A stretch of DNA of 64,000 nucleotides. Origin: Deuterostichococcus epilithicus. Taxonomy: Eukaryota > Chlorophyta > Trebouxiophyceae > Prasiolales > Stichococcaceae. The notes beneath the pieces were generated by a model. It saw nothing but the letters and a program-made list of their open reading frames with translations, was not told the DNA's origin and searched no databases. The DNA lies in contig JAVTLE010000008.1 of NCBI GenBank assembly GCA_033439295.1, positions 2,418,001 through 2,482,000 on the forward strand, in the 5' to 3' direction. Below, in pieces: positions 1 through 64,000 of the stretch. The translations under genes and the position numbers were made by a program. Every line of letters begins with the position of its first letter. Positions within the stretch are counted from its first letter, which is position 1.

Positions 1-1010
1 GCCAGCTGCAGAGCGAGAAGGATGCAATTTGGAACTTCGACAGGGCAATTTGTGGCTTCTTTGCTTGTACCTTTGCTCAGGCATAGCTGGAATGAGGGCA
101 CATGACAGAGCGTCGTCGATGCCACATCATTGTGTAGAAACAAAGGTCATGGTTGATACAGATTCAGGAGCTGATACTAAAGCCACACCTTGCGGCGCTT
201 GCACTCCACGTACAGCGAGTTGGCGAGGAAGATGGTCCAGGTGGAAATAGCGCCAAAAGCCTGCGGCAGTAACAATGCAACGCTGTGCTGCTGCTTGCCT
301 GTGCTATGAATGCATTGCGGAGGCAGCATGGCAGTAGCACTCCTTGCTGTGTCACTCTGCTTCGTGTCTCATAGCGGCAGCAGCAGGCGCGATGCATAGC
401 CACCACAGCTTCATTGAAAGCCAAAGCAAAGGAGAAAGCGCACGATCATGATGGGGAGGCCAGCGGCTGCAGAGGTGAGGTAAACCGCTCGGGGCAGTGA
501 CAGCATGACCTGGCCGATCTGCGCGGCGCTGGAAGTCAGCCAGGCGTCGGTCTTCGAGCCGGCATGGCCAGCCCATCCGACAGTCCAGAACGCCTGCCAC
601 GCCGTCAGGTGGTCTGCAGTGTGGTAAAGGGCAGCGAGTCTTTGCCGAGTGCACAGGTTTGCATTGATAATTTTCTCTGTTGGAAAGGGTACAGCTTGTA
701 TAGCAGGAGTTCCAGATAAACCGTAGAAATAAATGCTGCGGCCGAACGCAAATGCATCGTACCGTAGCTGGTGTTGTCGACGCCGGTCTCGGCCAGAGCG
801 GTGTCGGTGCTTGTGGGGGACACCTTATACAGATCCTCCTGCAGCGCAGCACAGTGGAGTATGTAGCGGAGTATGTAGGCGGTGCATGCGATGAAACAGT
901 AGGACTTACTGCAGCTCGGGACCTAGAAACATCTTCCATGCTTGCTTCTCAAAGCGTCGTACCCCATGGCCGCCCTCAGCGTCCTTGTTGTCGTAGCCCT
1001 TTGTCGCCAT
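1..1010 (-). CDS. AUX/LAX-type auxin influx carrier (amino-acid permease family), 5' part
   Basis: This is the N-terminal part of a multi-pass membrane permease of the AUX1/LAX branch, which in plants imports auxin with protons across the plasma membrane. The substrate in an alga is not known. I see ATG at 1010 (reading MATKGYDNKD), exon 1 to about 910, an exon near 838-765, one at about 593-449 and one at about 272-178. The third reads TDAWLTSSAAQIGQVMLSLP, matching the plant DAWFSCASNQVAQVLLTLP helix. The fourth reads GAISTWTIFLANSLYVECKR, matching GSWTAYLISVLYVEYRARK. The rest of the protein lies beyond the window start. The frame of the second exon is unsettled: the phase-correct reading is less protein-like than the neighbouring frame (DLYKVSPTSTDTALAE), so a splice site may be misplaced. 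Family assignment is firm; exon borders are approximate. Confidence 0.82.
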
Positions 1011-1990
1011 CGTGTCGACCGTCCACCTGCACATTAAGACATTCTTATTGTTCAAGACGCACTTGTGTGGGCATCTTACTGCGATGATGGTGCACCGAGC
1101 AGACGTGATACTCAAGTTGTGCATGCATGCGGCGGCGGCGTAGTCTTGCACAGGAAACTGGCGCTATGCACTCAGCCACTAACATGCGCGTGGCTCATCC
1201 CTCTGTAACACATGCTTGAGCACTGAGTGTGCCTGATTGAGTCGCTCGTGAGCACGTCAGGCAATCCTGGCTGTAGTGGGTCAGCCGGGGCTCAGGGTTG
1301 AGCCGTGCTCCTGATCGCAACCCTGCGCCTTGATCTTTGGCTGACGCAGATAAAACGCTTGCGCGGATCCAGTGGACCAGCGGCCGCAGGAGCGCGAAAG
1401 GTGGTGCGCTGCCCGCCGACAGTGTAGTACCACGACAGAGGGTGCGTGCGCGAGGCGCAAAAGCGGCGAAGTCGAGGGTGTGAGATTGGAAACCTAGTGT
1501 GCCGCGAACCAAGCTTACAGGCCTCTGATCGCCATGTGAAAGCGAGCGTATGCGAGACTGCACCTCTAGGGCTCGGTCCTTAAGGGTAACACGTGTGTAG
1601 GTGTCGCCTGCGCCGGGGCGGTCGCGGCCGCAAAGCGGTGGCGGCGTGCCGTTTGCCGGTTTTGGACTGGAACGCCCGCTGCCCTGTGCAGGGGGCCTCG
1701 TGAACGCGTTATGAAGATGCTGAATAAGGCGGCGAGGGTGTTAGAGGGAGAAGGCACATTTCAACAACACGTGCCGCTTGCACGTTGCCAACGTGCAGCT
1801 GCCAGTGACCTGGATCTCGATCACTAAACCTTGATTGAAAGCGGGTAGGCCTGTGCGCTTCAGCCTGCAAAACATCGAGAGAACTCTCACAGTTGCGGGC
1901 TTGTAGATCATTGCGGTCAATTCGCACGTATCCGCCCACTGACGGGACAATCTTGTGTCGTAATACGGCCGCCGACCACATAGCAAAGCC
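1011..1990. other. Divergent intergenic region, AUX/LAX and TauD-like genes
   Basis: No exon is recognisable here. The two flanking genes point away from each other, so this stretch should hold both promoters and 5' UTRs. Open frames on the minus strand at 1195-1563 and 1709-1992 show no family likeness or splice-consistent continuation. Confidence 0.4.
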
Positions 1991-4900
1991 ATGGCGCCAA
2001 GCTTGAGCTCCGATTCAGCGGTTCTCGGCGACCTTAGCCCGCAGGCCCTGATCCAGCAGCACTACGCGGCCTCGCCTGACCTGCCGCTCAAGGCCGTTGG
2101 GACAAACTCCGAGCCTGCAGGCGTGCGGTAGGGTTTCGAACGCTGCCCGAAGAACCCATTAATTCGTGATGCATTTCCGAGAAATGATTGCAGAGGCAGC
2201 TGGCACATCGTATGGCATGCTGCGCCTGGCTGACCCCTGGCAACTGGCCGACGCTGTCAAACAAACCAGGTCCTGCCTGCTTGATCGGCCGTGAGCAGAC
2301 CAGCCACGACGGAGCCCGTATCTCCCATAGGGAACTTACCTGCTGCTGCCTGGGTACGGATTCGGGGCAGGCGCTCATGCCCGCAGAGGCCGATTTAGGG
2401 CGCAGCTCATAAGTAAACGGCTGCCACACGCCACTTTGCGCCTGGCGGATGACGAGCTTATTAGGCCTCAGTGCTCTGTCCGCAGCGATCAATATGTCAG
2501 ATGTCCTGTCTGACATGCGCTGTCGCAGATGTGCTAGTGTTGTTGTTGAGCCCTACAAACCTATGTTGCGCCGCAGACACTCGGGCCCGCAGGGCAAGGT
2601 GGAGCCGCTCACCATCATCGACGACCCCGCGGCGTGGACCGCCAAAGACTTCCCCGACCTGGAGCGCCTGGTGTACCGCTTCACCCCCGAGGACATCGCC
2701 GAGCTGGACGCCGCCGTGCGGGCCGCCACGCTCACCGGCAAGGAGATCCAGGTGCCTGCAAACCCTGGTGGTCAAGTAGTCAAGCACCTGCTGGGCAACT
2801 TGGACAAGAGGATGAGGAGTGGCTGATGAGATGCGCTGCCCCTTTTAATATCACTCCATCTCATCAGATGCGAATTGTGTTGGCAAAACGCCAAACCTCG
2901 ATTGCCATGTACGTCAAGCCGCTGTGCCATGTGCAGGATGTGACAAAAGAGGAATTCCAGCTGCCAACGCTGGGCCCCAAATTAGCGTCGTTCCGTGACG
3001 AGGTGCGACATGGCGCTTGGGTGCCTCAAGCTAGAAATGTTGTTCTGTCATGTGCCAGTGGCATGGGATACTCTATGCGGTGCGGGCTCGTCAGTCAACA
3101 CTCTATGCACAACGCGCCTGAGGCCACATTAAATTGTAGCAAATGCTGCCTTGAGCCGCCGGAGCAGCTGACCATTGTTAATGCTCAAAACACAGGTGCG
3201 CTTTGGTCGCGGCTTTGCGCTGCTACGCGGTGTACCAGTGGAGCGCTACAGCCAGCGCGAGTCGGTGCTGGCATACTGGGGCTTCGGGCTGTACTGGGGC
3301 AAGGTCGTGAGCCAGAACGCCAAGGGCCACATCGTGGGGCACGTGAAGGCACGTTTCCATGTCTCCCTGTTGCTGCGCCGCCTCGTCAGTGCCATGCGCC
3401 ACGCATCACCTCCTGCTGCCGCACACACACAACCCTGTTTAGCCTCAGCCAGTTGCCTGTTTGCTGCTGAGCACTGCCGCGGATCCTTTGCCAAGTGGCT
3501 GGGAGGGACCCTGCAGTCAGACCGACCTCTGCTTTGCGATGTTTCATCAGGACATTGGGCACGACCCAAAGCGGCCAGACACACGGGTGTATGCAACAGC
3601 GCTCGCGCAGCCGTGGCACACAGACGCCAGTGACATCGTGGGTGCGTGCCCTGCGGCAATCTGTTCAAATTACCGCCCAGCCTCTGCCCGGCAGCCTCGA
3701 TCTCTGCCGTGCTGCAGTCCGTCCTGTGATTGCAGCTTGTACGGCAGAGAGCAGCGCTCCGCGCGCCAGGATGACTTAGCACAACAGCACTACGACATGT
3801 GTGCATCGTCAGCCGCGCCTGGTGACCTGATGTGGAGCGTGTCGCCAGGATCAGGACTCGGCAATTCAACTGATGTTCTTTCCTCAGTGTCAGAGATTCC
3901 CGAGGATCATGTCTTGAGCAGGGCTGCTGTGCCTGAAGACCGCCAAGGCGGGCGGCGAGTCCAGCTGGTCGTCCAGCGTCTCGGTGCACAATGAGCTCAT
4001 CCGCATCGGCCGCTCCGACCTGGTGGAGGCACTTGCCGGGCCCTGGTGCGCCGCTCGCTCGAGATGAGATCTCATCGTGATGATTTCCAGAGCTCCTCGC
4101 TCTAAGACATTCGCACGCCGGCGCAGATGCATGCGCGGATTGCGGTGTGACTGAGCTGCATAGTGGCGTCGCATCAGGCAAGGCAATCCTTACCTGTGGC
4201 AGCGCATTCACTTGCCAAATGTGCCCTTGCTGCGCAGGTATGTGGACCGCAAGGGCGAGATCCCAGATGGCAAGAAGCCCTACTTCCGGCTGCCCATCTT
4301 CAACTACTTCCAGGTGCGCCGTCGTCGTCGTGCAGCACTCATGATTGCTCCCACAACTCTCATGCTCTCTGCTCCCACCCAGCCGCATGCGCTGCCGTCC
4401 TCCATGCGCCGCTGTGCACACAATGCAAATTTTGCAACACTGCCCAGCAGGCTCTGATATTGTCTGCCTGCAGGGCTACCTCAGCACGAGCTACAATGCC
4501 ACATATTACGGCAAGTTGCCAATCGCCTCGTTGTTCGGGTCGCAGCCCTTCTGATGTTTGCATGCAGGATTCAAAGCTAGTGCAGCTGTTGTCATATTAC
4601 GTGTTGCGCTGATGAACGCGACCGGGAGGTCTTGACTACGACTTTTTGCCCTGCACTGCTGCAGAGCTGGCGCAGCGCCACTTGGAGGTGCCGCGCCTGA
4701 CAGACAAGCAGCGCGAGGCCGTGCGCTACTTCAACGCTCTGGCCAAGGTATGGCTGGCTTCTGGCGCTGTTGCTGACGGCTGACAAAATTATTGCCACAG
4801 CGACGCTTGATCCCTGGTCGCACACATGGCTGGCGATTGCAGCGTATTCTGTTTTGGAGGGCTGCTGTTCAGTCGGGTCATAGCTGATGAAACGCAGCAG

Positions 4901-5725
4901 CAATCGACACGCAGTCATGCTGACCGCACCTGCGTGTGCTGACTGCAGTCGGACGCGCTGCGGCTGGACTTTGTGCTGCAGCCGGGCGACATCCAGTTGC
5001 TGCACAACCATCAGCAGCTGCACACCCGTGCGTCACTTGCTTGATCTTTCTGACTCTGTTTTAGAACAGTCTGAGCGGCTGGAGGGGAGCTTGGAGGGAT
5101 CATGAGTGACTGCACGCAGGCTGTTTGGGCAGCAGCAATGCACAGCGACCACGACATGCCGCCGTCTGCCGCAGATGCTTCGCCGCAGCCTCTGTTGGCG
5201 CAGTGTTTCCGCAACTGGCCTGGTGCTGAAGCGGTTTCAAATGCAGCCGCACGCACAGTCGTCATCGCACTCACAGTGCCCCGTTGCCGGCGCAGGCACC
5301 CAGTTCGAGGATTACCCAGAGCTGCACCGCCGCCGCCACCTGCTGCGGCTGTGGGTGGCGCCGCCGGCGCCCGACCGGCCGCTGCCGGGAGACTACGCTG
5401 AGCTCTTTGACTCCACCGAAGCCGGTGCGCCCTGCTACTTCTATTGGCTGATTGCATGGCTAACCTTGTCACCTATGCGCTGAAGTGCATGCGTGGCAAG
5501 AGATCATCTGTCCACTGCCGGGCTTTGTACCTGTGCCTTCTGGGATGCATGGGTTGTGTATGTGCCGGTAATCAGAGATTGCAGCAGTGCAATAGATTCT
5601 GGTGCTGGATGGCCTTGTGCCGTCAGCACGTCGCTGACAGCAATCGCTCATGAACGAGCGCAGGCGAACGCGGCGGAATCATTGTGCGCGGCCAGAAGCT
5701 GTCAACACCGCTGGATGGCGAGTGA
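1991..5725 (+). CDS. TauD/TfdA-family 2-oxoglutarate/Fe(II) dioxygenase
   Basis: Non-haem iron dioxygenase of the TauD/TfdA fold that hydroxylates a small substrate using 2-oxoglutarate; the substrate cannot be told from sequence. About twelve exons join in phase from ATG 1991 (MAPSLSSDSAVLGDL) to TGA 5723-5725. Supported exons lie near 1991-2125, 2573-2752, 2937-3002, 3198-3345, 3552-3640, 3925-4049, 4240-4312, 4474-4513, 4666-4748, 4949-5027, 5297-5424 and 5654-5725. Diagnostic blocks are RFGRGFALLRGVPVERYS, SQNAKGHIVGHVK, the iron ligands in QPWHTDASDIV (HxD), the conserved LCLKTAKAGGESSWSSSVSV, the distal His in HNHQQLHTR spanning a splice junction, and the 2-oxoglutarate-binding Arg in RRRHLLRLWVAPP. 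The C-terminus reads GGIIVRGQKLSTPLDGE. The enzyme looks complete and active. The first exon lies upstream of the conserved domain and is the least certain part. Confidence 0.85.
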
Positions 5726-6303
5726 GAATGGATTCTATGTGGCGTCGAAAGCTCAGCACTGCTCTGTAGAATATGTAGAACCCGTCAGGCCTGCATGAGT
5801 TTCCATGCGGTGAGCGCTGCTGCCATTCTTGCCGAGCCCCCTCAAAAGCTCGAGCTGTTACCTTGTCCTGCCTGTTAGGGCTCTCATGCTTGCGCATATC
5901 AATAATTGAGTTCACGCCGTATCTAGATTTCCTGCACGTTCAAAATGATACAGATACTCGACTGCATGTCACGACCCTCATTCTGCATGCTGGCTCCAAT
6001 AATGTGCCGCCGGCCGCCGCGCTGCTACCCTATGTGTGTCAAGTAGTTGACTAGCATGCGTACGTGGTGCATCAACGCTTGACGCTCTATGTGATCCACA
6101 TTCGCCTTAGCATCCGCATTCACAATCGAGGCATAGCCAGCTGTGTGCAGTTTCTGTCAAGCGGGGCCCATTATGCATGCCCCTCAAGGGAAACGCTACA
6201 GGGCCGGCGCTGATCGCGCAGCACGCAGGAGAACTGGGCAGGAGCACCTTTGTGCAATCCCGGCATAAAGCGTGGCGATTGCACCTACACCTTAGAACGC
6301 AAC
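5726..6303. other. Intergenic region
   Basis: Lies between the TauD-like stop and the Surf6 start on the same strand. It should hold the 3' UTR of the first gene and the promoter of the second. I see no conserved coding block. Confidence 0.4.
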
Positions 6304-9300
6304 ATGGCCGTGCTGCTGGGTGAGACGGCGGACGCGGCGACGCGGGACCCGCTGTCGCCGGATGTGCTGGCATCCCATGGCGCCTTCTTCGACCATCTGG
6401 TCGAGCTGGTGCCGCCGCGGCACTACCACGACCTGGACGCCGACCGCGTCAGCACAAAGTACATGAAGAAGGCGGACCGGGAGGCCGCCAAGGCCGCCTT
6501 CCGCAAGCAGCACAAACAGGTGTGCGGGGGCTGCCGCCTGGCAGCGGCGCGGTCATGCCCACTCAGACCGCCTGCGCGCATGTGCTGCTGATTCTCTCTG
6601 CAGTTGCAGCACCTGCGCACCTTGGTCTGAGCTACCACGAGCTGGCCAGGCGGCATGTGGTTCTGTGCACGAACGCCGCACGGCTGCATAGCAAGCACCG
6701 TGTCAATGCACCTCAGACAGCAACCGCATTCACGCGTAGCCATACGTCAGCTGGTTGCCTGCCTGTAAAGTTTATGCCAGCAGGCCGGAGTGCAGCTTTC
6801 GAAACGACCTGCAGGTGACTGGCCATGTTCATACAGATGCACACGACACGTCTGCTGCTCGAGCGCGAGCGCTGCCCCTTGCTGCAGAACAAGAAGGACA
6901 AGCTGGACCCCGACAAGGCGCAGACATCGCTGGACGTCCAGAAGAACCTGAGGGCGCAGGCGGGACGCTCACGCGGCGGGGGCGGCCTCACGGAGCCCGA
7001 TGCGGCGGCCGCGCCGGATGCGGCGGGCGCGGCGGCGGATGCCCCGGCGCGGCAGGGGCTGCGGCTCAATCTCACCGGTGAGCCCTTGCAGCTTTCGAGG
7101 GCGTGGACTTTTCGAGCAGTTGACATAGTCTTGGAACAGTATCAGACTCACTCGGCCGGGTTGTTGGCGCTGCCGTGATATGGCTTCAGTGTGCCGCGGG
7201 TGGTGCTGCAGTAGGCATGTCAGGGATGTTAGTCCAAGTACCTGCCCCAGCCTGAAGGTACTTGTGCGCTGATCCGCTGAGTTGCCAGACCTCTTCTGCA
7301 CGCGGTGTCAATACCGCACATGTGATGTATGCGTGCAGCTGTCGGCTGGCGCCTTGAGTGATGAGGCTTTGCATGTGCCAGTATGCACACCTTCTCTCTG
7401 AGTAAGAGAAGGGCAGAGAAGGAGACCCGATAGTGACATACCTGAAACGGTTCCCGTGTCATGTATGCGCAGACGGCGCACCGCGGGAGGAGCTGCAGCA
7501 GCGGCTGGCGGCCAAGGTGGCGGCACTGCGGGAGGCACGGCATGCGGAGGAGCAAGCTAAGAAGATAGAGGCGGCAAAACGCTTCCGCGCCACCAACGGG
7601 CGAGCAGACTCGAAGGCGGCGGGCGCAAAGCGGAACCGCGACGCATCGGCGGGCGGCGGCATTGGTGGCAGCACGCCGAGGACACCGAAGAAGATATCGG
7701 ACGTGGACTTCCAGAAGTGAGTTCGTGCACGACCTTGTGATTGTTTCTGAGGGTGTTGCACAGCAGGCTTGGGTCCTTCAGAACCGACAGCAGCAACCTG
7801 AGGCAGGCAGGAAGTCCTTAGCATGCGCAATGACTGCTCTGCGGGCTGCTGATCAGCTGCTGATCTGCTGATCCGCTGTGCGCGGCGCAACGCAACAGCT
7901 GTTCGCCTTCTAGCAGAAGCCTACATTGCAAGATGTGTGCACTGTGCAAGATGCTCGCAAATGCAAAACGGCAGGCGATCGGGAAGTGGCAACAGGCAAC
8001 ACAGACTGTGTCAGGCTCGCTACCTCGAGCCCCTGAACGGAAGGTCGTAGAGAATCCTCCTGTGGATGCAAGAAGGATCTACACGTGCTCATCTGTTAAG
8101 GTCTATCGCTGATTCTCTTGCAGGCAGCTGGCAGACGTGGGGCAGGTGCTCAGCAGCGGGCAGAAGCCGGCAGCCAAGCGGCCGCGGCCCGCCGCGGCGC
8201 CTGCTGACGCAGACCTGTCCTTCGGCAAGCTGGACATCGGCACAAGTGAGTAATGCGACTGCCTCCCATCCGTCAGCGCAGCCATGCAGGCGCTCCCCAT
8301 GATCTTCTCGTCCAGTCTGCTGGCCCAAGGCATGGTGCATCGGCCAAGCGCCATGCCCGCCGCCGTGCCCCGCAGCCTCCTGTTTGCGTTCGCTGGGGAT
8401 GAAGCTGGCTGCGCAGCCGTGCGCTCACGGGCACTGTGACAACATCGCACGATTGATCACCAGACGTTCTGGCGTGACCAGCGCTAGACCTTCAGCAAGG
8501 GCCGGCCCAGCAGCATCCGCTTAGCAGCTGTCTGAGGGCCCTGAGCGAAACAAGGCGCCCCCAGGCAGCCAGATGAGCGTGAGGCTGCTGAATGGTTGTG
8601 TGCCAGCTGCTGAGCCGCCTCGCTGAAGGTGCAGTGCACACCGAGTCGGGCACTGCACAGCAACCAGCACACAACAGGTTCCTGCGTGGCAATGAGAAGT
8701 AAGAATTATGTGCACGTGTTGCCGCAGCCGCGAGCGGGCTGGTCGTTGGAAAGCCTGAGCGCAGGCACTGTCCGTTTGGCACAACAAATTGGAGCGTAAG
8801 TGTGTTTGTGCACCTGTGTCCGCAGCCGCGAGCCAGCTGGTGAATGAGAAGCCCAAGCGCAAGCGCAAGGACACAAAAGCGTCGCTGCTGGCCAAGGCGG
8901 AGGCGAAGCAGCAGGCGGCGACCAACCCGGAGGACGCTGCGGCACAGGTAACGTCAATCTTTGATCTTGAATACCTGTGGCTGTGTCTGGTTGGCTTGCT
9001 CTGGCGGCCTCTTCGCGGCCTTGCCGGCCACTTGTGAGTCAGCGCAAGGGGTACCAGGAGCAGCATGTCGGCGTCCAACCCTGAGGTTGCCGCGGCGCTC
9101 GTGCTGTCGGCGTTTTGGGGCCCGTGTGCACTGCTGGTCTGCCGTGGGCCGTCAGCAGCGTCTCCACCGCTTGCGAGTCAGCGCCAGGCACACGCTGGTG
9201 TCACATTCACAAGGGAGCTGTGCGGCATGGAGTTGCTTTTCAAGATGGCATCAGTCAGCGGCTTTTCTGCAGACACGGATCTGTATTGCAGTCGACGTCT

Positions 9301-10111
9301 CGTGAGGGTTCTGCGAGCCCTTCAGGGTTCTAAACCCAAAAATCCGGCACAGGCAGCTAGCCTGCTCATGCCTACTCTATCCGCACTGCTTTCGCAGCCA
9401 GCCTCCGCCATTCAGCCGTGGCGTTTCATTGCACAAGCTCGCGAGGCTCTGCTGTCACTGCCGACCTTCCGTGTCTGCGAGTCAAGCCCAGTGCGCCAAC
9501 GCCCAGCGCACCAACCCATCATCGCTGCGCCACAGGCCAAGGCTGCAGACGAGGCGTGGGGCGCGGCAATGGCTCACGGCGACAGCACACGCAAACACTC
9601 GGTGCCCTCGTGCCCAGCGCACCACACACCCTACATCCTAAACTTGTTGCATTGCAGGCCAAGGCCGCGGGTGAGGCGTGGGGCGCGGCGATGGCGCGCG
9701 CGCGGGGCGAGCGGGTGCTAGACGACCCCACCCGCCTGCGGCGCAGCCTCAAGAAGGATGCAAAGGCGGCCGCCAAGCGCGCCGGTGCCTGGGCGGAGCG
9801 CACCCAGGCGCAGAAGCAGACGCAGGCGGAGAAGCAGAAGAAGTGAGTGCGTTTGGTTTGATGCGACTGCGTTTGCCGTGAACCTTCCATGGATGACGCA
9901 CATGCGCTGGATAAGCAGAAGCACGCAGAGCGGCGGTAGTGTTGTTTGAGTTGTCTGCGCCTCACTTGGACCTGCACTTGCGCCACTGCTGGGGCGCGGC
10001 CTTGCAAGCCCAGACGTGCCTGAGCACTTGCAGACTTGGCGTCACCCGTTTGAAGGGGTCGGGAGGGCAGCTCGAGCATGTCAGGCAGTGTAGAGTAGCA
10101 GCGCGAGAGAC

Positions 10112-10160
<49 letters not shown>

Positions 10161-10448
10161 CAGCGGATGGATGCAGACACGTGCTGGGATGTTCACAGTG
10201 AGCAAGGAGCGTCCATCGGGTCCTCACCCAACTGGTGTCTTGAGAGACATCAAGCCCAAAACTGACCCTCTCGTTGAGCATGACACTGATCTTCCCGTCG
10301 TGCGTGCGGCAGGCGCAACGACAACCTGCAGGCGCGCTCGGCGGCAAAGCTGGACCGGAAGAAGGCCAAGCGGGAAAAGAAGCTGCTACGGCCAGGCTTT
10401 GAGGGCCGCCGCTCAGGGTTCATCGCCGCGCCCGGCGGTGACAAGTAG
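6304..10448 (+). CDS. SURF6: Surf6/Rrp14-family nucleolar ribosome-biogenesis protein
   Basis: Nucleolar RNA-binding protein needed for pre-rRNA processing (yeast Rrp14). Seven exons are supported: 6304-6520, about 6889-7078, 7474-7716, 8125-8248, 8827-8946, 9658-9840 and 10312-10448, from ATG 6304 to TAG 10446-10448. The N-terminal block SHGAFFDHLVELVPPRHYH is the family's FFDxLLELIPxxYY motif. A basic low-complexity middle contains NEKPKRKRKDTKASLL. The C-terminal SURF6 domain has GERVLDDPTRLRRSLKKDAK, WAERTQAQKQ, RRNDNLQARSAAKLDRKKAK and LLRPGFEGRRSGFI, all hallmarks. Introns carry decayed copies of the exons starting at 8827 and 9658, and a CAG microsatellite. A second ribosome-biogenesis gene, UTP18, lies 7 kb downstream. 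Confidence 0.93.
8700..8766 (+). repeat. Decayed duplicate of a Surf6 intron-exon junction
   Basis: The bases CCGCAGCCGCGAGC...GCTGGT plus flanking intron repeat the true junction at 8797-8862, about 97 bases downstream, with scattered substitutions. It lies inside the intron and is out of use in the gene model. Confidence 0.8.
9509..9590 (+). repeat. Decayed duplicate of the next Surf6 exon start
   Basis: The run GAGGCGTGGGGCGCGGC, with upstream acceptor and GCCAAGGC, recurs about 120 bases before the true exon at 9658, which reads AKAAGEAWGAAM. The copied unit includes the end of the intron. Confidence 0.85.
10110..10160 (+). repeat. (CAG)n microsatellite, about 16 units
   Basis: An almost pure CAG/AGC tract, ending in CATCAG, lies in the last intron of the Surf6 gene, between the exon ending at 9840 and the exon starting at 10312. 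In that position it is not translated. Confidence 0.9.
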
Positions 10449-11315
10449 CAGCGGCGGCGGCAATTAGCGGCAGCAGCTGCACACGTCAAAGCGGGAACAC
10501 CCGGGCCTCGAAGGCTGCCGGTCGAGAACTACGCTGGTACCAGTGCCAGTGACAGTGCCAGTACGGCGGCGGCAGCGGGCAGGTAACGGACAGTCTCTTT
10601 GCCGCTCCCATTTCGTCCCCAAGCCTGGAGGCGGCGGCTGCTGCAGCTGTGGCGGCGAGTAGCAGAAGCAGGGAGAGGCGGAGGGTTTTCTCGCGCACAG
10701 CGGCGGCAGCAGCGGCAAGAAGTAGCAGGATGCACAGGCAGCAGAAGGTCCTGCACACCACAGGCAGCAGCGGCTGCTGGGAGGTAAGTTGGTGCTGCCG
10801 CAGAGACTGTACCCTGCGCCGATGGTCGCTGCTGGCGGAAGCAGGGACGAATGTCAACAGGAGGGATTGCCTGCGGGCAGAGTGATTGCGAGCCCAGCTG
10901 AAATCGGGGAAGTTTCAGGGAACAGGAAGCTTATACAAGGCGCGGGGTTGCAACTCGGATGAAGCATCGCCGTGAGAATCGACGAAGAGAGTTCTGAATT
11001 CCCTAGTCAGACGGCTGCAACATGTTTGCTGCTGCGTATGTACTGCTGCAGCAACAGCCTCCCAGTCCCGGCTTGCCACCCTTATATCAAGATTTGCATA
11101 TTCGAATTCTGCAGGATTCCCCCGAATTTAGTCCTGTCCGAGGCCTTTGCTTCCTGAGGTGTACAGTGGTCTGCCAAAGCTAATTCGTCGGCCTTGGATG
11201 CAGCCTGGCTGCTGCAATTGACTCCTGAGCGTATCGTCGACAGGCTGAGCAGTCCGACAGCACCGCCAAGGCAAACACCAGCGGCCCGGCAGACAGTCAC
11301 GCTGGAGCCTGAGTG
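10449..11315. other. Intergenic, purine-rich GC tract
   Basis: Rich in GCAGCGGCGGC-type triplets that open many frames on both strands (for example 10486-10857 minus), none with family likeness. It probably holds the Surf6 3' UTR and the promoter of the next gene. Confidence 0.35.
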
Positions 11316-14045
11316 ATGGCACCGTTCCTGCCTTGGGTGAAGACGCCTGAGCAGCTGGAGGAGCCGTCAAAACCGGCAAAAGCAGGTGTGCACTGGGGGC
11401 TGAACATCCCCTCTCCAGGTCCCGTTGGTGCTCGTGACTCTGCTGGCTGGTGTCTGCCGTTCGCTTCGAATCACCTCTTCGTACGTTCGAGCAGCTGCTG
11501 ACCTCGGCGAGCGAGCGGAGCCTTGCACAAGCGTTGGACAGCCTGCAGCTGCACAAGTGAGCAGGGAAAACCGGGCCGCTGTGAGAGCCACTGCCGACAA
11601 TGCAATACGCGGAGCACATCCGACATCCTGGGGAAAATCTACTGACAGTAAAGGAACACGCATTGTCATTGCGGAAATCACTGATGAGCAATGATGCTAC
11701 GCTGCAGCACCTCTCGCGGGCGCAGCAGCTGGGGGCGGCATGATGCAGACCTTGAAGAGTCTACCTAGCAAACTGCCGCTGCCCCTGCCAGGTAGACTAG
11801 CAAATTACCGTCAGAAGGTGACTCTTTGACTGTGCATCAGCCTCGGCGCCGCTGGAAGCTGCAACTGGAGCGGTGAGCAGCCAATGAAGACATGCAGCGG
11901 CAGTCACGTGACACAGAATGGTGTGTGTCCCAGGCGTGGGCGGCGGCGGCGGAGCGCCCACTAATGGCGCTGCGGGCGGCGGCCTCTCGGAAGCGGCCAA
12001 GCGGATGCTCGCCTCACTGTCCCCCAAGCTGCCGCCGGGTCTGCCCATTCCTACCCAGATGCTCAATACGGTGCAGGTGACTAAATTTGAGTCGTCTGCT
12101 CTCATGCAGCCCTGCCATTCCCGTCAGCTAGATCCCCATGCATGGCAGGATCTCAGAAATGGAACTGTCGCAGCGGTACGCACTGCACAGCTTAACTTTG
12201 TGCACAGGCGGCACATGCACAACCGAGACACACATGCAGGTGCCGAGCATTCATGTGGCCACACGAAGCACATCTGAAACACAGGCGTTGTGCCCGCAGG
12301 GCGGCAAGATCCAGCTGGGCGCGCCGACGGGGCGGTGGCAGATGATCGTGGTGTACCGCGGCAAGCACGACCCCGTGTCCCGCAACTACCTCGTCGCCCT
12401 CGGCCAGGTCTGCTGCGCACCCCCTACTGCACGGACGTCGATGTCATCAGCCAGGACCGGCACGCGTGCTGACATGTGCGCCCGTAGGTCATCGGGCCAC
12501 TGGGCTGGAAGCATGTGCATCCACGTCGCACGCTCACTGTGGAGCCAGGCACGTCAGATGAGTGCAAAGCATGCGTAGTGAGGCAGCCTTGTCCGGCTCC
12601 ATGCGGAACCTGTTTTCGGGGTTCTGGCTGGATGTTCCACCAGCATCTCTTCTGACGTGTGTGTCGGGCGAGGTGGCGAGCTGCAGGGCCTGGGCAGTAT
12701 GCTGGTGGATTTGGTGGACGCTACATCGGAGGTTGATTCACTAACAGCACTGAAAGCAGCTCAGGCCTGGATTCATTTCGACTGGCGTCTGCGGGCAGGT
12801 GCTGGGCGACCTACAGGACCTGGGCGTGGAGCTGGTGGCGGTGAGCGGCGACCCGCGCGAGCGCGCTGAGGCCTTCGTGAGCGCCTCCGCTGCCGGACAT
12901 TGCATTTTGCAGTCTCCGCCGTGATGCTGCATTGTGGGAGGCGCCTCGTGGCGCTGGCCACACCTCCGCGCCAGCATGTCCGTTGCTGATCATGCACTGT
13001 GTCGTCGTTGCGCAGCTTGAAGTCTCCGCACACTGGCAATTCCCCCAATGGCGCTCGTGGTCCTTCTTGCGCCAACTCGTTTGTCCATCGACTAGGGCGC
13101 TACAAACCCTTTGTCTGCGGCCCATGCAGGGATCGGTCATGGCCGTCAAAACCCGTCTCCCTCATGGCGCTTGTGCAGGTGGAGCTGCTGAAAGCGGCAT
13201 CGCAGAGCAAGGAGGTGCCCTTCAAGATTGCGTACGGGCTGACGCTGGAGGGCATGCGCCAGTGGGGCCTCTACATCTCAGCGCCCAGGTATCCTCACAT
13301 ACAAGGCCCATGGTCCTCAGCCAGAGCCGCTCCAACTGAGCTTTCCTTGGTTGCAACACCGCACATCAGCACAGTGCAGGCTCGATATGACTGACAGTGA
13401 GTGGCCAGCTGCAGAGTGAATGGCCACGCAGCCGCGGCCATCCCTTTGCCGATTTTGTCCATTCCATCAGATGCTGCTGGCATTTTTCTTTTCGTGTACC
13501 CGGAGCGCAGAAGAAGCTGGAGTTCCGGATGGCCTGCCTGCTGTGCTAGAATAAGGCGAAAGCGTCTTGAATGTCATGCATCGCAGGAACGAGCGGGAGA
13601 CGGACCGCCCATTCCCAGAGCCGGCCATGTTCGTGCTGAACACCGACGGCGTGCTGCACATTGCCGACTACTCCAACTCTCCCTTCGCGCGCCCCGACAT
13701 CCGCATCCTCATCGAGGGTGCGGTGTTGTAGGCCACACCTGGCAGCTTCAGCTGACGATTCCCGAAAGGGCTTCATATATATACAGGATGCCTGTGAAAA
13801 CAGTCTGTCACCAACAGCGCACCAGCTGTGCATTTGCGCACTGTGCTCCATCTCCCGCTGTTGCGGACTACTTCTTCGGGCTCACGTTTCAGTGTCATCA
13901 AGGTGAAAGCTGTGGCTCTTGTGAGACTCCATTGCTGAACGATTGTCATACCTCACTTGCAGGCATCCGCTACATCCAGGAGAACGACTACCCCATCCGC
14001 GGCACCTACGGCCTGCCCACGAGCAGCAGCGGCGGCGGGATGTAA
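11316..14045 (+). CDS. Peroxiredoxin-like (AhpC/TSA-related) protein lacking the catalytic cysteines
   Basis: Thioredoxin-fold protein of the peroxiredoxin-like family. ATG 11316 opens MAPFLPWVKTPEQLEEPSK; that exon joins in phase to one starting at 11935 (GAPTNGAAGGGLSEAAKRM). Further exons are near 12298-12407, 12799-12873, 13180-13289, 13587-13720 and 13963-14045, with stop TAA 14043-14045. Family landmarks are WQMIVVYRG, LGVELVAVSGDPRERAEAF, KIAYGLTLEGMRQWGLYIS, PAMFVLNTDGVLHIADYSNS, and the terminal IRYIQENDYPIRGTYG, which matches the family's NDYPARG. Relatives normally have a redox motif (HCPxC) just after VVYRG; here the codons give KHDPVSRNYL, so both cysteines are replaced. Peroxidase or disulfide chemistry at that site is therefore unlikely. 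A further short ORF at 11496-11558 could be an extra exon but does not fit the phase. Confidence 0.8.
12664..12735 (+). repeat. Decayed duplicate of a peroxiredoxin-like exon
   Basis: A stretch reading GAGCTGCAGGGCCTGGGC...GCTGGTGG parallels the true exon at 12799-12873 (GACCTACAGGACCTGGGC...GCTGGTGG), about 135 bases upstream of it and inside the intron. Confidence 0.7.
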
Positions 14046-14878
14046 AACTGGGCACGCCAAGGAGTCCAGGATGAAGCCGAAATAAGCTAATATGCTCTTC
14101 GATGGTGCGAGGCGCAGATTGCTCGCATTTCGTGGTGGCTGAGGGCGGTGCCACAAAGCAACGAGGTTGTGGTCCGTCTGCAACGCCGACAGCACACATT
14201 ATGTCACATGCATACATGTTAGGGTGCTAACAGTCTAGCAGGATCACCGCAATCGGCCAAGAGCGCTTGATCTCATGTTGGGGCTGTTCGCAAGAATGTG
14301 CAAGCAGGCATCGGACTGCCTTGGTAGACAGCGTCAACCTGCAAGTGTGTAGTGCTGCATCTGTGTCACTGTACTTTTCTCGCGCTTGCTTGATGGCGGA
14401 GGTCCGCGATCAGAACGTTGCTGTGCCGGTAGGCCGAGCGGCAGCATGCTACTGTGCCCGCTGCTCCTATCTCGTATAACACTGCTGGTGCTCGACTGTG
14501 GTTATAACTGTGCAAGTGTGGTTTGCGGGTTTCCTTGTTCTTGGTCAATATCTGCCTGTAAAATACATATGAAGTGTGAGGTGGTTGTCGGTGGCACACC
14601 AGATGATGATGTTCAGGACATGAGCGACTTTTGCTGCTGATAGCCTGTGTACCACAACTGACGCGAGTTCCGTTATCCAGAATCTGGTTTCATTTGACAT
14701 GGAAACGAATGAATGTGACACCTCGATAGTGAGACACTCTCCACACAGCGTCCAGCCAATGCGGCGGACAAGAATCAATGTGCACACACACTGCTGCAGT
14801 CCTCATGTGCGGCGCATGAGGCAACTTCTTCGGAAAGCAGCTGCACATGTAGTCGAGGTAAAGTCTTCCTGCAGATCT
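14046..14878. other. Convergent intergenic region
   Basis: Lies between the stop codons of two facing genes and should consist of their 3' UTRs. A TGTAA, the usual chlorophyte polyadenylation signal, occurs near 14556 on the plus strand. No coding block is recognised. Confidence 0.4.
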
Positions 14879-17315
14879 CTACTCCTCCTTCTTCTGCTTT
14901 ATTTTCGTGCGCCAGCCCTCTTCGACGGCGTCATCGTTCACTGGCGCCGTCGGCGCCCAGCTGGGCCGGCTCTTCACCGCCTTGAGGAAAGCGTGCACGT
15001 TGGTGTACTCCTCCGGGATGGGCCAGTTCTGCAGGAATTGACCAGCACTGCATTTCAATTGCGCCCAGAACTGCTCCTGCAAAACCAGCATGCGCATGGC
15101 AGCAGAGGTGCCACAGCATCTCTGAAGGGCACAGCAGCTGGCATGGCAATGCCGATCTCTGCTGCCCAAGCAAGGGACGATCATTTTGCTGCAGTGTTGG
15201 GTGATACCATCGGTAAATACAGGATGCCGTGTCAGTACTGCACGAAAGTTTGGCAATGACGCTGAATGGCAGCCCATCAGTGGTCGGGCCTGTCTACCCA
15301 CCTTGATGCGGTCGGTGGCGACAGAGATGTGGTACAGCCGCGGCGCCAGCGCCAGGCACTGGGAGCACGGCTCCTTGCCGCTCAGGTAGGGGCCACCGTT
15401 CTTGCCGAACGCCTCGTCCAGCGCCTGTGATACATACAACAAAGTGTCTGGCAACGGTGCAGCAGGTTTGAAAGGGTGGCTGGTGCCTTGTCTCAATACG
15501 CCAGGCAACCTTGACCTTGGAGCTTAGGGGCCAACGGCCAGCTGATGAAGCTCGACTGCAATCGCCCTGGGATAACTAGGTGTCTTGACACAGATGCTAT
15601 GCAGTCGTACGCAAGTGTGTCTGTTCGAGTTTCTGGAATGCCACATCATACAGACTGATTGCACACCTTGTACTCCTTTCGCAGCTCCTCTTTGGCCTTC
15701 TCCTCGTCGGAGGAGCCCTCCTCTGCCAGCAGGAATTCCATGAACTTGTCCGGGAACAGGCTCTCCCCCCTGCAGCATGAAGAATTCGGTCGTTCATAGC
15801 ACTAACAGCAGCGGCAGAAGTCTGCAAAGGCAAAACCTGGGAGCCATGCATGGTTGGTGACATATTGGATGTGGCACAGAGGACTTCAGCCCAGCAGCAT
15901 GGATGGTACTACTCCGTGCATGTTCACAAATGCCACGAAATAACGTCACGGAAGCGCACGCGTCAGATGTGGAGTCGGGGGTGCCCAGCTTGGGGTCTGG
16001 GAACTTCTCCTGCGAAGCATGCAAGGTAAGGACTGCTGAGATGCGGGCAGGCATGTCTTGTGCGCAGCAGTTGGCTGCACAGCCAGCGAGCTCGCTTCGC
16101 TGCAGGTGTAGGTGGGCAAGCTCCCGCCGCCGCCAGCAAGCTGCATGCAAATGTGTAGATGCCTCACCTCGATGTACTTGATGATGTCCGTGGACTCGCC
16201 GATGTACTTGTCCGCCTGGTGGTCGTACAGCACCGGGATGAGCGGCTGGCCCGCAGGGTGCACATCGCCTGTGAATGTGATGCCTGTCGTGAGAGCCAGA
16301 TGCGGGGCACTGTGCATGCCATTCGTTAGGCCAAAGGCAGAGCTCAGGCGGCTCTGTGATGTAGAAAGCTCGGAGATATACGCAGAACAGCCTAATCAAC
16401 CGTACAGAGCTCACCCAGGAACTTGGGAAGGTCCTGCTCGTTGCACAGCTGCTTGCGGTAATGAACATTCTTTTCCTACAAGAGACGATGTGAAGTTTCA
16501 TCAGCTCCTGTTCCATGCATTACTGAACACTTGCAAACTTCTTTACGTGTCAACTAAAGGAAACTGACATACGCAACTGCGACATCGCCACGTCGCCAGG
16601 ACCGTGCGGTTTGGTAATTCTGTTGCCTAGCAAAATGAGCCTTGCTGGATATCGGGCGGCGTACGTACCTCGAGGGTCAGCATGACCCACTGCGAGAATG
16701 GACCTGCATGTCGAGAGGGTAGGAGCAGGGATGAGCTGAGGGTGCACGATGGAGAAATGATGACGCACGGAGAGCAGACATGGCAGTGATCATGGTAGCC
16801 CATTCATGCACATCGATCATCAGACTCACAGTCGAGCAGGGTGCCCTCCAGCGAGGGGTTGCCACCCTGGGGATCAAGAGTTTGGTCCGTCAAGACGTAT
16901 GATGCTCAAACCATGTGCAGGACATGCTTATGCATGACTAACTATAAAACAGCACCAGTATCATGGCGCACAAATTAGCACCAGTACCATGGCACACAGC
17001 ACCATGGCTACATTGCCTTGTTGCAGCAGGGGCGGCATTGCGCCAGCAGCGCCAAATTACCTTCGGATCTCCCTTGCAGAACACGTCGAACGCGAAGTCA
17101 TCAGTTTTAGGCTGTGATGCCCCCGCCATCGCGCGGATCTGCCTGTTCGATCGCTGGCTCTGCACTGGTGCCGCCTGCGTCCGTGGCGGTTGTGCAGTCA
17201 GGCGGAATGCTGAGGATGTGCCGGGCGCAGCACACCAGCAGGTCGATGCAATTGACCTACAGGCTCCGATTCTGAACGCTGAACGGCAGGTGAGGCTCGC
17301 GGAAACCGCAGACAT
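14879..17315 (-). CDS. DHAR: Dehydroascorbate reductase, GST-DHAR class, probably plastid-targeted
   Basis: Glutathione-dependent enzyme that reduces dehydroascorbate to ascorbate in the ascorbate-glutathione cycle. The start at 17315 gives MSAVSASLTCRSAFRIGACR, a Ser/Ala/Arg-rich leader typical of a chloroplast transit peptide; an internal Met (MAGASQPKTDDFAFDVF) could give a cytosolic form. Minus-strand exons then read GNPSLEGTLLD and, across the next junction, the catalytic CPFSQ (Cys codon split T|GT), then WVMLTLE, EKNVHYRKQLCNEQDLPKFL, PLIPVLYDHQADKYIGESTD, FPDPKLGTPDSTSD, SLFPDKFMEFLLAEEGSSDE, ALDEAFGKNGGPYLSG, LAPRLYHISVATDRIK and NWPIPEEYTNVHAFLKAVKS. The stop is TAG at 14879-14881. 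Both the N-terminal thioredoxin-like and the C-terminal helical GST domains are complete. The gene is divergent from UTP18 with about 590 bases between starts. Confidence 0.93.
16950..17003 (+). repeat. Short tandem duplication in a DHAR intron
   Basis: AGCACCAGTATCATGGC and AGCACCAGTACCATGGC occur about 27 bases apart, followed by a third partial copy AGCACCATGGC. This lies in the first intron of the DHAR gene. Confidence 0.75.
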
Positions 17316-17905
17316 ATCGCGACAACGGGGATGGTGCGCACTTGAAGCTTCTCGACGAGCTGCGTGTAGATCGCAGTGCTTGCTCGTACAAGCGTGTGCT
17401 CAGCGAATGGATTTTCTGAAAGCACGTTTTTGGGAGGAGATTCAACACACATCAGCGAAGTCGGGCTGAAACGCCTTTTGATTAGCTAGGCGCTGGCTGC
17501 CGAGGATCTCTCTTGAATCTTGCCGCCCTTGAGCGCCAGAGTTAGAACAGCTAGAGCCAGCTATCACTGTTAGGCACACCAGCCCCGAGTGCATCGCAGC
17601 AGGGCGGGCCACATACAGAACGTTGATTGGGTTGTCAGATCCAGAGGCTGGTGCTGGCTCTCACTGAGCTGCTCCCGGTCCGCCGTCCCTTGTTTCGAAA
17701 CATTTGCAGCCGACACTGCTGCGACAGCGTGCACAGATCTCGGTGAGAGGCTGCCGACAGCGTATAGTCCAGGTTCCGGCTGTTCGATCATCGAAGACGG
17801 AGTGGCCTTGAGGCAGCGGCGGCATTGTCGTTCTGGTCTTCCATATAGCAGCAGCCATCCCTGAGCACGGTCGGCATTCGGAGGACGGCCTGAAGGCGGG
17901 CCACT
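17316..17905. promoter_or_regulatory. Shared divergent promoter region, DHAR / UTP18
   Basis: About 590 bases separate the two start codons on opposite strands. No exon fits either gene, so both promoters must lie here or in 5' UTR introns. No specific element is claimed. Confidence 0.45.
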
Positions 17906-20900
17906 ATGAAACCCGACGACCGGCGATCCGGCCGTCAAGCGATGCTGGCGCACTCCCAACGGCAGAAGGTACTTGCCGATGCGAAAGGCTCCTGCACTGT
18001 GCTCTCTGCCGGCGGCGAGCCCCCGCAGCAGCATACCTGGCTGCTGGCAATGGGCAGTCGGCGGTGGATGGATCCAGTCAGAAAATTCAACGTGTTCTTG
18101 ACGGCTTTCTTCGCTGCAAATCGCAGGAGGCAGAGCTTGAGTCGACCTTGTTTGGCGGAGCGGACCCTGAGGCGGACTTTGGGCGCGAGGCCGGCGCGCA
18201 GCCGTCGGCATGGGTGGACGAGGATGACGCGGCGCCTGCGGCGGGCGCGATCGCCCTGTGGGAGGACCGTCAAGGCGACGCTGGCACTAGGTGCCCAGAT
18301 GTGTTGCAACTGTGTTGACGCCATGCATCTGGGCGGCCGAGGTGGCAGCCGGTGTTCGTGCAGGTTGGGAAGAGCAGCACAGCAGGTTGACACTACACCG
18401 CTACCCTACGGCCAAAAGCTGCTGGACTGGCCAGAGTGCAAGCGATGGGCCTGGTGTGCATGCCGCACAAGTGAGGCATACCACACTGATGGCCAGTGTA
18501 CCTCGCAGTCTCATGCTAGCCAGCCGGACGCCTGAAGCAATGCGACAGGCTGACGAGTCCAGTTGAATCCTGTTTGCAGCGAGGCGGACGGCGGGCAGCC
18601 GCGTGGCCGCAAGCGCGGCGGCCGCGTGTGGGAGGACCCTGACGATGTGGGGCTGCGGGTGGCAGTCGCGGGACGGCCGCGGCTGCGCAAGCTGCGCCAC
18701 ACCGAGGACGAGGCTGCCTTGTCAGGTGGGCCAATGTTTCCTGCCCATGGTCTGAGGTGCTGGTGGACTGCAAAGTAAAAGCAGCGGCCTTGGCAGTTTC
18801 ATGCAGGCTGCGCCGCCATGTGTGTGTTCCGAGGTCGGCTTCCCAGCCAAGGCGCGCTCATCCGAGGACGGCGGCATGTCCTCTGAGGTCGGCGGCGTGC
18901 AAGCAGTATGTGGCCGCCCACTGAAAACCAGATGCCGCAACCCCGCACATGTAGGCGTGCAGTACGAGTCGCGGCTGCGGGCGCAGCACAAGAAGCTCAA
19001 CCCGCGCACGGCGTGGGCAAAGGCGCGGCCCGACGATGCGGAAGCGGCCCGCGACCTGGCGGCTGGCGGCGCGCTGGCGGCGCCGGCGCGGCTGCCGGCG
19101 GGGACTCTGGAGGTGACGCCGCTGACGGACGCCAACAAGGCGGAGCCAAGCGGCGCCGTGGTACAGTCGGTGGAGTTCCACCCCAACGGGCAGCTCCTGC
19201 TGACGGCGGGGCTGGACAAGCGGCTGCGCCTGTTCCAGGTGACCCCCTTTGAGGTCTCGTGTTCAGGTTTGCTCTTGGCTCCTGGTGTTGAGCTCCCCTT
19301 CGTGCTGCACGGCGGCGCTGAGTCGGCGCTCCAGGGGTTTCAAGCCGCCTCTGCAATGGAGCCCTACGCGCCCTGGCGCTGATCGCCCTCCCATCATGTT
19401 TTTTTTTGGTGCCTACGTTCCTGACGCGCGAACCCTCAATACCCCCAAGCCTGTGGCAGTATCCACCCAGCCATCCGCAGGTGGACGGCGTGACGAGTCC
19501 TGGAGAACTCCGTTCGTCGGCATCGACCTCTTGAGCCCAGGTGCTCTCTGTGCGCAGGTGGATGGCGTGAGGAATCCCAAGGTGCAGAGCGTCTTCCTGG
19601 AGGATCTGCCGATCCACCACGCAGCCTTTGCCGCCGGCGGCAACCAGGCAGGCTCCCCACTCTGGTCGTCTTTGCGTATGCCTCCCTGCTGTGCCAGCAA
19701 CCGGCGGTGTTCTGCTGTGGCTGCCAACGCATGCGGGGTGAGGAGATCGACGAAGGAGGCTCATTGATGACTGCCCAAAGTTGTGCAAGACAACGACTCC
19801 ATGCGCGTTCGGTAGGTCCAATCCGCCGGGCTACCGCTCCCCTATGCCGACAGAATACTACCTGTGGGCCCTCTGCCTGGTGCCACTGCAATATGATGAC
19901 CAAAGCTTCTGGTGCCCGCAGATCGTGGCGGCGGGCAGGCGGAAGCACTTTTACATCTACGACCTGGCGGGTGGCGATGTGGCGCGCATCAACCACCTTG
20001 CCGGCGTGCCAGACCGCAGCCTGGAGACCTTCGCCGTCAGCCCTGCCGCCCAGGTGGGAGGTTATAAACAGGCAATCGGCTGTCCCAGCTGCAACAACGC
20101 CTTCTCTCGATGTCTTCTTCTCTGGCTCAGACCTTATATGGTGGCCTTCCGTCTCCGCTGTGGGGCAGAAGCCATGCCCCGGAAGTTCCTGTGAAACCAC
20201 CCGTGCATGCCTGTGGCCTCGCCGCTGAGGCTGTGTCGAGATGCCTGCGTTTCGTGTGGTGCCTCTTTTGCTGTCCTCCGGTAGTGAAGTTAATGCTTTA
20301 CGGCTCCCCCGAATAGGACCTGTAGAAGCCAAATACGACGAGGGCCGCAGCTCCTGAGTGCTGCCTCCCTGGTCCACCTCCGACTGCTTCTTCTCGTGTC
20401 TAGAATCCTGTTGCTACTGAGCAGGACCAGCAGAAGCCGACGGTAGCGTTTCTGGGCGACGAGGGCCGCATCAGCCTGGTGGCCCTCGCCTCCCGGCAGC
20501 TGACGGGCACGCTAAAGATGGCGGGCACCGCTCGCGCCGCCGCCTTCTCCCCTGACGGCACCCAGCTTCTCAGTCTCGGTGGGTGCTCTGCCCCCGCACG
20601 CTTGGATGCAGGAATGCCAGGATAGTGGGTGACGTGGCTTGGGAGGCGCTGTGCCCCAGGTTCCTTCCAGGAGCAGCAGGCGGAATTTGTGCTGTCTTGC
20701 AGCTGCTTGTTCCCGACAAACACCACGCAACCGCGACATGTTTGCCAGTGGCATTGCTGTTCAAACAGGATGAGCGGGGTGATGAGATTGCTGAAAGAGG
20801 CCCTGCGCCGTTGACGACCATCAAACAACAGTCTTCAAAGTTTTCTGACCGCTCATGGTTCCATCTGCAAACGTAGCTCCCCGCTTGTACCTATCATCCG

Positions 20901-22215
20901 GTCGCGATCCTGACCGCATTCTTCGAAGTCATCTCTGCAGGGTCATCACAGTCCGTGTCTGGCCCTGGCATGCCACCTGAACAACAGTTCCACAGTTTGC
21001 ACGTGCTGACACCCCCCGCAGGTGGCGACGGCATCGTGCACACGTGGGACCTGCGCACGCAGCGGTGCCTGAGCCGCGCAGTGGACGAGGGCTGCATCCG
21101 CGGCGCGTCCCTCGCCTGCTCCGCTGACCTTTTCGCCACCGGCTCTGACGCCGGCGTCGTCAACATCCACAGGCGGCCGACCGGTGACGGCGCCCTGGAA
21201 GGTGCGTTTCTACACTTTCTGGAAACCGTTCGCGATCATTTTGTGACGCCTGAGTGGTCAGCATCCACAGGCGGCCAACCGGCGGCGGCGCCCTGAAAGG
21301 TGCACTAGGAGTGATGATTGTGCAGCTTTCCGGTCTACAGGTCTCACACTGCAATGAGAGAGTTGCTCATGCCAGCCATGCTGCTCGCAGAGGGCTTGTC
21401 AAGGGAGCCTGCCAAGCCCACTGCATGTGATGATAGGATGACCAACAGGGAGTCGAGGTGTGTAGGCGCGGCGCTTGCTCCTGCGAAGGGCTCGTCAATG
21501 GCACTTCCTTTTGCTCAGGCATTATTCGAGGGCTGCTGGGCTTTTGCTCAAGAGGGTGCCCGCAGCTGCAGCAAGGAGTCGGTCTCGCAGCGTCAGGTAC
21601 ATGGTGCAGCACCAAAACCGATAACCCTCACGACTGCTGCCGTGCCGTAGGCGTCGCAGCTCAGGCAGCTGCCGCGGCGGGTGGCGGCGTGCCGGCGCCG
21701 GCGGGATTCCGGTCGCCGCTCAAGAGCCTAATGAACCTCACTACCACAGTAGACAGCCTGACCTTCAGCCCCGACCAGCAGGTGCTCTCGATGCCTTCAT
21801 GACTCGACCGAAAGCTGCCTGCCCGCACATCTCACCGCTAGGGATTCTGCTTCCAGACACCTGTCATTCAGAGGCTGATGGCATTGAGGGTACCCACAAA
21901 CGGAAGAGTTGAGAACCTGTCAGTGGGCTGGTTCTTGCAGCGGGATTGCACAATTAAGACCCGTGGACGCCGCTACCTGCTGACGTCCACTGTGTGATGC
22001 TGCAGATCCTGGCGATGGGCAGCCGCCTGGCCCGCAATGCGCTGCGTCTGGTGCACACGCCGAGCATGACGGTGTTTGCCAACTGGCCGACGCCCGCGAC
22101 GCCGCTGCAGTACGTGCACAGCCTGGCCTTCAGCCCCGGGGGCGGCCTGCTGGCGGTGGGCACCGCGCGAGGCCGCGCTCTTCTGTACCGCCTGAACCAC
22201 TACGCGACGGCGTGA
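17906..22215 (+). CDS. UTP18: Utp18, WD40 protein of the small-subunit processome
   Basis: U3 snoRNA-associated nucleolar WD40 protein required for 18S rRNA processing. ATG 17906 (MKPDDRRSGRQAMLAHSQ) joins in phase to an exon from about 18060 (KIQRVLDGFLRCKSQ, then AWVDEDDAA). Later exons are near 18580-18728, 18958-19238, 19558-19647, 19921-20054, 20416-20578, 21023-21201, 21650-21780 and 22007-22215, with TGA at 22213-22215. Signature blocks are YESRLRAQHKKLNPRTAWAK, VVQSVEFHPNGQLLLTAGLD, NPKVQSVFLEDLPIHHAAF, KHFYIYDLAGGDVARI, VDEGCIRGASLACSADLFAT, SPLKSLMNLTTTVDSLTFSP and LRLVHTPSMTVFANWP. The C-terminus GRALLYRLNHYATA matches the family. The exon ending at 19647 (GGNQ) is followed by GCAGGC, so this intron uses a GC donor. 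Introns hold decayed copies of two exon edges. Confidence 0.95.
19475..19500 (+). repeat. Decayed duplicate of a UTP18 acceptor and exon start
   Basis: CCGCAGGTGGACGGCGTGA here mirrors GCGCAGGTGGATGGCGTGA at the true exon start (19558), about 77 bases downstream. Confidence 0.75.
21258..21304 (+). repeat. Decayed duplicate of a UTP18 exon end and donor
   Basis: The segment matches 21159-21206 (exon end plus GTGCG donor) at nearly every base, including CATCCACAGGCGGCC and GGCGCCCTG. It lies about 99 bases downstream, inside the intron, and still carries a usable GGTGCAC donor-like site. Confidence 0.85.
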
Positions 22216-22698
22216 AGTGGGGAGCCAAGCCTGCTGCTGCTTGGCCCCGCTCTGCCTGCAGACCGCCTTGCAGGAGACAGCTACAGCTAGCATGGCTCTG
22301 CTCGGTGCCAGAGGGGTTGTTCAGCGCGGCATGTGACTGCGAATGTGCACGTGACATCGTCAGTGGTCTGTACAGGGTCAGGTGCTCTGGCGGCCGTGTG
22401 TTGTCGTGTGGTTGCCGCATGGAGGTATGGAGCATTCTTAAACGTTGGCCTGGCAGAATCACCTCTGTGGGCTTCAAAACCTCTTCAGCAGCATTTCGTA
22501 AACTTGGGGCGGAGTTATGGCATCTTAAAACACAGCATCGAAGTGCGCCAGATCGGAACAGCGCCAAAGTGCGCCAGATACTTCGGTGCTGCAATCAGTC
22601 CCTCAGTCGTGACGCAACTGCCGGTGATGCACCCATGCGAGCGGGATGCGTCTTCTTTCCGCTGGACTCTGCTCAGCTGGGGGCCAGAAGCCAAGCGG
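22216..22698. other. Convergent intergenic region
   Basis: Lies between the UTP18 stop and the stop of the facing coiled-coil gene. It should be 3' UTR of both. No other feature is seen. Confidence 0.4.
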
Positions 22699-25495
22699 TC
22701 AAGGCTGCGCTGCGGAGAGGTTCTCCGGCCGCAACGCCCGACAGAGGTACAGGTCCATCAGCTTTGTCGGCTTGCCCGCCGCCGCTGCCGCCGCGACGAT
22801 GTTGGCGGCATATTCCTCGAAGCGCGCCTTGGCCACCGTGGCTCCCTTCCGCTGGGCGACAGCCATCTGGAGGACACAGTGATAGTCCAAGGAAATTCAC
22901 TTCTGCCCAGGATCTAGGCCCATGCTCGGGTTGCAGTGGTCCACGTGTGGCAGCTGATATCAATGTCTGCACGTTTTTCATGTGATGTCGAGACAGCATC
23001 CCACCTCGCAGTCCGCTAACTTAGCTGCCAGGGCGCGCCACTGCTTCTCGGTGACCTGGCCGTCGAGGTACGCAGTGCACTTGCGGTTGCGCGCCAGCCG
23101 CTGCGCCGCCTCCGCCGCCTCCACGGCCGCCGTAGCTTCCAATGCGGCCCTCACGGCTGCTGCCTCTGCAGCCTGCTGCTGCCTGGCCGCGGCGGCGGCG
23201 TGCTGCTTTACTTCCAGCTGCTCTGGCCAGTTCCTGACGAGGCAGGCCACAGCATGGAGTTCAGTCCCACCCTTACCAATTTCTAATGCGCAGGGACTGC
23301 AACTGAGTGCGCGACATGGTATCTGAGGAATCGAACCCATCCTGGCCACGCAATGTCTGAGCTGTGAGGCTTCAGCTTTGTCGAACTGTTCGTGAGTATA
23401 CACGTGCTACGTCCAAGCGCACCCTGAACTGGCCTGCCATGCTGCTCGGTCCCTGGCAGCCCTTGCAGCGTCTTGTGCCGACGCCATGTCCTGCGCTTCC
23501 TTGACTTCCTGCTTCAAGCGCGCGGTGCGGTCCTGCTTTGCCTGCACATATAGCAATAGGTGAACATCTCCAGAAATAGTAGTCAAATTGGGAAGACTGC
23601 GCTGTCTTGACCACTTGGCCTGTTCCGCCTGTGCATGTCGGTCCGCTATTCAGGTCTGCATCACCAATCCCAACAAAGTAGCCACGCACCTTGAAGATTC
23701 AGCTGGTGGATCGTTCAGAGCAATTTTGCAGTCTGCAACGTCCGCTGACAACCATGACTCTAGATGACAGCCTTTCACCGCATCTGCCAAAACGAGCAAA
23801 ACCCAATTGCAGCCACTCTGCAACCTACACACTGCTTGCACAGTCTGTCAGCAGTCTCAAGGGCGTGCCTGCAGCACATCGTTGGCGGCAGCAGTTGCCA
23901 TGTTGGCCGCCAGCGCGCGCTCATGCGCAGCCATTGCCTCAAGTCGTTGCAACTCGACCGCCTCTGCAGCCTGCTGCTTCATGGCTGCACCCGTGGCCTG
24001 CATCGCCGCCCTACTGCACAGAGCTTCATCTCAGAGACCTCAAACTGCACTAAAGAGGCTTTTCTGTCCACCTGTTCTTTCTCATCAAGCTGCGCTTGCC
24101 TTTGGAGCGCGGCACCTTAATGCCATATGCAGGGGCGCACCCAAAACCTACCGTTCCACTAGCGAGGCTTCTTTCTTGGTCGCAACTCACCTCTCTGCCA
24201 GTATGCGGCCCTTGAGCTCCTCAAGCTAGGCCAGTTGAAGTCGGCGCTGCTCCAGCGCCGCGGCGCGCGCCGCTTCCGCTGCATGCGCCTCCGCTGCCTC
24301 CTCTGCCTCAACAAGGCAAGCGGCGGATCGTCTCCTCTGTAAGGCCATCGTGCAGCTGCGGAGTTCTTGGCTGGTGTGAATGCAGTAGGGTCGCCTTTCA
24401 GGCAGGCAGCCGGACGACAGACCTGCTACCTGCAGTGCCTCGCTTCTGCGCTGCAGGAACCGGTGGTCCGCCCCTCGCTGTGCCGCCAGGGCATCGCGCT
24501 CGGAGGCCGCCTGGCCCCGCCGCGCGATGTCCACATCGGCCAGCGCCAGGCGGCTGAGCAGGCCGCGGGCCGCGTCCTGGTCCGCGAAGAAGCGCTTCCG
24601 CTGCGCCGCCGCGACGACCGCTGCGTGCTTCGCCGCTGTCAGGGCTGCCTCGTCCTCGTCTTGCTGCGGGCGGGTGGTGGCGCAAATCTGTCTTGCAGCT
24701 GCCAGGCGTCAATCTTCGGCCATTGGCACGGCCAGCCAGCCATCAGATTGTCGCAAGCAAGTCTTTTGAATTTGATAGTGACAGGATCACCTTCCTCGGC
24801 AGCATCGGAGCATCATTCTTTCATCGACTCATGCGCACCTGGTGGGCTCAACCAACATGTCGCAGCGCATGGAGCGGGCCGAGAGACAACCCCTTCCATC
24901 TTTCACGCGCATTGAATGTAAGCTGATGCATCAAATCCCTACACTGCCCTCACCTGCACTTGGCGCACCTCCGCTTCTGCCAGACTTCGATCCCACAGCG
25001 CCGCATTTGCGGCACGATCTGCAAGCACCACCGCGGCCCACTGGGCGGCGCGCTCGTCATTGAGGCGCTTTACAGCCTCACGTGCCTGCTTGGGCGTCCC
25101 TACCGTTGCGCTCGCCCTGTCACGGGCGATCTGGGTCAAGACGGCGGATCTACAGTGACATCATCGGTTGACTCAATGAGTCGCATCATAGATCAGGCCG
25201 CGGTGTTGAATCGCGCGCGACTGCAAAGGATTGGCCGCTCACACCGAGTCCTCCTCGTTCCCAGTTTGGCCGGGCTTTCAGCTCGGCACTCGCGCTGCAC
25301 CTCGCGGAGCTGCCGACACTTGCCGCGCGCATCCTAGGCCCTCAAACAGGGCTGCAAGGACTATTGGAAATGTGACTTTCCCTTATCAGTGGAGCCCTCG
25401 ATATTGCCGTGGTCGTTGCGCGTCTGGCCGAGAGATTTGGCTACCTGGCTGCGAAGCACGTCCAGCTGTCTCTCGGAGATCACCGCGGCGCCCAT
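22699..25495 (-). CDS. Alanine-rich coiled-coil protein of unknown function, with an in-frame stop in one exon
   Basis: Start ATG 25495 (MGAAVISERQLDVLRSQ), stop TGA 22699-22701. Exons near 25140-24951, 24680-24432, 24345-24190, 24010-23866, 23548-23425, 23240-23012 and 22868-22699 share one character: Ala, Glu, Arg, Gln and Lys heptads with almost no Pro or Gly, e.g. ARDRASATVGTPKQAREAVK, ALTAAKHAAVVAAAQRKRFF, KQDRTARLKQEVKEAQDMAS and RNRKCTAYLDGQVTEKQWRA. The C-terminal exon is less coiled (FEEYAANIVAAAAAAGKPTK, then LMDLYLCRALRPENLSAAQP). The exon at 24345-24190 reads QRRLQLA, then TAG, then LEELKGRILAER, so the frame is broken at 24226-24228 while sequence on both sides stays coding-like. 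It could be a structural or cytoskeletal coiled-coil protein; no family is recognised. The exon at about 25323-25240 is the least certain. Confidence 0.6.
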
Positions 25496-25930
25496 GGCGA
25501 TTCAGCTCAGATATCCGAAGCGGTTCAAGGATCGTGCACCTCAGTGCGCTGCTGTTTGCCGACGCAAAGCGAGCTCCAGCATGTCGTACGAAAGCAGGGG
25601 GAGCGTGCATGCGCCCCGCCGAGGGGGTGCCACAAAAAGAACACAGCACAGACTCGTACAGTTTGTGCTTTCGACCATCTGCCCTTGAGGACACCTTCCT
25701 TCTGCTCATGTGCAAGCTGTGAAAGGCGCCCGCAAGCCGGATCACCACCTAATCTGAGCAACGAAGGAACACCTGGACTTAAATCCTGTGGTATCGCACA
25801 ACTTGCGAGGACTGCTGCCCCTGAGCGCCTCACCTCAGTAGCCTGGAGGTGGTCGTATCCCACAGCCCGTACCATCGGTTGCCTCTCGACCCGGACCGCA
25901 GACTGCTGCCCCGTGCGCAGCGCGGCCGCT
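25496..25930. promoter_or_regulatory. Divergent promoter region, coiled-coil gene / methyltransferase gene
   Basis: A 435-base gap separates the opposite start codons. Open frames crossing it on both strands show no family likeness. No specific element can be named. Confidence 0.35.
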
Positions 25931-28900
25931 ATGCCTCCTGCCGCAGACGAAAACCCTGAGCAACACTTGCCGCAGCAGGACGCAGCAGACCAGCCGGAGC
26001 CCCTCTCTCAGGCGGACGCAGCGCTGATCAAGGCCGCTGGTGAGGCCGGTGTGGCGGAGGTGCGGCGGCTGTTGGCGGCGGGCGCCGATGCGGCTGCGCA
26101 GGTCAGGCTCACGAAATCAACTCATGCTGCGGACAGTTGTAGCCGCGCACGACTCGCAGCTCCAACACTGCGTGACACCGTCCTCTGCCGGGCGCACTCT
26201 CGAGGATGCGCCCCCTGCCGCCCCTATGTTGCCGCATGCACACGGCAGTGCGAGGTACTGGACCCAATGTCGCACCCTGATCAGTCCGTCGTCCTGACGC
26301 CGACTGCCACCAATGCCGCTGCAACTTGCATGATGCGCAGGACGAGGCCACGGGCACGTCTGCCCTGATGGCGGCCGCCGCCCGCGGCGACACGGACAGC
26401 GTCAAGGCGCTGCTGGAAGCGGGGGCGCCCTGGAACGCGCTGGACCGACGGGGGCGGTGCGCCGGCGACTGCGCTATGGCGGGCGATCACGCCGGCGCCG
26501 CGGGCGCGATTCTCGAAGCAGGCAGGGCGCCCTCGTCCTCCTGCCCCACGACAGCTGACATCATCATCAAAGCACTGCGCTCTTTTGCAGCAATGCACTG
26601 CGATGGAGCAGCAACTCCTTCATGCTGGCGGGGGTGATGCAGCGGACGACATGCCAGCATGTGGCGGCGGCGTGAGATGAACAGAAGACGTGCATCACGC
26701 AGCCACGCTCGAATAGGCCCTCTGAATGCTGTGACCAAGTTGTGGTTGAAGCGCCATCGTGGTGATGCGGTGCCCTGATGTGTCCTAACACATCAACACG
26801 CCGCCAGTCAAGCTGGCCGCGGCGGGAGCAATTGCGAAAACACACCCACATCCGCTACCAACCCTCCCTTCCATGCCACGGCAGCGACCTTTGGCACAGC
26901 CTGATGCCGATGGTGTGGCAATGCTTCCGTGCCCGGACAGTGCGTCTTGAACAAGATGCCAGGCATGCGGACGGAGCTGGACCTTGAAGCCACCTGTATT
27001 ATGGGCGCCACCACCTATCGGTGGCGCCTGCCGCTGCAGCAACTGCACGGTGCTGATGGCATCCTGGTCAATGCTGATGTCGCGGTGCTAATGTGGCGCG
27101 CCAGGCGTGCGGGCGGAGCTGGTGCTGGGGGCCGCGCAGCGCGGCGCCTCCGCCACGGCAGGCCCCGCCAACAACGCCTTCCTGCAGCAGCGGCTGTCGT
27201 ACGACGGCGACAAGCTGCTGGACGCGGAGGCGCGCGGCGTCATGATGGCCTGGGAGGGTGCGCCGTGCTCCCTCTTCCCCCTTTTCTTCAGTGCAATGTG
27301 ATCGCCACACCAAGCGAATGTCCAACTCTGTCATATGCGGCGTCGAGGTCATCTGGCAGGGCAAGGCGATGACGTCAAGTTTGCGGCAGGCACATTTGAC
27401 TCCTTTGTCGGGACTACGGGCCGAGAGGGCAGCATGCTGCCACAGCGGCTGTGCAAGCTCTACTGAGGGCATACACGCCTGAGACTTGAATTGGAGCCAT
27501 GGCTGCGGTGCTCCGACAGACGTTCCTCCCGGTCTGCGCCCGGGTGCCGGGCAGCATCTTGCCCGCCAGCGCCCCTTCCATGACCTCGGACCGGCAGCTG
27601 AGGTGGCCGCCCCCTTCCTGCTTCCTGCTGCAGGCCCGCTCATGCAGGCGCACGCGCAGGCGGTGGCGGGCGCCCGCGGCGACGTCCTCAATGTCGGCTT
27701 CGGCATGGGCCTGGTCGACAGGGCCATCCAGGTGCAGGCTGAACTCGAGGCCTCAAGGTGCTGCTCAGCTGGCTCACGTGCGCGCTGCCTGCGTCCCTCG
27801 CAATCCCGAGGTGCTGACAAAACTTGCCGGCACAGGCCAGGAGTGAGTAGGCCTGTGTATAGGGTACACCAGCCACGATCCGGGAGTGTGTTCTGGCCAC
27901 AGGAGCACGCACCGCTGAGCCACACCATCATAGAGGCGCACCCAGAGGTGTACGAGCGCATGCTTGCAGAAGGTGAAACCCTATCTAGCGCCACGGCCTC
28001 AATTACGACTCGGCAGCGGTCATGGAAGACACAAACACCAGAATGCCATCACAATATGCAGTTTCTAGTCGTCCAGACACAAGGTGGGACCAAAAGCCAA
28101 GTGTGCGGCTGTTGTACGGCTGCTGTCATGGCATCCGCCGTCATCGCTGGGAAAGCCTGCAGCCAAGCCTCATGTTCTCTGTGTGCCGACACAGGGTGGG
28201 GCCAGAAGCCGGGCGTGCGCATCATATTCGGCCGCTGGCAGGACGTGCTGCCGCAGCTCGGCACCTATGACGGAATCTTTTTCGACACGTTTGGCGAGTA
28301 CTACGACGACCTCAGGTGCGGAAAACCCAAAAAGCGTCTTCCAAGGTTCGCATGCTCCTCGGCAGCGAAGAATGCTGCCACTGTGATGAGCGCCTAAAGG
28401 GAAGTGGCAGGTCTTGCAGGATGCTAGTGCTGCTTCAGGTCGCATTGCCTTTTTGACGCCTCGCTGAACGCATTGCCTCTGAAAAGGAGTTCCACCTGGC
28501 GCCGCCCGAGCTGCTGAAGCCGGAGACTGCACAGTTGTACATTGCAGCCGCTGCATCATCTCTCTTCGTGACTATTCCTCAAACGGTTCAATCATGGCAG
28601 GGAGTTCCACCTGGCGCTGCCCAAGTTGCTCAAACCGGAGGGCCTGTACAGCTTCTTCAACGGCCTGGCGGCCGACAACGCCTTCTTCCACTCTGTGTGC
28701 TGCCGCGTTGTCACCGCCGAACTGTCCAGGTGTGGATTGCCACCGATGCTGTCCCCATCTTCCTGGTGTGTGCCTGTACAAGAGACGCTTTCTCCCGCAG
28801 TGCCTGCTGCCGCCTCGTCACTGCCGAGTTGATGCGGTGCGGCTGTCGGCGCTGCAGTGTCCCTGATCTCGTGCTGCGTTTCCAGCATGTGTGCCCTGAT

Positions 28901-29325
28901 GATGCCCTCCAGAATGTATTGCCTGCTCATGCTGCGGACCGGTCCTGGGCACCAGCCCTGCTGGCTCTGCTGCTGAACCTCCATCCAGCTCTTCAGCTTC
29001 GGAGTACAACATTCAAATTCTCGTTTGTCGCCCAACACTCAGCCCGTTGATGCACAGGCTGGGCCTGGCAACGACCTTCGTGCCGCTGCCAATCAATGTG
29101 GCAGACGCTGAGACCTGGCGCGGCGTCGCGCTGCGCTACTGGCAGCTGGACATGTATCTGCTGCCGGTGTGCGAGTGGGATACTCCCGATGAGGACGAAA
29201 ACGGCAGCAGGCAGCCGGGCGGCAGCAAGGGCGAAGAGCCGGGCAGCGGCAAGGCGGTTGGCAGCGACGAGGCCGGCGCTGCAGGCGAAGCGCAGCCAAG
29301 CAGCGGCGGCGGCAGCGCAGATTGA
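25931..29325 (+). CDS. Ankyrin-repeat protein arginine N-methyltransferase of RMT2 type
   Basis: SAM-dependent methyltransferase resembling fungal Rmt2, which methylates the delta nitrogen of Arg in ribosomal protein L12, and plant ankyrin-GAMT-like proteins. ATG 25931 (MPPAADENPEQHLPQQD). Exons 1 and 2 (25931-26101, about 26340-26521) encode ankyrin repeats: AGEAGVAEVRRLLAAGADAA and TSALMAAAARGDTDSVKALL. Later exons are near 27097-27251, 27633-27729, 27902-27971, 28195-28314, 28605-28728 and 29054-29325 (TGA 29323-29325). Motif I is DVLNVGFGMGLVD; motif II is SHTIIEAHPEVYERM; then GVRIIFGRWQDVLPQLGTYD, GIFFDTFGEYYDDLR, FHLALPKLLKPEGLYSFFNG, and ALRYWQLDMYLLPVCEWD, all strongly diagnostic. 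A Gly/Ser/Glu-rich tail ends the protein. The intron after 26521 starts GC. Introns carry three decayed exon copies. The substrate in algae is inferred. Confidence 0.93.
27004..27028. repeat. Perfect 9-bp inverted repeat with 7-base loop
   Basis: GGCGCCACC, ACCTATC, GGTGGCGCC. It lies in the intron before the exon at 27097 and could form a short, very stable hairpin. Confidence 0.8.
28072..28140 (+). repeat. Decayed duplicate of the RMT2 acceptor and exon
   Basis: ACACAAGGTGGGACCAAAAG here matches ACACAGGGTGGGGCCAGAAG at 28190, and the likeness continues through TGTGCGGCT...CGGCTGCTG. The copy lies about 115 bases upstream of the true exon. Confidence 0.85.
28480..28540 (+). repeat. Duplicate exon start, still open, in the RMT2 gene
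   Basis: Reads GAGTTCCACCTGGCGCCGCC (peptide EFHLAPPELLKPET), a near copy of the true exon at 28605 (EFHLALPKLLKPEG), about 115 bases upstream. It keeps an AG before the copied exon and an open frame, so it could be an alternative exon or a recent relic. Confidence 0.85.
28797..28870 (+). repeat. Decayed duplicate of an RMT2 exon end
   Basis: TGCTGCCGCCTCGTCACTGC...GAGTTGATGCGGTGCGG repeats TGCTGCCGCGTTGTCACCGC...GAACTGTCCAGGTGTGG at 28698-28740, about 108 bases downstream of the true exon end. Confidence 0.8.
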
Positions 29326-30597
29326 GGGGTAGCTTTTCAGTTCTGGTGTGCGAGGCTACCTCGTGCCACTGGCAGCACGACACGAAGGTGGTGCCGATGG
29401 GCCAGTGGAATGCGCCTGCGAAAGAAGGGGCAGAGGACATGCTGGGGTGGGCGGCGGCGGAATGATTGAAGTGCGCATAGTGGTGGCTTTCGGCTGGGCG
29501 GGGCGAGAAGGGTTGTGTCGGGTGGTCGGCAGTAATTGAGCATTGTGGCCAGATCCTGCTGCCGTGCATGGGGGCAGGCATGCATGTGCAATAGTGTCTC
29601 TGCTATCAGACACTGCCTGCTGCAGCAAGTCGTGTGTCAATGGGCAGGTGATGCTCGCCTCGCTGCTTTTGAGAGAGCCCTGTCTTGGACTTCCAGCTGC
29701 TGGAGATTTGTCCAGGTCAGGTTCATAACTTGAACACCTCAGGGTTCCTGCTACACATTTACACACTTCGTTTTTGATGCATTCTGTCATTAGTGGGCCA
29801 CTTCGCGGCGGATCTGTATGCGGCCAAAAAGCCTCTCCTTTCGGCTGGAAGGCCTGCTCGGTTTGACCCCTTCACACATCAGCGCAAGCTCCGCTCATCG
29901 AGAACATTTTTTGTGCTCTTTTACATTCGTGAGTCACGTAAGTTCTGGCGTTGTTCGGGGCCAGCATGGCTGGTGAGTTGCAATCTAACTCCATCTTACA
30001 ACTGACACACGCCTGCTCGTCAGGCTCACGATTGAAACATGCCACTTGCATCTTTGCATAATGCCGATAAACCACGCATCGTGGCATGCTGAAAGTTTAT
30101 AAAGGCCATGATAATCTCGTGCATAGCATGCAGCATCAGCAGGCAAGCGCAACCAGCCGGCAAAGGATTCTGCTGGCGACACTGAGGGTGTGCCACTTTT
30201 GCCCAATTGCTTGCTCAGATCCGATGCTTGTGCACTGGGGTCCAGTTTGCCATTGGCTGTGACCTAGCGGCAGACACACCGGCGGACAAGCGTTGACTTT
30301 CGCATGAGTCCAGCTTTGCAACTTCAAGCATGCCCCAGCCCCTGCATGGTACATTGGCAAAGCTGATGGACGATGCTAACTGGTGCGACCCACCCTGCCG
30401 GGGCGCAACCAGCCTTGCACGTGCGAAGTTTTTTGCTGCTGACTTCTGCAATCAACATCCAGTCTCCAGCTGTCAGACCACACCACTGGCTGTGAGGCAC
30501 ATGATCATCGTCCCATCTATGGACACAAAGTCGAGCGGTTGCAGGTTCTGTCCATGCTGTTGTGACGGCTGGTGCTTGCACTGGCTGTTGCGTGCAG
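29326..30597. other. Intergenic region
   Basis: About 1.27 kb with no recognised exon. The minus-strand frames at 29093-29790 are antisense or chance. The first exon of the small acidic gene downstream should lie in its last third, perhaps near 30330 (ATGCCCCAGCCC), but this is not supported by phase. Confidence 0.35.
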
Positions 30598-31026
30598 GTT
30601 ATGCAGACACCACCATCCGCATCGACGCAGATGATGAGTATGGCATGGCGGCGGTGAAGGCAGGCGACGAAGACGCAGCCAAGGTGAGCCCTTTTGCACT
30701 GTCACGGCGTTGTATATAATGCCTGAACTCTGCCGCTGACCGAGCCCGATCGGCCCTAGAAGCGAGGCTGGACTGGAACTGCCGGCAGCAACATGGATTG
30801 AGCATGTTATGCATGGATGCAATGGCGGCAACGGTGCTTCAGGTCCCCCCAGCTGCTGCCTGCTCCACTTGCTGAAGTGTGTATCACCAGCTCCTAGCGA
30901 ACGTCGTCCGCTCCGCAGGTGGAGCGCTACCAAGAGAGCAAGGACCCCGACTTCGACCCGTCCAACCCGGACCTTGGGTGCCCTGATCCAGAGGTCCGCC
31001 GGCGTGCTTCCAAGTGTGTTATTTAG
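30598..31026 (+). CDS. Small acidic protein, tandem copy 1 (first exon not found)
   Basis: Two exons are supported: 30598-30683 (TTIRIDADDEYGMAAVKAGD, then EDAAK) and 30919-31026 (VERYQESKDPDFDPSNPDLG, ending ASKCVI and TAG 31024-31026). The first starts in phase 1 after TGCAG. Each exon has a homologue with the same phase in copy 2, which supports both as coding. The peptide is strongly acidic and shares the block DFxPSNPD with copy 2. No family is recognised. The C-terminus differs from copy 2: here it is basic after the block, and in copy 2 it is acidic. Confidence 0.55.
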
Positions 31027-31957
31027 CAGGCATGCCAGAGAACATGCACCTGAATCGGTAGTGGACCCACCCTGGCTGGAGCGAAGCGCCACCAAGCAAT
31101 GTGTAGTGTATGCTTGCTGCAGGTGCCAGTGCAGGACACGAAGACGCAGTGATTGGTGTTACGTCAGTCAGGATTGCCGCGCACAAACAGAATCGAGGTT
31201 GATGAACCCTGGAAGGGTGCCCCCGGATGGGCAGCCGATGACTGTTGATGACATGGCAAATTCGCGGTTGCGTCCGAGAATGCGGTGCTGGCGTGGCGTA
31301 TTAAGACGCTTGCGCGTCGCAATTTGCTTTGAGATCCGACTCAGCGGCTGCTCCCTACCTTCATTCATCCTGCACTTGCGGAAAGCAATGACGTAGCCGG
31401 GTCACAACGTTTCATCTTGCAAACCACGCATCTTCAAGCAACAGCTCGTTCGTCACTGCAACCATCCGACCGTTTCCAGATCACAAGAACCTCACCCCTT
31501 CCTGACTTGCAGATTCTAGGGAACGCAAATCTCCAAAATGGCAGGTACGCTGCGCAGCTTAGCGCATGGTTCGCGTGCTGTATGCATCAGGAGCTGATAC
31601 GACGTGCCTCAATCACCTGGCGTCACCTTGTTCGATCTGGATGCGTGCAGCCTCCGCCGGCAAGCGCAATGTGCAGACCCCGAACCTTTCGGAGGATGGT
31701 GCGCCTCGTGCACCCGATCAATTTGCTGCCATGCCAGACTTTGCTCTGCTGCTGCCTGGGCAGTTGGGCATGCATCCTGGAGTCAGTAGTTTCAGTTTGA
31801 TCTGTACAAGTGCTCTGAAAGGTTCAACGGGGCTCAGCGAACTCATGCGGACAAGTCTTGCTTGGCACACCACATGCTGCACCAATCTCGCTGCCGTTTG
31901 AGCGCTCAACCTGTGCTCTGCGTTGTGTCCCTCATATCAGGTGTTTCTGTTTTGCAG
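31027..31957. other. Spacer between the tandem acidic genes
   Basis: Should hold the 3' UTR of copy 1 and the promoter and first exon of copy 2. No start exon can be chosen; candidate plus-strand ATGs near 31538 and 31566 have no phase support. Confidence 0.35.
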
Positions 31958-32464
31958 AGACGAACATCCAGATCGACGAGGGCGATACAGAGGGTATCAA
32001 GGCCGTGGAGGCGGGCGACGCCGATGCTGCCAAGGTGTGCTACTGCGTATGTAGTGATGCCTGGCGCACATTCGCACCACCTTCACACATCCGCACCATC
32101 CTCACAAATGTCTGCTGTCTGCCGGTCTGCCGATTGCTTCCAGTCTTAGTAGTCTCAGTGATGTAAACTGTTAGATCCACTTGTTGATGGCGTTCACCTG
32201 GATGGCCAACGAGCCCATTGGGCAATCGTGCATCCACGTAGATTTACGCCCTCAAGGGGTTGTGCGCGCGTGCGCATGCACACTCTGCGCATGGCTCGCT
32301 GTTCCATCCTCGACACGATCCCTCGTTGCATCGGCAAGCTTGTTGACAACTTCATTCCATTGCAGGTGAACGAGGCGGTGGAGGCTGACGACAAGGACTT
32401 CAACCCGTCCAACCCCGACCCAGTTGATGAGGATGAGGACCTGGTTACCGAGGAGACAAAGTAA
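31958..32464 (+). CDS. Small acidic protein, tandem copy 2 (first exon not found)
   Basis: Exons 31958-32034 (TNIQIDEGDTEGIKAVEAGD, then ADAAK) and 32366-32464 (VNEAVEADDKDFNPSNPDPV, then DEDEDLVTEETK and TAA 32462-32464). Intron position and phase are the same as in copy 1, and about half of the aligned residues agree, so the pair arose by tandem duplication of a unit of roughly 1.4 kb. The C-terminal tail is almost wholly Asp/Glu/Thr. The alternative reading, one gene with a repeated exon pair, is possible because copy 1's stop is the only clear break. Confidence 0.55.
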
Positions 32465-33497
32465 TCTTGCCTCCGTCCCATACGTGGATTGGTCTCTTAC
32501 AATGAATGTCGAACAACACGTCATACCTATGTGTAATGTGCTGCGCACTGGTGACTCTGAACATCCGGACACGCATTCTTGCTGGTGCATACTTTGGCAT
32601 TGAGAGTGCAGCACATGGGCGCCTGCGCTGCCTTCAAACACTGTTCGTCTGAATTGTTGAACCTGGTTTTTTGCTTCGAATTATAAAACAAACTGACGAA
32701 TTGTAAAACAAACTGACGACATGAAGTGCCATTCGATTGATCACTAGCACATTGCTGTGGCCTGTACTGCAGCCAACATTGTCGCTCACGTTTAGCCTCT
32801 GCGCTGGATTGTAAAGTTGGCGATGGTGGACAAACCCTACATATATTTAAGCAAATAACCACCATCAGGTTGATGCGTCCAAGCTAGGTTTCAGCCGTTG
32901 CTGTGTTTTTTCCCCTTTCCAGGAAGTGATGTGGCTCACACTCCTCTACGTGTGCGAAGACCCCAGCCTGCCTGCCAGCAGCGTCATGAGGCCAGCACCC
33001 CGAAATGCATGTTCTATGCTGCGCCCACGCAGCGCCATACCCTGCGTCGGAGAACTTTTGGTTTGTGAAACTGAAAAATTTGCTGCAGAGCAGTCATCAC
33101 CTGGATGGCTACGAAGAAGTGCACGGAGCAAGTCCTGTCCCTGGCCATGACCAGCGCCGCCCCTTGCATCTCAACGCGCCAGACAGCACTGCGCATGGCC
33201 CTCGGGCTTCGCTGGGTCATAACCAATGTAATTTTGAGATGAGGGTTGAGCACTGCCAGTGTCCCGAGAACTAGACCTTGTGTTTCCACAAGTATGCTGG
33301 GTGTCTCTGGCCACTACCGCATACCAAGATGAACCATGCAGCTTGCACGGAATGAGAGCGACGGCGTTGCACCGGCCGTGCTAGTGTGCGCACGGGAGGC
33401 GTCTACACCGACAGTGTCACATACACAAAGCCACAGCAGTCTGCAGCGGCACCACTCGTGATGGCAGCAGGACCTCCGAACAGGGTGTACCTGGTTG
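32465..33497. other. Intergenic, AT-richer stretch
   Basis: Contains a 20-base tandem repeat near 32680-32718 (AATTATAAAACAAACTGACG and AATTGTAAAACAAACTGACG), whose second unit carries a TGTAA polyadenylation-type signal for the upstream gene. No coding block is recognised in the remainder. Confidence 0.4.
32679..32718 (+). repeat. 20-bp tandem repeat in a 3' flank
   Basis: Two copies differing at one base, AATT(A/G)TAAAACAAACTGACG, about 215 bases after the stop of the acidic gene copy 2. The TGTAAA in the second copy resembles the chlorophyte polyadenylation signal. Confidence 0.8.
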
Positions 33498-35673
33498 CTA
33501 TCCGCTTGCAGCCTGCAGCTGCCGGGCAGAGTCGTCGAAGCGGGCTGCCTGCTGATCCACAAGCGGGGCCTCGCCGCCGCCCGCCTTGCCACCGCCGCCG
33601 TCCTCCTGTCCCCTGGATTCTGCAGTGCCAGCAGTGCATTGCATGACAGGCGAAAGCCCACGCATTGCACTTCTGTGGTCCAGACACTGCTGGCCACAGC
33701 ACAGAGGCGGCTGCGCTGCGAGCCTGTTGCTCACCTGAAGTCTGAGCGACCTGAGGCTGCCGCCCGCCTCGGACAGCGGCGGCGCCAGGTCGATCCACCA
33801 CGCCCATCTTCAGGTCGACAGCTTCTGTGCTGCCTGCGAATGGTAGCTGTAATATTCGTTGACCGAAGCGCATCCGACTGCAGACTCGATCAACCCGTTG
33901 TGCAAGCAGACGGGACCAGGGGGCCACATGCAAAGGGTTGCAAAAGGTTGCTCCTTCGACCGGAAGGATCTACTGAATGCTCGGCTGTGGGCAGTCGGGC
34001 TGGTCTTACAACATTGAAGCAGCTCTTGAGCGTAACCCAGCAGCATGTGGGCTGAGGAGAATTGATGCTGACATGGCTGCATGATTAACCAGACAATGCA
34101 CGCGCCACGACAGGCACAGGGCAGAGACAGGATGAGATCGTCTCCTGGAGACCACCAGCAGCACATGCAGTTATTAAAAGACGATGCAAACCTGCAGGAA
34201 AGGCATGCCTGTGAACCGATGCGGCGTTCCATCACCGCCGTTGCTGCCTCGGTCTTTTCCGCCGCGGCTGCCAACCACCAAAACAGGCTCCGAGTGGCAA
34301 AGGCTGCTGCCCTGCAGTCGTGAAAGCAACACGGTTATTTCGTCAGTCCCCTGCACCAGCAAGGCTGCTTGCGCACCCTATGCGCCTAGGATTATGGTTG
34401 GTGCGTTGCGTGTTGTACGGTCAGGAGCCGCTGGAGCTTGCCGTCGCCGAGCCGCATGCATCCCTGCGCTCGTGATCTGATGCATGATGGCTCGTCGAAT
34501 TGAATCTCCACCTGCCTGCCGCTGGAGCCGTGTGCGACCTACTCCGCCAGCAGCACGGCCAGGAAGCCCAGCAACGCTAGGAAAGGGCCGAGCGGGTGGG
34601 ATGATACCGGTGCCAGATCCTAGCGCAGCCTCGCCCAGCAGCCCGATGAAGCCGGCGGTAATCATGACTGCAATGAGATCAGCGTTTGGTGATCATTCTG
34701 GTGCTAGTCGATGCAGAGCCACTGCAACATGTGTGTTTGCCGGTCATCAGTTCAGATGCCTTGCATTGTGCGAGCTTGCCACATGTGGACCTCGTACCGC
34801 CGCAGAAGAGCATGATGCCCAGCTCATCAATAAGAAGTGGCACGTCTGAGTTGAGTTCAAGTGTGCCGGTTGGCCGCTCCTGGCGCGCCAGCACGATCTA
34901 TGGGTATGTGCCTGCGGCATCGCCACAAGCTTGAATGATCAATGCTGCCATATGCCGTTGGCATTCGATGTGCATGCGGCCCGTGTTAGGGGCATAGGGG
35001 TCCTGCAGGTGCCCAGCCGCATGCTTAAAAGAGTGTTCCATGCAAGATGCAAGTTTCAGGATATGTGTGTTGCTACCAGGTGGCCGCACCAATCAGGGCG
35101 GTGCCGCCGAGCACCGCTGCGGCGACGGTGTCAAAAGCCATAGCGCCCGCATGGCTTCCATTGCATTTCAAGCTGAGCCTGAGGCCGGGTGTGTGGCTGT
35201 GCTGAGCCTCTCGATTAGGAGCTTGGCAGTGCTGGCTGCGCCGACGGCACATAGATCTTGTCGACAGCTGTAGGGCTTTGCGACTGCCAGAGCACCCTGA
35301 CCATTCGGATCACACAATCAGATTGTGCGCTGCAAGCCCAGTAACCTGGCATCCCTCAGGCTGTGAAGCTGGCAAGCACGGATGAGACCTTATTTGAGTT
35401 GCTGCAGGCTGAAGCTCACTCAGCGACCTGATTGTTTCAGTATCGGGCTGATGCTCTTATACAAGTTAGCTGCTATTGGCACAAGCTGGTCGTAGGCCAT
35501 GCCTTGGGCTTCCTGCATCCCCAGCAGCGTCAAGTGTCGGAAGACCCCGCAAAAGCTCGGGTTGCACGTGATATGACGTCTCCGCTGCCGACAGTGCGAC
35601 AGCGGACTCCGCCTGTGCTGCACTCGACATAACGCAACCGAAGCGCCTTGCGCCGGCCGCGCGCCATGGTGAG
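33498..35673 (-). CDS. Unresolved multi-exon gene, possible membrane protein
   Basis: Several minus-strand segments look coding and lie in order: about 35673-35560 (RGRRKALRLRYVE or SSAAQAESAVALSAAETSYH), 35500-35430 (YDQLVPIAANLYKSISPI), 35155-35085 (MAFDTVAAAVLGGTALIGAA, a likely membrane helix), 34905-34807 (RPTGTLELNSDVPLLIDELG), 34668-34600 (VMITAGFIGLLGEAALGSG), 34325-34215 (LFWWLAAAAEKTEAATAVME), 33831-33738 (WWIDLAPPLSEAGGSLRSL) and 33680-33498 (PLVDQQAARFDDSARQLQAA). The frame breaks near 34600: a hydrophobic run LLGFLAVLLAE followed by TAG is reached only by a one-base shift or a 31-base intron (34577-34607). This may therefore be two genes, one ending at 34540. Some segments may belong to plus-strand genes instead. 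No family is recognised. Confidence 0.28.
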
Positions 35674-36406
35674 GCTTGAACGGCGGGTCTCGGAGATGTA
35701 CGACAGACCTCGTTGCACAGTTTCTCTACACCTGCTTATTACCCAATCTGTCCTGCCTCGCTGAGAGCAAACTTCAACGCACAATATCGCAACAACAACA
35801 ACAAAATTGTCAGTATCAGTCGTGTTGCAAGGCGTTCGCTGTGGAAAGACTGGCGCTTCGCGCGGGTTTGCACCGGCCTGGACTGTGTCGGAGACTGCCA
35901 GCAAGGAGCAGGTGCATCAGCAGTGCGGAACGACATACGCAGCTCAACCACCTCAGGTCACCTGCTGAAGTATCAAAGCTTCCGTCGTGCCGGATACACC
36001 CGCTGAGACCCGCTGCGAGCAAGGATTTCAGCGTCCTCTCGACTTCAGCTCTTGCAGGTGAGAGCGATGCAGAATTGCATGGAGGCTCGCTTGGTGGCCT
36101 TACAGAGGCGTTTAAGGCAGCATGTCTCAGCTGCAGATGCAGACTATGCGTCGTTCGCGCCCTGCTTAGTGGACGTCCAGCACATAGCTCCGCGACGTTG
36201 ACAGGCAGAGGCCATGCACGTTCACAACAATTGAGCCGCAGCGATCACTGGGGTGCTGGGCTGCTGGGATCCTCACCACCTCTGCGCTGCGTGCCGCTGC
36301 TCGCATTCTGGGTGCCACACGACCTCAGATTGTCATGCATGGTGGAGCTGTGAGCGCACATGCGGGGACATGCTGCAATGTTTGACTCTTCATTTCAGAC
36401 GTCGCC

Positions 36407-39190
36407 ATGACGACCGACGAGCCGGAAGTGGCGCCGCTGGGTGAGATCAACAAGCTCAGCACATCGGAGGCGGTCGCGCGAGCCGCCCTACATCTTAGGA
36501 CGCACGGCTGGTGCGCTGTGGGGATGGGTTGGTGTTTCATTCGCTTGTCAGGCTTGGAGCTGCAGGTTTAGGTAAGATAACGCTGGACTGCGCGCCCATA
36601 GGTGTCGGATTCGAGATGCAGTGCACAGCAGTGCTGCCAGACGCTCACACCACTTCAGAAATTCCTGTGACGCGCTGCAGGGCGGTGGTGCCAGAAGTGA
36701 TCCCCAGGGAGGAGTGTGAGGCATACATCGACCGCGTGTGGGGCTGGCTGGAGGGCCTCGGCACCGGTGCGCACGCGGTAGCTGCAGGGCTTCAACGTAT
36801 CAGTTGCAGACAAGCATTCAGCATTGCATGACAGCACGTCCATGACGAGGACAGGAGGAACACCTTCTATTGTCCCTAATCAAGGCACAGTGGCAGCACG
36901 ATGCTGGATGGGAGGACAAATGTAGATGTGGCAGGAACTTGCTCGATCTGACGCTGTTGTTGGCACTATCCCCCACAGCTCTCAGTCCATACTACCCGCA
37001 GGCATCAAGCGCAATGATGCGACCACCTGGGACGACGCCCGATGGCCACCCAAGTTCTTCGATTCTGGCATCATCAACCGGTTGGAGGTGAATGCCAGGC
37101 ATCCGTTCGACAAAAGAGTCGTCCTGACACGCCACTTCCCACACCATACTGTCTGACACACCTTCGGAATGGGGCATAGGCCACCAGCTCAGGTCCAGAT
37201 TCATGCTGTCGATGAACTGCACCTGACTCTCAACGATGGCCCCGATGTTTTGCAGATCGCGCACCAGGACTTCGTGTGGCAGATGCGCGCTGACCCGCGC
37301 ATCACCAGCATCTTTGCTGCCCTCTGGGGTGCGTCCTTTACGCAACCTCAGAACAATAAAGTACTCTCAGAATGCCATGGCCTATCTAAGATGTCTCCCA
37401 TCGTCAGTAGCACTGTGCCGCTGGCGGTTGCTGGCTGCGTATAGGAGATTGCAGCTGCCCTCTCGCCTCCCAGCATGTCTTCGAGACCATGTTGTGGTGC
37501 CGCGTGCAGGCACGGACGCGCTGCTGTCGTCGTTCGACAGCATCAACGTGATGCGGCCGACCTCCGCCACCCACCCGGGCGCTGACCTGTCCGGCGGGCA
37601 GCGGCCCGCCAACTGGTGGCATACCGACCAGGCGCCCAGCAAGAGCGGGCTGCACTGCGTGCAGGGCCTGCTCAGCCTATCCGACGTGGGCCCACACGCA
37701 GGTGCAGGCGCACTTTGTGGCTTCTGTACGCTGTGCTGTGCCTCTACAGTATAGCTGGACAGCACACCACATTCCTGGCATCGACAATGATAATGTTTGA
37801 CAAGCCAACTGCACAAGAGCTCTGCCACTTGAAGATTTGACGTCCAAACCTCGAATTGCTGTCTCCAATGAACCTGCAGGGACGCTGGAGCTGAAGGAGG
37901 GCAGCCACGCGGCGCATGACGAGTTCTGGGGCGAGGCGTCCACCATGGCGGCGGAGGAAAAGGCGGCCACCGGCGACTGGTACCTGTTCAAGCCCGAGGC
38001 GAGTGTCACGGTCGATGCTGCTGTGGTTCATCACCACAGAGGATCTGGTAGAGTCGGGGAGTGCCCAACCGGCAGCGAGCTGGCACGCTGCTGGTGGCAA
38101 GGAAGAGGACGTGCCGCCCTGCTCAGAACGCATCCGCGCTGGCGACCCCAACTGGGATCTTGGAGAACAGACATCTCTCCCCTCCTTACTTGGAGAACCC
38201 TACCTGGGGAAGCCCTGCAGCATGGCGACCAGTGCAATGAGTGTCAGAAGGCGCTGAGTCTGCCAGTCGCCCTCTGCTGTACAGGAGGTGGGCTACTGGG
38301 ACCGTTTCGTGACCAAGGCCCTGCGCGGCTACGCCCCAGGGTCGCTGTTCCTGTGGGACAGCCGCACCGTGCACCACAACCGGCCGCCGTCCGACCCCAA
38401 CATCTGGCGGTGAGTGCCGACTGTCCGCCTTCTTCTCCCCCGAAAACAAGCCATCGGCGGGGCTCAGTGCGCGGCAGCGAGAGCGCACATGGGAGCTACG
38501 ATGCGCTGTCGCCTCGTGCTGGCCCTGTGCCTTCCCCAGCGCGCTTGCAATACATGTCGAACCTTCACTGCAAGCATCTTCGTCCGAGTGATTCCCTCGC
38601 GTGCTACGCCGCAGGCACGTGCTGTACACCTGCTACCAGCCGGCGGCGCTGGCGACAGAGGCTGACCTGGCCGCCAAGCGGCGGGCGTACGAGGGCTACC
38701 GCATCACCACACACTGGCCGGCGCAGAATGTGACTGTCGGCGCGCCGGTCAGCGAGGAGGAGGCGGCGAAGTACACGCTGCCGCGCACCCGCGATCGGGT
38801 AGGGTTCAGGTCTTGTGGCTGTTGCATTTGTTGCTGTTGCAGGGAGCGAGCACGCCCACCTGTTGCCATCAAATTCTCAGAGCAAAGACCCTGCAGGACT
38901 TCCTGTCCCCCGACCTGTGCTTGAGGAAGTGGAGTCTGAACATCCTTTTCTGCATCTGTCAGACGGTATTGGTGCCACGACAGGTGGAGAGCGACACCAT
39001 CCTGCGGCTGGCGGGTGTGCAGCCGTACGACCCCGCGACGGAGCGCCGCGCCAAGCCGCTGGTGGACGCCAGCCCCGCGGAGCTGCGGGCGCTGCTGGCG
39101 GCGCATGACGTGCGCAAGGCGGCGCAGCTGGCGGAGCACGCGGCGCAGCTGGCGCTGCACTCCTCGCACGCCGCGCAGGCGGAGGCGTGA
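36407..39190 (+). CDS. Phytanoyl-CoA dioxygenase (PhyH)-like 2-oxoglutarate/Fe(II) oxygenase
   Basis: Non-haem iron oxygenase of the PhyH superfamily; the substrate is unknown. ATG 36407 (MTTDEPEVAPLGEINKLS). Exon 1 ends within the Trp codon of HGW and joins to AVVPEVIPREECEAYIDRVW. Further exons near 37004-37088 (NDATTWDDARWPPKFFDSGI), 37251-37328, 37510-37701, 37879-37999, 38285-38410, 38614-38800 and 38979-39190 (TGA 39188-39190) fit in order. Iron ligands are in ANWWHTDQAPSKSGLHCVQG (HxD) and SLFLWDSRTVHHN (distal His, with Arg for 2-oxoglutarate). GTLELKEGSHAAHDEFW is also family-typical. The C-terminal exon is an Ala/Leu-rich helix (LAEHAAQLALHSSHAAQAEA) beyond the catalytic core, maybe an accessory segment. 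All expected catalytic residues are present. Confidence 0.87.
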
Positions 39191-39227
39191 GCAACCGCGG
39201 GGGAAGCCTGGCGGCAGCTGGAAGTTT

Positions 39228-39308
39228 AGTGTCGCATCCATGGCGCACGACCTGCACAGGAGCTTTTCATTATAAGCAGCACATCAGTGTCGCATCCATG
39301 GCGCACGA
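39228..39308 (+). repeat. 23-bp direct repeat pair
   Basis: GTGTCGCATCCATGGCGCAC occurs at 39230 and again 58 bases later, just after the PhyH-like stop. The flanking sequence TTATAAGC lies between the copies. Function unknown; probably a local duplication in the 3' flank. Confidence 0.85.
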
Positions 39309-39978
39309 TCTGGATATGGCTGGCGCAAACCTTGCACTGCATCTTGCGTGCTGCTTGCAGCCTGCTGCTTGCAGCATTGCTGCACGGTGATGAGGCAGCT
39401 AACGTAGCCATTGGGCGGCCGCTCTACAACTGCAAGCCGTGCACGGCTGCAGTTGCCAGCAGCACCTACGGCAGGAAATGTTGCCGTGCAAGACCGAGCA
39501 GCTGCTGCAGGCGCGCCGGCAGGGACTCATGATGGATGAATGTTGATGTTGGTTTGGACAGTGGCTTTCACATGTGATGGCGGTGTAGAGAAGAAGGCGG
39601 ATTTTCTGACGGGCCATATCAATGCTAGAAATGAACTGCGTCCGTATGGCATTGTATGACGTTTTGAGGCCCCAAAGGGCACGAGCGGTGCCTCAGGGTG
39701 AGCTCTCCGGATGTCAGACTGAAGCTTTTCATCACTCAGGACCCAGCCAGCATGCGGATATACAATGGACAGTCAGCTTCGCGCTTGTAGTGTGATTCAG
39801 CGCAGCAGTCCACCAGATGGCACTCATTGCATGTGGTGCGATCTGCCCACGTGTGACAAGCTTAGTCTACCCGCGAGTCATTGTCGCTTGCTGGCCCGGA
39901 CCCGTCAGTCTGGAAAGCTCAACAGACCTCTTTTGCAGGAGAGTTCGACGGACTAAGTAACGGAGACCAGTGGCAGGC

Positions 39979-41662
39979 ATGGCGAACATGCGCGGCTTCC
40001 GCAGCGGCCTGCTGATGGCCCTCGTCGTGATGTGCTGCTGCGCTGCGACCCTCGGTGAGCTGCTGTGCCTGCCTTGAATGTCGTGCGTGCCGTCACCCAC
40101 AACCATCCAGGCGTCGTTGGTAGTGCAATCGTCAGCGGGCATGTTTCTGTTGCCTTGGACAAAGCACCCTCTCTAAAGTGCTGGTTCACTGGCTTGCATG
40201 CCCTTCGGCACCCCTGAGGCATTCATTTTCGATGCCTGAGTCAACACAGCTACGACAGTGATGTTATGGCATGGCACGCTTGCGCTGGAGTATCATCGCA
40301 GTGGTGGCATTATGCCAGTAGCGGAGTCCCCCTGCAGTCGGTGCACCAAGGTCACAAAGAATTGACATCTATCTATCTGCAACTTGATTATAATTGCACT
40401 CACATCTCCTGGCTGCTGGCAGGTCAGAAAGAGCCTACGTATGTGCCTACTGCGGGCAAGTCCACTGGAGGAAAGATCGACCTGACTGCCGGTGCACATT
40501 TCGATTGGACGCCGCGTTTCACATGCGTGCACGACATGCGGACCTGCTAGCACCTGCGTCCCTTTTGTGTTGGGTTTTCAATGATGCTGCACATTAAATG
40601 GGCGGCTTATGATGGCTCTCCAGATGGTCACAGCTGGGTTTTGCCAACGATCGGACCTGTAATGAAGCTCAGAAGTGGTGCACATCTTGCTGCAGGAGTA
40701 CCGACGGCGGGGAAGACTCCGACGGTGGGGAACACGGGCAAGAATGTCGCCCCAACACAGGCCCTGCCTACGGCTGAACCTGCTGGCAGTCCATATGCGG
40801 TGTGATATCCCGATCTTGGTCTCGAGTTGCGTCACAAGTAGCTCATGTACTCAAGCTATACATATCATACTCCACGTCAGCAAATCAGCACTGCTGTGCA
40901 GTGGCACTGGCCGAGTGTGCGGATGTTTGTCGTCTGGATTTCCATCAGCAGGAGCGTTCATCCGGCAATCCTGGCGACATTTGCATGCTGATCGAGTGTT
41001 CTGCTCCGCACGGCACAAGAGGGAACAAGTCCCCCCGATGTATACATGTGCTGCTGCACAGGGATTTAGAGCTGGGAAGGCCTGCACCTCTATCACCAAC
41101 TGCGGCGTCTCCAGCGGCCTGATGCTCGGTGCAGCTTCTCATTATAACTGTTGACAGACCCCGATACCAATCAAAGCTTGCGGCATGCCTCGTGCACACA
41201 CACGAACAATCGCCCGCAGGTAGCACCTGCTGAGCACTCGCAAGTCCTTTCGTTGCAGGTTTTGATTGCGCATCCCGAAACGCTTCGCCCGGCAAATTGA
41301 TCTGCTGTGTGACCGACAGGTAGGCGTCGCATCAGAACCCGAACCCTTGCCTGCCGAGGCGCCGGCAGTCGGTCATTTGTATTTCACCAGGAACAGTCGT
41401 AGCTCTCGATCTGTAGCCTCCACCAGCTGACCCCATATTGTTGAGCCCGTTGCAGCCTGCGCGGGCCTCTGTGCTTCACGAATGCGGGTCTGTACCTTCT
41501 GCCACATTTTCATTGTTTCAACTAAACCTGCATGCACCTGTTGTCAGATCCTGATTCCGCCGTCAACCCACTGCACCCATGCTGAGTAGCGTATGTATCT
41601 GTGCCCTCTTAGACTGCTGCGGCAGCAAATCATGTGATGCTCCCAGTGGCGTTTGCTTTTGA
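39979..41662 (+). CDS. Secreted cysteine-rich protein of unknown function
   Basis: ATG 39979 opens MANMRGFRSGLLMALVVMCC, a short basic N-region then a hydrophobic core, i.e. a signal peptide. Exons near 40425-40497 (PTYVPTAGKSTGGKIDL) and 40697-40760 (GVPTAGKTPTVGNTGKNVAP) give a Thr/Gly/Pro/Lys-rich linker and are similar to each other. Then come about 41069-41137 (GKACTSITNCGVSSGLM), 41260-41320 (FDCASRNASPGKLICCVTD), 41459-41489 (LRGPLCFTNA) and 41613-41662 (DCCGSKSCDAPSGVCF, stop TGA 41660-41662). The last three exons join in matching phase. The C-terminal half has about ten cysteines including CC pairs and resembles disulfide-knot modules in spacing, but no named family is claimed. A cell-wall or extracellular role is inferred from the leader alone. 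Confidence 0.62.
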
Positions 41663-42697
41663 CCAGACAGCATCACCAAGCCTCAAAGACTACCAGGTGC
41701 GCATCCCTCAAACCCCGCGTCATGTGCTCCCATCTCATCGACCTTCCGTGATCAGCAGCTACTCGCCTCACGAGTAGAGAGTGGACATCATGTGGACGCC
41801 ATGCTTTGCGCCGTCCTTGTCGCAATTCCTCGAGCCTGTGTCATGTTAGTAGTATATGGAGCAGTCACCAAGCATGCATCCTGATCTCAAGAGGTTGTAC
41901 AGGTCATGACCAGCAGTACTGCAAGTTCCTCCCGCCGCACATATTGCAGGCAATGCGCACAGCACGGGTGGACGAAGAGGGAAGACTGCTTGGGAGCTGG
42001 ACTGCTCATCGCAGAGTCCACTCGGCAACGTGGTGGACTAGCCACAAATTGCCTTGATAACAATGCACCGCAACAAGCGGCGGCGCAGATACCCGCCTTG
42101 AGGTGTTGAAGATAATACTGGCTGGTATTGTGCGGCCGTACAGGCCGTGCGCGTCTGTGTCGCATCCAATCGAATACCAGATACTAGAAGCTGGCGAGAT
42201 GGCAGCTTTTAGCTCACTTGTCCGTTGGCGGAATAGCATGCGGTGTGCAATGTCGCTGTGATGTGCCGCGCCAAGCTGCATGTGGACGCGAGCATCGATG
42301 TGCAGCTGTGCTCTTTGAAGACGCCACACAGTGGTAGTGACAGCTTGCCCCGTCTCGACAGTGGAAACTTCAAGCTCCATCCACTCCCGCACCAAGCAGC
42401 CCTCCCAACCCTTCCCTCCCTCTGTAAAGCTTCCAGTGGAAGGTCAAGGCAAGTAGCAAATCAGGTGACGAGCAGGTGGCAGGCGAGTGGCAACAGTCGC
42501 AGGCAAGATTATCAGCGACACGATGCAATGACACCGCCCAGAAGGTTGTGGGCGCCGGTGCAATCCGAGACGAGGTTGCATGGCTGCTGGTACTGCAGAG
42601 CCAGGACGTGCATACTGCCGCAATTGATTTGAGACGTTGAATAATGGCGAAGGAGCTTCGGAGCATCTTGCTGCGGTGACTGATCTGCGTGGCAGTG
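41663..42697. other. Intergenic region
   Basis: No exon with splice or family support. Open frames on both strands at 41846-42756 conflict with each other and lack conserved blocks. Confidence 0.35.
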
Positions 42698-43696
42698 TCA
42701 ATGCGATGTCTGCCAAACAGCAGGAAAGTCGTTCTTCTGCAGGAAATGTGAGCCAAAACACACCGACGTCCCGCTGGGCGAGTATGGTGGCGGCGGCAAC
42801 GCTGCTGGCAGATGGGACAAGGATGAGGAGCCTCCCGTCTTCAGAGGCACGCCGCTAGTGCCAAACGGCGATCGAGGGTATGGTGAGGGCGAGGGCGAGG
42901 GCCAGAGGACTGATGGGGAAGGTGAGAGGAGCATGTCGTCGAAGCCTTCGAGGCCTGAGGTGTTGCCGCCTGCAATTGGGACGGCGGTGGGAATGTTGGG
43001 AATGTGTTGAGATGTTGTGGGAGGCGGGTTTTGCAGACGGGAAGATGAAGTTGATGATTCCGGCGCCTGCGTTGGCATTGGCCGGGTCTGGGCGCCGAGC
43101 CAGCTGGCCGCTGGCAGTGGTGGTGCTGCCATTGCTGCCGCTGCCACTGCTGCCGCCACTTTGCCGCCAAGGGTGATGAAGCTTCCAGCTCTGCTACTAC
43201 TGTTGCTGCTGCCCTCGTCGGTCACCCCTGCACCACCGTCCGGTTCACCGGCTGCTCCGACTTTCAGTGGCACTGCTCCTCGAGATGCCGAGCCGCCACC
43301 AGGCGAGCCTTCGAAAGCGGGACCGCCCTCATTGAGCGGCGCAAATATATGTTCGGCGGGAGCAGGCACGGGCGCCAGAGCAGGCGAGGCAGTTCTGACG
43401 CCGATGCGTACGGCTGCAGCTGCGAGTGGGGCCGCGCGAGGCTTGAGCGTCAAATCTTTGTCAGCCGCTGTGGGGGGAGGCGCCGGGAGCTTTGGCATCG
43501 AAGCTCTATCTGCCGGCCACCGCCTTGAAAGGAGGCGGCGGCAGATTTGGCGTTGGTACCTTGCCTGCTGCTTTGGGAGGAGGGGCGGGTGATTTGCTGG
43601 AGGGGCTTTGCGGAGCTGCAATGGGCAGCAGAGCTTGGCCTGCAGGCAGAGTAGGGAAGCGTGCTGCAGTGTGTTGCTAACGATGCATGCACACAC
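42698..43696 (-). CDS. Pro/Ser/Ala/Gly-rich long open frame, hypothetical
   Basis: A 332-codon open frame ending TGA 42698-42700. Its most protein-like part, from about 43505, begins MPKLPAPPPTAADKDLTLKP and runs through PALAPVPAPAEHIFAPLNEG, GSFITLGGKVAAAVAAAAMA, LEGFDDMLLSPSPSVL and SPSPSPYPRSPFGTSG. Such composition fits a disordered wall-type or regulatory linker. The plus strand also has an open, partly protein-like frame over 42745-43012 (RWDKDEEPPVFRGTPLVPNG), and low-complexity GC-rich DNA often opens frames on both strands. The minus reading is preferred on length only. Confidence 0.35.
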   Translation of the reverse strand: MCACIVSNTLQHASLLCLQAKLCCPLQLRKAPPANHPPLLPKQQARYQRQICRRLLSRRWPADRASMPKLPAPPPTAADKDLTLKPRAAPLAAAAVRIGVRTASPALAPVPAPAEHIFAPLNEGGPAFEGSPGGGSASRGAVPLKVGAAGEPDGGAGVTDEGSSNSSSRAGSFITLGGKVAAAVAAAAMAAPPLPAASWLGAQTRPMPTQAPESSTSSSRLQNPPPTTSQHIPNIPTAVPIAGGNTSGLEGFDDMLLSPSPSVLWPSPSPSPYPRSPFGTSGVPLKTGGSSSLSHLPAALPPPPYSPSGTSVCFGSHFLQKNDFPAVWQTSH

Positions 43697-44105
43697 CTGG
43701 ATTCACTTGAAAACACTCTCAGCAGTGTATGAGACTCGGAGGCTGGCAGGCAAGCAAAACAGGCGGGTCCAGTCCATCGCATGCATGCTTGCTGCTTGCA
43801 TGCAATGACGGCAATTTGTTTGCGCACCCTCGGATGGCGTGACAGCGAGAACGACGAGGAGTATGAGAGAGACGTCAATAGCTCGGCTGAGATTAAAATA
43901 CAATTCTTGTGGTTCTGATCTTGAAGTTTGGGATATGTTGCACTAGGCCAGGACACAACGATCCGTAATCTGCACTTGAGTCTTGATCATCGGACATCAA
44001 TGATCAGCTTTCTAGCTGGGAGAATACGTGGCTTGTGCAGCAAACGCACCCTCCGATTGGGCCTGGATCTCTCTGGACATGTTGGCGGAAAACCCGGCGG
44101 CGGAT

Positions 44106-44179
44106 TCCTCCTCCTCCTCCTCCGGCTCCTCCTCCTCCTCCTCCTCCTCCTCCTCCTTCTCCTCCTCCTCCTTCTCCTC
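44106..44179 (+). repeat. (CTC)n / (GAG)n microsatellite
   Basis: About 74 bases of CTC/TCC triplets interrupted by GGC and TTC. In one plus frame it gives poly-Ser inside an ORF (44028-44342, ending PAWSFSQAESG); in a minus frame it gives poly-Glu. The ORF stops only 30 bases before the next gene's start, so it is not called as a gene. Confidence 0.85.
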
Positions 44180-44371
44180 AGAGAACAGCATATTTTCGCA
44201 AGCCTTGCCGGCGTCAAGGGAAGATGTGCAAAATGGGATCCATGCTGCAGGCTATGAGTGTCCTTTGGCCGGTGACTCATCGCCTCGACAGCCACGAAAA
44301 AAGGATCCTGCGTGGAGCTTTTCTCAAGCAGAATCTGGCTAGGCGGGATCTCGCGGAGCCTTATGTATGTC

Positions 44372-45840
44372 ATGACGCGTGCTGTGGCACTTCTGCTGGG
44401 GGCAGCCGCCGTTTTGGCCCCGGCGTGGACTCCGGTTGTGTCTGCCCAGGTCGGCAAGCTGGCGCTCTGCTTTGCCTTCGCTTCCTACTTTATAACAGAG
44501 CTTGCAGTTTCAACAAGAATACCATGCATCAAGTTCGGCGTGTATGTGCCCAGAACCTCACCGCGACAACCGCTGTTGTGCACGGGTGGCCAGCATGGGC
44601 CTCAAGTAAAGGAGTCGCAGGTTGGCCAGTCTATTCCAGAGCGAGGGATTGGCCACAGTTGTGCAGATGCGCTGCATTCTCAAGATGAGGCACGACTACA
44701 GCGCAAATCACATGCCGCCAGCAGCCTGTCGTAGCGGCAGCAGCGGCGGCCGTTGTGAAGGCCGCGACTCACACGCTGCTGCGACTGCATCATAACTGCG
44801 CCAACACCCGGCATCTATAGCTCAATATTGAATAGCTCTGCTGGCGAATGTCTTTGCAGGCTGCCGCTGGTTCAGCCGCCCAGGTCCAGGAGGGGACTCG
44901 CCGGCCATTCTTTGTCGGCTGCCCAGCAAGCCTTGCCGGGACGCCCTGGGAGGACGACATCGAGCGCAAGCAGTCACAGTGGTTCTTCAAGGTACACCTG
45001 CATGTAGTGCATGCTTTCTTTCCATCCAGTTCTTATTACTCTTGCCGAAGCGGCACGGCTGTGGTGCCATGGCGGGGCCTTGGTGCATACCTGCACCGGC
45101 AACGTGCAGCGTAAGGTCAGTGTGAACGCGGGATCTTACCTGCGAGAGGAGGAGACACAAAATACCTTTCCTGTGTCACCTCATGTACGTGTGTTGCAGC
45201 CGAAGCTCTTGTGCGCGTGTTGCAGCCGAAGACCCTGACGAAGCCGCTACAGTTCGAGGTCACCTACAGCCATGTTGACGACAGCAACAACACCCTCTGC
45301 GACCCAGTCATCGGGCCGCTGGTGGCAAGCAAATGGGCGGGCCTCGGCCGGGTGGGGTTTCCTTCTGACTTGATGACCGATGCTCTGAAAGCTGCGCATC
45401 AGGTAGCAGCAGCAAGAATGGCCTTGTGTGAATGACAGCTCAGACGTGCATGGATGGGTGTCGATGTTTACAATGAACGGGTTCCACAGTGTGCTTTCGT
45501 TCACTGCATCGAGTCTCACATTCAGCCAGTTCCTCTGCAGGACATGATCACCCTGGCGCCAGAGGGCCCAGTGGGCAGCAAGCATATGGTCGACTTGTCG
45601 CAGCTCAAGAAAGGGTGAGGCATGCTGGCTGCCTCCCACTGCAGCTGTGTGGTTTCGCATCTCTTGCCGTTTGACTGCCGCCTGTCTATTTGTGCATTTT
45701 CAACCGCCTTTTTTAAGTGCCCTGTCCTAACCGTGATGCCATCTTCCTTCTTGCCTCGTAGTGTCCAGTACTGGATAACCGACACACGTTACGAGGCTTG
45801 GCAGCGGTACAGATCATATACGCCGATTAAGATCACCTGA
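44372..45840 (+). CDS. Secreted protein of unknown function
   Basis: ATG 44372 opens MTRAVALLLGAAAVLAPAWT, then PVVSAQ, a classical signal peptide with an AQ-type cleavage region. Four more exons join in phase: about 44860-44991 (RPFFVGCPASLAGTPWEDDI, then ERKQSQWFFK), 45226-45402 (KPLQFEVTYSHVDDSNNTLC, then DPVIGPLVASKWAGLGRVGF), 45541-45614 (DMITLAPEGPVGSKHMVDLS) and about 45766-45840 (VQYWITDTRYEAWQRYRSYT), with TGA 45838-45840. Two or more cysteines could form a disulfide. An upstream in-frame Met (MYVMTRAV) at 44363 is equally possible. The family is not recognised. The acceptor of the third exon is duplicated 26 bases upstream. Confidence 0.65.
45189..45231 (+). repeat. Duplicated splice acceptor
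   Basis: GTGTTGCAGCCGAAG occurs twice, with acceptors ending at 45199 and 45225. Only the second keeps the reading frame; the 26-base offset means use of the first would shift the frame. Confidence 0.85.
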
Positions 45841-46351
45841 ACCAGTAGTGCAGCAAATTGCTCGAATAAACGCCGTCACCTGCGTGCTTGAGTAGCGTCC
45901 AGTGGTCGCCGCGGCTGCTGAATTGTGCCGCGTCAGTTTGTAAGGTGCTGCTGATGAGGATCGATGTTCGTTGGTTGCTAGAGGAGGGGCATCGATGACA
46001 TTCTTTGTGGTCCTGTTGCTTATTTCATCAGCACTGCACAGTGTCCAACTGAGGCGCCATAGGTTCTGCGCGTATGTTATCTATGCAGGCTTGCACACAT
46101 GCGAGGGAATTTGCTTGTAGCTGCCAGATGAATAACCACAACACACCGGCACAGTAAATGGCACCACATCAAAGTCTGGCAGCTAGAGTGGCCACTTCAG
46201 CGCCGTCTACATACCATCAACACCCTACACTGCCGCGTTAGGCTTCCCCCCGGTTACGACAGCAAAATCATATATCATGTTGGTCCGTCTGCTGACTAAT
46301 CTCAAGGCTCGGGTGAGTGAGCTCTGAGTCGTCTGCAGCGCCACCCCTCCG
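45841..46351. other. Convergent intergenic region
   Basis: Lies between facing stop codons. Should be 3' UTRs; no coding block or named site is seen. Confidence 0.35.
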
Positions 46352-47020
46352 TCAGTCCCGCCGCCGTTGGCTCTGCTCCCGCAGCAGTCGCGCCATGGTG
46401 TTGCGCAGCTCGATGCGCGCCCGCAGCCGCACTCGGAACTGCAACATATCACAATATGGTTTCTGATCCGCCCACCTGACCCTGAATGGTGTGAAGATCT
46501 TCTTGCAACGGCACACGTGCGGCCCATGGCCTCGTTGCAGATAGACAGATGTGTACACTGACATGCAGAACGAGCCTAGAGGTGACCACAATGGGGCTTG
46601 CTCCTGTCTCCTTTCCTCGTGCTATGTTCAAGTGAACAGTCCACCTGACGTAGCAGGAAGACATCCAAGCGCACGGTTGGCGGCGACCCCTTCCTGTGGT
46701 ACGGTGGCAGCGACGCGCTGCAGCGGCGCCGGAATGACCGCGTTCAGGCCCTCCAGTAGCGGCGCCGGCACCTGCGCCGAGCAGAGCACCAACAGGCCAT
46801 GAAGCCCGATCAGGTCAGGTATGCATACCACTCACACGAGTTGCAGGAATGTGATGGGTCCAAGCACGTCTTAAACACCTTGTCCGTGAGGCCGCTGCGC
46901 GCTGCCAACAGCACAGCCAGCCAGGCGCAGACGCCGGCCATAGCTCCGCCAAGGGTGCGTGCCGCCAGCTCGTCGCTGCGGTTGGCCGCTTGCAGCAGTT
47001 GCAGCTCGGACTGCGGACAC
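46352..47020 (-). CDS. Candidate membrane protein, unresolved
   Basis: Three minus-strand segments look coding: about 47015-46880 (SELQLLQAANRSDELAARTL, then GGAMAGVCAWLAVLLAARSG, a membrane helix), 46815-46672 (LIGLHGLLVLCSAQVPAPLL, then EGLNAVIPAPLQRVAATVPQ) and 46444-46352 (FRVRLRARIELRNTMARLLR, then EQSQRRRD and TGA). The last follows a good TGTTGCAG acceptor. The phases between the three do not close, so at least one junction is misplaced. The start codon is not identified. No family is recognised. Confidence 0.38.
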
Positions 47021-49093
47021 GAGGGACAAGGTTTCGAGGTGCAATGCTGTCAGGTATGATGAGTCGAGAAGTGTGTGCTGTCTCTGAAGGGCTGCCCAGG
47101 CTTCTGCGCCGGCTGCCGTGCGTGCACCCAAACCTCACGCCGTGTGTGCAAGTACCCAAGCTTTCAAGGAATGCCAAACATAGAGCACCTTTCTCAGGCA
47201 GCAGAAACGGTGCCAGGACGTTTATCCCTCACCAGCTGATGCTCATCGGCCACAGCACACCCATACCGTTGGTGCTGGCTGCATGAATTAAGTCGCCGCA
47301 CCTATGAGTGCTATGTACTGCAGCATTCCTCTAGCGGCTGTGAGAAATCATCAGCGTCATCATGTTCGCACGTCACGAAAGTCACGAAAGCATTGCTGGC
47401 ATATGCTTAGCAAGGTATCCCATCCCACCTGAGTGGCGGCCTCCGGCTGGTGAAATGACCACCATCTCTGGTGTCTTTAACCTGGTCACCGCCCGCATGG
47501 CACTGCAGCATTCTGCTGGCGCCTGCGTGTGCAAACTTGGCCGGATCGTCAGCAGATCCTGCTGTAACCCGATTCTACAGTGTATGTCCGACAATGCCGT
47601 GGAACAGATGATGATTTCTCGGGCCCTTAGCTCATGATGTTTATGCCCAAATGAGCAGCAGTAGCCGCTTGCCTGTATCTTCAGTTGAGCACAGGCCTTG
47701 AGCACATGCAGCGGAACAGAACACACTTGCTGCTGCAGCACGACACCTATTCGTCTTCGGATGGCGCTGCATGCTAGCAGAGCGCTGCTGCCGCCCTTGC
47801 ATCTTGAGTCGCTCGTGAGACACATTGGCGGCTTGCTGTGGGAGTAACACACAGTATCAGCGCGACAGGGAACGGCATCAACGAGCCCAAGCCAGCTGAG
47901 ACTCATGCATTTCTCACCATGACTGTGCATAAAGCTGCGCCGGTATCATGCATGCTCACTGTTACCATACCACGTGATATCGATGTGTTCGCGCGTAAAT
48001 GTGGCTTTGCATAGCCATGCATCAGATAGCGGGATGTGTGCGTCATTGTACAGCAGCAGTACAGCCGATTGCTCACCTAGCTTTGCGTTTTGATGCGAGA
48101 CCGGTAGCTCTCGGCACCAGCAGCATCATTTTGCAGCAAGCACTTTCGACGTTTTGAGTGACTTTTCGTGCAGTGCGTGTGAAACACGCATGTGGTGTCT
48201 CGGAACAGAGCGCTTTTAAACCAAGATCAATGCAGCAGACCTGCAGAAAGGCGGTTCACACCCAGTTCAATGCATGCTGTGAAGTTTTGCGTCACGGTGT
48301 AATTCCTTACGGGGTTTATGAGGTCCCGCCGATAATCACAGCTGCGGGCCTGAACAACACGAGCGTGGTAGTGCTGTGCACTACGACAGTCTGCCATGCA
48401 GCGATTGGATCAAGTCACTGAGCGTCAGGCCGCGTCTGTAATTTTGCACGGTCAGCGGAAGCGCAATGCGCATGCATGAGGATGTGTTTGGACTGTCCGA
48501 GAGCTTGCAGACTGACGGGCGCGCAATGCTGGCTGCCTTGCGCAGTCGGGCTGGCCAGATTAGTGCAGGATTGAAGGCCTCATTCGCGCAGAAGCTGCGC
48601 ACGAGCGCCAAGGCAGCATCTTGCGATGCACGTGCGATGCGTCCCCACAGCTCAGGGATTGGTTCGAGAAGACGTCCCCGTAAAGTCAGGCAGGGTTCAC
48701 ATTCCGCTTGACAGGCAAGTTTGTCAGTGCACTCATCGACCCTGCTCCGACGACATTCCCAGAGACGAGCAATCCAATCACAGCAGCGCGCCTCGCATTC
48801 GGCATCAAGGTGCGCGGCATGTGATTGCTGACGCAGCACACTATGCCCACGTGGGACGACACAGCGCCCTTGTCCCTGTTTCGCTGTACAACGAGCACCA
48901 TTTGTGTCTGAGATGACCATCATTCAGAAATTTGCGTCGTCGCGGTGGCGACAGCATCATTGCCCTCGGGCAGAAATGAAGCTGTGCCATCCCGGTTGCA
49001 CACATGCATCCTGTCTAGACCCATGAGGCGTAAGTGCGTGCAACAGATGGCAAGTATCTGACCTCCTGCAATGCAGGACCAGACAACGTCAAC
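47021..49093. other. Mostly unassigned region
   Basis: Two kb with no secure gene. One plus-strand segment at about 48718-48828 is protein-like (FVSALIDPAPTTFPETSNPI, then TAARLAFGIKVRGM and TGA), preceded by CTTGACAG, and a frame at 48466-48711 (HEDVFGLSESLQTDGRAMLA) could be an upstream exon. They may be the end of a small gene but no homology is recognised. Confidence 0.3.
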
Positions 49094-49326
49094 ATGACGG
49101 GCGACGGCAGTGACCCGAACTGCCCTGTCTGCAAGTATGCGTCCCCCTGCGCCCACTTTTCTCAAAATTAGGCGTAGCACGCCCACTGACAGCTACGTGT
49201 TGCACCTTTGTATCGTTTCCATCAGTATGCAGATCATTCCATCTGGTGCGCAGGGACGGGTGCAACTGCACCGAAAAGGGCGGCTGCAAGTGCGGCTCGG
49301 ACTGCACCTGTTGCGGCAAGAAGTGA
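49094..49326 (+). CDS. Metallothionein, 37 residues, two exons
   Basis: A metal-binding, cysteine-rich cytosolic peptide. Exon 1 is 49094-49134 (MTGDGSDPNCPVCK, Lys codon split AA|G) and exon 2 is 49254-49326 (DGCNCTEKGGCKCGSDCTCC, then GKK and TGA 49324-49326). The 119-base intron has a GTATGC donor and GCGCAG acceptor. Nine cysteines in 37 residues appear as CxxC, CxC, CxC and CxCC clusters with no aromatic residue, which is the metallothionein signature. Such proteins buffer Zn, Cu or Cd; which metal is not told by sequence. The gene is too short for ordinary ORF cut-offs and is easily missed. No metal-response element is claimed. Confidence 0.88.
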
Positions 49327-50171
49327 TGGCATCGGCATGACGGCGCATGTGCACACAAGGTGCATTACCTACGGTGGGGTGTTTTCTGTGATGAAGGACA
49401 GTCAATCCTGACGTCGTGGAGAAGGTTGCATTGGATGGCAACGGCTGCCATGTTTCAGACAGAAGTTTCACATGCATGTGGGAGGCAAGGGCGGCTCGAC
49501 CTCGCGTCTATGGAAGGTATCTGTATCGTCAGCAGGGCAGGAGCCATGCTGAAAAGCGTTGAGTGTGTTATCTGGAACGACAGAGTGACTGAGGGTCTGA
49601 GGCTGCTGTGTCACTGTTTCCAGGGCCGTCATTCAAGAGTGGGCCACTGTTCCTTGAAGGCAGCGGCGATATGTTGGCAGTCGCTCCCAGATGAAGTTGC
49701 CAGGGCTGCAGCGGGTTTTGATGGAATGTGACCTCAGCATTGGCGGGAATCTGCATGTTTGTGGGAGGTTTTCCCTCCTTGGTTTTTGTCAGCGACTGGC
49801 GAGATGATGGAACGGCGAGGTGTGAACGCACGCAGCTGTTGCACTAGATGCACGCGTTTATTCGAATGGCAGACTGTACAGTAAGTACCCATGTCTCACC
49901 AATGGTTGTGATTGCACCTGATTAATGTATTTGTGAATCGCAACAGACAATTCCAATACTTCCAAGTGTCACAGGATGACCAAAACCACATGCAACAGCT
50001 CGCAGCCTCGCATACCGTCAATTTGAGCGTCCATGCTCTCATGCATGTGCACTCTATTTGCTCCTTCGGTTCTGGGTGGTACAGCATTTCACTTCACTCG
50101 TTAAGTCACCCTGTCGTGCAGTCTGTAATATGTTACATCGGACATGTCACCGCCGGCTGCCGCTGCCAACG
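49327..50171. other. Intergenic region
   Basis: Lies between the metallothionein and the stop of the facing coiled-coil gene. The plus-strand frame at 49360-49731 has no splice or family support. Nothing else is seen. Confidence 0.35.
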
Positions 50172-53100
50172 TCACAAGGTAGCCCGTAGTGCCTGCAGCT
50201 GCGCGCCCCGCTTCCGCATGGCCGCCTGCACCTCTGCCAGCAGCCGCCCGCAGCCCTCCAGCCTGCATGGCAGATCACAGCATGCTGTGCAGTCGAACAG
50301 GAGTTGTGTCAGCAGAATCACCTTCACTGAATGAGAACCGCAGAAGCCGCAGCAGTGTCTCCTTGTGTCTGCAGTCAGCAGGCTGTCCTGCATCCGGCCG
50401 GATGAGTACACAGTCGCTTGCCTGCCTTCTGCGTCCGCAGCCGTGCCAATGCCAGAGGCACGACCCACGGCCCGGCGGGCGGCGGCTGCCGCTTTCAGCA
50501 GCAGCTTGTGCTGTGAGTCCAGCTCTGCCAGCTCCGCACCTGCAACAGCGTTCAGTGTTGAAACACGGGGTGAGTCCATTGTCGAGTGTCAGCGGACGGC
50601 TGGCAGTTCGCAGCAGGAAACGTGCCCTGACTGGCTGCTCATGCTTGAACTTGCAGGCCCGCCTGCAACACGTCGGCAAGTCGTGCACAGAGAAATACCC
50701 TGCACGCAGCCTGTCGTGATGGGCCTGCACCAATGTAGGCAAAGGAAGCCCGCAGGCAGCCTGCTGGTCTGCAACTGTGCACCACCACACTGCTGGCTGT
50801 GGCGTCCGAGTGAAGGCATTCAGCACACAATTTCTTTTTATTAAAAAGCGAGTCGAACAGCTGTCGCCAGCGTGTGGCGGCTCACCAAGCTTGGCGGCAA
50901 TGGACTGCGCCGCATGTGGCTGCGGCAGCCAAAGGTCCAGTAGCTGTTCGTCAGCGCCACACTCCAGAGGATCCGTGGCGGCAGAGGACGCTCCAGCAAA
51001 CCGGCCAGCCAGCGCCGGTGCCCGCTGCCGCCAATCGGCGTGCTGCTGGTGGATGTCGGAATCAGGTTGCGCGGCTGCAGCGGGCGTGGGCTCCGCTGCC
51101 GCCGCAGCGCCCGCGACGGCGGCAGCTGCCGGCCGGTGCCGCCGCCGCTGCTCTGGGCCAGCTTTCTGTGCGGAGCTGCTGTCCGCATTGGCCGCAGCTG
51201 CGCTGCCGGCGCTGGCGCCGGCATGCGATCGGCTGCCGCGAGGCCCGACCTTGGCTGCAGAGGGGACGTGTGCTGCCGGACGCTCCTGCAGTGGCTGTGC
51301 GGGCCGCGCTGCAGGCGCGGGTGCCATCGGTGCGCCCACGCCTGCTGCCCTGTTGCTGGGCGTGGCGGCCGCCATCCTGCGCAGAGGCAGCCGCTCGTGT
51401 GCGCGCGGCTTTGCGGCCACACCCGCTTGAGGCGAAGCGGCTGAGGTTGCGCCTGCCGCAGCCGCCGCCCTGTCTGCTACCGCCAGCTGACATGGGGACC
51501 GACCTTGCCGCTGGTCTGCCGCTCGAAGCTCACATCGACCCTGGCGCTGCTCTGCCAGCTGCAACTCCTGCAGCAGCGCCAGGATGGCCGCGTTGCCGGC
51601 CGCCTCCTCCCCCTGCTGCCACGAGTGTTGTTTCGAGACCCCCACCTCATGCCGTTCCAGCTGGCGCCTGCCTTCCAGTGCCCGCTGCCGGCTGACTGAA
51701 TGCGGTGGGTTGGCCTGCAGTGGCACTTGCGCCTGCGGCTCGCCGAAGCTGTATGTCGGCCTGCAGGAGCTGCCGTGATGCCTTCGCACGGCATGCGAAT
51801 GCCTTGCTGGCAGTTGTGCTATCTGCGGCTGCGGTACACACACCGCATCGGCACAGCTGGCGGCATCGCCTGCATACTGAGGGGGACCGCTGCACATCTG
51901 TGGGGCCTGCTGCCGAGCTGCACATGCTCTGCCGAGACCGCTGCCAGAATGATGCTGCGCTGTGCTGTCGCTGCTGTCGAGGCCCCTGCCGCCGCCGCCG
52001 CCGCCGCCGCCGCCGCTGCGGGAGCTCCCGCTGCTAAGCCCAGGTGAGCAATTTGCTTCCCTGCTGCCGACCGCCCCATCCTCAACGCCGCAGGAAGCGC
52101 CGCCATTGGCGCCACCAGAGGAAGCGAGGCGCAGGCTGCTCCTTGCAGTCGGGCTACAGAGCCCTGCTGCCTCCGCCGTTGCTGCCGCTGCCGCCGCCAC
52201 TGCTTCCTGCTGCCTCGCTACCAACCGCGGCCGCTTCCTGGCGGTGGTGCACGGCGATATCAGCTGCGGGTCCTGCTGCGTCATCGGCTGTGGCATCAGC
52301 TCCGGGCTGGGCTGCGCAGGCTGCTGCGGCGCCCGCGCAGGCTGCTGCGCTGCGTGCGGCGGCGGCGGCGGCAGCGGCGGCTGCCAACAGTCCCTCGCGA
52401 GTCCAGCCTGTGGCGGCAGCGCCGTCGCCAACAGCGCAACCGCCAGGGCCGGTGAAGCCTGCGGTGGCTGCTGCGGCGCCTGCCGCGGCGTCTGCTGCCG
52501 TGTGGGCGTCGCCGTATCTGCTGTCTGCGGCTGCAGGGGCTGCCGCCAGGCCCGCAGGGCGCATACTACGACAGCAAGCAGCTGCTGTATGGTGGCCTGG
52601 TCCTGGCGCACCTGCACGAGCGGTGAGTGCATGGAGGATCCTCCACAGAAACAGGGCGTTGCTGCAAGAAGGTCCTCCGAAGGCAACTCTGCGATGCGAC
52701 AAGCACATTGCCTGGCTTCCAGCCTCATGCGCTGCGGCAGTGCTCGGCCAAGCGATCAGGCCCGTCACGACGGCATGGATGGAGAGCGCCACCATGGCGC
52801 AAGCGCAAAACAGCGCTCGGCTTGTTTGCTAGGAGCTAATTTGCCATCATCGACACCGACTGACCTGCTGCTCCCATGCAGCGCGGTCGGCGGCGTGCCT
52901 TGCGGCCGCCTCCGACGCCTTGCCGCCGGTGGGCCGTTCGGCTGCAGCAGGGTCTAGGCACCGCGCTCTGGCCGCCCCCCTGCACATCAGAAGAAGATGT
53001 GGGGATGGCTTCCTCCGCAGAGCAATTCCCAAATTCCCCAGAAAAGAACTAGGCTGTACAGCCGCAACCTCTGTGATGCCTGCCGGTCGGCCATGTCCTG

Positions 53101-54176
53101 TTGGTATGTGCGCCACCGAGGGCATGTGCTGGTACAGCACATAATTGATTCAGTCTGGCATGCCCTTTACTGGTGGTCATGACGAAGCACCGCGTATGGG
53201 CGACGCCACGCCTTCAGGTTCTCACCAAACGCGTGTGCCCACCTGGCGCTGTTGAGTCGCGACCCCATCGCCTCAGCGACCTCGGCGGCTGCCGCGTCCC
53301 GAGCACCACGCAGCTCCCTTGCATCCTCCCGCGGCGCAACGCATTCCGCCGACTGCCGATCCGCCGCCGCCTCCACCTCCGCCTGCGGCTCCGCCTGCGC
53401 TTTTGCCGCCGCCGTCGCAGCCGTCGCATCTCTCTGCCGCGCCGCCGCCCGCAGCTGCCCGCGCTCTTTCAGCAGCGTGTCCCGCTCTAACGATGCTGCC
53501 GCCGCCGGCCGTGACCGCAACTCGCCAGCGGTGCCCGTCTGCAACGCCAGGGCGTCGCGCTCCGCGCTCGCCGCCTCCAGCGCCGCCCGCATCTCCTGTT
53601 GCATGTGTAGTGCAGTTTGGAGCATGTCCCGTGACGAGGCGTCAAGTCCAGCACATTCGAGCGTTGTGCAAGAAAACACAATGCTAGATGCTGCAGCAGC
53701 TGCAGGACTGTTCTGAACCAATGTCGAGTTACTCTTGCACAGGAAGCTTGCAAGATGATGTTCCGAGGCGACAGAGTGGCATGCTGCCTGGTCTGCACAG
53801 CTCCTCCATGCGCATCCCATGAGATGGGCGTCACCTGCAGCATGGCGCCACGGATTCCCAGCTGCTCTTCCAGCTCCTCCGCTGCCGCCGCACTGGCAAT
53901 CACCTGGGCGTGCATGTTGCGCGCCAAGCGGAGTGCCTCCGCCCTCAGCGCTGCGTTCTGTGCCTGCGGCCATTCAGCAGGCAGCGCGTCACAACAGAAA
54001 ATTTTCCGAGCGCTGGAGGTAATTCCTCCTACAACGGTACGAACAGGCATTGGGTTGGCGCATTGAAAGCTCAAGACCCGAGCGGCACGCGCCTTGAGTG
54101 CCGCGGCATCATGGAGCGCATTCGCCAGCACCTCGCGGACCTGGTGAGGCACGAACGCCGCTGCCTCGGCGGTCAT
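50172..54176 (-). CDS. Gln/Pro/Ala-rich coiled-coil protein of unknown function
   Basis: Start is probably ATG 54176 (MTAEAAAFVPHQVREVLANA), stop TGA 50172-50174. The N-terminal exons are coiled-coil: ALHDAAALKARAARVLSFQ, QNAALRAEALRLARNMHAQV, EEQLGIRGAMLQ and EMRAALEAASAERDALALQT (about 53600-53230). That last exon ends at a GTGAGA donor after RWAHAF. Next come about 52952-52878 (TGGKASEAAARHAADRAAWE) and one very large exon, about 52604-50889, of low complexity: QPQTADTATPTRQQTPRQAP, TTARKRPRLVARQQ (basic, nuclear-signal-like), Gly runs and poly-Ala. The tail is coiled again (ELAELDSQHKLLLKAAAAAR, LEGCGRLLAEVQAAMRKRGA). A large disordered centre between helices suggests a scaffold or regulatory protein; no family is recognised. 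The first exon could lie further upstream. Confidence 0.6.
51980..52022 (+). repeat. (CCG)n tract inside the large exon
   Basis: About ten CCG/GCC triplets. Read on the minus strand in the coding frame this gives the poly-Gly run of the large low-complexity exon. Confidence 0.8.
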
Positions 54177-54920
54177 GAGCAGAGAAGCTGAAGGCTGAGG
54201 CGTCACATTGCCGAGAGAAGCTCTTGTGCCCCGACAGGGCATCAGCCTGCAGAGGGTTCCTGGCGCAATTATCACGAAGACCACACTGCTCGCACCAAAC
54301 GACCAGTAGCTTGGCTGAGAGTGATTCAGAAGTCAAATCTCGGCGTTGCAGCTGCACAGCAGATTATCGATACCACAACGCGGTTCAAAATGACTAGAAA
54401 ATCTCAACAGCGTGCCAACCCGTGGTGAAACAGCTTGCGACTGCTGAAGCACCTGGGCGACAGCATTCGAGCCCACGAGGCAGCAGAGCGTGCAATTGTG
54501 ATGTGTGATCCAGCAGATCAGCAGATCAGCCAGCTTGCATTTCGCAAGTTTGACCACTCTACAGGGGTGCTGATGTGCCGCAGCGCCTGGGGGATGCAAC
54601 CAACACTGCCGTTTGCCGTTTGCATCGATACAGCATTGGCCTGCGAATGCTGTGTACATCTACTCGCTGAAGGTATCTGCTTGTTGAAAGGTCTTGGGAA
54701 CCAGCTGTCATAACCCATAGTATGTGCCTATACCGCTACGCGCAATAGGCAGGGGTGGGACCGTCCTGATTCACTTCTGCCCTCGAGACTACCTCAGGGA
54801 GGAAGCATCAACGCCAAGACTGACAAACAATCCAATCAGGCACTGGCCTGGTGCTGCCGTTCCAGGTGCCACACTGCAGCGGCCCCTGCCGCTGCCGCCC
54901 AGGACCTGCCGTGGAAACTG
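54177..54920. other. Region between two minus-strand genes
   Basis: Should hold the promoter of the coiled-coil gene and the 3' UTR of the E2 gene. No exon is recognised. Confidence 0.35.
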
Positions 54921-56489
<1,569 letters not shown>

Positions 56490-57651
56490 CTGCAGCAGCG
56501 CGCAGACCGGCACCGCTTCAGGTTCAGTTGCAGCAATGGGGCGGTCAAGGTGCGTCAGGCGGGCAGGCGCCGCACATGATGCACGAGGTATATCTGCGGT
56601 CCCTCCACATGACCGACAGGCCCTGATGCTCGCACTACAATGCAACAGTGACGATGATGACCCACCTGTATTCGCCCAAGATCCATTCAAAGGTGGGAAC
56701 CGGCCCGAGCGCAAGTGGTGATACCGATGCGCGAGTAAGCCTTTAGGTGTCTTGGCTGCCCAAGTTCGACAAGAGGTATCAGTAGGCTGCGAACCAATCC
56801 CTCTGGCAACGTCTATTGGCCCTTTTGAGGCGCACGACGATCGGGGCGTGGCGCCAAGCACTGATTCGTTTCACTCCAATGCAACGACCAGCCGGATGCG
56901 AAGGATCCGGCGCAGAAGCCTGAGTTCGCCTGCTCGGCCAAGCACTAGCTTGGGCTAATCTGGTGAGTGCTGACGTCAGCTCGAGAACGTATGCTCCGCT
57001 GCGAAGAGGTGCACAGCTTGGATGCTTCAGTTGATCCTGTGTGTTGACTGGCAACGAGCTTCATTCACTTTTCCGTCGCTTTGGCGATCCAGGCCAAGCA
57101 ACACGGTGCCTTTGCAGCCAAAGACGTGCAAGCAGCAGCCTGTTCCACTTGACGGCACCCGGTCTGACCATCGCGAGATGTCGCCGCCGAATCTCGCACC
57201 ATCGCCTCATGCGTCGAGCCCTGAATGGGGTACATCAGCAAACATGACCCCATTCCTCGATGATGCGCACTGGGTCTCAGCTCCCGCGGAACGCCTGGCG
57301 AAGTCGACAGGCGCAGAGCAGGCGCAAGCGCAGGCGCTTGGTTCAGATTGGCAGGTGAGCCAGCAAACAAGATATTCGTTGGACTGGCGCTGAGCAGCGC
57401 CATCTGGGGCACATGTGGTGGGCCTCCACGTCGTAGCATCCCAAAACACGTTCTCGGTTGGAAACGAGCCACAGCGAGCCTGCGCTGCTGCAACAACAGC
57501 AAACCCCATGAGAGTCCGTCTCGCAAGTCTCGGCTGGAAGAACAGCGAGACCCCTGCGGTCGCGTTGTCCATTGCTCGCGGGCAAGAATGCACTGGATAT
57601 TCCGTTTGCAGCCGTCAGCACCTTGACGCTTACGCCTGGCCACGGCACAGG
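56490..57651. other. Divergent intergenic region with missing first exons
   Basis: The first exon of the E2 gene (minus) and that of the dioxygenase gene (plus) should both lie here. A plus-strand frame at 57178-57351 (MTPFLDDAHWVSAPAERLAK, then a GTGAGC donor) is a weak candidate for the latter. Confidence 0.35.
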
Positions 57652-59992
57652 TGCCGGAAGTCGATCTGTCGCTCGATGAAGCGTCGGCAGCATTGCATCT
57701 TTCCGCAGCCGCCTCTGACGTTGGGTTCTTCTACGGTGCGCTGCGACAACAAATACACATGCCTTCCTACCTCAGAGACTTTTAACCAGGGAGGAAGAGG
57801 GGCATAGGTTGCACATGTTTGTGCAGGATGTCAGGGAACATGTGAAGCCGCGACCATCAGCATGTGCTGTTTGATTGCTATTCGTAATGCATGCGCACCT
57901 GCCAGTACTACAGCGCGCCTACTGCCGACATGACTGAGCGCCACTGAGCCAGCAGCGGCCTTGATCAATACAGAATGCAGTGTCGTTTCCCATTGTTTTG
58001 CAGTGACAAACCACGGCGTGCCGGAAGAGCTACTGCAGCGACAATTCCGGGAAAGCGCTTCATTTTTCACGCAGCCACTCGAGGAGAAACTCAAGCTGCA
58101 GGTGAGAGCAATGCAACAACAGGATGACAACTGCACTTGCATTTCGCCAACGATACCTTTTGTGATGCGCCGCCGCGTGCATGAGTGCCTGATGCAATGG
58201 GCACGACGACAACAAAGTACTGCAGAGGCGAGCGCCAGGGAGCACACGCTGAGCGCCGATGCCGGTGCCACAGCCAGGTTCCGATGTCTGCAGGCAGACT
58301 CCAGCAACAGGGGCTATCACCCACCGGGCTCCGGCACTGCAAAAAACCCTTTCCAACAAGCTGACCGCAAGGAGGCGTTCAATGCCTACCTGGGCTTCGA
58401 GACCGACGATGTGGATAAACCCTTTCACGGCCGCAACCGCTGGCCGGCCGCAAATGCGCTGCCGGACTTCCGGCCAGCGATCGAGGCGTACTACGCCGCC
58501 ATGGACTCCGTCGCCCACAGGTGGGCTGTCCAAAGCCCAAGGAACCCTCGATGCTCAACCAACCATCAATGCTTGGACTTCAACCCCTAGAAGCCCTCGA
58601 TGAGAACATGAGTGGGGACCAAGCCTTTTTGTCACGATAACAGTTTCTCAGTGTGCGCCCGTTCAGCTCCGGAGCCCCCCCTGCACTGCCAGGGTGCAAG
58701 TTTGCATGTTGTGCTGTGGTTGGCCTCAGCAATTTCAGCGTGCTGGGGATGGCGCCTGGCGCGTCCTCAACAACCTCTGTGTCGGCGCATCAGCTGACAA
58801 GCATCACCCGCCACGGGCTTGTGTTCAGCGCTGGTCAGAGTGCTTGCAGCCTGCCGCCGCCGCAGCTGGGAGGCGAGACCAGCTCAATGTGAAGCGATAA
58901 ACCCTGCCAACAAGTCGTCGAATTTGTCATCCCGCAGGCTGCTGCGCCTCATAGCGCTGAGCCTGCAGCTGCCGCCGACGTTCTTCGACGACAAGTTCTG
59001 GGCGGCGACCTCGAACGTGCGGGTCATCCGCTACCTGCCGGGCGAGCACAGCGCAAAGGACGGCATCTTTGGCGTCGGTGCGTTTCGGCGCCCGCTGCAT
59101 GAGGGCGGGCAGCAACTTGGGGCACGAAACGTTTTTGCCCGCCTGGTAAATTTGAATGGGACCCACACACACATCACACACGAGTGGGTGGGGCACATCG
59201 TCAGAGGGAGGACAGACGCACACCATGTCTGGCAAGGCACAAGCGGCGCAGCGCAGCATGCGGCATTGTGGACTGCAACTCGATGCCGTGCGCACTGAAA
59301 ACTGCAGGCGCGCACACGGACTGGGGCTTCCTGACGGTGCTGGCCACCGACACGACGCCGGGGCTGCAGATCCGGCACTGCGGCGCATGGCGCGACGTGC
59401 CGCCGCGCCAGGGCGCCTTTGTCGTCAATGTCGGCGACATGTTGCACCACTACACCGGCGGCCGCTTCAAGTGCGCTTGTTTTGTTTCCGCGCCTCCTAG
59501 CCGTCGCTGGGTGGCAGGGCATCCTGAAGATCCTGAGGATGCAAATCATAGCAGGGGCTGCCTGACGCTGGCTGACCCTGCGGTCAGTGGCATGTGAAGG
59601 CCCGACTTTGTCCGCTGATTCTGTGGAGGCTGCACAGGTAGTGACACCCTCCACTGAGCGGAGAGGCCGGCTTTCATCAAGCAAGCACCTGGCATGCCCC
59701 TCCCAGCGCCATCTTGGATCGACAACGATTCTAACTCTTACCAGTTGAGCCGACCCCAGCATTGTTGTCCCGCAGGTCGACTTTGCACCGCGTTGAGAAG
59801 CGCACGGCTGCCGAGCGCTACTCATCCCCCTTCTTTGCGGCGCCCGCTTGGGGCGCGGCAGTGGAAGTGCTGCCGGGCTGCAGCGGCGGCGGCGCCGCTG
59901 CTGCACGCTTCCCGCCTACGACCGCTGGCGCGTGGCTCATGAAGCGGCGCGCTGCAGAGTACGGTGCCAACAAGGCGCTGTGCGTGGAGTAG
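57652..59992 (+). CDS. Isopenicillin-N-synthase-like 2-oxoglutarate/Fe(II) dioxygenase; first exon uncertain
   Basis: Member of the plant-type 2OG-Fe(II) (DIOX_N plus 2OG-FeII_Oxy) family; substrate unknown. Supported exons: 57652-57738 (VPEVDLSLDEASAALHLSAA, then SDVGFFY), about 58003-58101 (VTNHGVPEELLQRQFRESAS), 58297-58520 (RGYHPPGSGTAKN, KEAFNAYLGFETDDVDKPFH), 58938-59077 (LIALSLQLPPTFFDDKFWAA, VRVIRYLPGE), 59308-59469 (AHTDWGFLTVLATDTTPGLQ, AFVVNVGDML) and 59776-59992 (STLHRVEKRTAAERYSSPFF), with TAG 59990-59992. GFFYV|TNHG is the DIOX_N signature; HTD and the His of LHRV bind iron; RYSSPFF supplies the RxS motif for 2-oxoglutarate. All catalytic residues are present. A Gly/Ala-rich insertion (SGGGAAAARFPP) precedes the C-terminus. 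The start codon lies upstream of 57652. Confidence 0.9.
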
Positions 59993-60784
59993 TGGGGTCC
60001 AACGAACGTCAAGTCGATTCGCGACAACCCTGTGGCGGCGGCGGTACGGCTGGCGGGCTGGCTGAGTAGCACGGCACATATGGCGCGCAGGGCAGCAAGC
60101 CAGTTTGACGAAAGCTATTGTCTCAAGGAGGTCGAAGCGGCAGACAGGTAGAGCCGGCGCTTGTAGGGCAATTGCGTGGCGAGCCGCAGTTTCTGGCAGT
60201 GGCGCAAATTATGGCCACGCATTAGCAGCAGACCAGCTTGTCAGCTGGCACCGTCGAACCGAACCACACTTTCCATGTGGAACCTGCGGCATGCTGTTCA
60301 GGCCTAGGGCATGCTGCACCCTGCAAGTGCAACATCAGGCATTGGAATTTCTCGCCCAAGTGGTTGTTGAACGTTGGGGCAACACTACCAACTACGAACT
60401 CATTGCAGAACCTTTATCAGATGTGTTGCGAAAGCGCACTGCACGGCAAGGTTGGCCACCCAGGCATGCTAGGGTTGATTGCTGTCAGAAGGCACCTTGT
60501 GAGCAAAGCTGCTTACGAAATTGGTACGTCGTTCTCTAACAGTCTAGAATGATACCTAACATTGGACGCCTGTTGACTTCGAATGCTCGAGTTGCACTTC
60601 AATTCTATGGCGCACAGAATCGCAAGAAACACCACACGCGTGAATACATGCTGATCGGGGACAGAAAACAAATGAAACAATACACATTCGTATTCATATA
60701 CTTCTGCTTGCGGTTCAGTCCATCACCTGCCAGTCACACCGAATGGGCATCTGCCCATTCCGTGTGGCAACACAATGACGGGAC
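59993..60784. other. Convergent intergenic region
   Basis: Lies between facing stop codons. It contains a long imperfect inverted repeat near its right end and no recognised coding block. Confidence 0.4.
60735..60766. repeat. 15-bp inverted repeat, one mismatch, 2-base loop
   Basis: CACACCGAATGGGCA, then TC, then TGCCCATTCCGTGTG. It lies 19 bases beyond the stop of the minus-strand membrane-protein gene, in the 3' region shared with the convergent dioxygenase gene. A role in 3'-end formation is possible. Confidence 0.88.
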
Positions 60785-62962
60785 TCAGCATGCGTCATGC
60801 GCCGCGCAGCCATAAACTTGCCGTAAGTCGCCGCTCACCGGCGACCGCGCCGCTGCTGAATTGTCGCCACCGGCCTGCACAGCCAGGCCCGGACCCAGGC
60901 CGCTGCCGCCGCCGCCGGTTATAGCAGCAGCGCCATAAGTGGCCTCTGGCGGAATCGCTGCTGGGGGCGTTGCCGTGGGCGATAAAGTGCTCCGCCCAGA
61001 CAGCTGGCCTGCGCCGCTGCACTGCTCTGCAGTCGCTGTGCTGCTGTCCTGCGCTGCGGCCACTGGAGTGTTGCCGGCGACGGCGGCTGCACCGGCGCTG
61101 TCCTCGGCACGCGTCGCTGCGCAAGCAATTGGCGGCGCATGCGACGCCAGCGGTGTGGCAGGGCTGCTGCATCTGCCAAGCGCCGGGCTATAACGCCGGC
61201 CTGGGTCGGCGACGAAAGCGCCACCGCTGCTGACATGGTCCGACGGCGCCGTCCCAGTGGCCACCTGCGGACACGAGTCCGGGTGTAACTGTCAACCGTG
61301 AGGCAGGGCCAACTGCTGAGGGAACTGATGTGAAGCGATGGGTCCTGAGGCATGCCAAGGCGTGGCAGGGCAGCAGCAGCTGCATGCATGCTCCAGGGCA
61401 GGTGCCTTGGAGTGCAAGCATTGGGTCTGGAGGGTGTCAAGTCCTGTTTGCACATCGGCCGGAATATCCCAGATGCTGAGCCCTTCAGGTGACCGTTAGG
61501 GAGCTGACCTCCACGTTGGCGGAGTCGCCGTACATGAGGCGGCTGCTGGTGCGCGCCAGCCACAGGGCGCGGGCGCTGCGGGCCCTCGCCACAGCCGGGC
61601 CCCTCGCACCCGCCGCCGCCCCGCTGCCGCGCCTGCCCCTCCCGCCTGGTCGCTGGCCTCGACTGCGGCACCCCCGCCCGGCGTGCCGCCGCCGCCACCG
61701 CCGTCGCCAGCAGCATCGAGGCCGCCGGAGGAGGAGCGGGCGCGCTCGCCAGCGGTCAGCATGCGGAATCGGGAGATCTGGATGCCGCCGTCATCCGCCT
61801 CGTCCTCTGCCTCCTGGGCAATGCTCGCACCCTGGGGCTGGCCCCCGCCGCCGTGAGTGTCATTCGTCCCCTCCGACATCTGCCCCCCGCCACCGCTGCC
61901 GACGCCGCTGCTGCCGCAATCCTGCTCCAGGGCGCCGCCGCCGGCGCCTGCCACGGTCTGCAGTGCTGCAGCTGCCGCAGCGCCATCGACCGCCAGGTCG
62001 GGGCTCACATACTCGCCGGCGGGCGTGAGCTCCACACCAAAGCTCATGGCGCCGCCGGGCATGACGATGACATGAACCGGCGCCAGCTGCTTGGCGCCCG
62101 TCGCCGACGAGTCCGCCGATGCCGCCCTCGCAGCCAGTTCACGCTCGCGTACTGCCGGGGCAGGAAAGTTGCGCTGTTTCAGGGAGGTGATGGTCTCGTG
62201 GTTTCTCCGCTGCAAGCCTTGTTTGTGGGCCGCCGCACGGGGCTGCAAGCTTGTTGCTTGCATTTTGGCTGCATACGATGGTAGTTGCGGTGCAGGAGGC
62301 TTGGGAGTACGGATCATGATGTGGAGCCACTATCTGCACTGCCAAGTGAAACGCATTGCGCAGAAGGGAACAAAAGCGCCGCAGCAGGCAATGCACGGGC
62401 ATCTGGCAGAGTGTAAGGACGCGCACTCGCGGCCAGTTCCAGCCGCTGGAAGTTGCTGATGCGCGCCAGCCGGCGCACACACAGGCAGGCGATCAGCAGC
62501 ACGCCGATGCCCGAGCCAATGATGATGCCTGCGAACGGGGGCAATGCACCATCTGCCTGGGACGGTCGCAGGTGCGGGTGCACAGATGCCCGCCCGAAGA
62601 CTACGCCGACGACGCCCGACACGTGCCATGCATCACGAAGTGGCAGCACAGGGCATGGCAATGTGGGACAGGTGATGCGCAATGACCCAAAAGGAGCAGT
62701 GCCCACCTGCCACCACTCCATAGGGCGGCGGCTTATCCCGACCGTGCGCGTTGGCCGTGCCGTTGCTGTCGCGCACAGTGCTGCCGTCCAGCGCGGTGAG
62801 GAGAGGCACCAGCGCCGCGGCGGCGGGCGCGGCGGCCAGTGCGGCAGCCTCCCTGCCAAATGCTGACTGAACGCCGCAGCAGGCAACCAGCAGCTGCGCC
62901 GCCAGCACGGCGCCGCGCACCTGCAAAGCACGGCTCCGATACTCTCGACGCCTATGCGACAT
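60785..62962 (-). CDS. Single-pass membrane protein with low-complexity tail, unknown function
   Basis: ATG 62962 opens MSHRRREYRSRALQVRGAVL, then AAQLLVACCGVQSAFG, a basic then hydrophobic leader that fits a signal peptide. The lumenal part reads ALDGSTVRDSNGTANAHGRD, with NGT as a possible glycosylation site. An exon near 62567-62420 holds the membrane helix: FAGIIIGSGIGVLLIACLCV, followed by RRLARISNFQRLE (positive-inside). The large exon about 62300-61500 reads QRRNHETITSLKQRNFPAPA, HVIVMPGGAMSFGVELTPAG and long Gly/Ala/Asp/Glu stretches. Its end, ARTSSRLMYGDSANVE before a GTCAGC donor, is in another frame from its start, so an intron or frame break lies near 61600-61650. The last exon (about 61260-60785) is Ala/Gly/Pro/Ser-rich and ends CAAHDAC. 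A type I surface protein with a cytoplasmic tail is the likely form; no family is recognised. Confidence 0.55.
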
Positions 62963-64000
62963 GGAGACGCAGAGGCCAGAGCGCTCGAGGCTGGCGGTGA
63001 GCAGAACATCAGCGGGAAGGCGGAGCGGTTCCCACCTGTTGCTGCGGCATAGTGTCCTCAAGATCTGCAGTGATGAGTTTTGCTGATCAGATTCTCAGCA
63101 GCTCCAGCCAGTCGCTAGTTCAACTGCCCCTCGCCACAGCTGTGCTTGGTGCGTTCCCAACTATATGGCACGTGCGCCTGGTAACACCTCTAGGTCCTTT
63201 CGTATGCGAAACCTATTGCAGCGCAGGCTCCTCTGGCGATCGGCGGCAAAGTTCGGTTGGCTGTGCGAAGGCGCAAAACCTCCCACGTGACTCGAAGTTT
63301 ACCATAGCAGGCAGCAGGCAAAGTACACACGGGCCCGAAAACGGCTGACTATGAGGCTTGTGAAATTGCCCCGGTGCAGACGGACGCAGCTGCCAAACCG
63401 GCTTGCATTGCACGGGGTGCCGCGCGATCGCGCTGTGGCTTCCAAGAATCAACGGCGGGGGAGCGTCCGAAACCCTGCTCCTCGCATGTCGCATTCCTCC
63501 TCTCCCCTGTTCGTGCAACTTGAAGCCTGCAGGAGATCGACGTGTGCAGGCTTGTGTGCGTGCGTAATTAGCAGCCTCGTTCATCCCAAGTATGTAACAA
63601 TGATCGAGCAGACGATGCTCGTCCATACATCCACGCACTGACCGGCGGCGTGGCCCCAAACTGATGTGCATTTAAATGCATTCAAAGACATATGTATTAA
63701 GGAGGGGCTCTGAGTGCGGCTTGTGTTGATCGTCTACCAAGTGCTGCATTCCACCTTCTGTCAGCTCTGGCCACTGTCACGCCAGATGCTTCTGGATTAA
63801 CGCGAGGGATGTTGTGCTCCAGTAGGGGCAAACATTCCCCCCCATTTACTCATTTGCAAATTACTCACACCCTGCCTTCCGTGCTTTGGGAAGCGAGCCG
63901 ATGGCCTCACAGCACAGCACGACGCACAGCACGACGCAAATACAAAGTCTCGATCATTCGGCTGAACTGACACTTGCAATCATGTCGTCCCTGTGAAGCC
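62963..64000. other. Window end, no gene recognised
   Basis: The upstream flank of the membrane-protein gene. Frames at 63052-63348 (plus) and 63213-63671 (minus) show no family likeness or splice-consistent continuation. Confidence 0.35.

Follow-up and report, generated by a model that had tools for sequence, protein, structure and literature searches.

Exon-edge copies in the genes of the window

The window, i.e. the whole 64-kb stretch of Deuterostichococcus epilithicus DNA under study, contains four genes at 8.7–28.9 kb, encoding Surf6, a peroxiredoxin-like protein, UTP18 and an RMT2-like protein, which carry 11 pairs of exon edge and near copy (three, one, three and four, respectively), all on the + strand and at lags of 77–152 bases. 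The initial annotation had described copies beside true exons in these four genes and in a further gene at 45.2 kb, and the pairs are indeed found there. Identity within the 11 pairs is ~74–91%, with the exception of one pair of 14 identical bases. In the edge test, which compares an exon edge with its adjoining intron, five pairs score ≥15 and five score 13–14; the UTP18 pair at lag 77 falls outside the test, its exon having been called with a length of 24 bases.

An intron of Surf6 contains an acceptor-edge copy at 8709..8766 (true edge 8807-8864, exon start 8826; lag 98, edge score 14), whose alignment extends over 19 intron bases and retains CCGCAG. A donor-edge copy at 9059..9096 (true edge 8907-8943, exon end 8947; lag 152, score 18) is similar in its intron part too (z 3.2), and a further acceptor-edge copy at 9533..9573, 88% identical to the true edge at 9655-9695 (exon start 9658; lag 122, score 25.5), was itself called an exon by the model. 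The copy near an acceptor edge in the peroxiredoxin-like gene (12675..12708; true 12805-12838, exon start 12799; lag 130, score 14) is weak. UTP18 contains an acceptor-edge copy at 19476..19500 (true 19553-19577, exon start 19558; lag 77, lag-scan score 16), a weak match to the next exon, 14 bases long and without mismatch, at 20336..20349 (true 20457-20470; lag 121, score 14), and a donor-edge copy at 21244..21303 (true 21146-21205, exon end 21201; lag 98, score 36), which shows 87% identity over 60 bases, the donor AAG|GTGC and an in-frame stop. Introns of the RMT2-like gene contain acceptor-edge copies at 26958..26980 (true 27100-27122, exon start 27105; lag 142, lag-scan score 17, edge score 13), 28076..28128 (true 28188-28240, exon start 28195; lag 112, edge score 13.5) and 28486..28525 (true 28601-28640, exon start 28601; lag 115, score 27.5, 88% identical), and a donor-edge copy at 28785..28827 (true 28678-28720, exon end 28729; lag 107, score 18). 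The exon at 28601-28729 is accordingly accompanied by copies at both of its edges. The gene at 45.2 kb carries an acceptor tandem duplication of 26 bases on the + strand (45180..45205, repeated at 45206-45231; the exon was called from 45226), a unit much shorter than the main class.

Excess of copies over controls

The scanned DNA comprised the window and 24 sampled 10-kb stretches, together 304 kb of the 46.8-Mb genome, and exons were called in all 25 stretches with a self-trained exon model. The edge test was controlled with the dinucleotide-shuffled intron, the reverse complement and the intron across the exon. In these 25 stretches exon-edge copies exceed randomised controls, and the refutation proposed in the initial annotation, a scan showing no such excess, did not come about: 43 of 901 exon edges are matched in the adjoining intron by a copy scoring ≥15, compared with 0.0 for shuffled introns, two for the reverse complement and five for the intron across the exon. 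Outside the window, 35 of 718 edges in the 24 sampled stretches score ≥15 (0.0 shuffled). On the + strand of the window between 8.0 and 29.5 kb, six of 51 exon edges score ≥15, one of them being the copy called an exon, and nine of 51 score ≥14; the corresponding controls are 0 for the dinucleotide-shuffled intron, 0 for the reverse complement and 1 for the intron across the exon (2 at ≥14). Introns of other genes are expected to give ~2 matches for 956 edges at score 15, versus 48 matches in the edges' own introns. The set of 40 pairs used for the lag analysis consists of 24 acceptor and 16 donor edges. Exon-edge copies in introns are confirmed as real and as extending beyond the window.

Two copies were miscalled as exons by the model (window 9536-9601 and L015 near 5007-5076). 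Both edges are included in the 43/901 count, the tally of codon positions and gaps, the z test of the intron half, the exon-reach test and the 40-pair lag set, and both are excluded from the both-edge and clustering counts, the splice-site-retention counts and the fit of a ~40-base reach into the intron. The ungapped-identity profile omits these two edges, one further L015 edge and the lag-274 pair of L008, which entered the codon-position tally from both sides.

Spacing and intron length

Lags of 84–152 bases are shared by 40 of the 54 pairs scoring ≥14, with a mean of 114.5 and an SD of 17. In the lag spectrum of the 25 stretches the excess is confined to 70–160 bases and peaks at 110–130; there is little excess below 70, little or none in the bins 80–90 and 140–150 at score 9, and none over background at 160–200. 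Regular three-copy series occur in L004 (steps 120 and 243) and L015 (steps 112, 112 and 224). The exon stretch detected in the copies measures 18–78 bases (median 50). As the lag is a multiple of three in 10 of 40 pairs and such lags do not predominate, in-frame internal repeats of the proteins were rejected as an explanation. In L019, real in-frame repeats of coding sequence do occur, with units of 102 bases.

The lengthening of existing introns is mostly told in terms of transposons. In the scanned stretches, the 37 introns with a copy have a median length of 371 bases, versus 270 in the 417 others of at least 160 bases (P = 0.008), a comparison in which copy detection itself favours longer introns. 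This supports the intron growth suggested in the initial annotation.

Decay of the copies and their probable origin

Differences at codon positions 1, 2 and 3 number 94, 93 and 139 over 48 pairs, and 18 gaps and in-frame stops in five of the 48 copies were counted in the same set. The copies decay like noncoding DNA, near-neutrally in comparison with the selected exon. Homology (z > 3) includes the intron half in six of 34 pairs and is not detected there at z > 3 in the other 28; in L004 it runs through 34 intron alignment columns before the junction and 70 exon bases after it. Ungapped identity is near background 10–20 bases into the intron. A plain tandem duplication fits exon-half identity and intron-half decay jointly at ~0.2–0.3 substitutions per site per copy; in simulations, uniform ages seemed to reject such a duplication and older ages fit.

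Local copies on the same strand and on the intron side of the junction, with narrow spacing, near-neutral decay and intron-half homology in a minority, are probably the remains of old tandem duplications that straddled splice junctions. We infer from this pattern that a duplication took place, that it was neutral and that it arose through repair. A tandem duplication of ~75–155 bases across an exon–intron junction would give the intron an additional splice site together with a piece of exon. Splicing of the outer copy would restore the original mRNA, with the intron longer by one unit and the protein unchanged, and the duplications would be tolerated because this mRNA can still be made. The inner copy would then wear as noncoding DNA with the true exon held under selection, and the pair would remain visible mainly over its exon match because only the inner copy decays. 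The duplications might originate in offset nicks that are filled in and joined, a route suggested for plant tandem duplications in a similar size range. A 2014 study by Vaughn and Bennetzen is cited in connection with short tandem duplications attributed to patch-mediated repair.

Template switching at a break might have copied a short exon-edge piece into the intron without any tandem unit, as the rapid loss of ungapped identity and the 28 pairs lacking clear intron-half homology would suggest. However, an old tandem unit would show the same decay, homology in the intron half of six pairs, in some across most of the unit, is at odds with exon-only copying, and neither the fixed orientation (reverse-complement matches at two of 901 edges) nor the narrow spacing is predicted by it, so that we regard this origin as unlikely. 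Still less credible is that selection keeps the copies as alternative or mutually exclusive ends of exons. Half of the 38 copies (19) retain AG or GT, and a splice-matrix score of 4 is exceeded by 13 of the 38, compared with 29 of 38 true sites, but the dinucleotides are gone in the other 19 copies and the near-neutral codon pattern, in-frame stops and gaps speak against selection. An origin from spliced mRNA via cDNA, which would set the partner exon beside the copied edge, has next to no probability: the flank of 9533-9573 does resemble the tail of the previous exon (rank 0 of 60 controls), but over 46 pairs the flanks score on average 8.4 against the partner exon and 8.2 against other exons, and the five pairs with at most three of 60 controls as good compare with ~3 expected. 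Because the partner exon has no advantage over other exons in these comparisons, this origin is not supported.

Junction-straddling tandem micro-duplication, as initially proposed, is therefore retained as the best account, together with intron growth, and three other parts of that interpretation fare less well. Its description as ongoing is not supported, with identity of ≥93% in three of 40 pairs and the joint fit given above. Judged from sequence, the codon-position differences and in-frame stops make it doubtful that the copies give rise to alternative exons. Formation of new introns has no clear signature: no match ≥13 between donor and acceptor regions of the same intron was found among 625 introns, and a small excess is confined to scores 9–11 (at 10, 6 vs 2.8 and 8 vs 3.2).

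Placement of the duplications

Junction duplications could be the survivors of a process acting at random, or be made at exon edges by transcription, splicing or chromatin; both readings have the duplication step in common. At lags of 80–160, 29 intron-internal window matches score ≥12 (background ~20), where simulated random placement predicts 76–277, and five score ≥14 (background ~2.6), where 19–254 are predicted, expectations that depend on the substitution and indel rates assumed. Intron-internal pairs are hence several times rarer than predicted by random placement. The 30 strong pairs at lags of 75–155 comprise 17 exon/intron pairs and 13 labelled as exon on both sides (four being the L019 coding repeats and the others copies called exons); none is noncoding on both sides, versus 46% expected of random units. 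Five pairs noncoding on both sides were found at lags of 42–61, and such pairs are therefore detectable. Exon reach is bounded, exceeding 70 bases in two of 34 pairs versus 36–43% expected, exons matched at both edges number five of 448 (1.1 expected, P = 0.0016), and matches are unevenly spread across stretches (P = 0.011).

Random placement is disfavoured by these observations. However, its predictions hang on the decay model and the gene models, the bounded reach is accounted for (and fits only) if ~40 or more intron bases must remain in the unit, and the clustering could stem from false short exons diluting the remainder. A causal link to exon edges is thus a tentative alternative to random duplication with survivorship. 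Speculatively, a duplication process connected with transcription, splicing or exon chromatin, and working in units of ~115 bases, might have acted on exon–intron edges themselves in this lineage; its traces would then persist as fossils throughout the genome, and a considerable share of intron length would stem from it.

Comparison with known systems

Since coding selection has kept one of the two copies from changing, a simple scan of exon edges brings out old duplications that would be difficult to recognise in wholly noncoding sequence. Applied to intron-rich genomes, such scans could show how often, and in which sizes, short tandem duplications arise over long periods, and whether they favour exon edges.

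New introns are known to arise where exon sequence containing AGGT has been duplicated in tandem in the genome (PMC3443670, PMC2891723, PMC10809524). As in the process proposed here, the tandem duplication lies beside splice sites and its effect is removed by splicing; there the new intron forms inside an exon, whereas here an existing intron would grow, and the 625 introns gave no donor–acceptor match ≥13. With introners, too, sequence linked to introns is gained repeatedly throughout a genome (PMC9860276), but the algal edges rarely match introns of other genes. Duplications by flap processing in yeast rad27/FEN1 also measure tens to ~100 bp and are flanked by short direct repeats (PMC5677150), whereas the algal breakpoints are too decayed to compare. 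CST-guided Pol alpha-primase at break ends resembles our reading in leading from break repair to short tandem duplications, although in mouse and human cells with induced breaks (PMC8355091); the algal data point to no enzyme. In rice, patch-mediated repair of offset nicks is invoked to explain short tandem duplications, which make up 70% of events at first, declining above 125 bp to 5% by 200 bp (PMC7971508). The algal pairs differ in being mostly old, decayed and located at exon edges, in being known without observed breakpoints or nicks, and in peaking near 115 bases with little excess below 70, a range in which rice has many. Patch-mediated repair predicts an initially perfect tandem repeat arising from adjacent nicks and not by slippage, whereas the algal pairs are too decayed to display one. 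The rice patch-repair class and the algal class are both tandem, on the same strand and similar in their upper size limit (PMC7971508).

Gene models and occurrence of exon-edge copies

The data comprised the window and 24 further 10-kb stretches (304 kb in total) of a 46.8-Mb genome in 21 contigs. Exons were predicted from the DNA sequence with a hidden Markov model trained on these data themselves, in which the splice motifs converged on CAG|GTGCG and TGCAG|G; some of its calls are wrong, and at least two copies were labelled as exons. Six of a set of 17 predicted proteins were compared with Pfam, and each matched a family, including 6-phosphogluconolactonase, Aha1 and replication protein A. 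The identity of UTP18 is confirmed by named matches in a protein search, the best organism-named ones being from Apatococcus fuscideae (52%) and Trebouxia (51%), which makes a trebouxiophyte green alga the most probable source of the DNA. The RMT2-like protein had ankyrin matches only. The labels RMT2-like, Surf6 and peroxiredoxin-like are presumed, being taken from the initial annotation.

Near copies of exon edges were present in the adjoining intron of all five genes named in the initial annotation (Surf6, the peroxiredoxin-like gene, UTP18, the RMT2-like gene and a secreted protein gene), eleven copy pairs lying between 8.7 and 28.9 kb and the gene at 45.2 kb holding a repeat of 26 bases. 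Each exon edge, taken to a length of at most 80 exon bases, was compared by alignment with the nearest 300 bases of the intron on its own side. Of 901 edges, 43 scored at least 15, compared with 5 on the far side (the intron across the exon), 2 in reverse complement and 0.0 in dinucleotide shuffles. The refuting outcome named in the initial annotation, a lack of excess over randomised introns, was thus not seen in the 304-kb sample. A control with introns of other genes (400 bases searched) gave 48 of 956 own-intron matches against 2.1 expected, and an all-lag scan of the 304 kb, independent of gene calls, recovered the same excess of pairs, with 2, 9, 6, 5 and 8 pairs of score at least 16 in successive 15-base bins at lags (distances from copy to true edge) of 75-150 and none in the next two bins.

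Spacing of copies and other repeats

At a score of at least 14, 54 pairs were found (about 7 expected by chance), with lags of 84-152 in 40 (mean 114.5, SD 17.3) and of 178-438 in 14. With weaker matches taken in (score 9 or more), the per-lag spectrum showed an excess inside 70-160 that peaked at 110-130 and was 6.6-fold at 110-120, though unevenly distributed: there was little in the 80-90 bin and none in the 140-150 bin. The excess was zero for lags of 160-200, and above 200 it rose weakly. Part of this rise reflects second steps, as in the sampled stretches L004 (copies at 120 and 243) and L015 (112 and 224). The clearest case is L004 7131-7436, where a minus-strand gene carries three acceptor-edge copies at steps of 120 and 123, two of which are identical over 25 junction-adjoining intron bases.

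Repeats of other kinds were also noted. A 27-base pair called noncoding (window 39228-39254 and 39286-39312; 96% identical, 58 apart) belongs to a class with shorter lags than those of the exon-edge copies, and further noncoding tandem pairs lie at L016 1299-1401 (step 51, 94% identical) and L013 8192-8258 (step 42, 100% identical), both in sampled stretches. A tandem repeat with a 20-base unit (one difference in 23 aligned bases) occupies window 32677-32719, and in the Surf6 gene a long CAG run at about 10113-10160 is flanked by two called exons. The in-frame coding array at 6413-7209 of the sampled stretch L019 (102-base unit, motif with APHMPPESAAP, 94% identical over 139 bases) encodes a repeat in the protein, which sets it apart from the copies in introns.

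Nature and age of the probable duplicated unit

Six of 34 pairs showed clear homology of the intron half (z>3), including the top-scoring pair, in L004. When tandem duplications were simulated with uniform ages and matched on exon-half identity, the predicted share was 0.59-0.73, far above this observation. Simulations of old duplications approach the real pairs in exon-half identity (0.84) as well as in intron-half signal; they do so at about 0.25-0.3 substitutions per site if indels are rare and at 0.2-0.25 if the indel rate is higher. Copying of spliced junctions was unsupported when tested. The exonic part of the unit spans 18-78 bases (median 50) and exceeds 70 bases in 2 of 34 pairs, compared with 36-43% expected from random placement; this rarity is consistent with a requirement for some 40 intron bases within the unit, which could plausibly let the true splice site keep its own intron signals.

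In 48 pairs (a few counted from both sides), 94 of 641 first, 93 of 632 second and 139 of 636 third codon positions differed; these pairs also contained 5 in-frame stops and 18 gaps. Since positions 1 and 2 are similar and the extra third-position change is assignable to the exon, the pattern fits a neutral copy compared with a selected exon. Splice dinucleotides were retained in 19 of 38 copies. Identity reached at least 93% in only 3 of 40 pairs; the record is thus mostly old, and the 'ongoing' duplication suggested in the initial annotation is not shown.

Introns with copies had a median length of 371 bases (n=37), versus 270 bases for 417 others of at least 160 bases (P 0.008), a gap of about one unit in a comparison where detection favours long introns. 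No clear signature of new introns formed by duplication, also envisaged initially, was found. Among five exon length classes in the 25 stretches, those with means of 133 and 171 bases were the most copy-bearing (5.6% and 9.6% of edges), the remaining three having copies at 1.1-2.2% of edges.

Random placement or exon-linked formation

Computed random placement of units of this size would leave 46% wholly noncoding and 36% across one junction. With the same decay, 76-277 noncoding window matches of at least 12 would be expected at lags of 80-160, and 29 were seen over a background of about 20; for matches of at least 14, 19-254 would be expected, and 5 were seen over about 2.6 (backgrounds summed by us from scan values). 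None of the 30 strong pairs at lags of 75-155 was noncoding on both sides, although five pairs at lags of 42-61 were. Exons matched at both edges numbered 5 of 448 against 1.1 expected (P 0.0016), and copies were unevenly spread over the 25 stretches (P 0.011). Placement and clustering go against the simplest reading, namely random duplications seen by survivorship. Because these contrary results depend on the decay model and the gene calls, exon-linked formation is kept as a live rival.

Comparison with known systems

Among the matches listed in a search of open-licence papers (titles and abstract starts), none reported genome-wide exon-edge copies in introns with such a size window, a slight hint that the pattern may be new. 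In rice, tandem duplications are ascribed to repair of adjacent nicks and comprise 70% of events at the start, declining above 125 bp to 5% by 200 bp (PMC7971508). Yeast lacking RAD27 is described as forming insertions of up to about 100 bp with direct repeats on their flanks (PMC5677150). Introns are also recognised to arise through tandem duplication of exon sequence (PMC3443670; PMC2891723).
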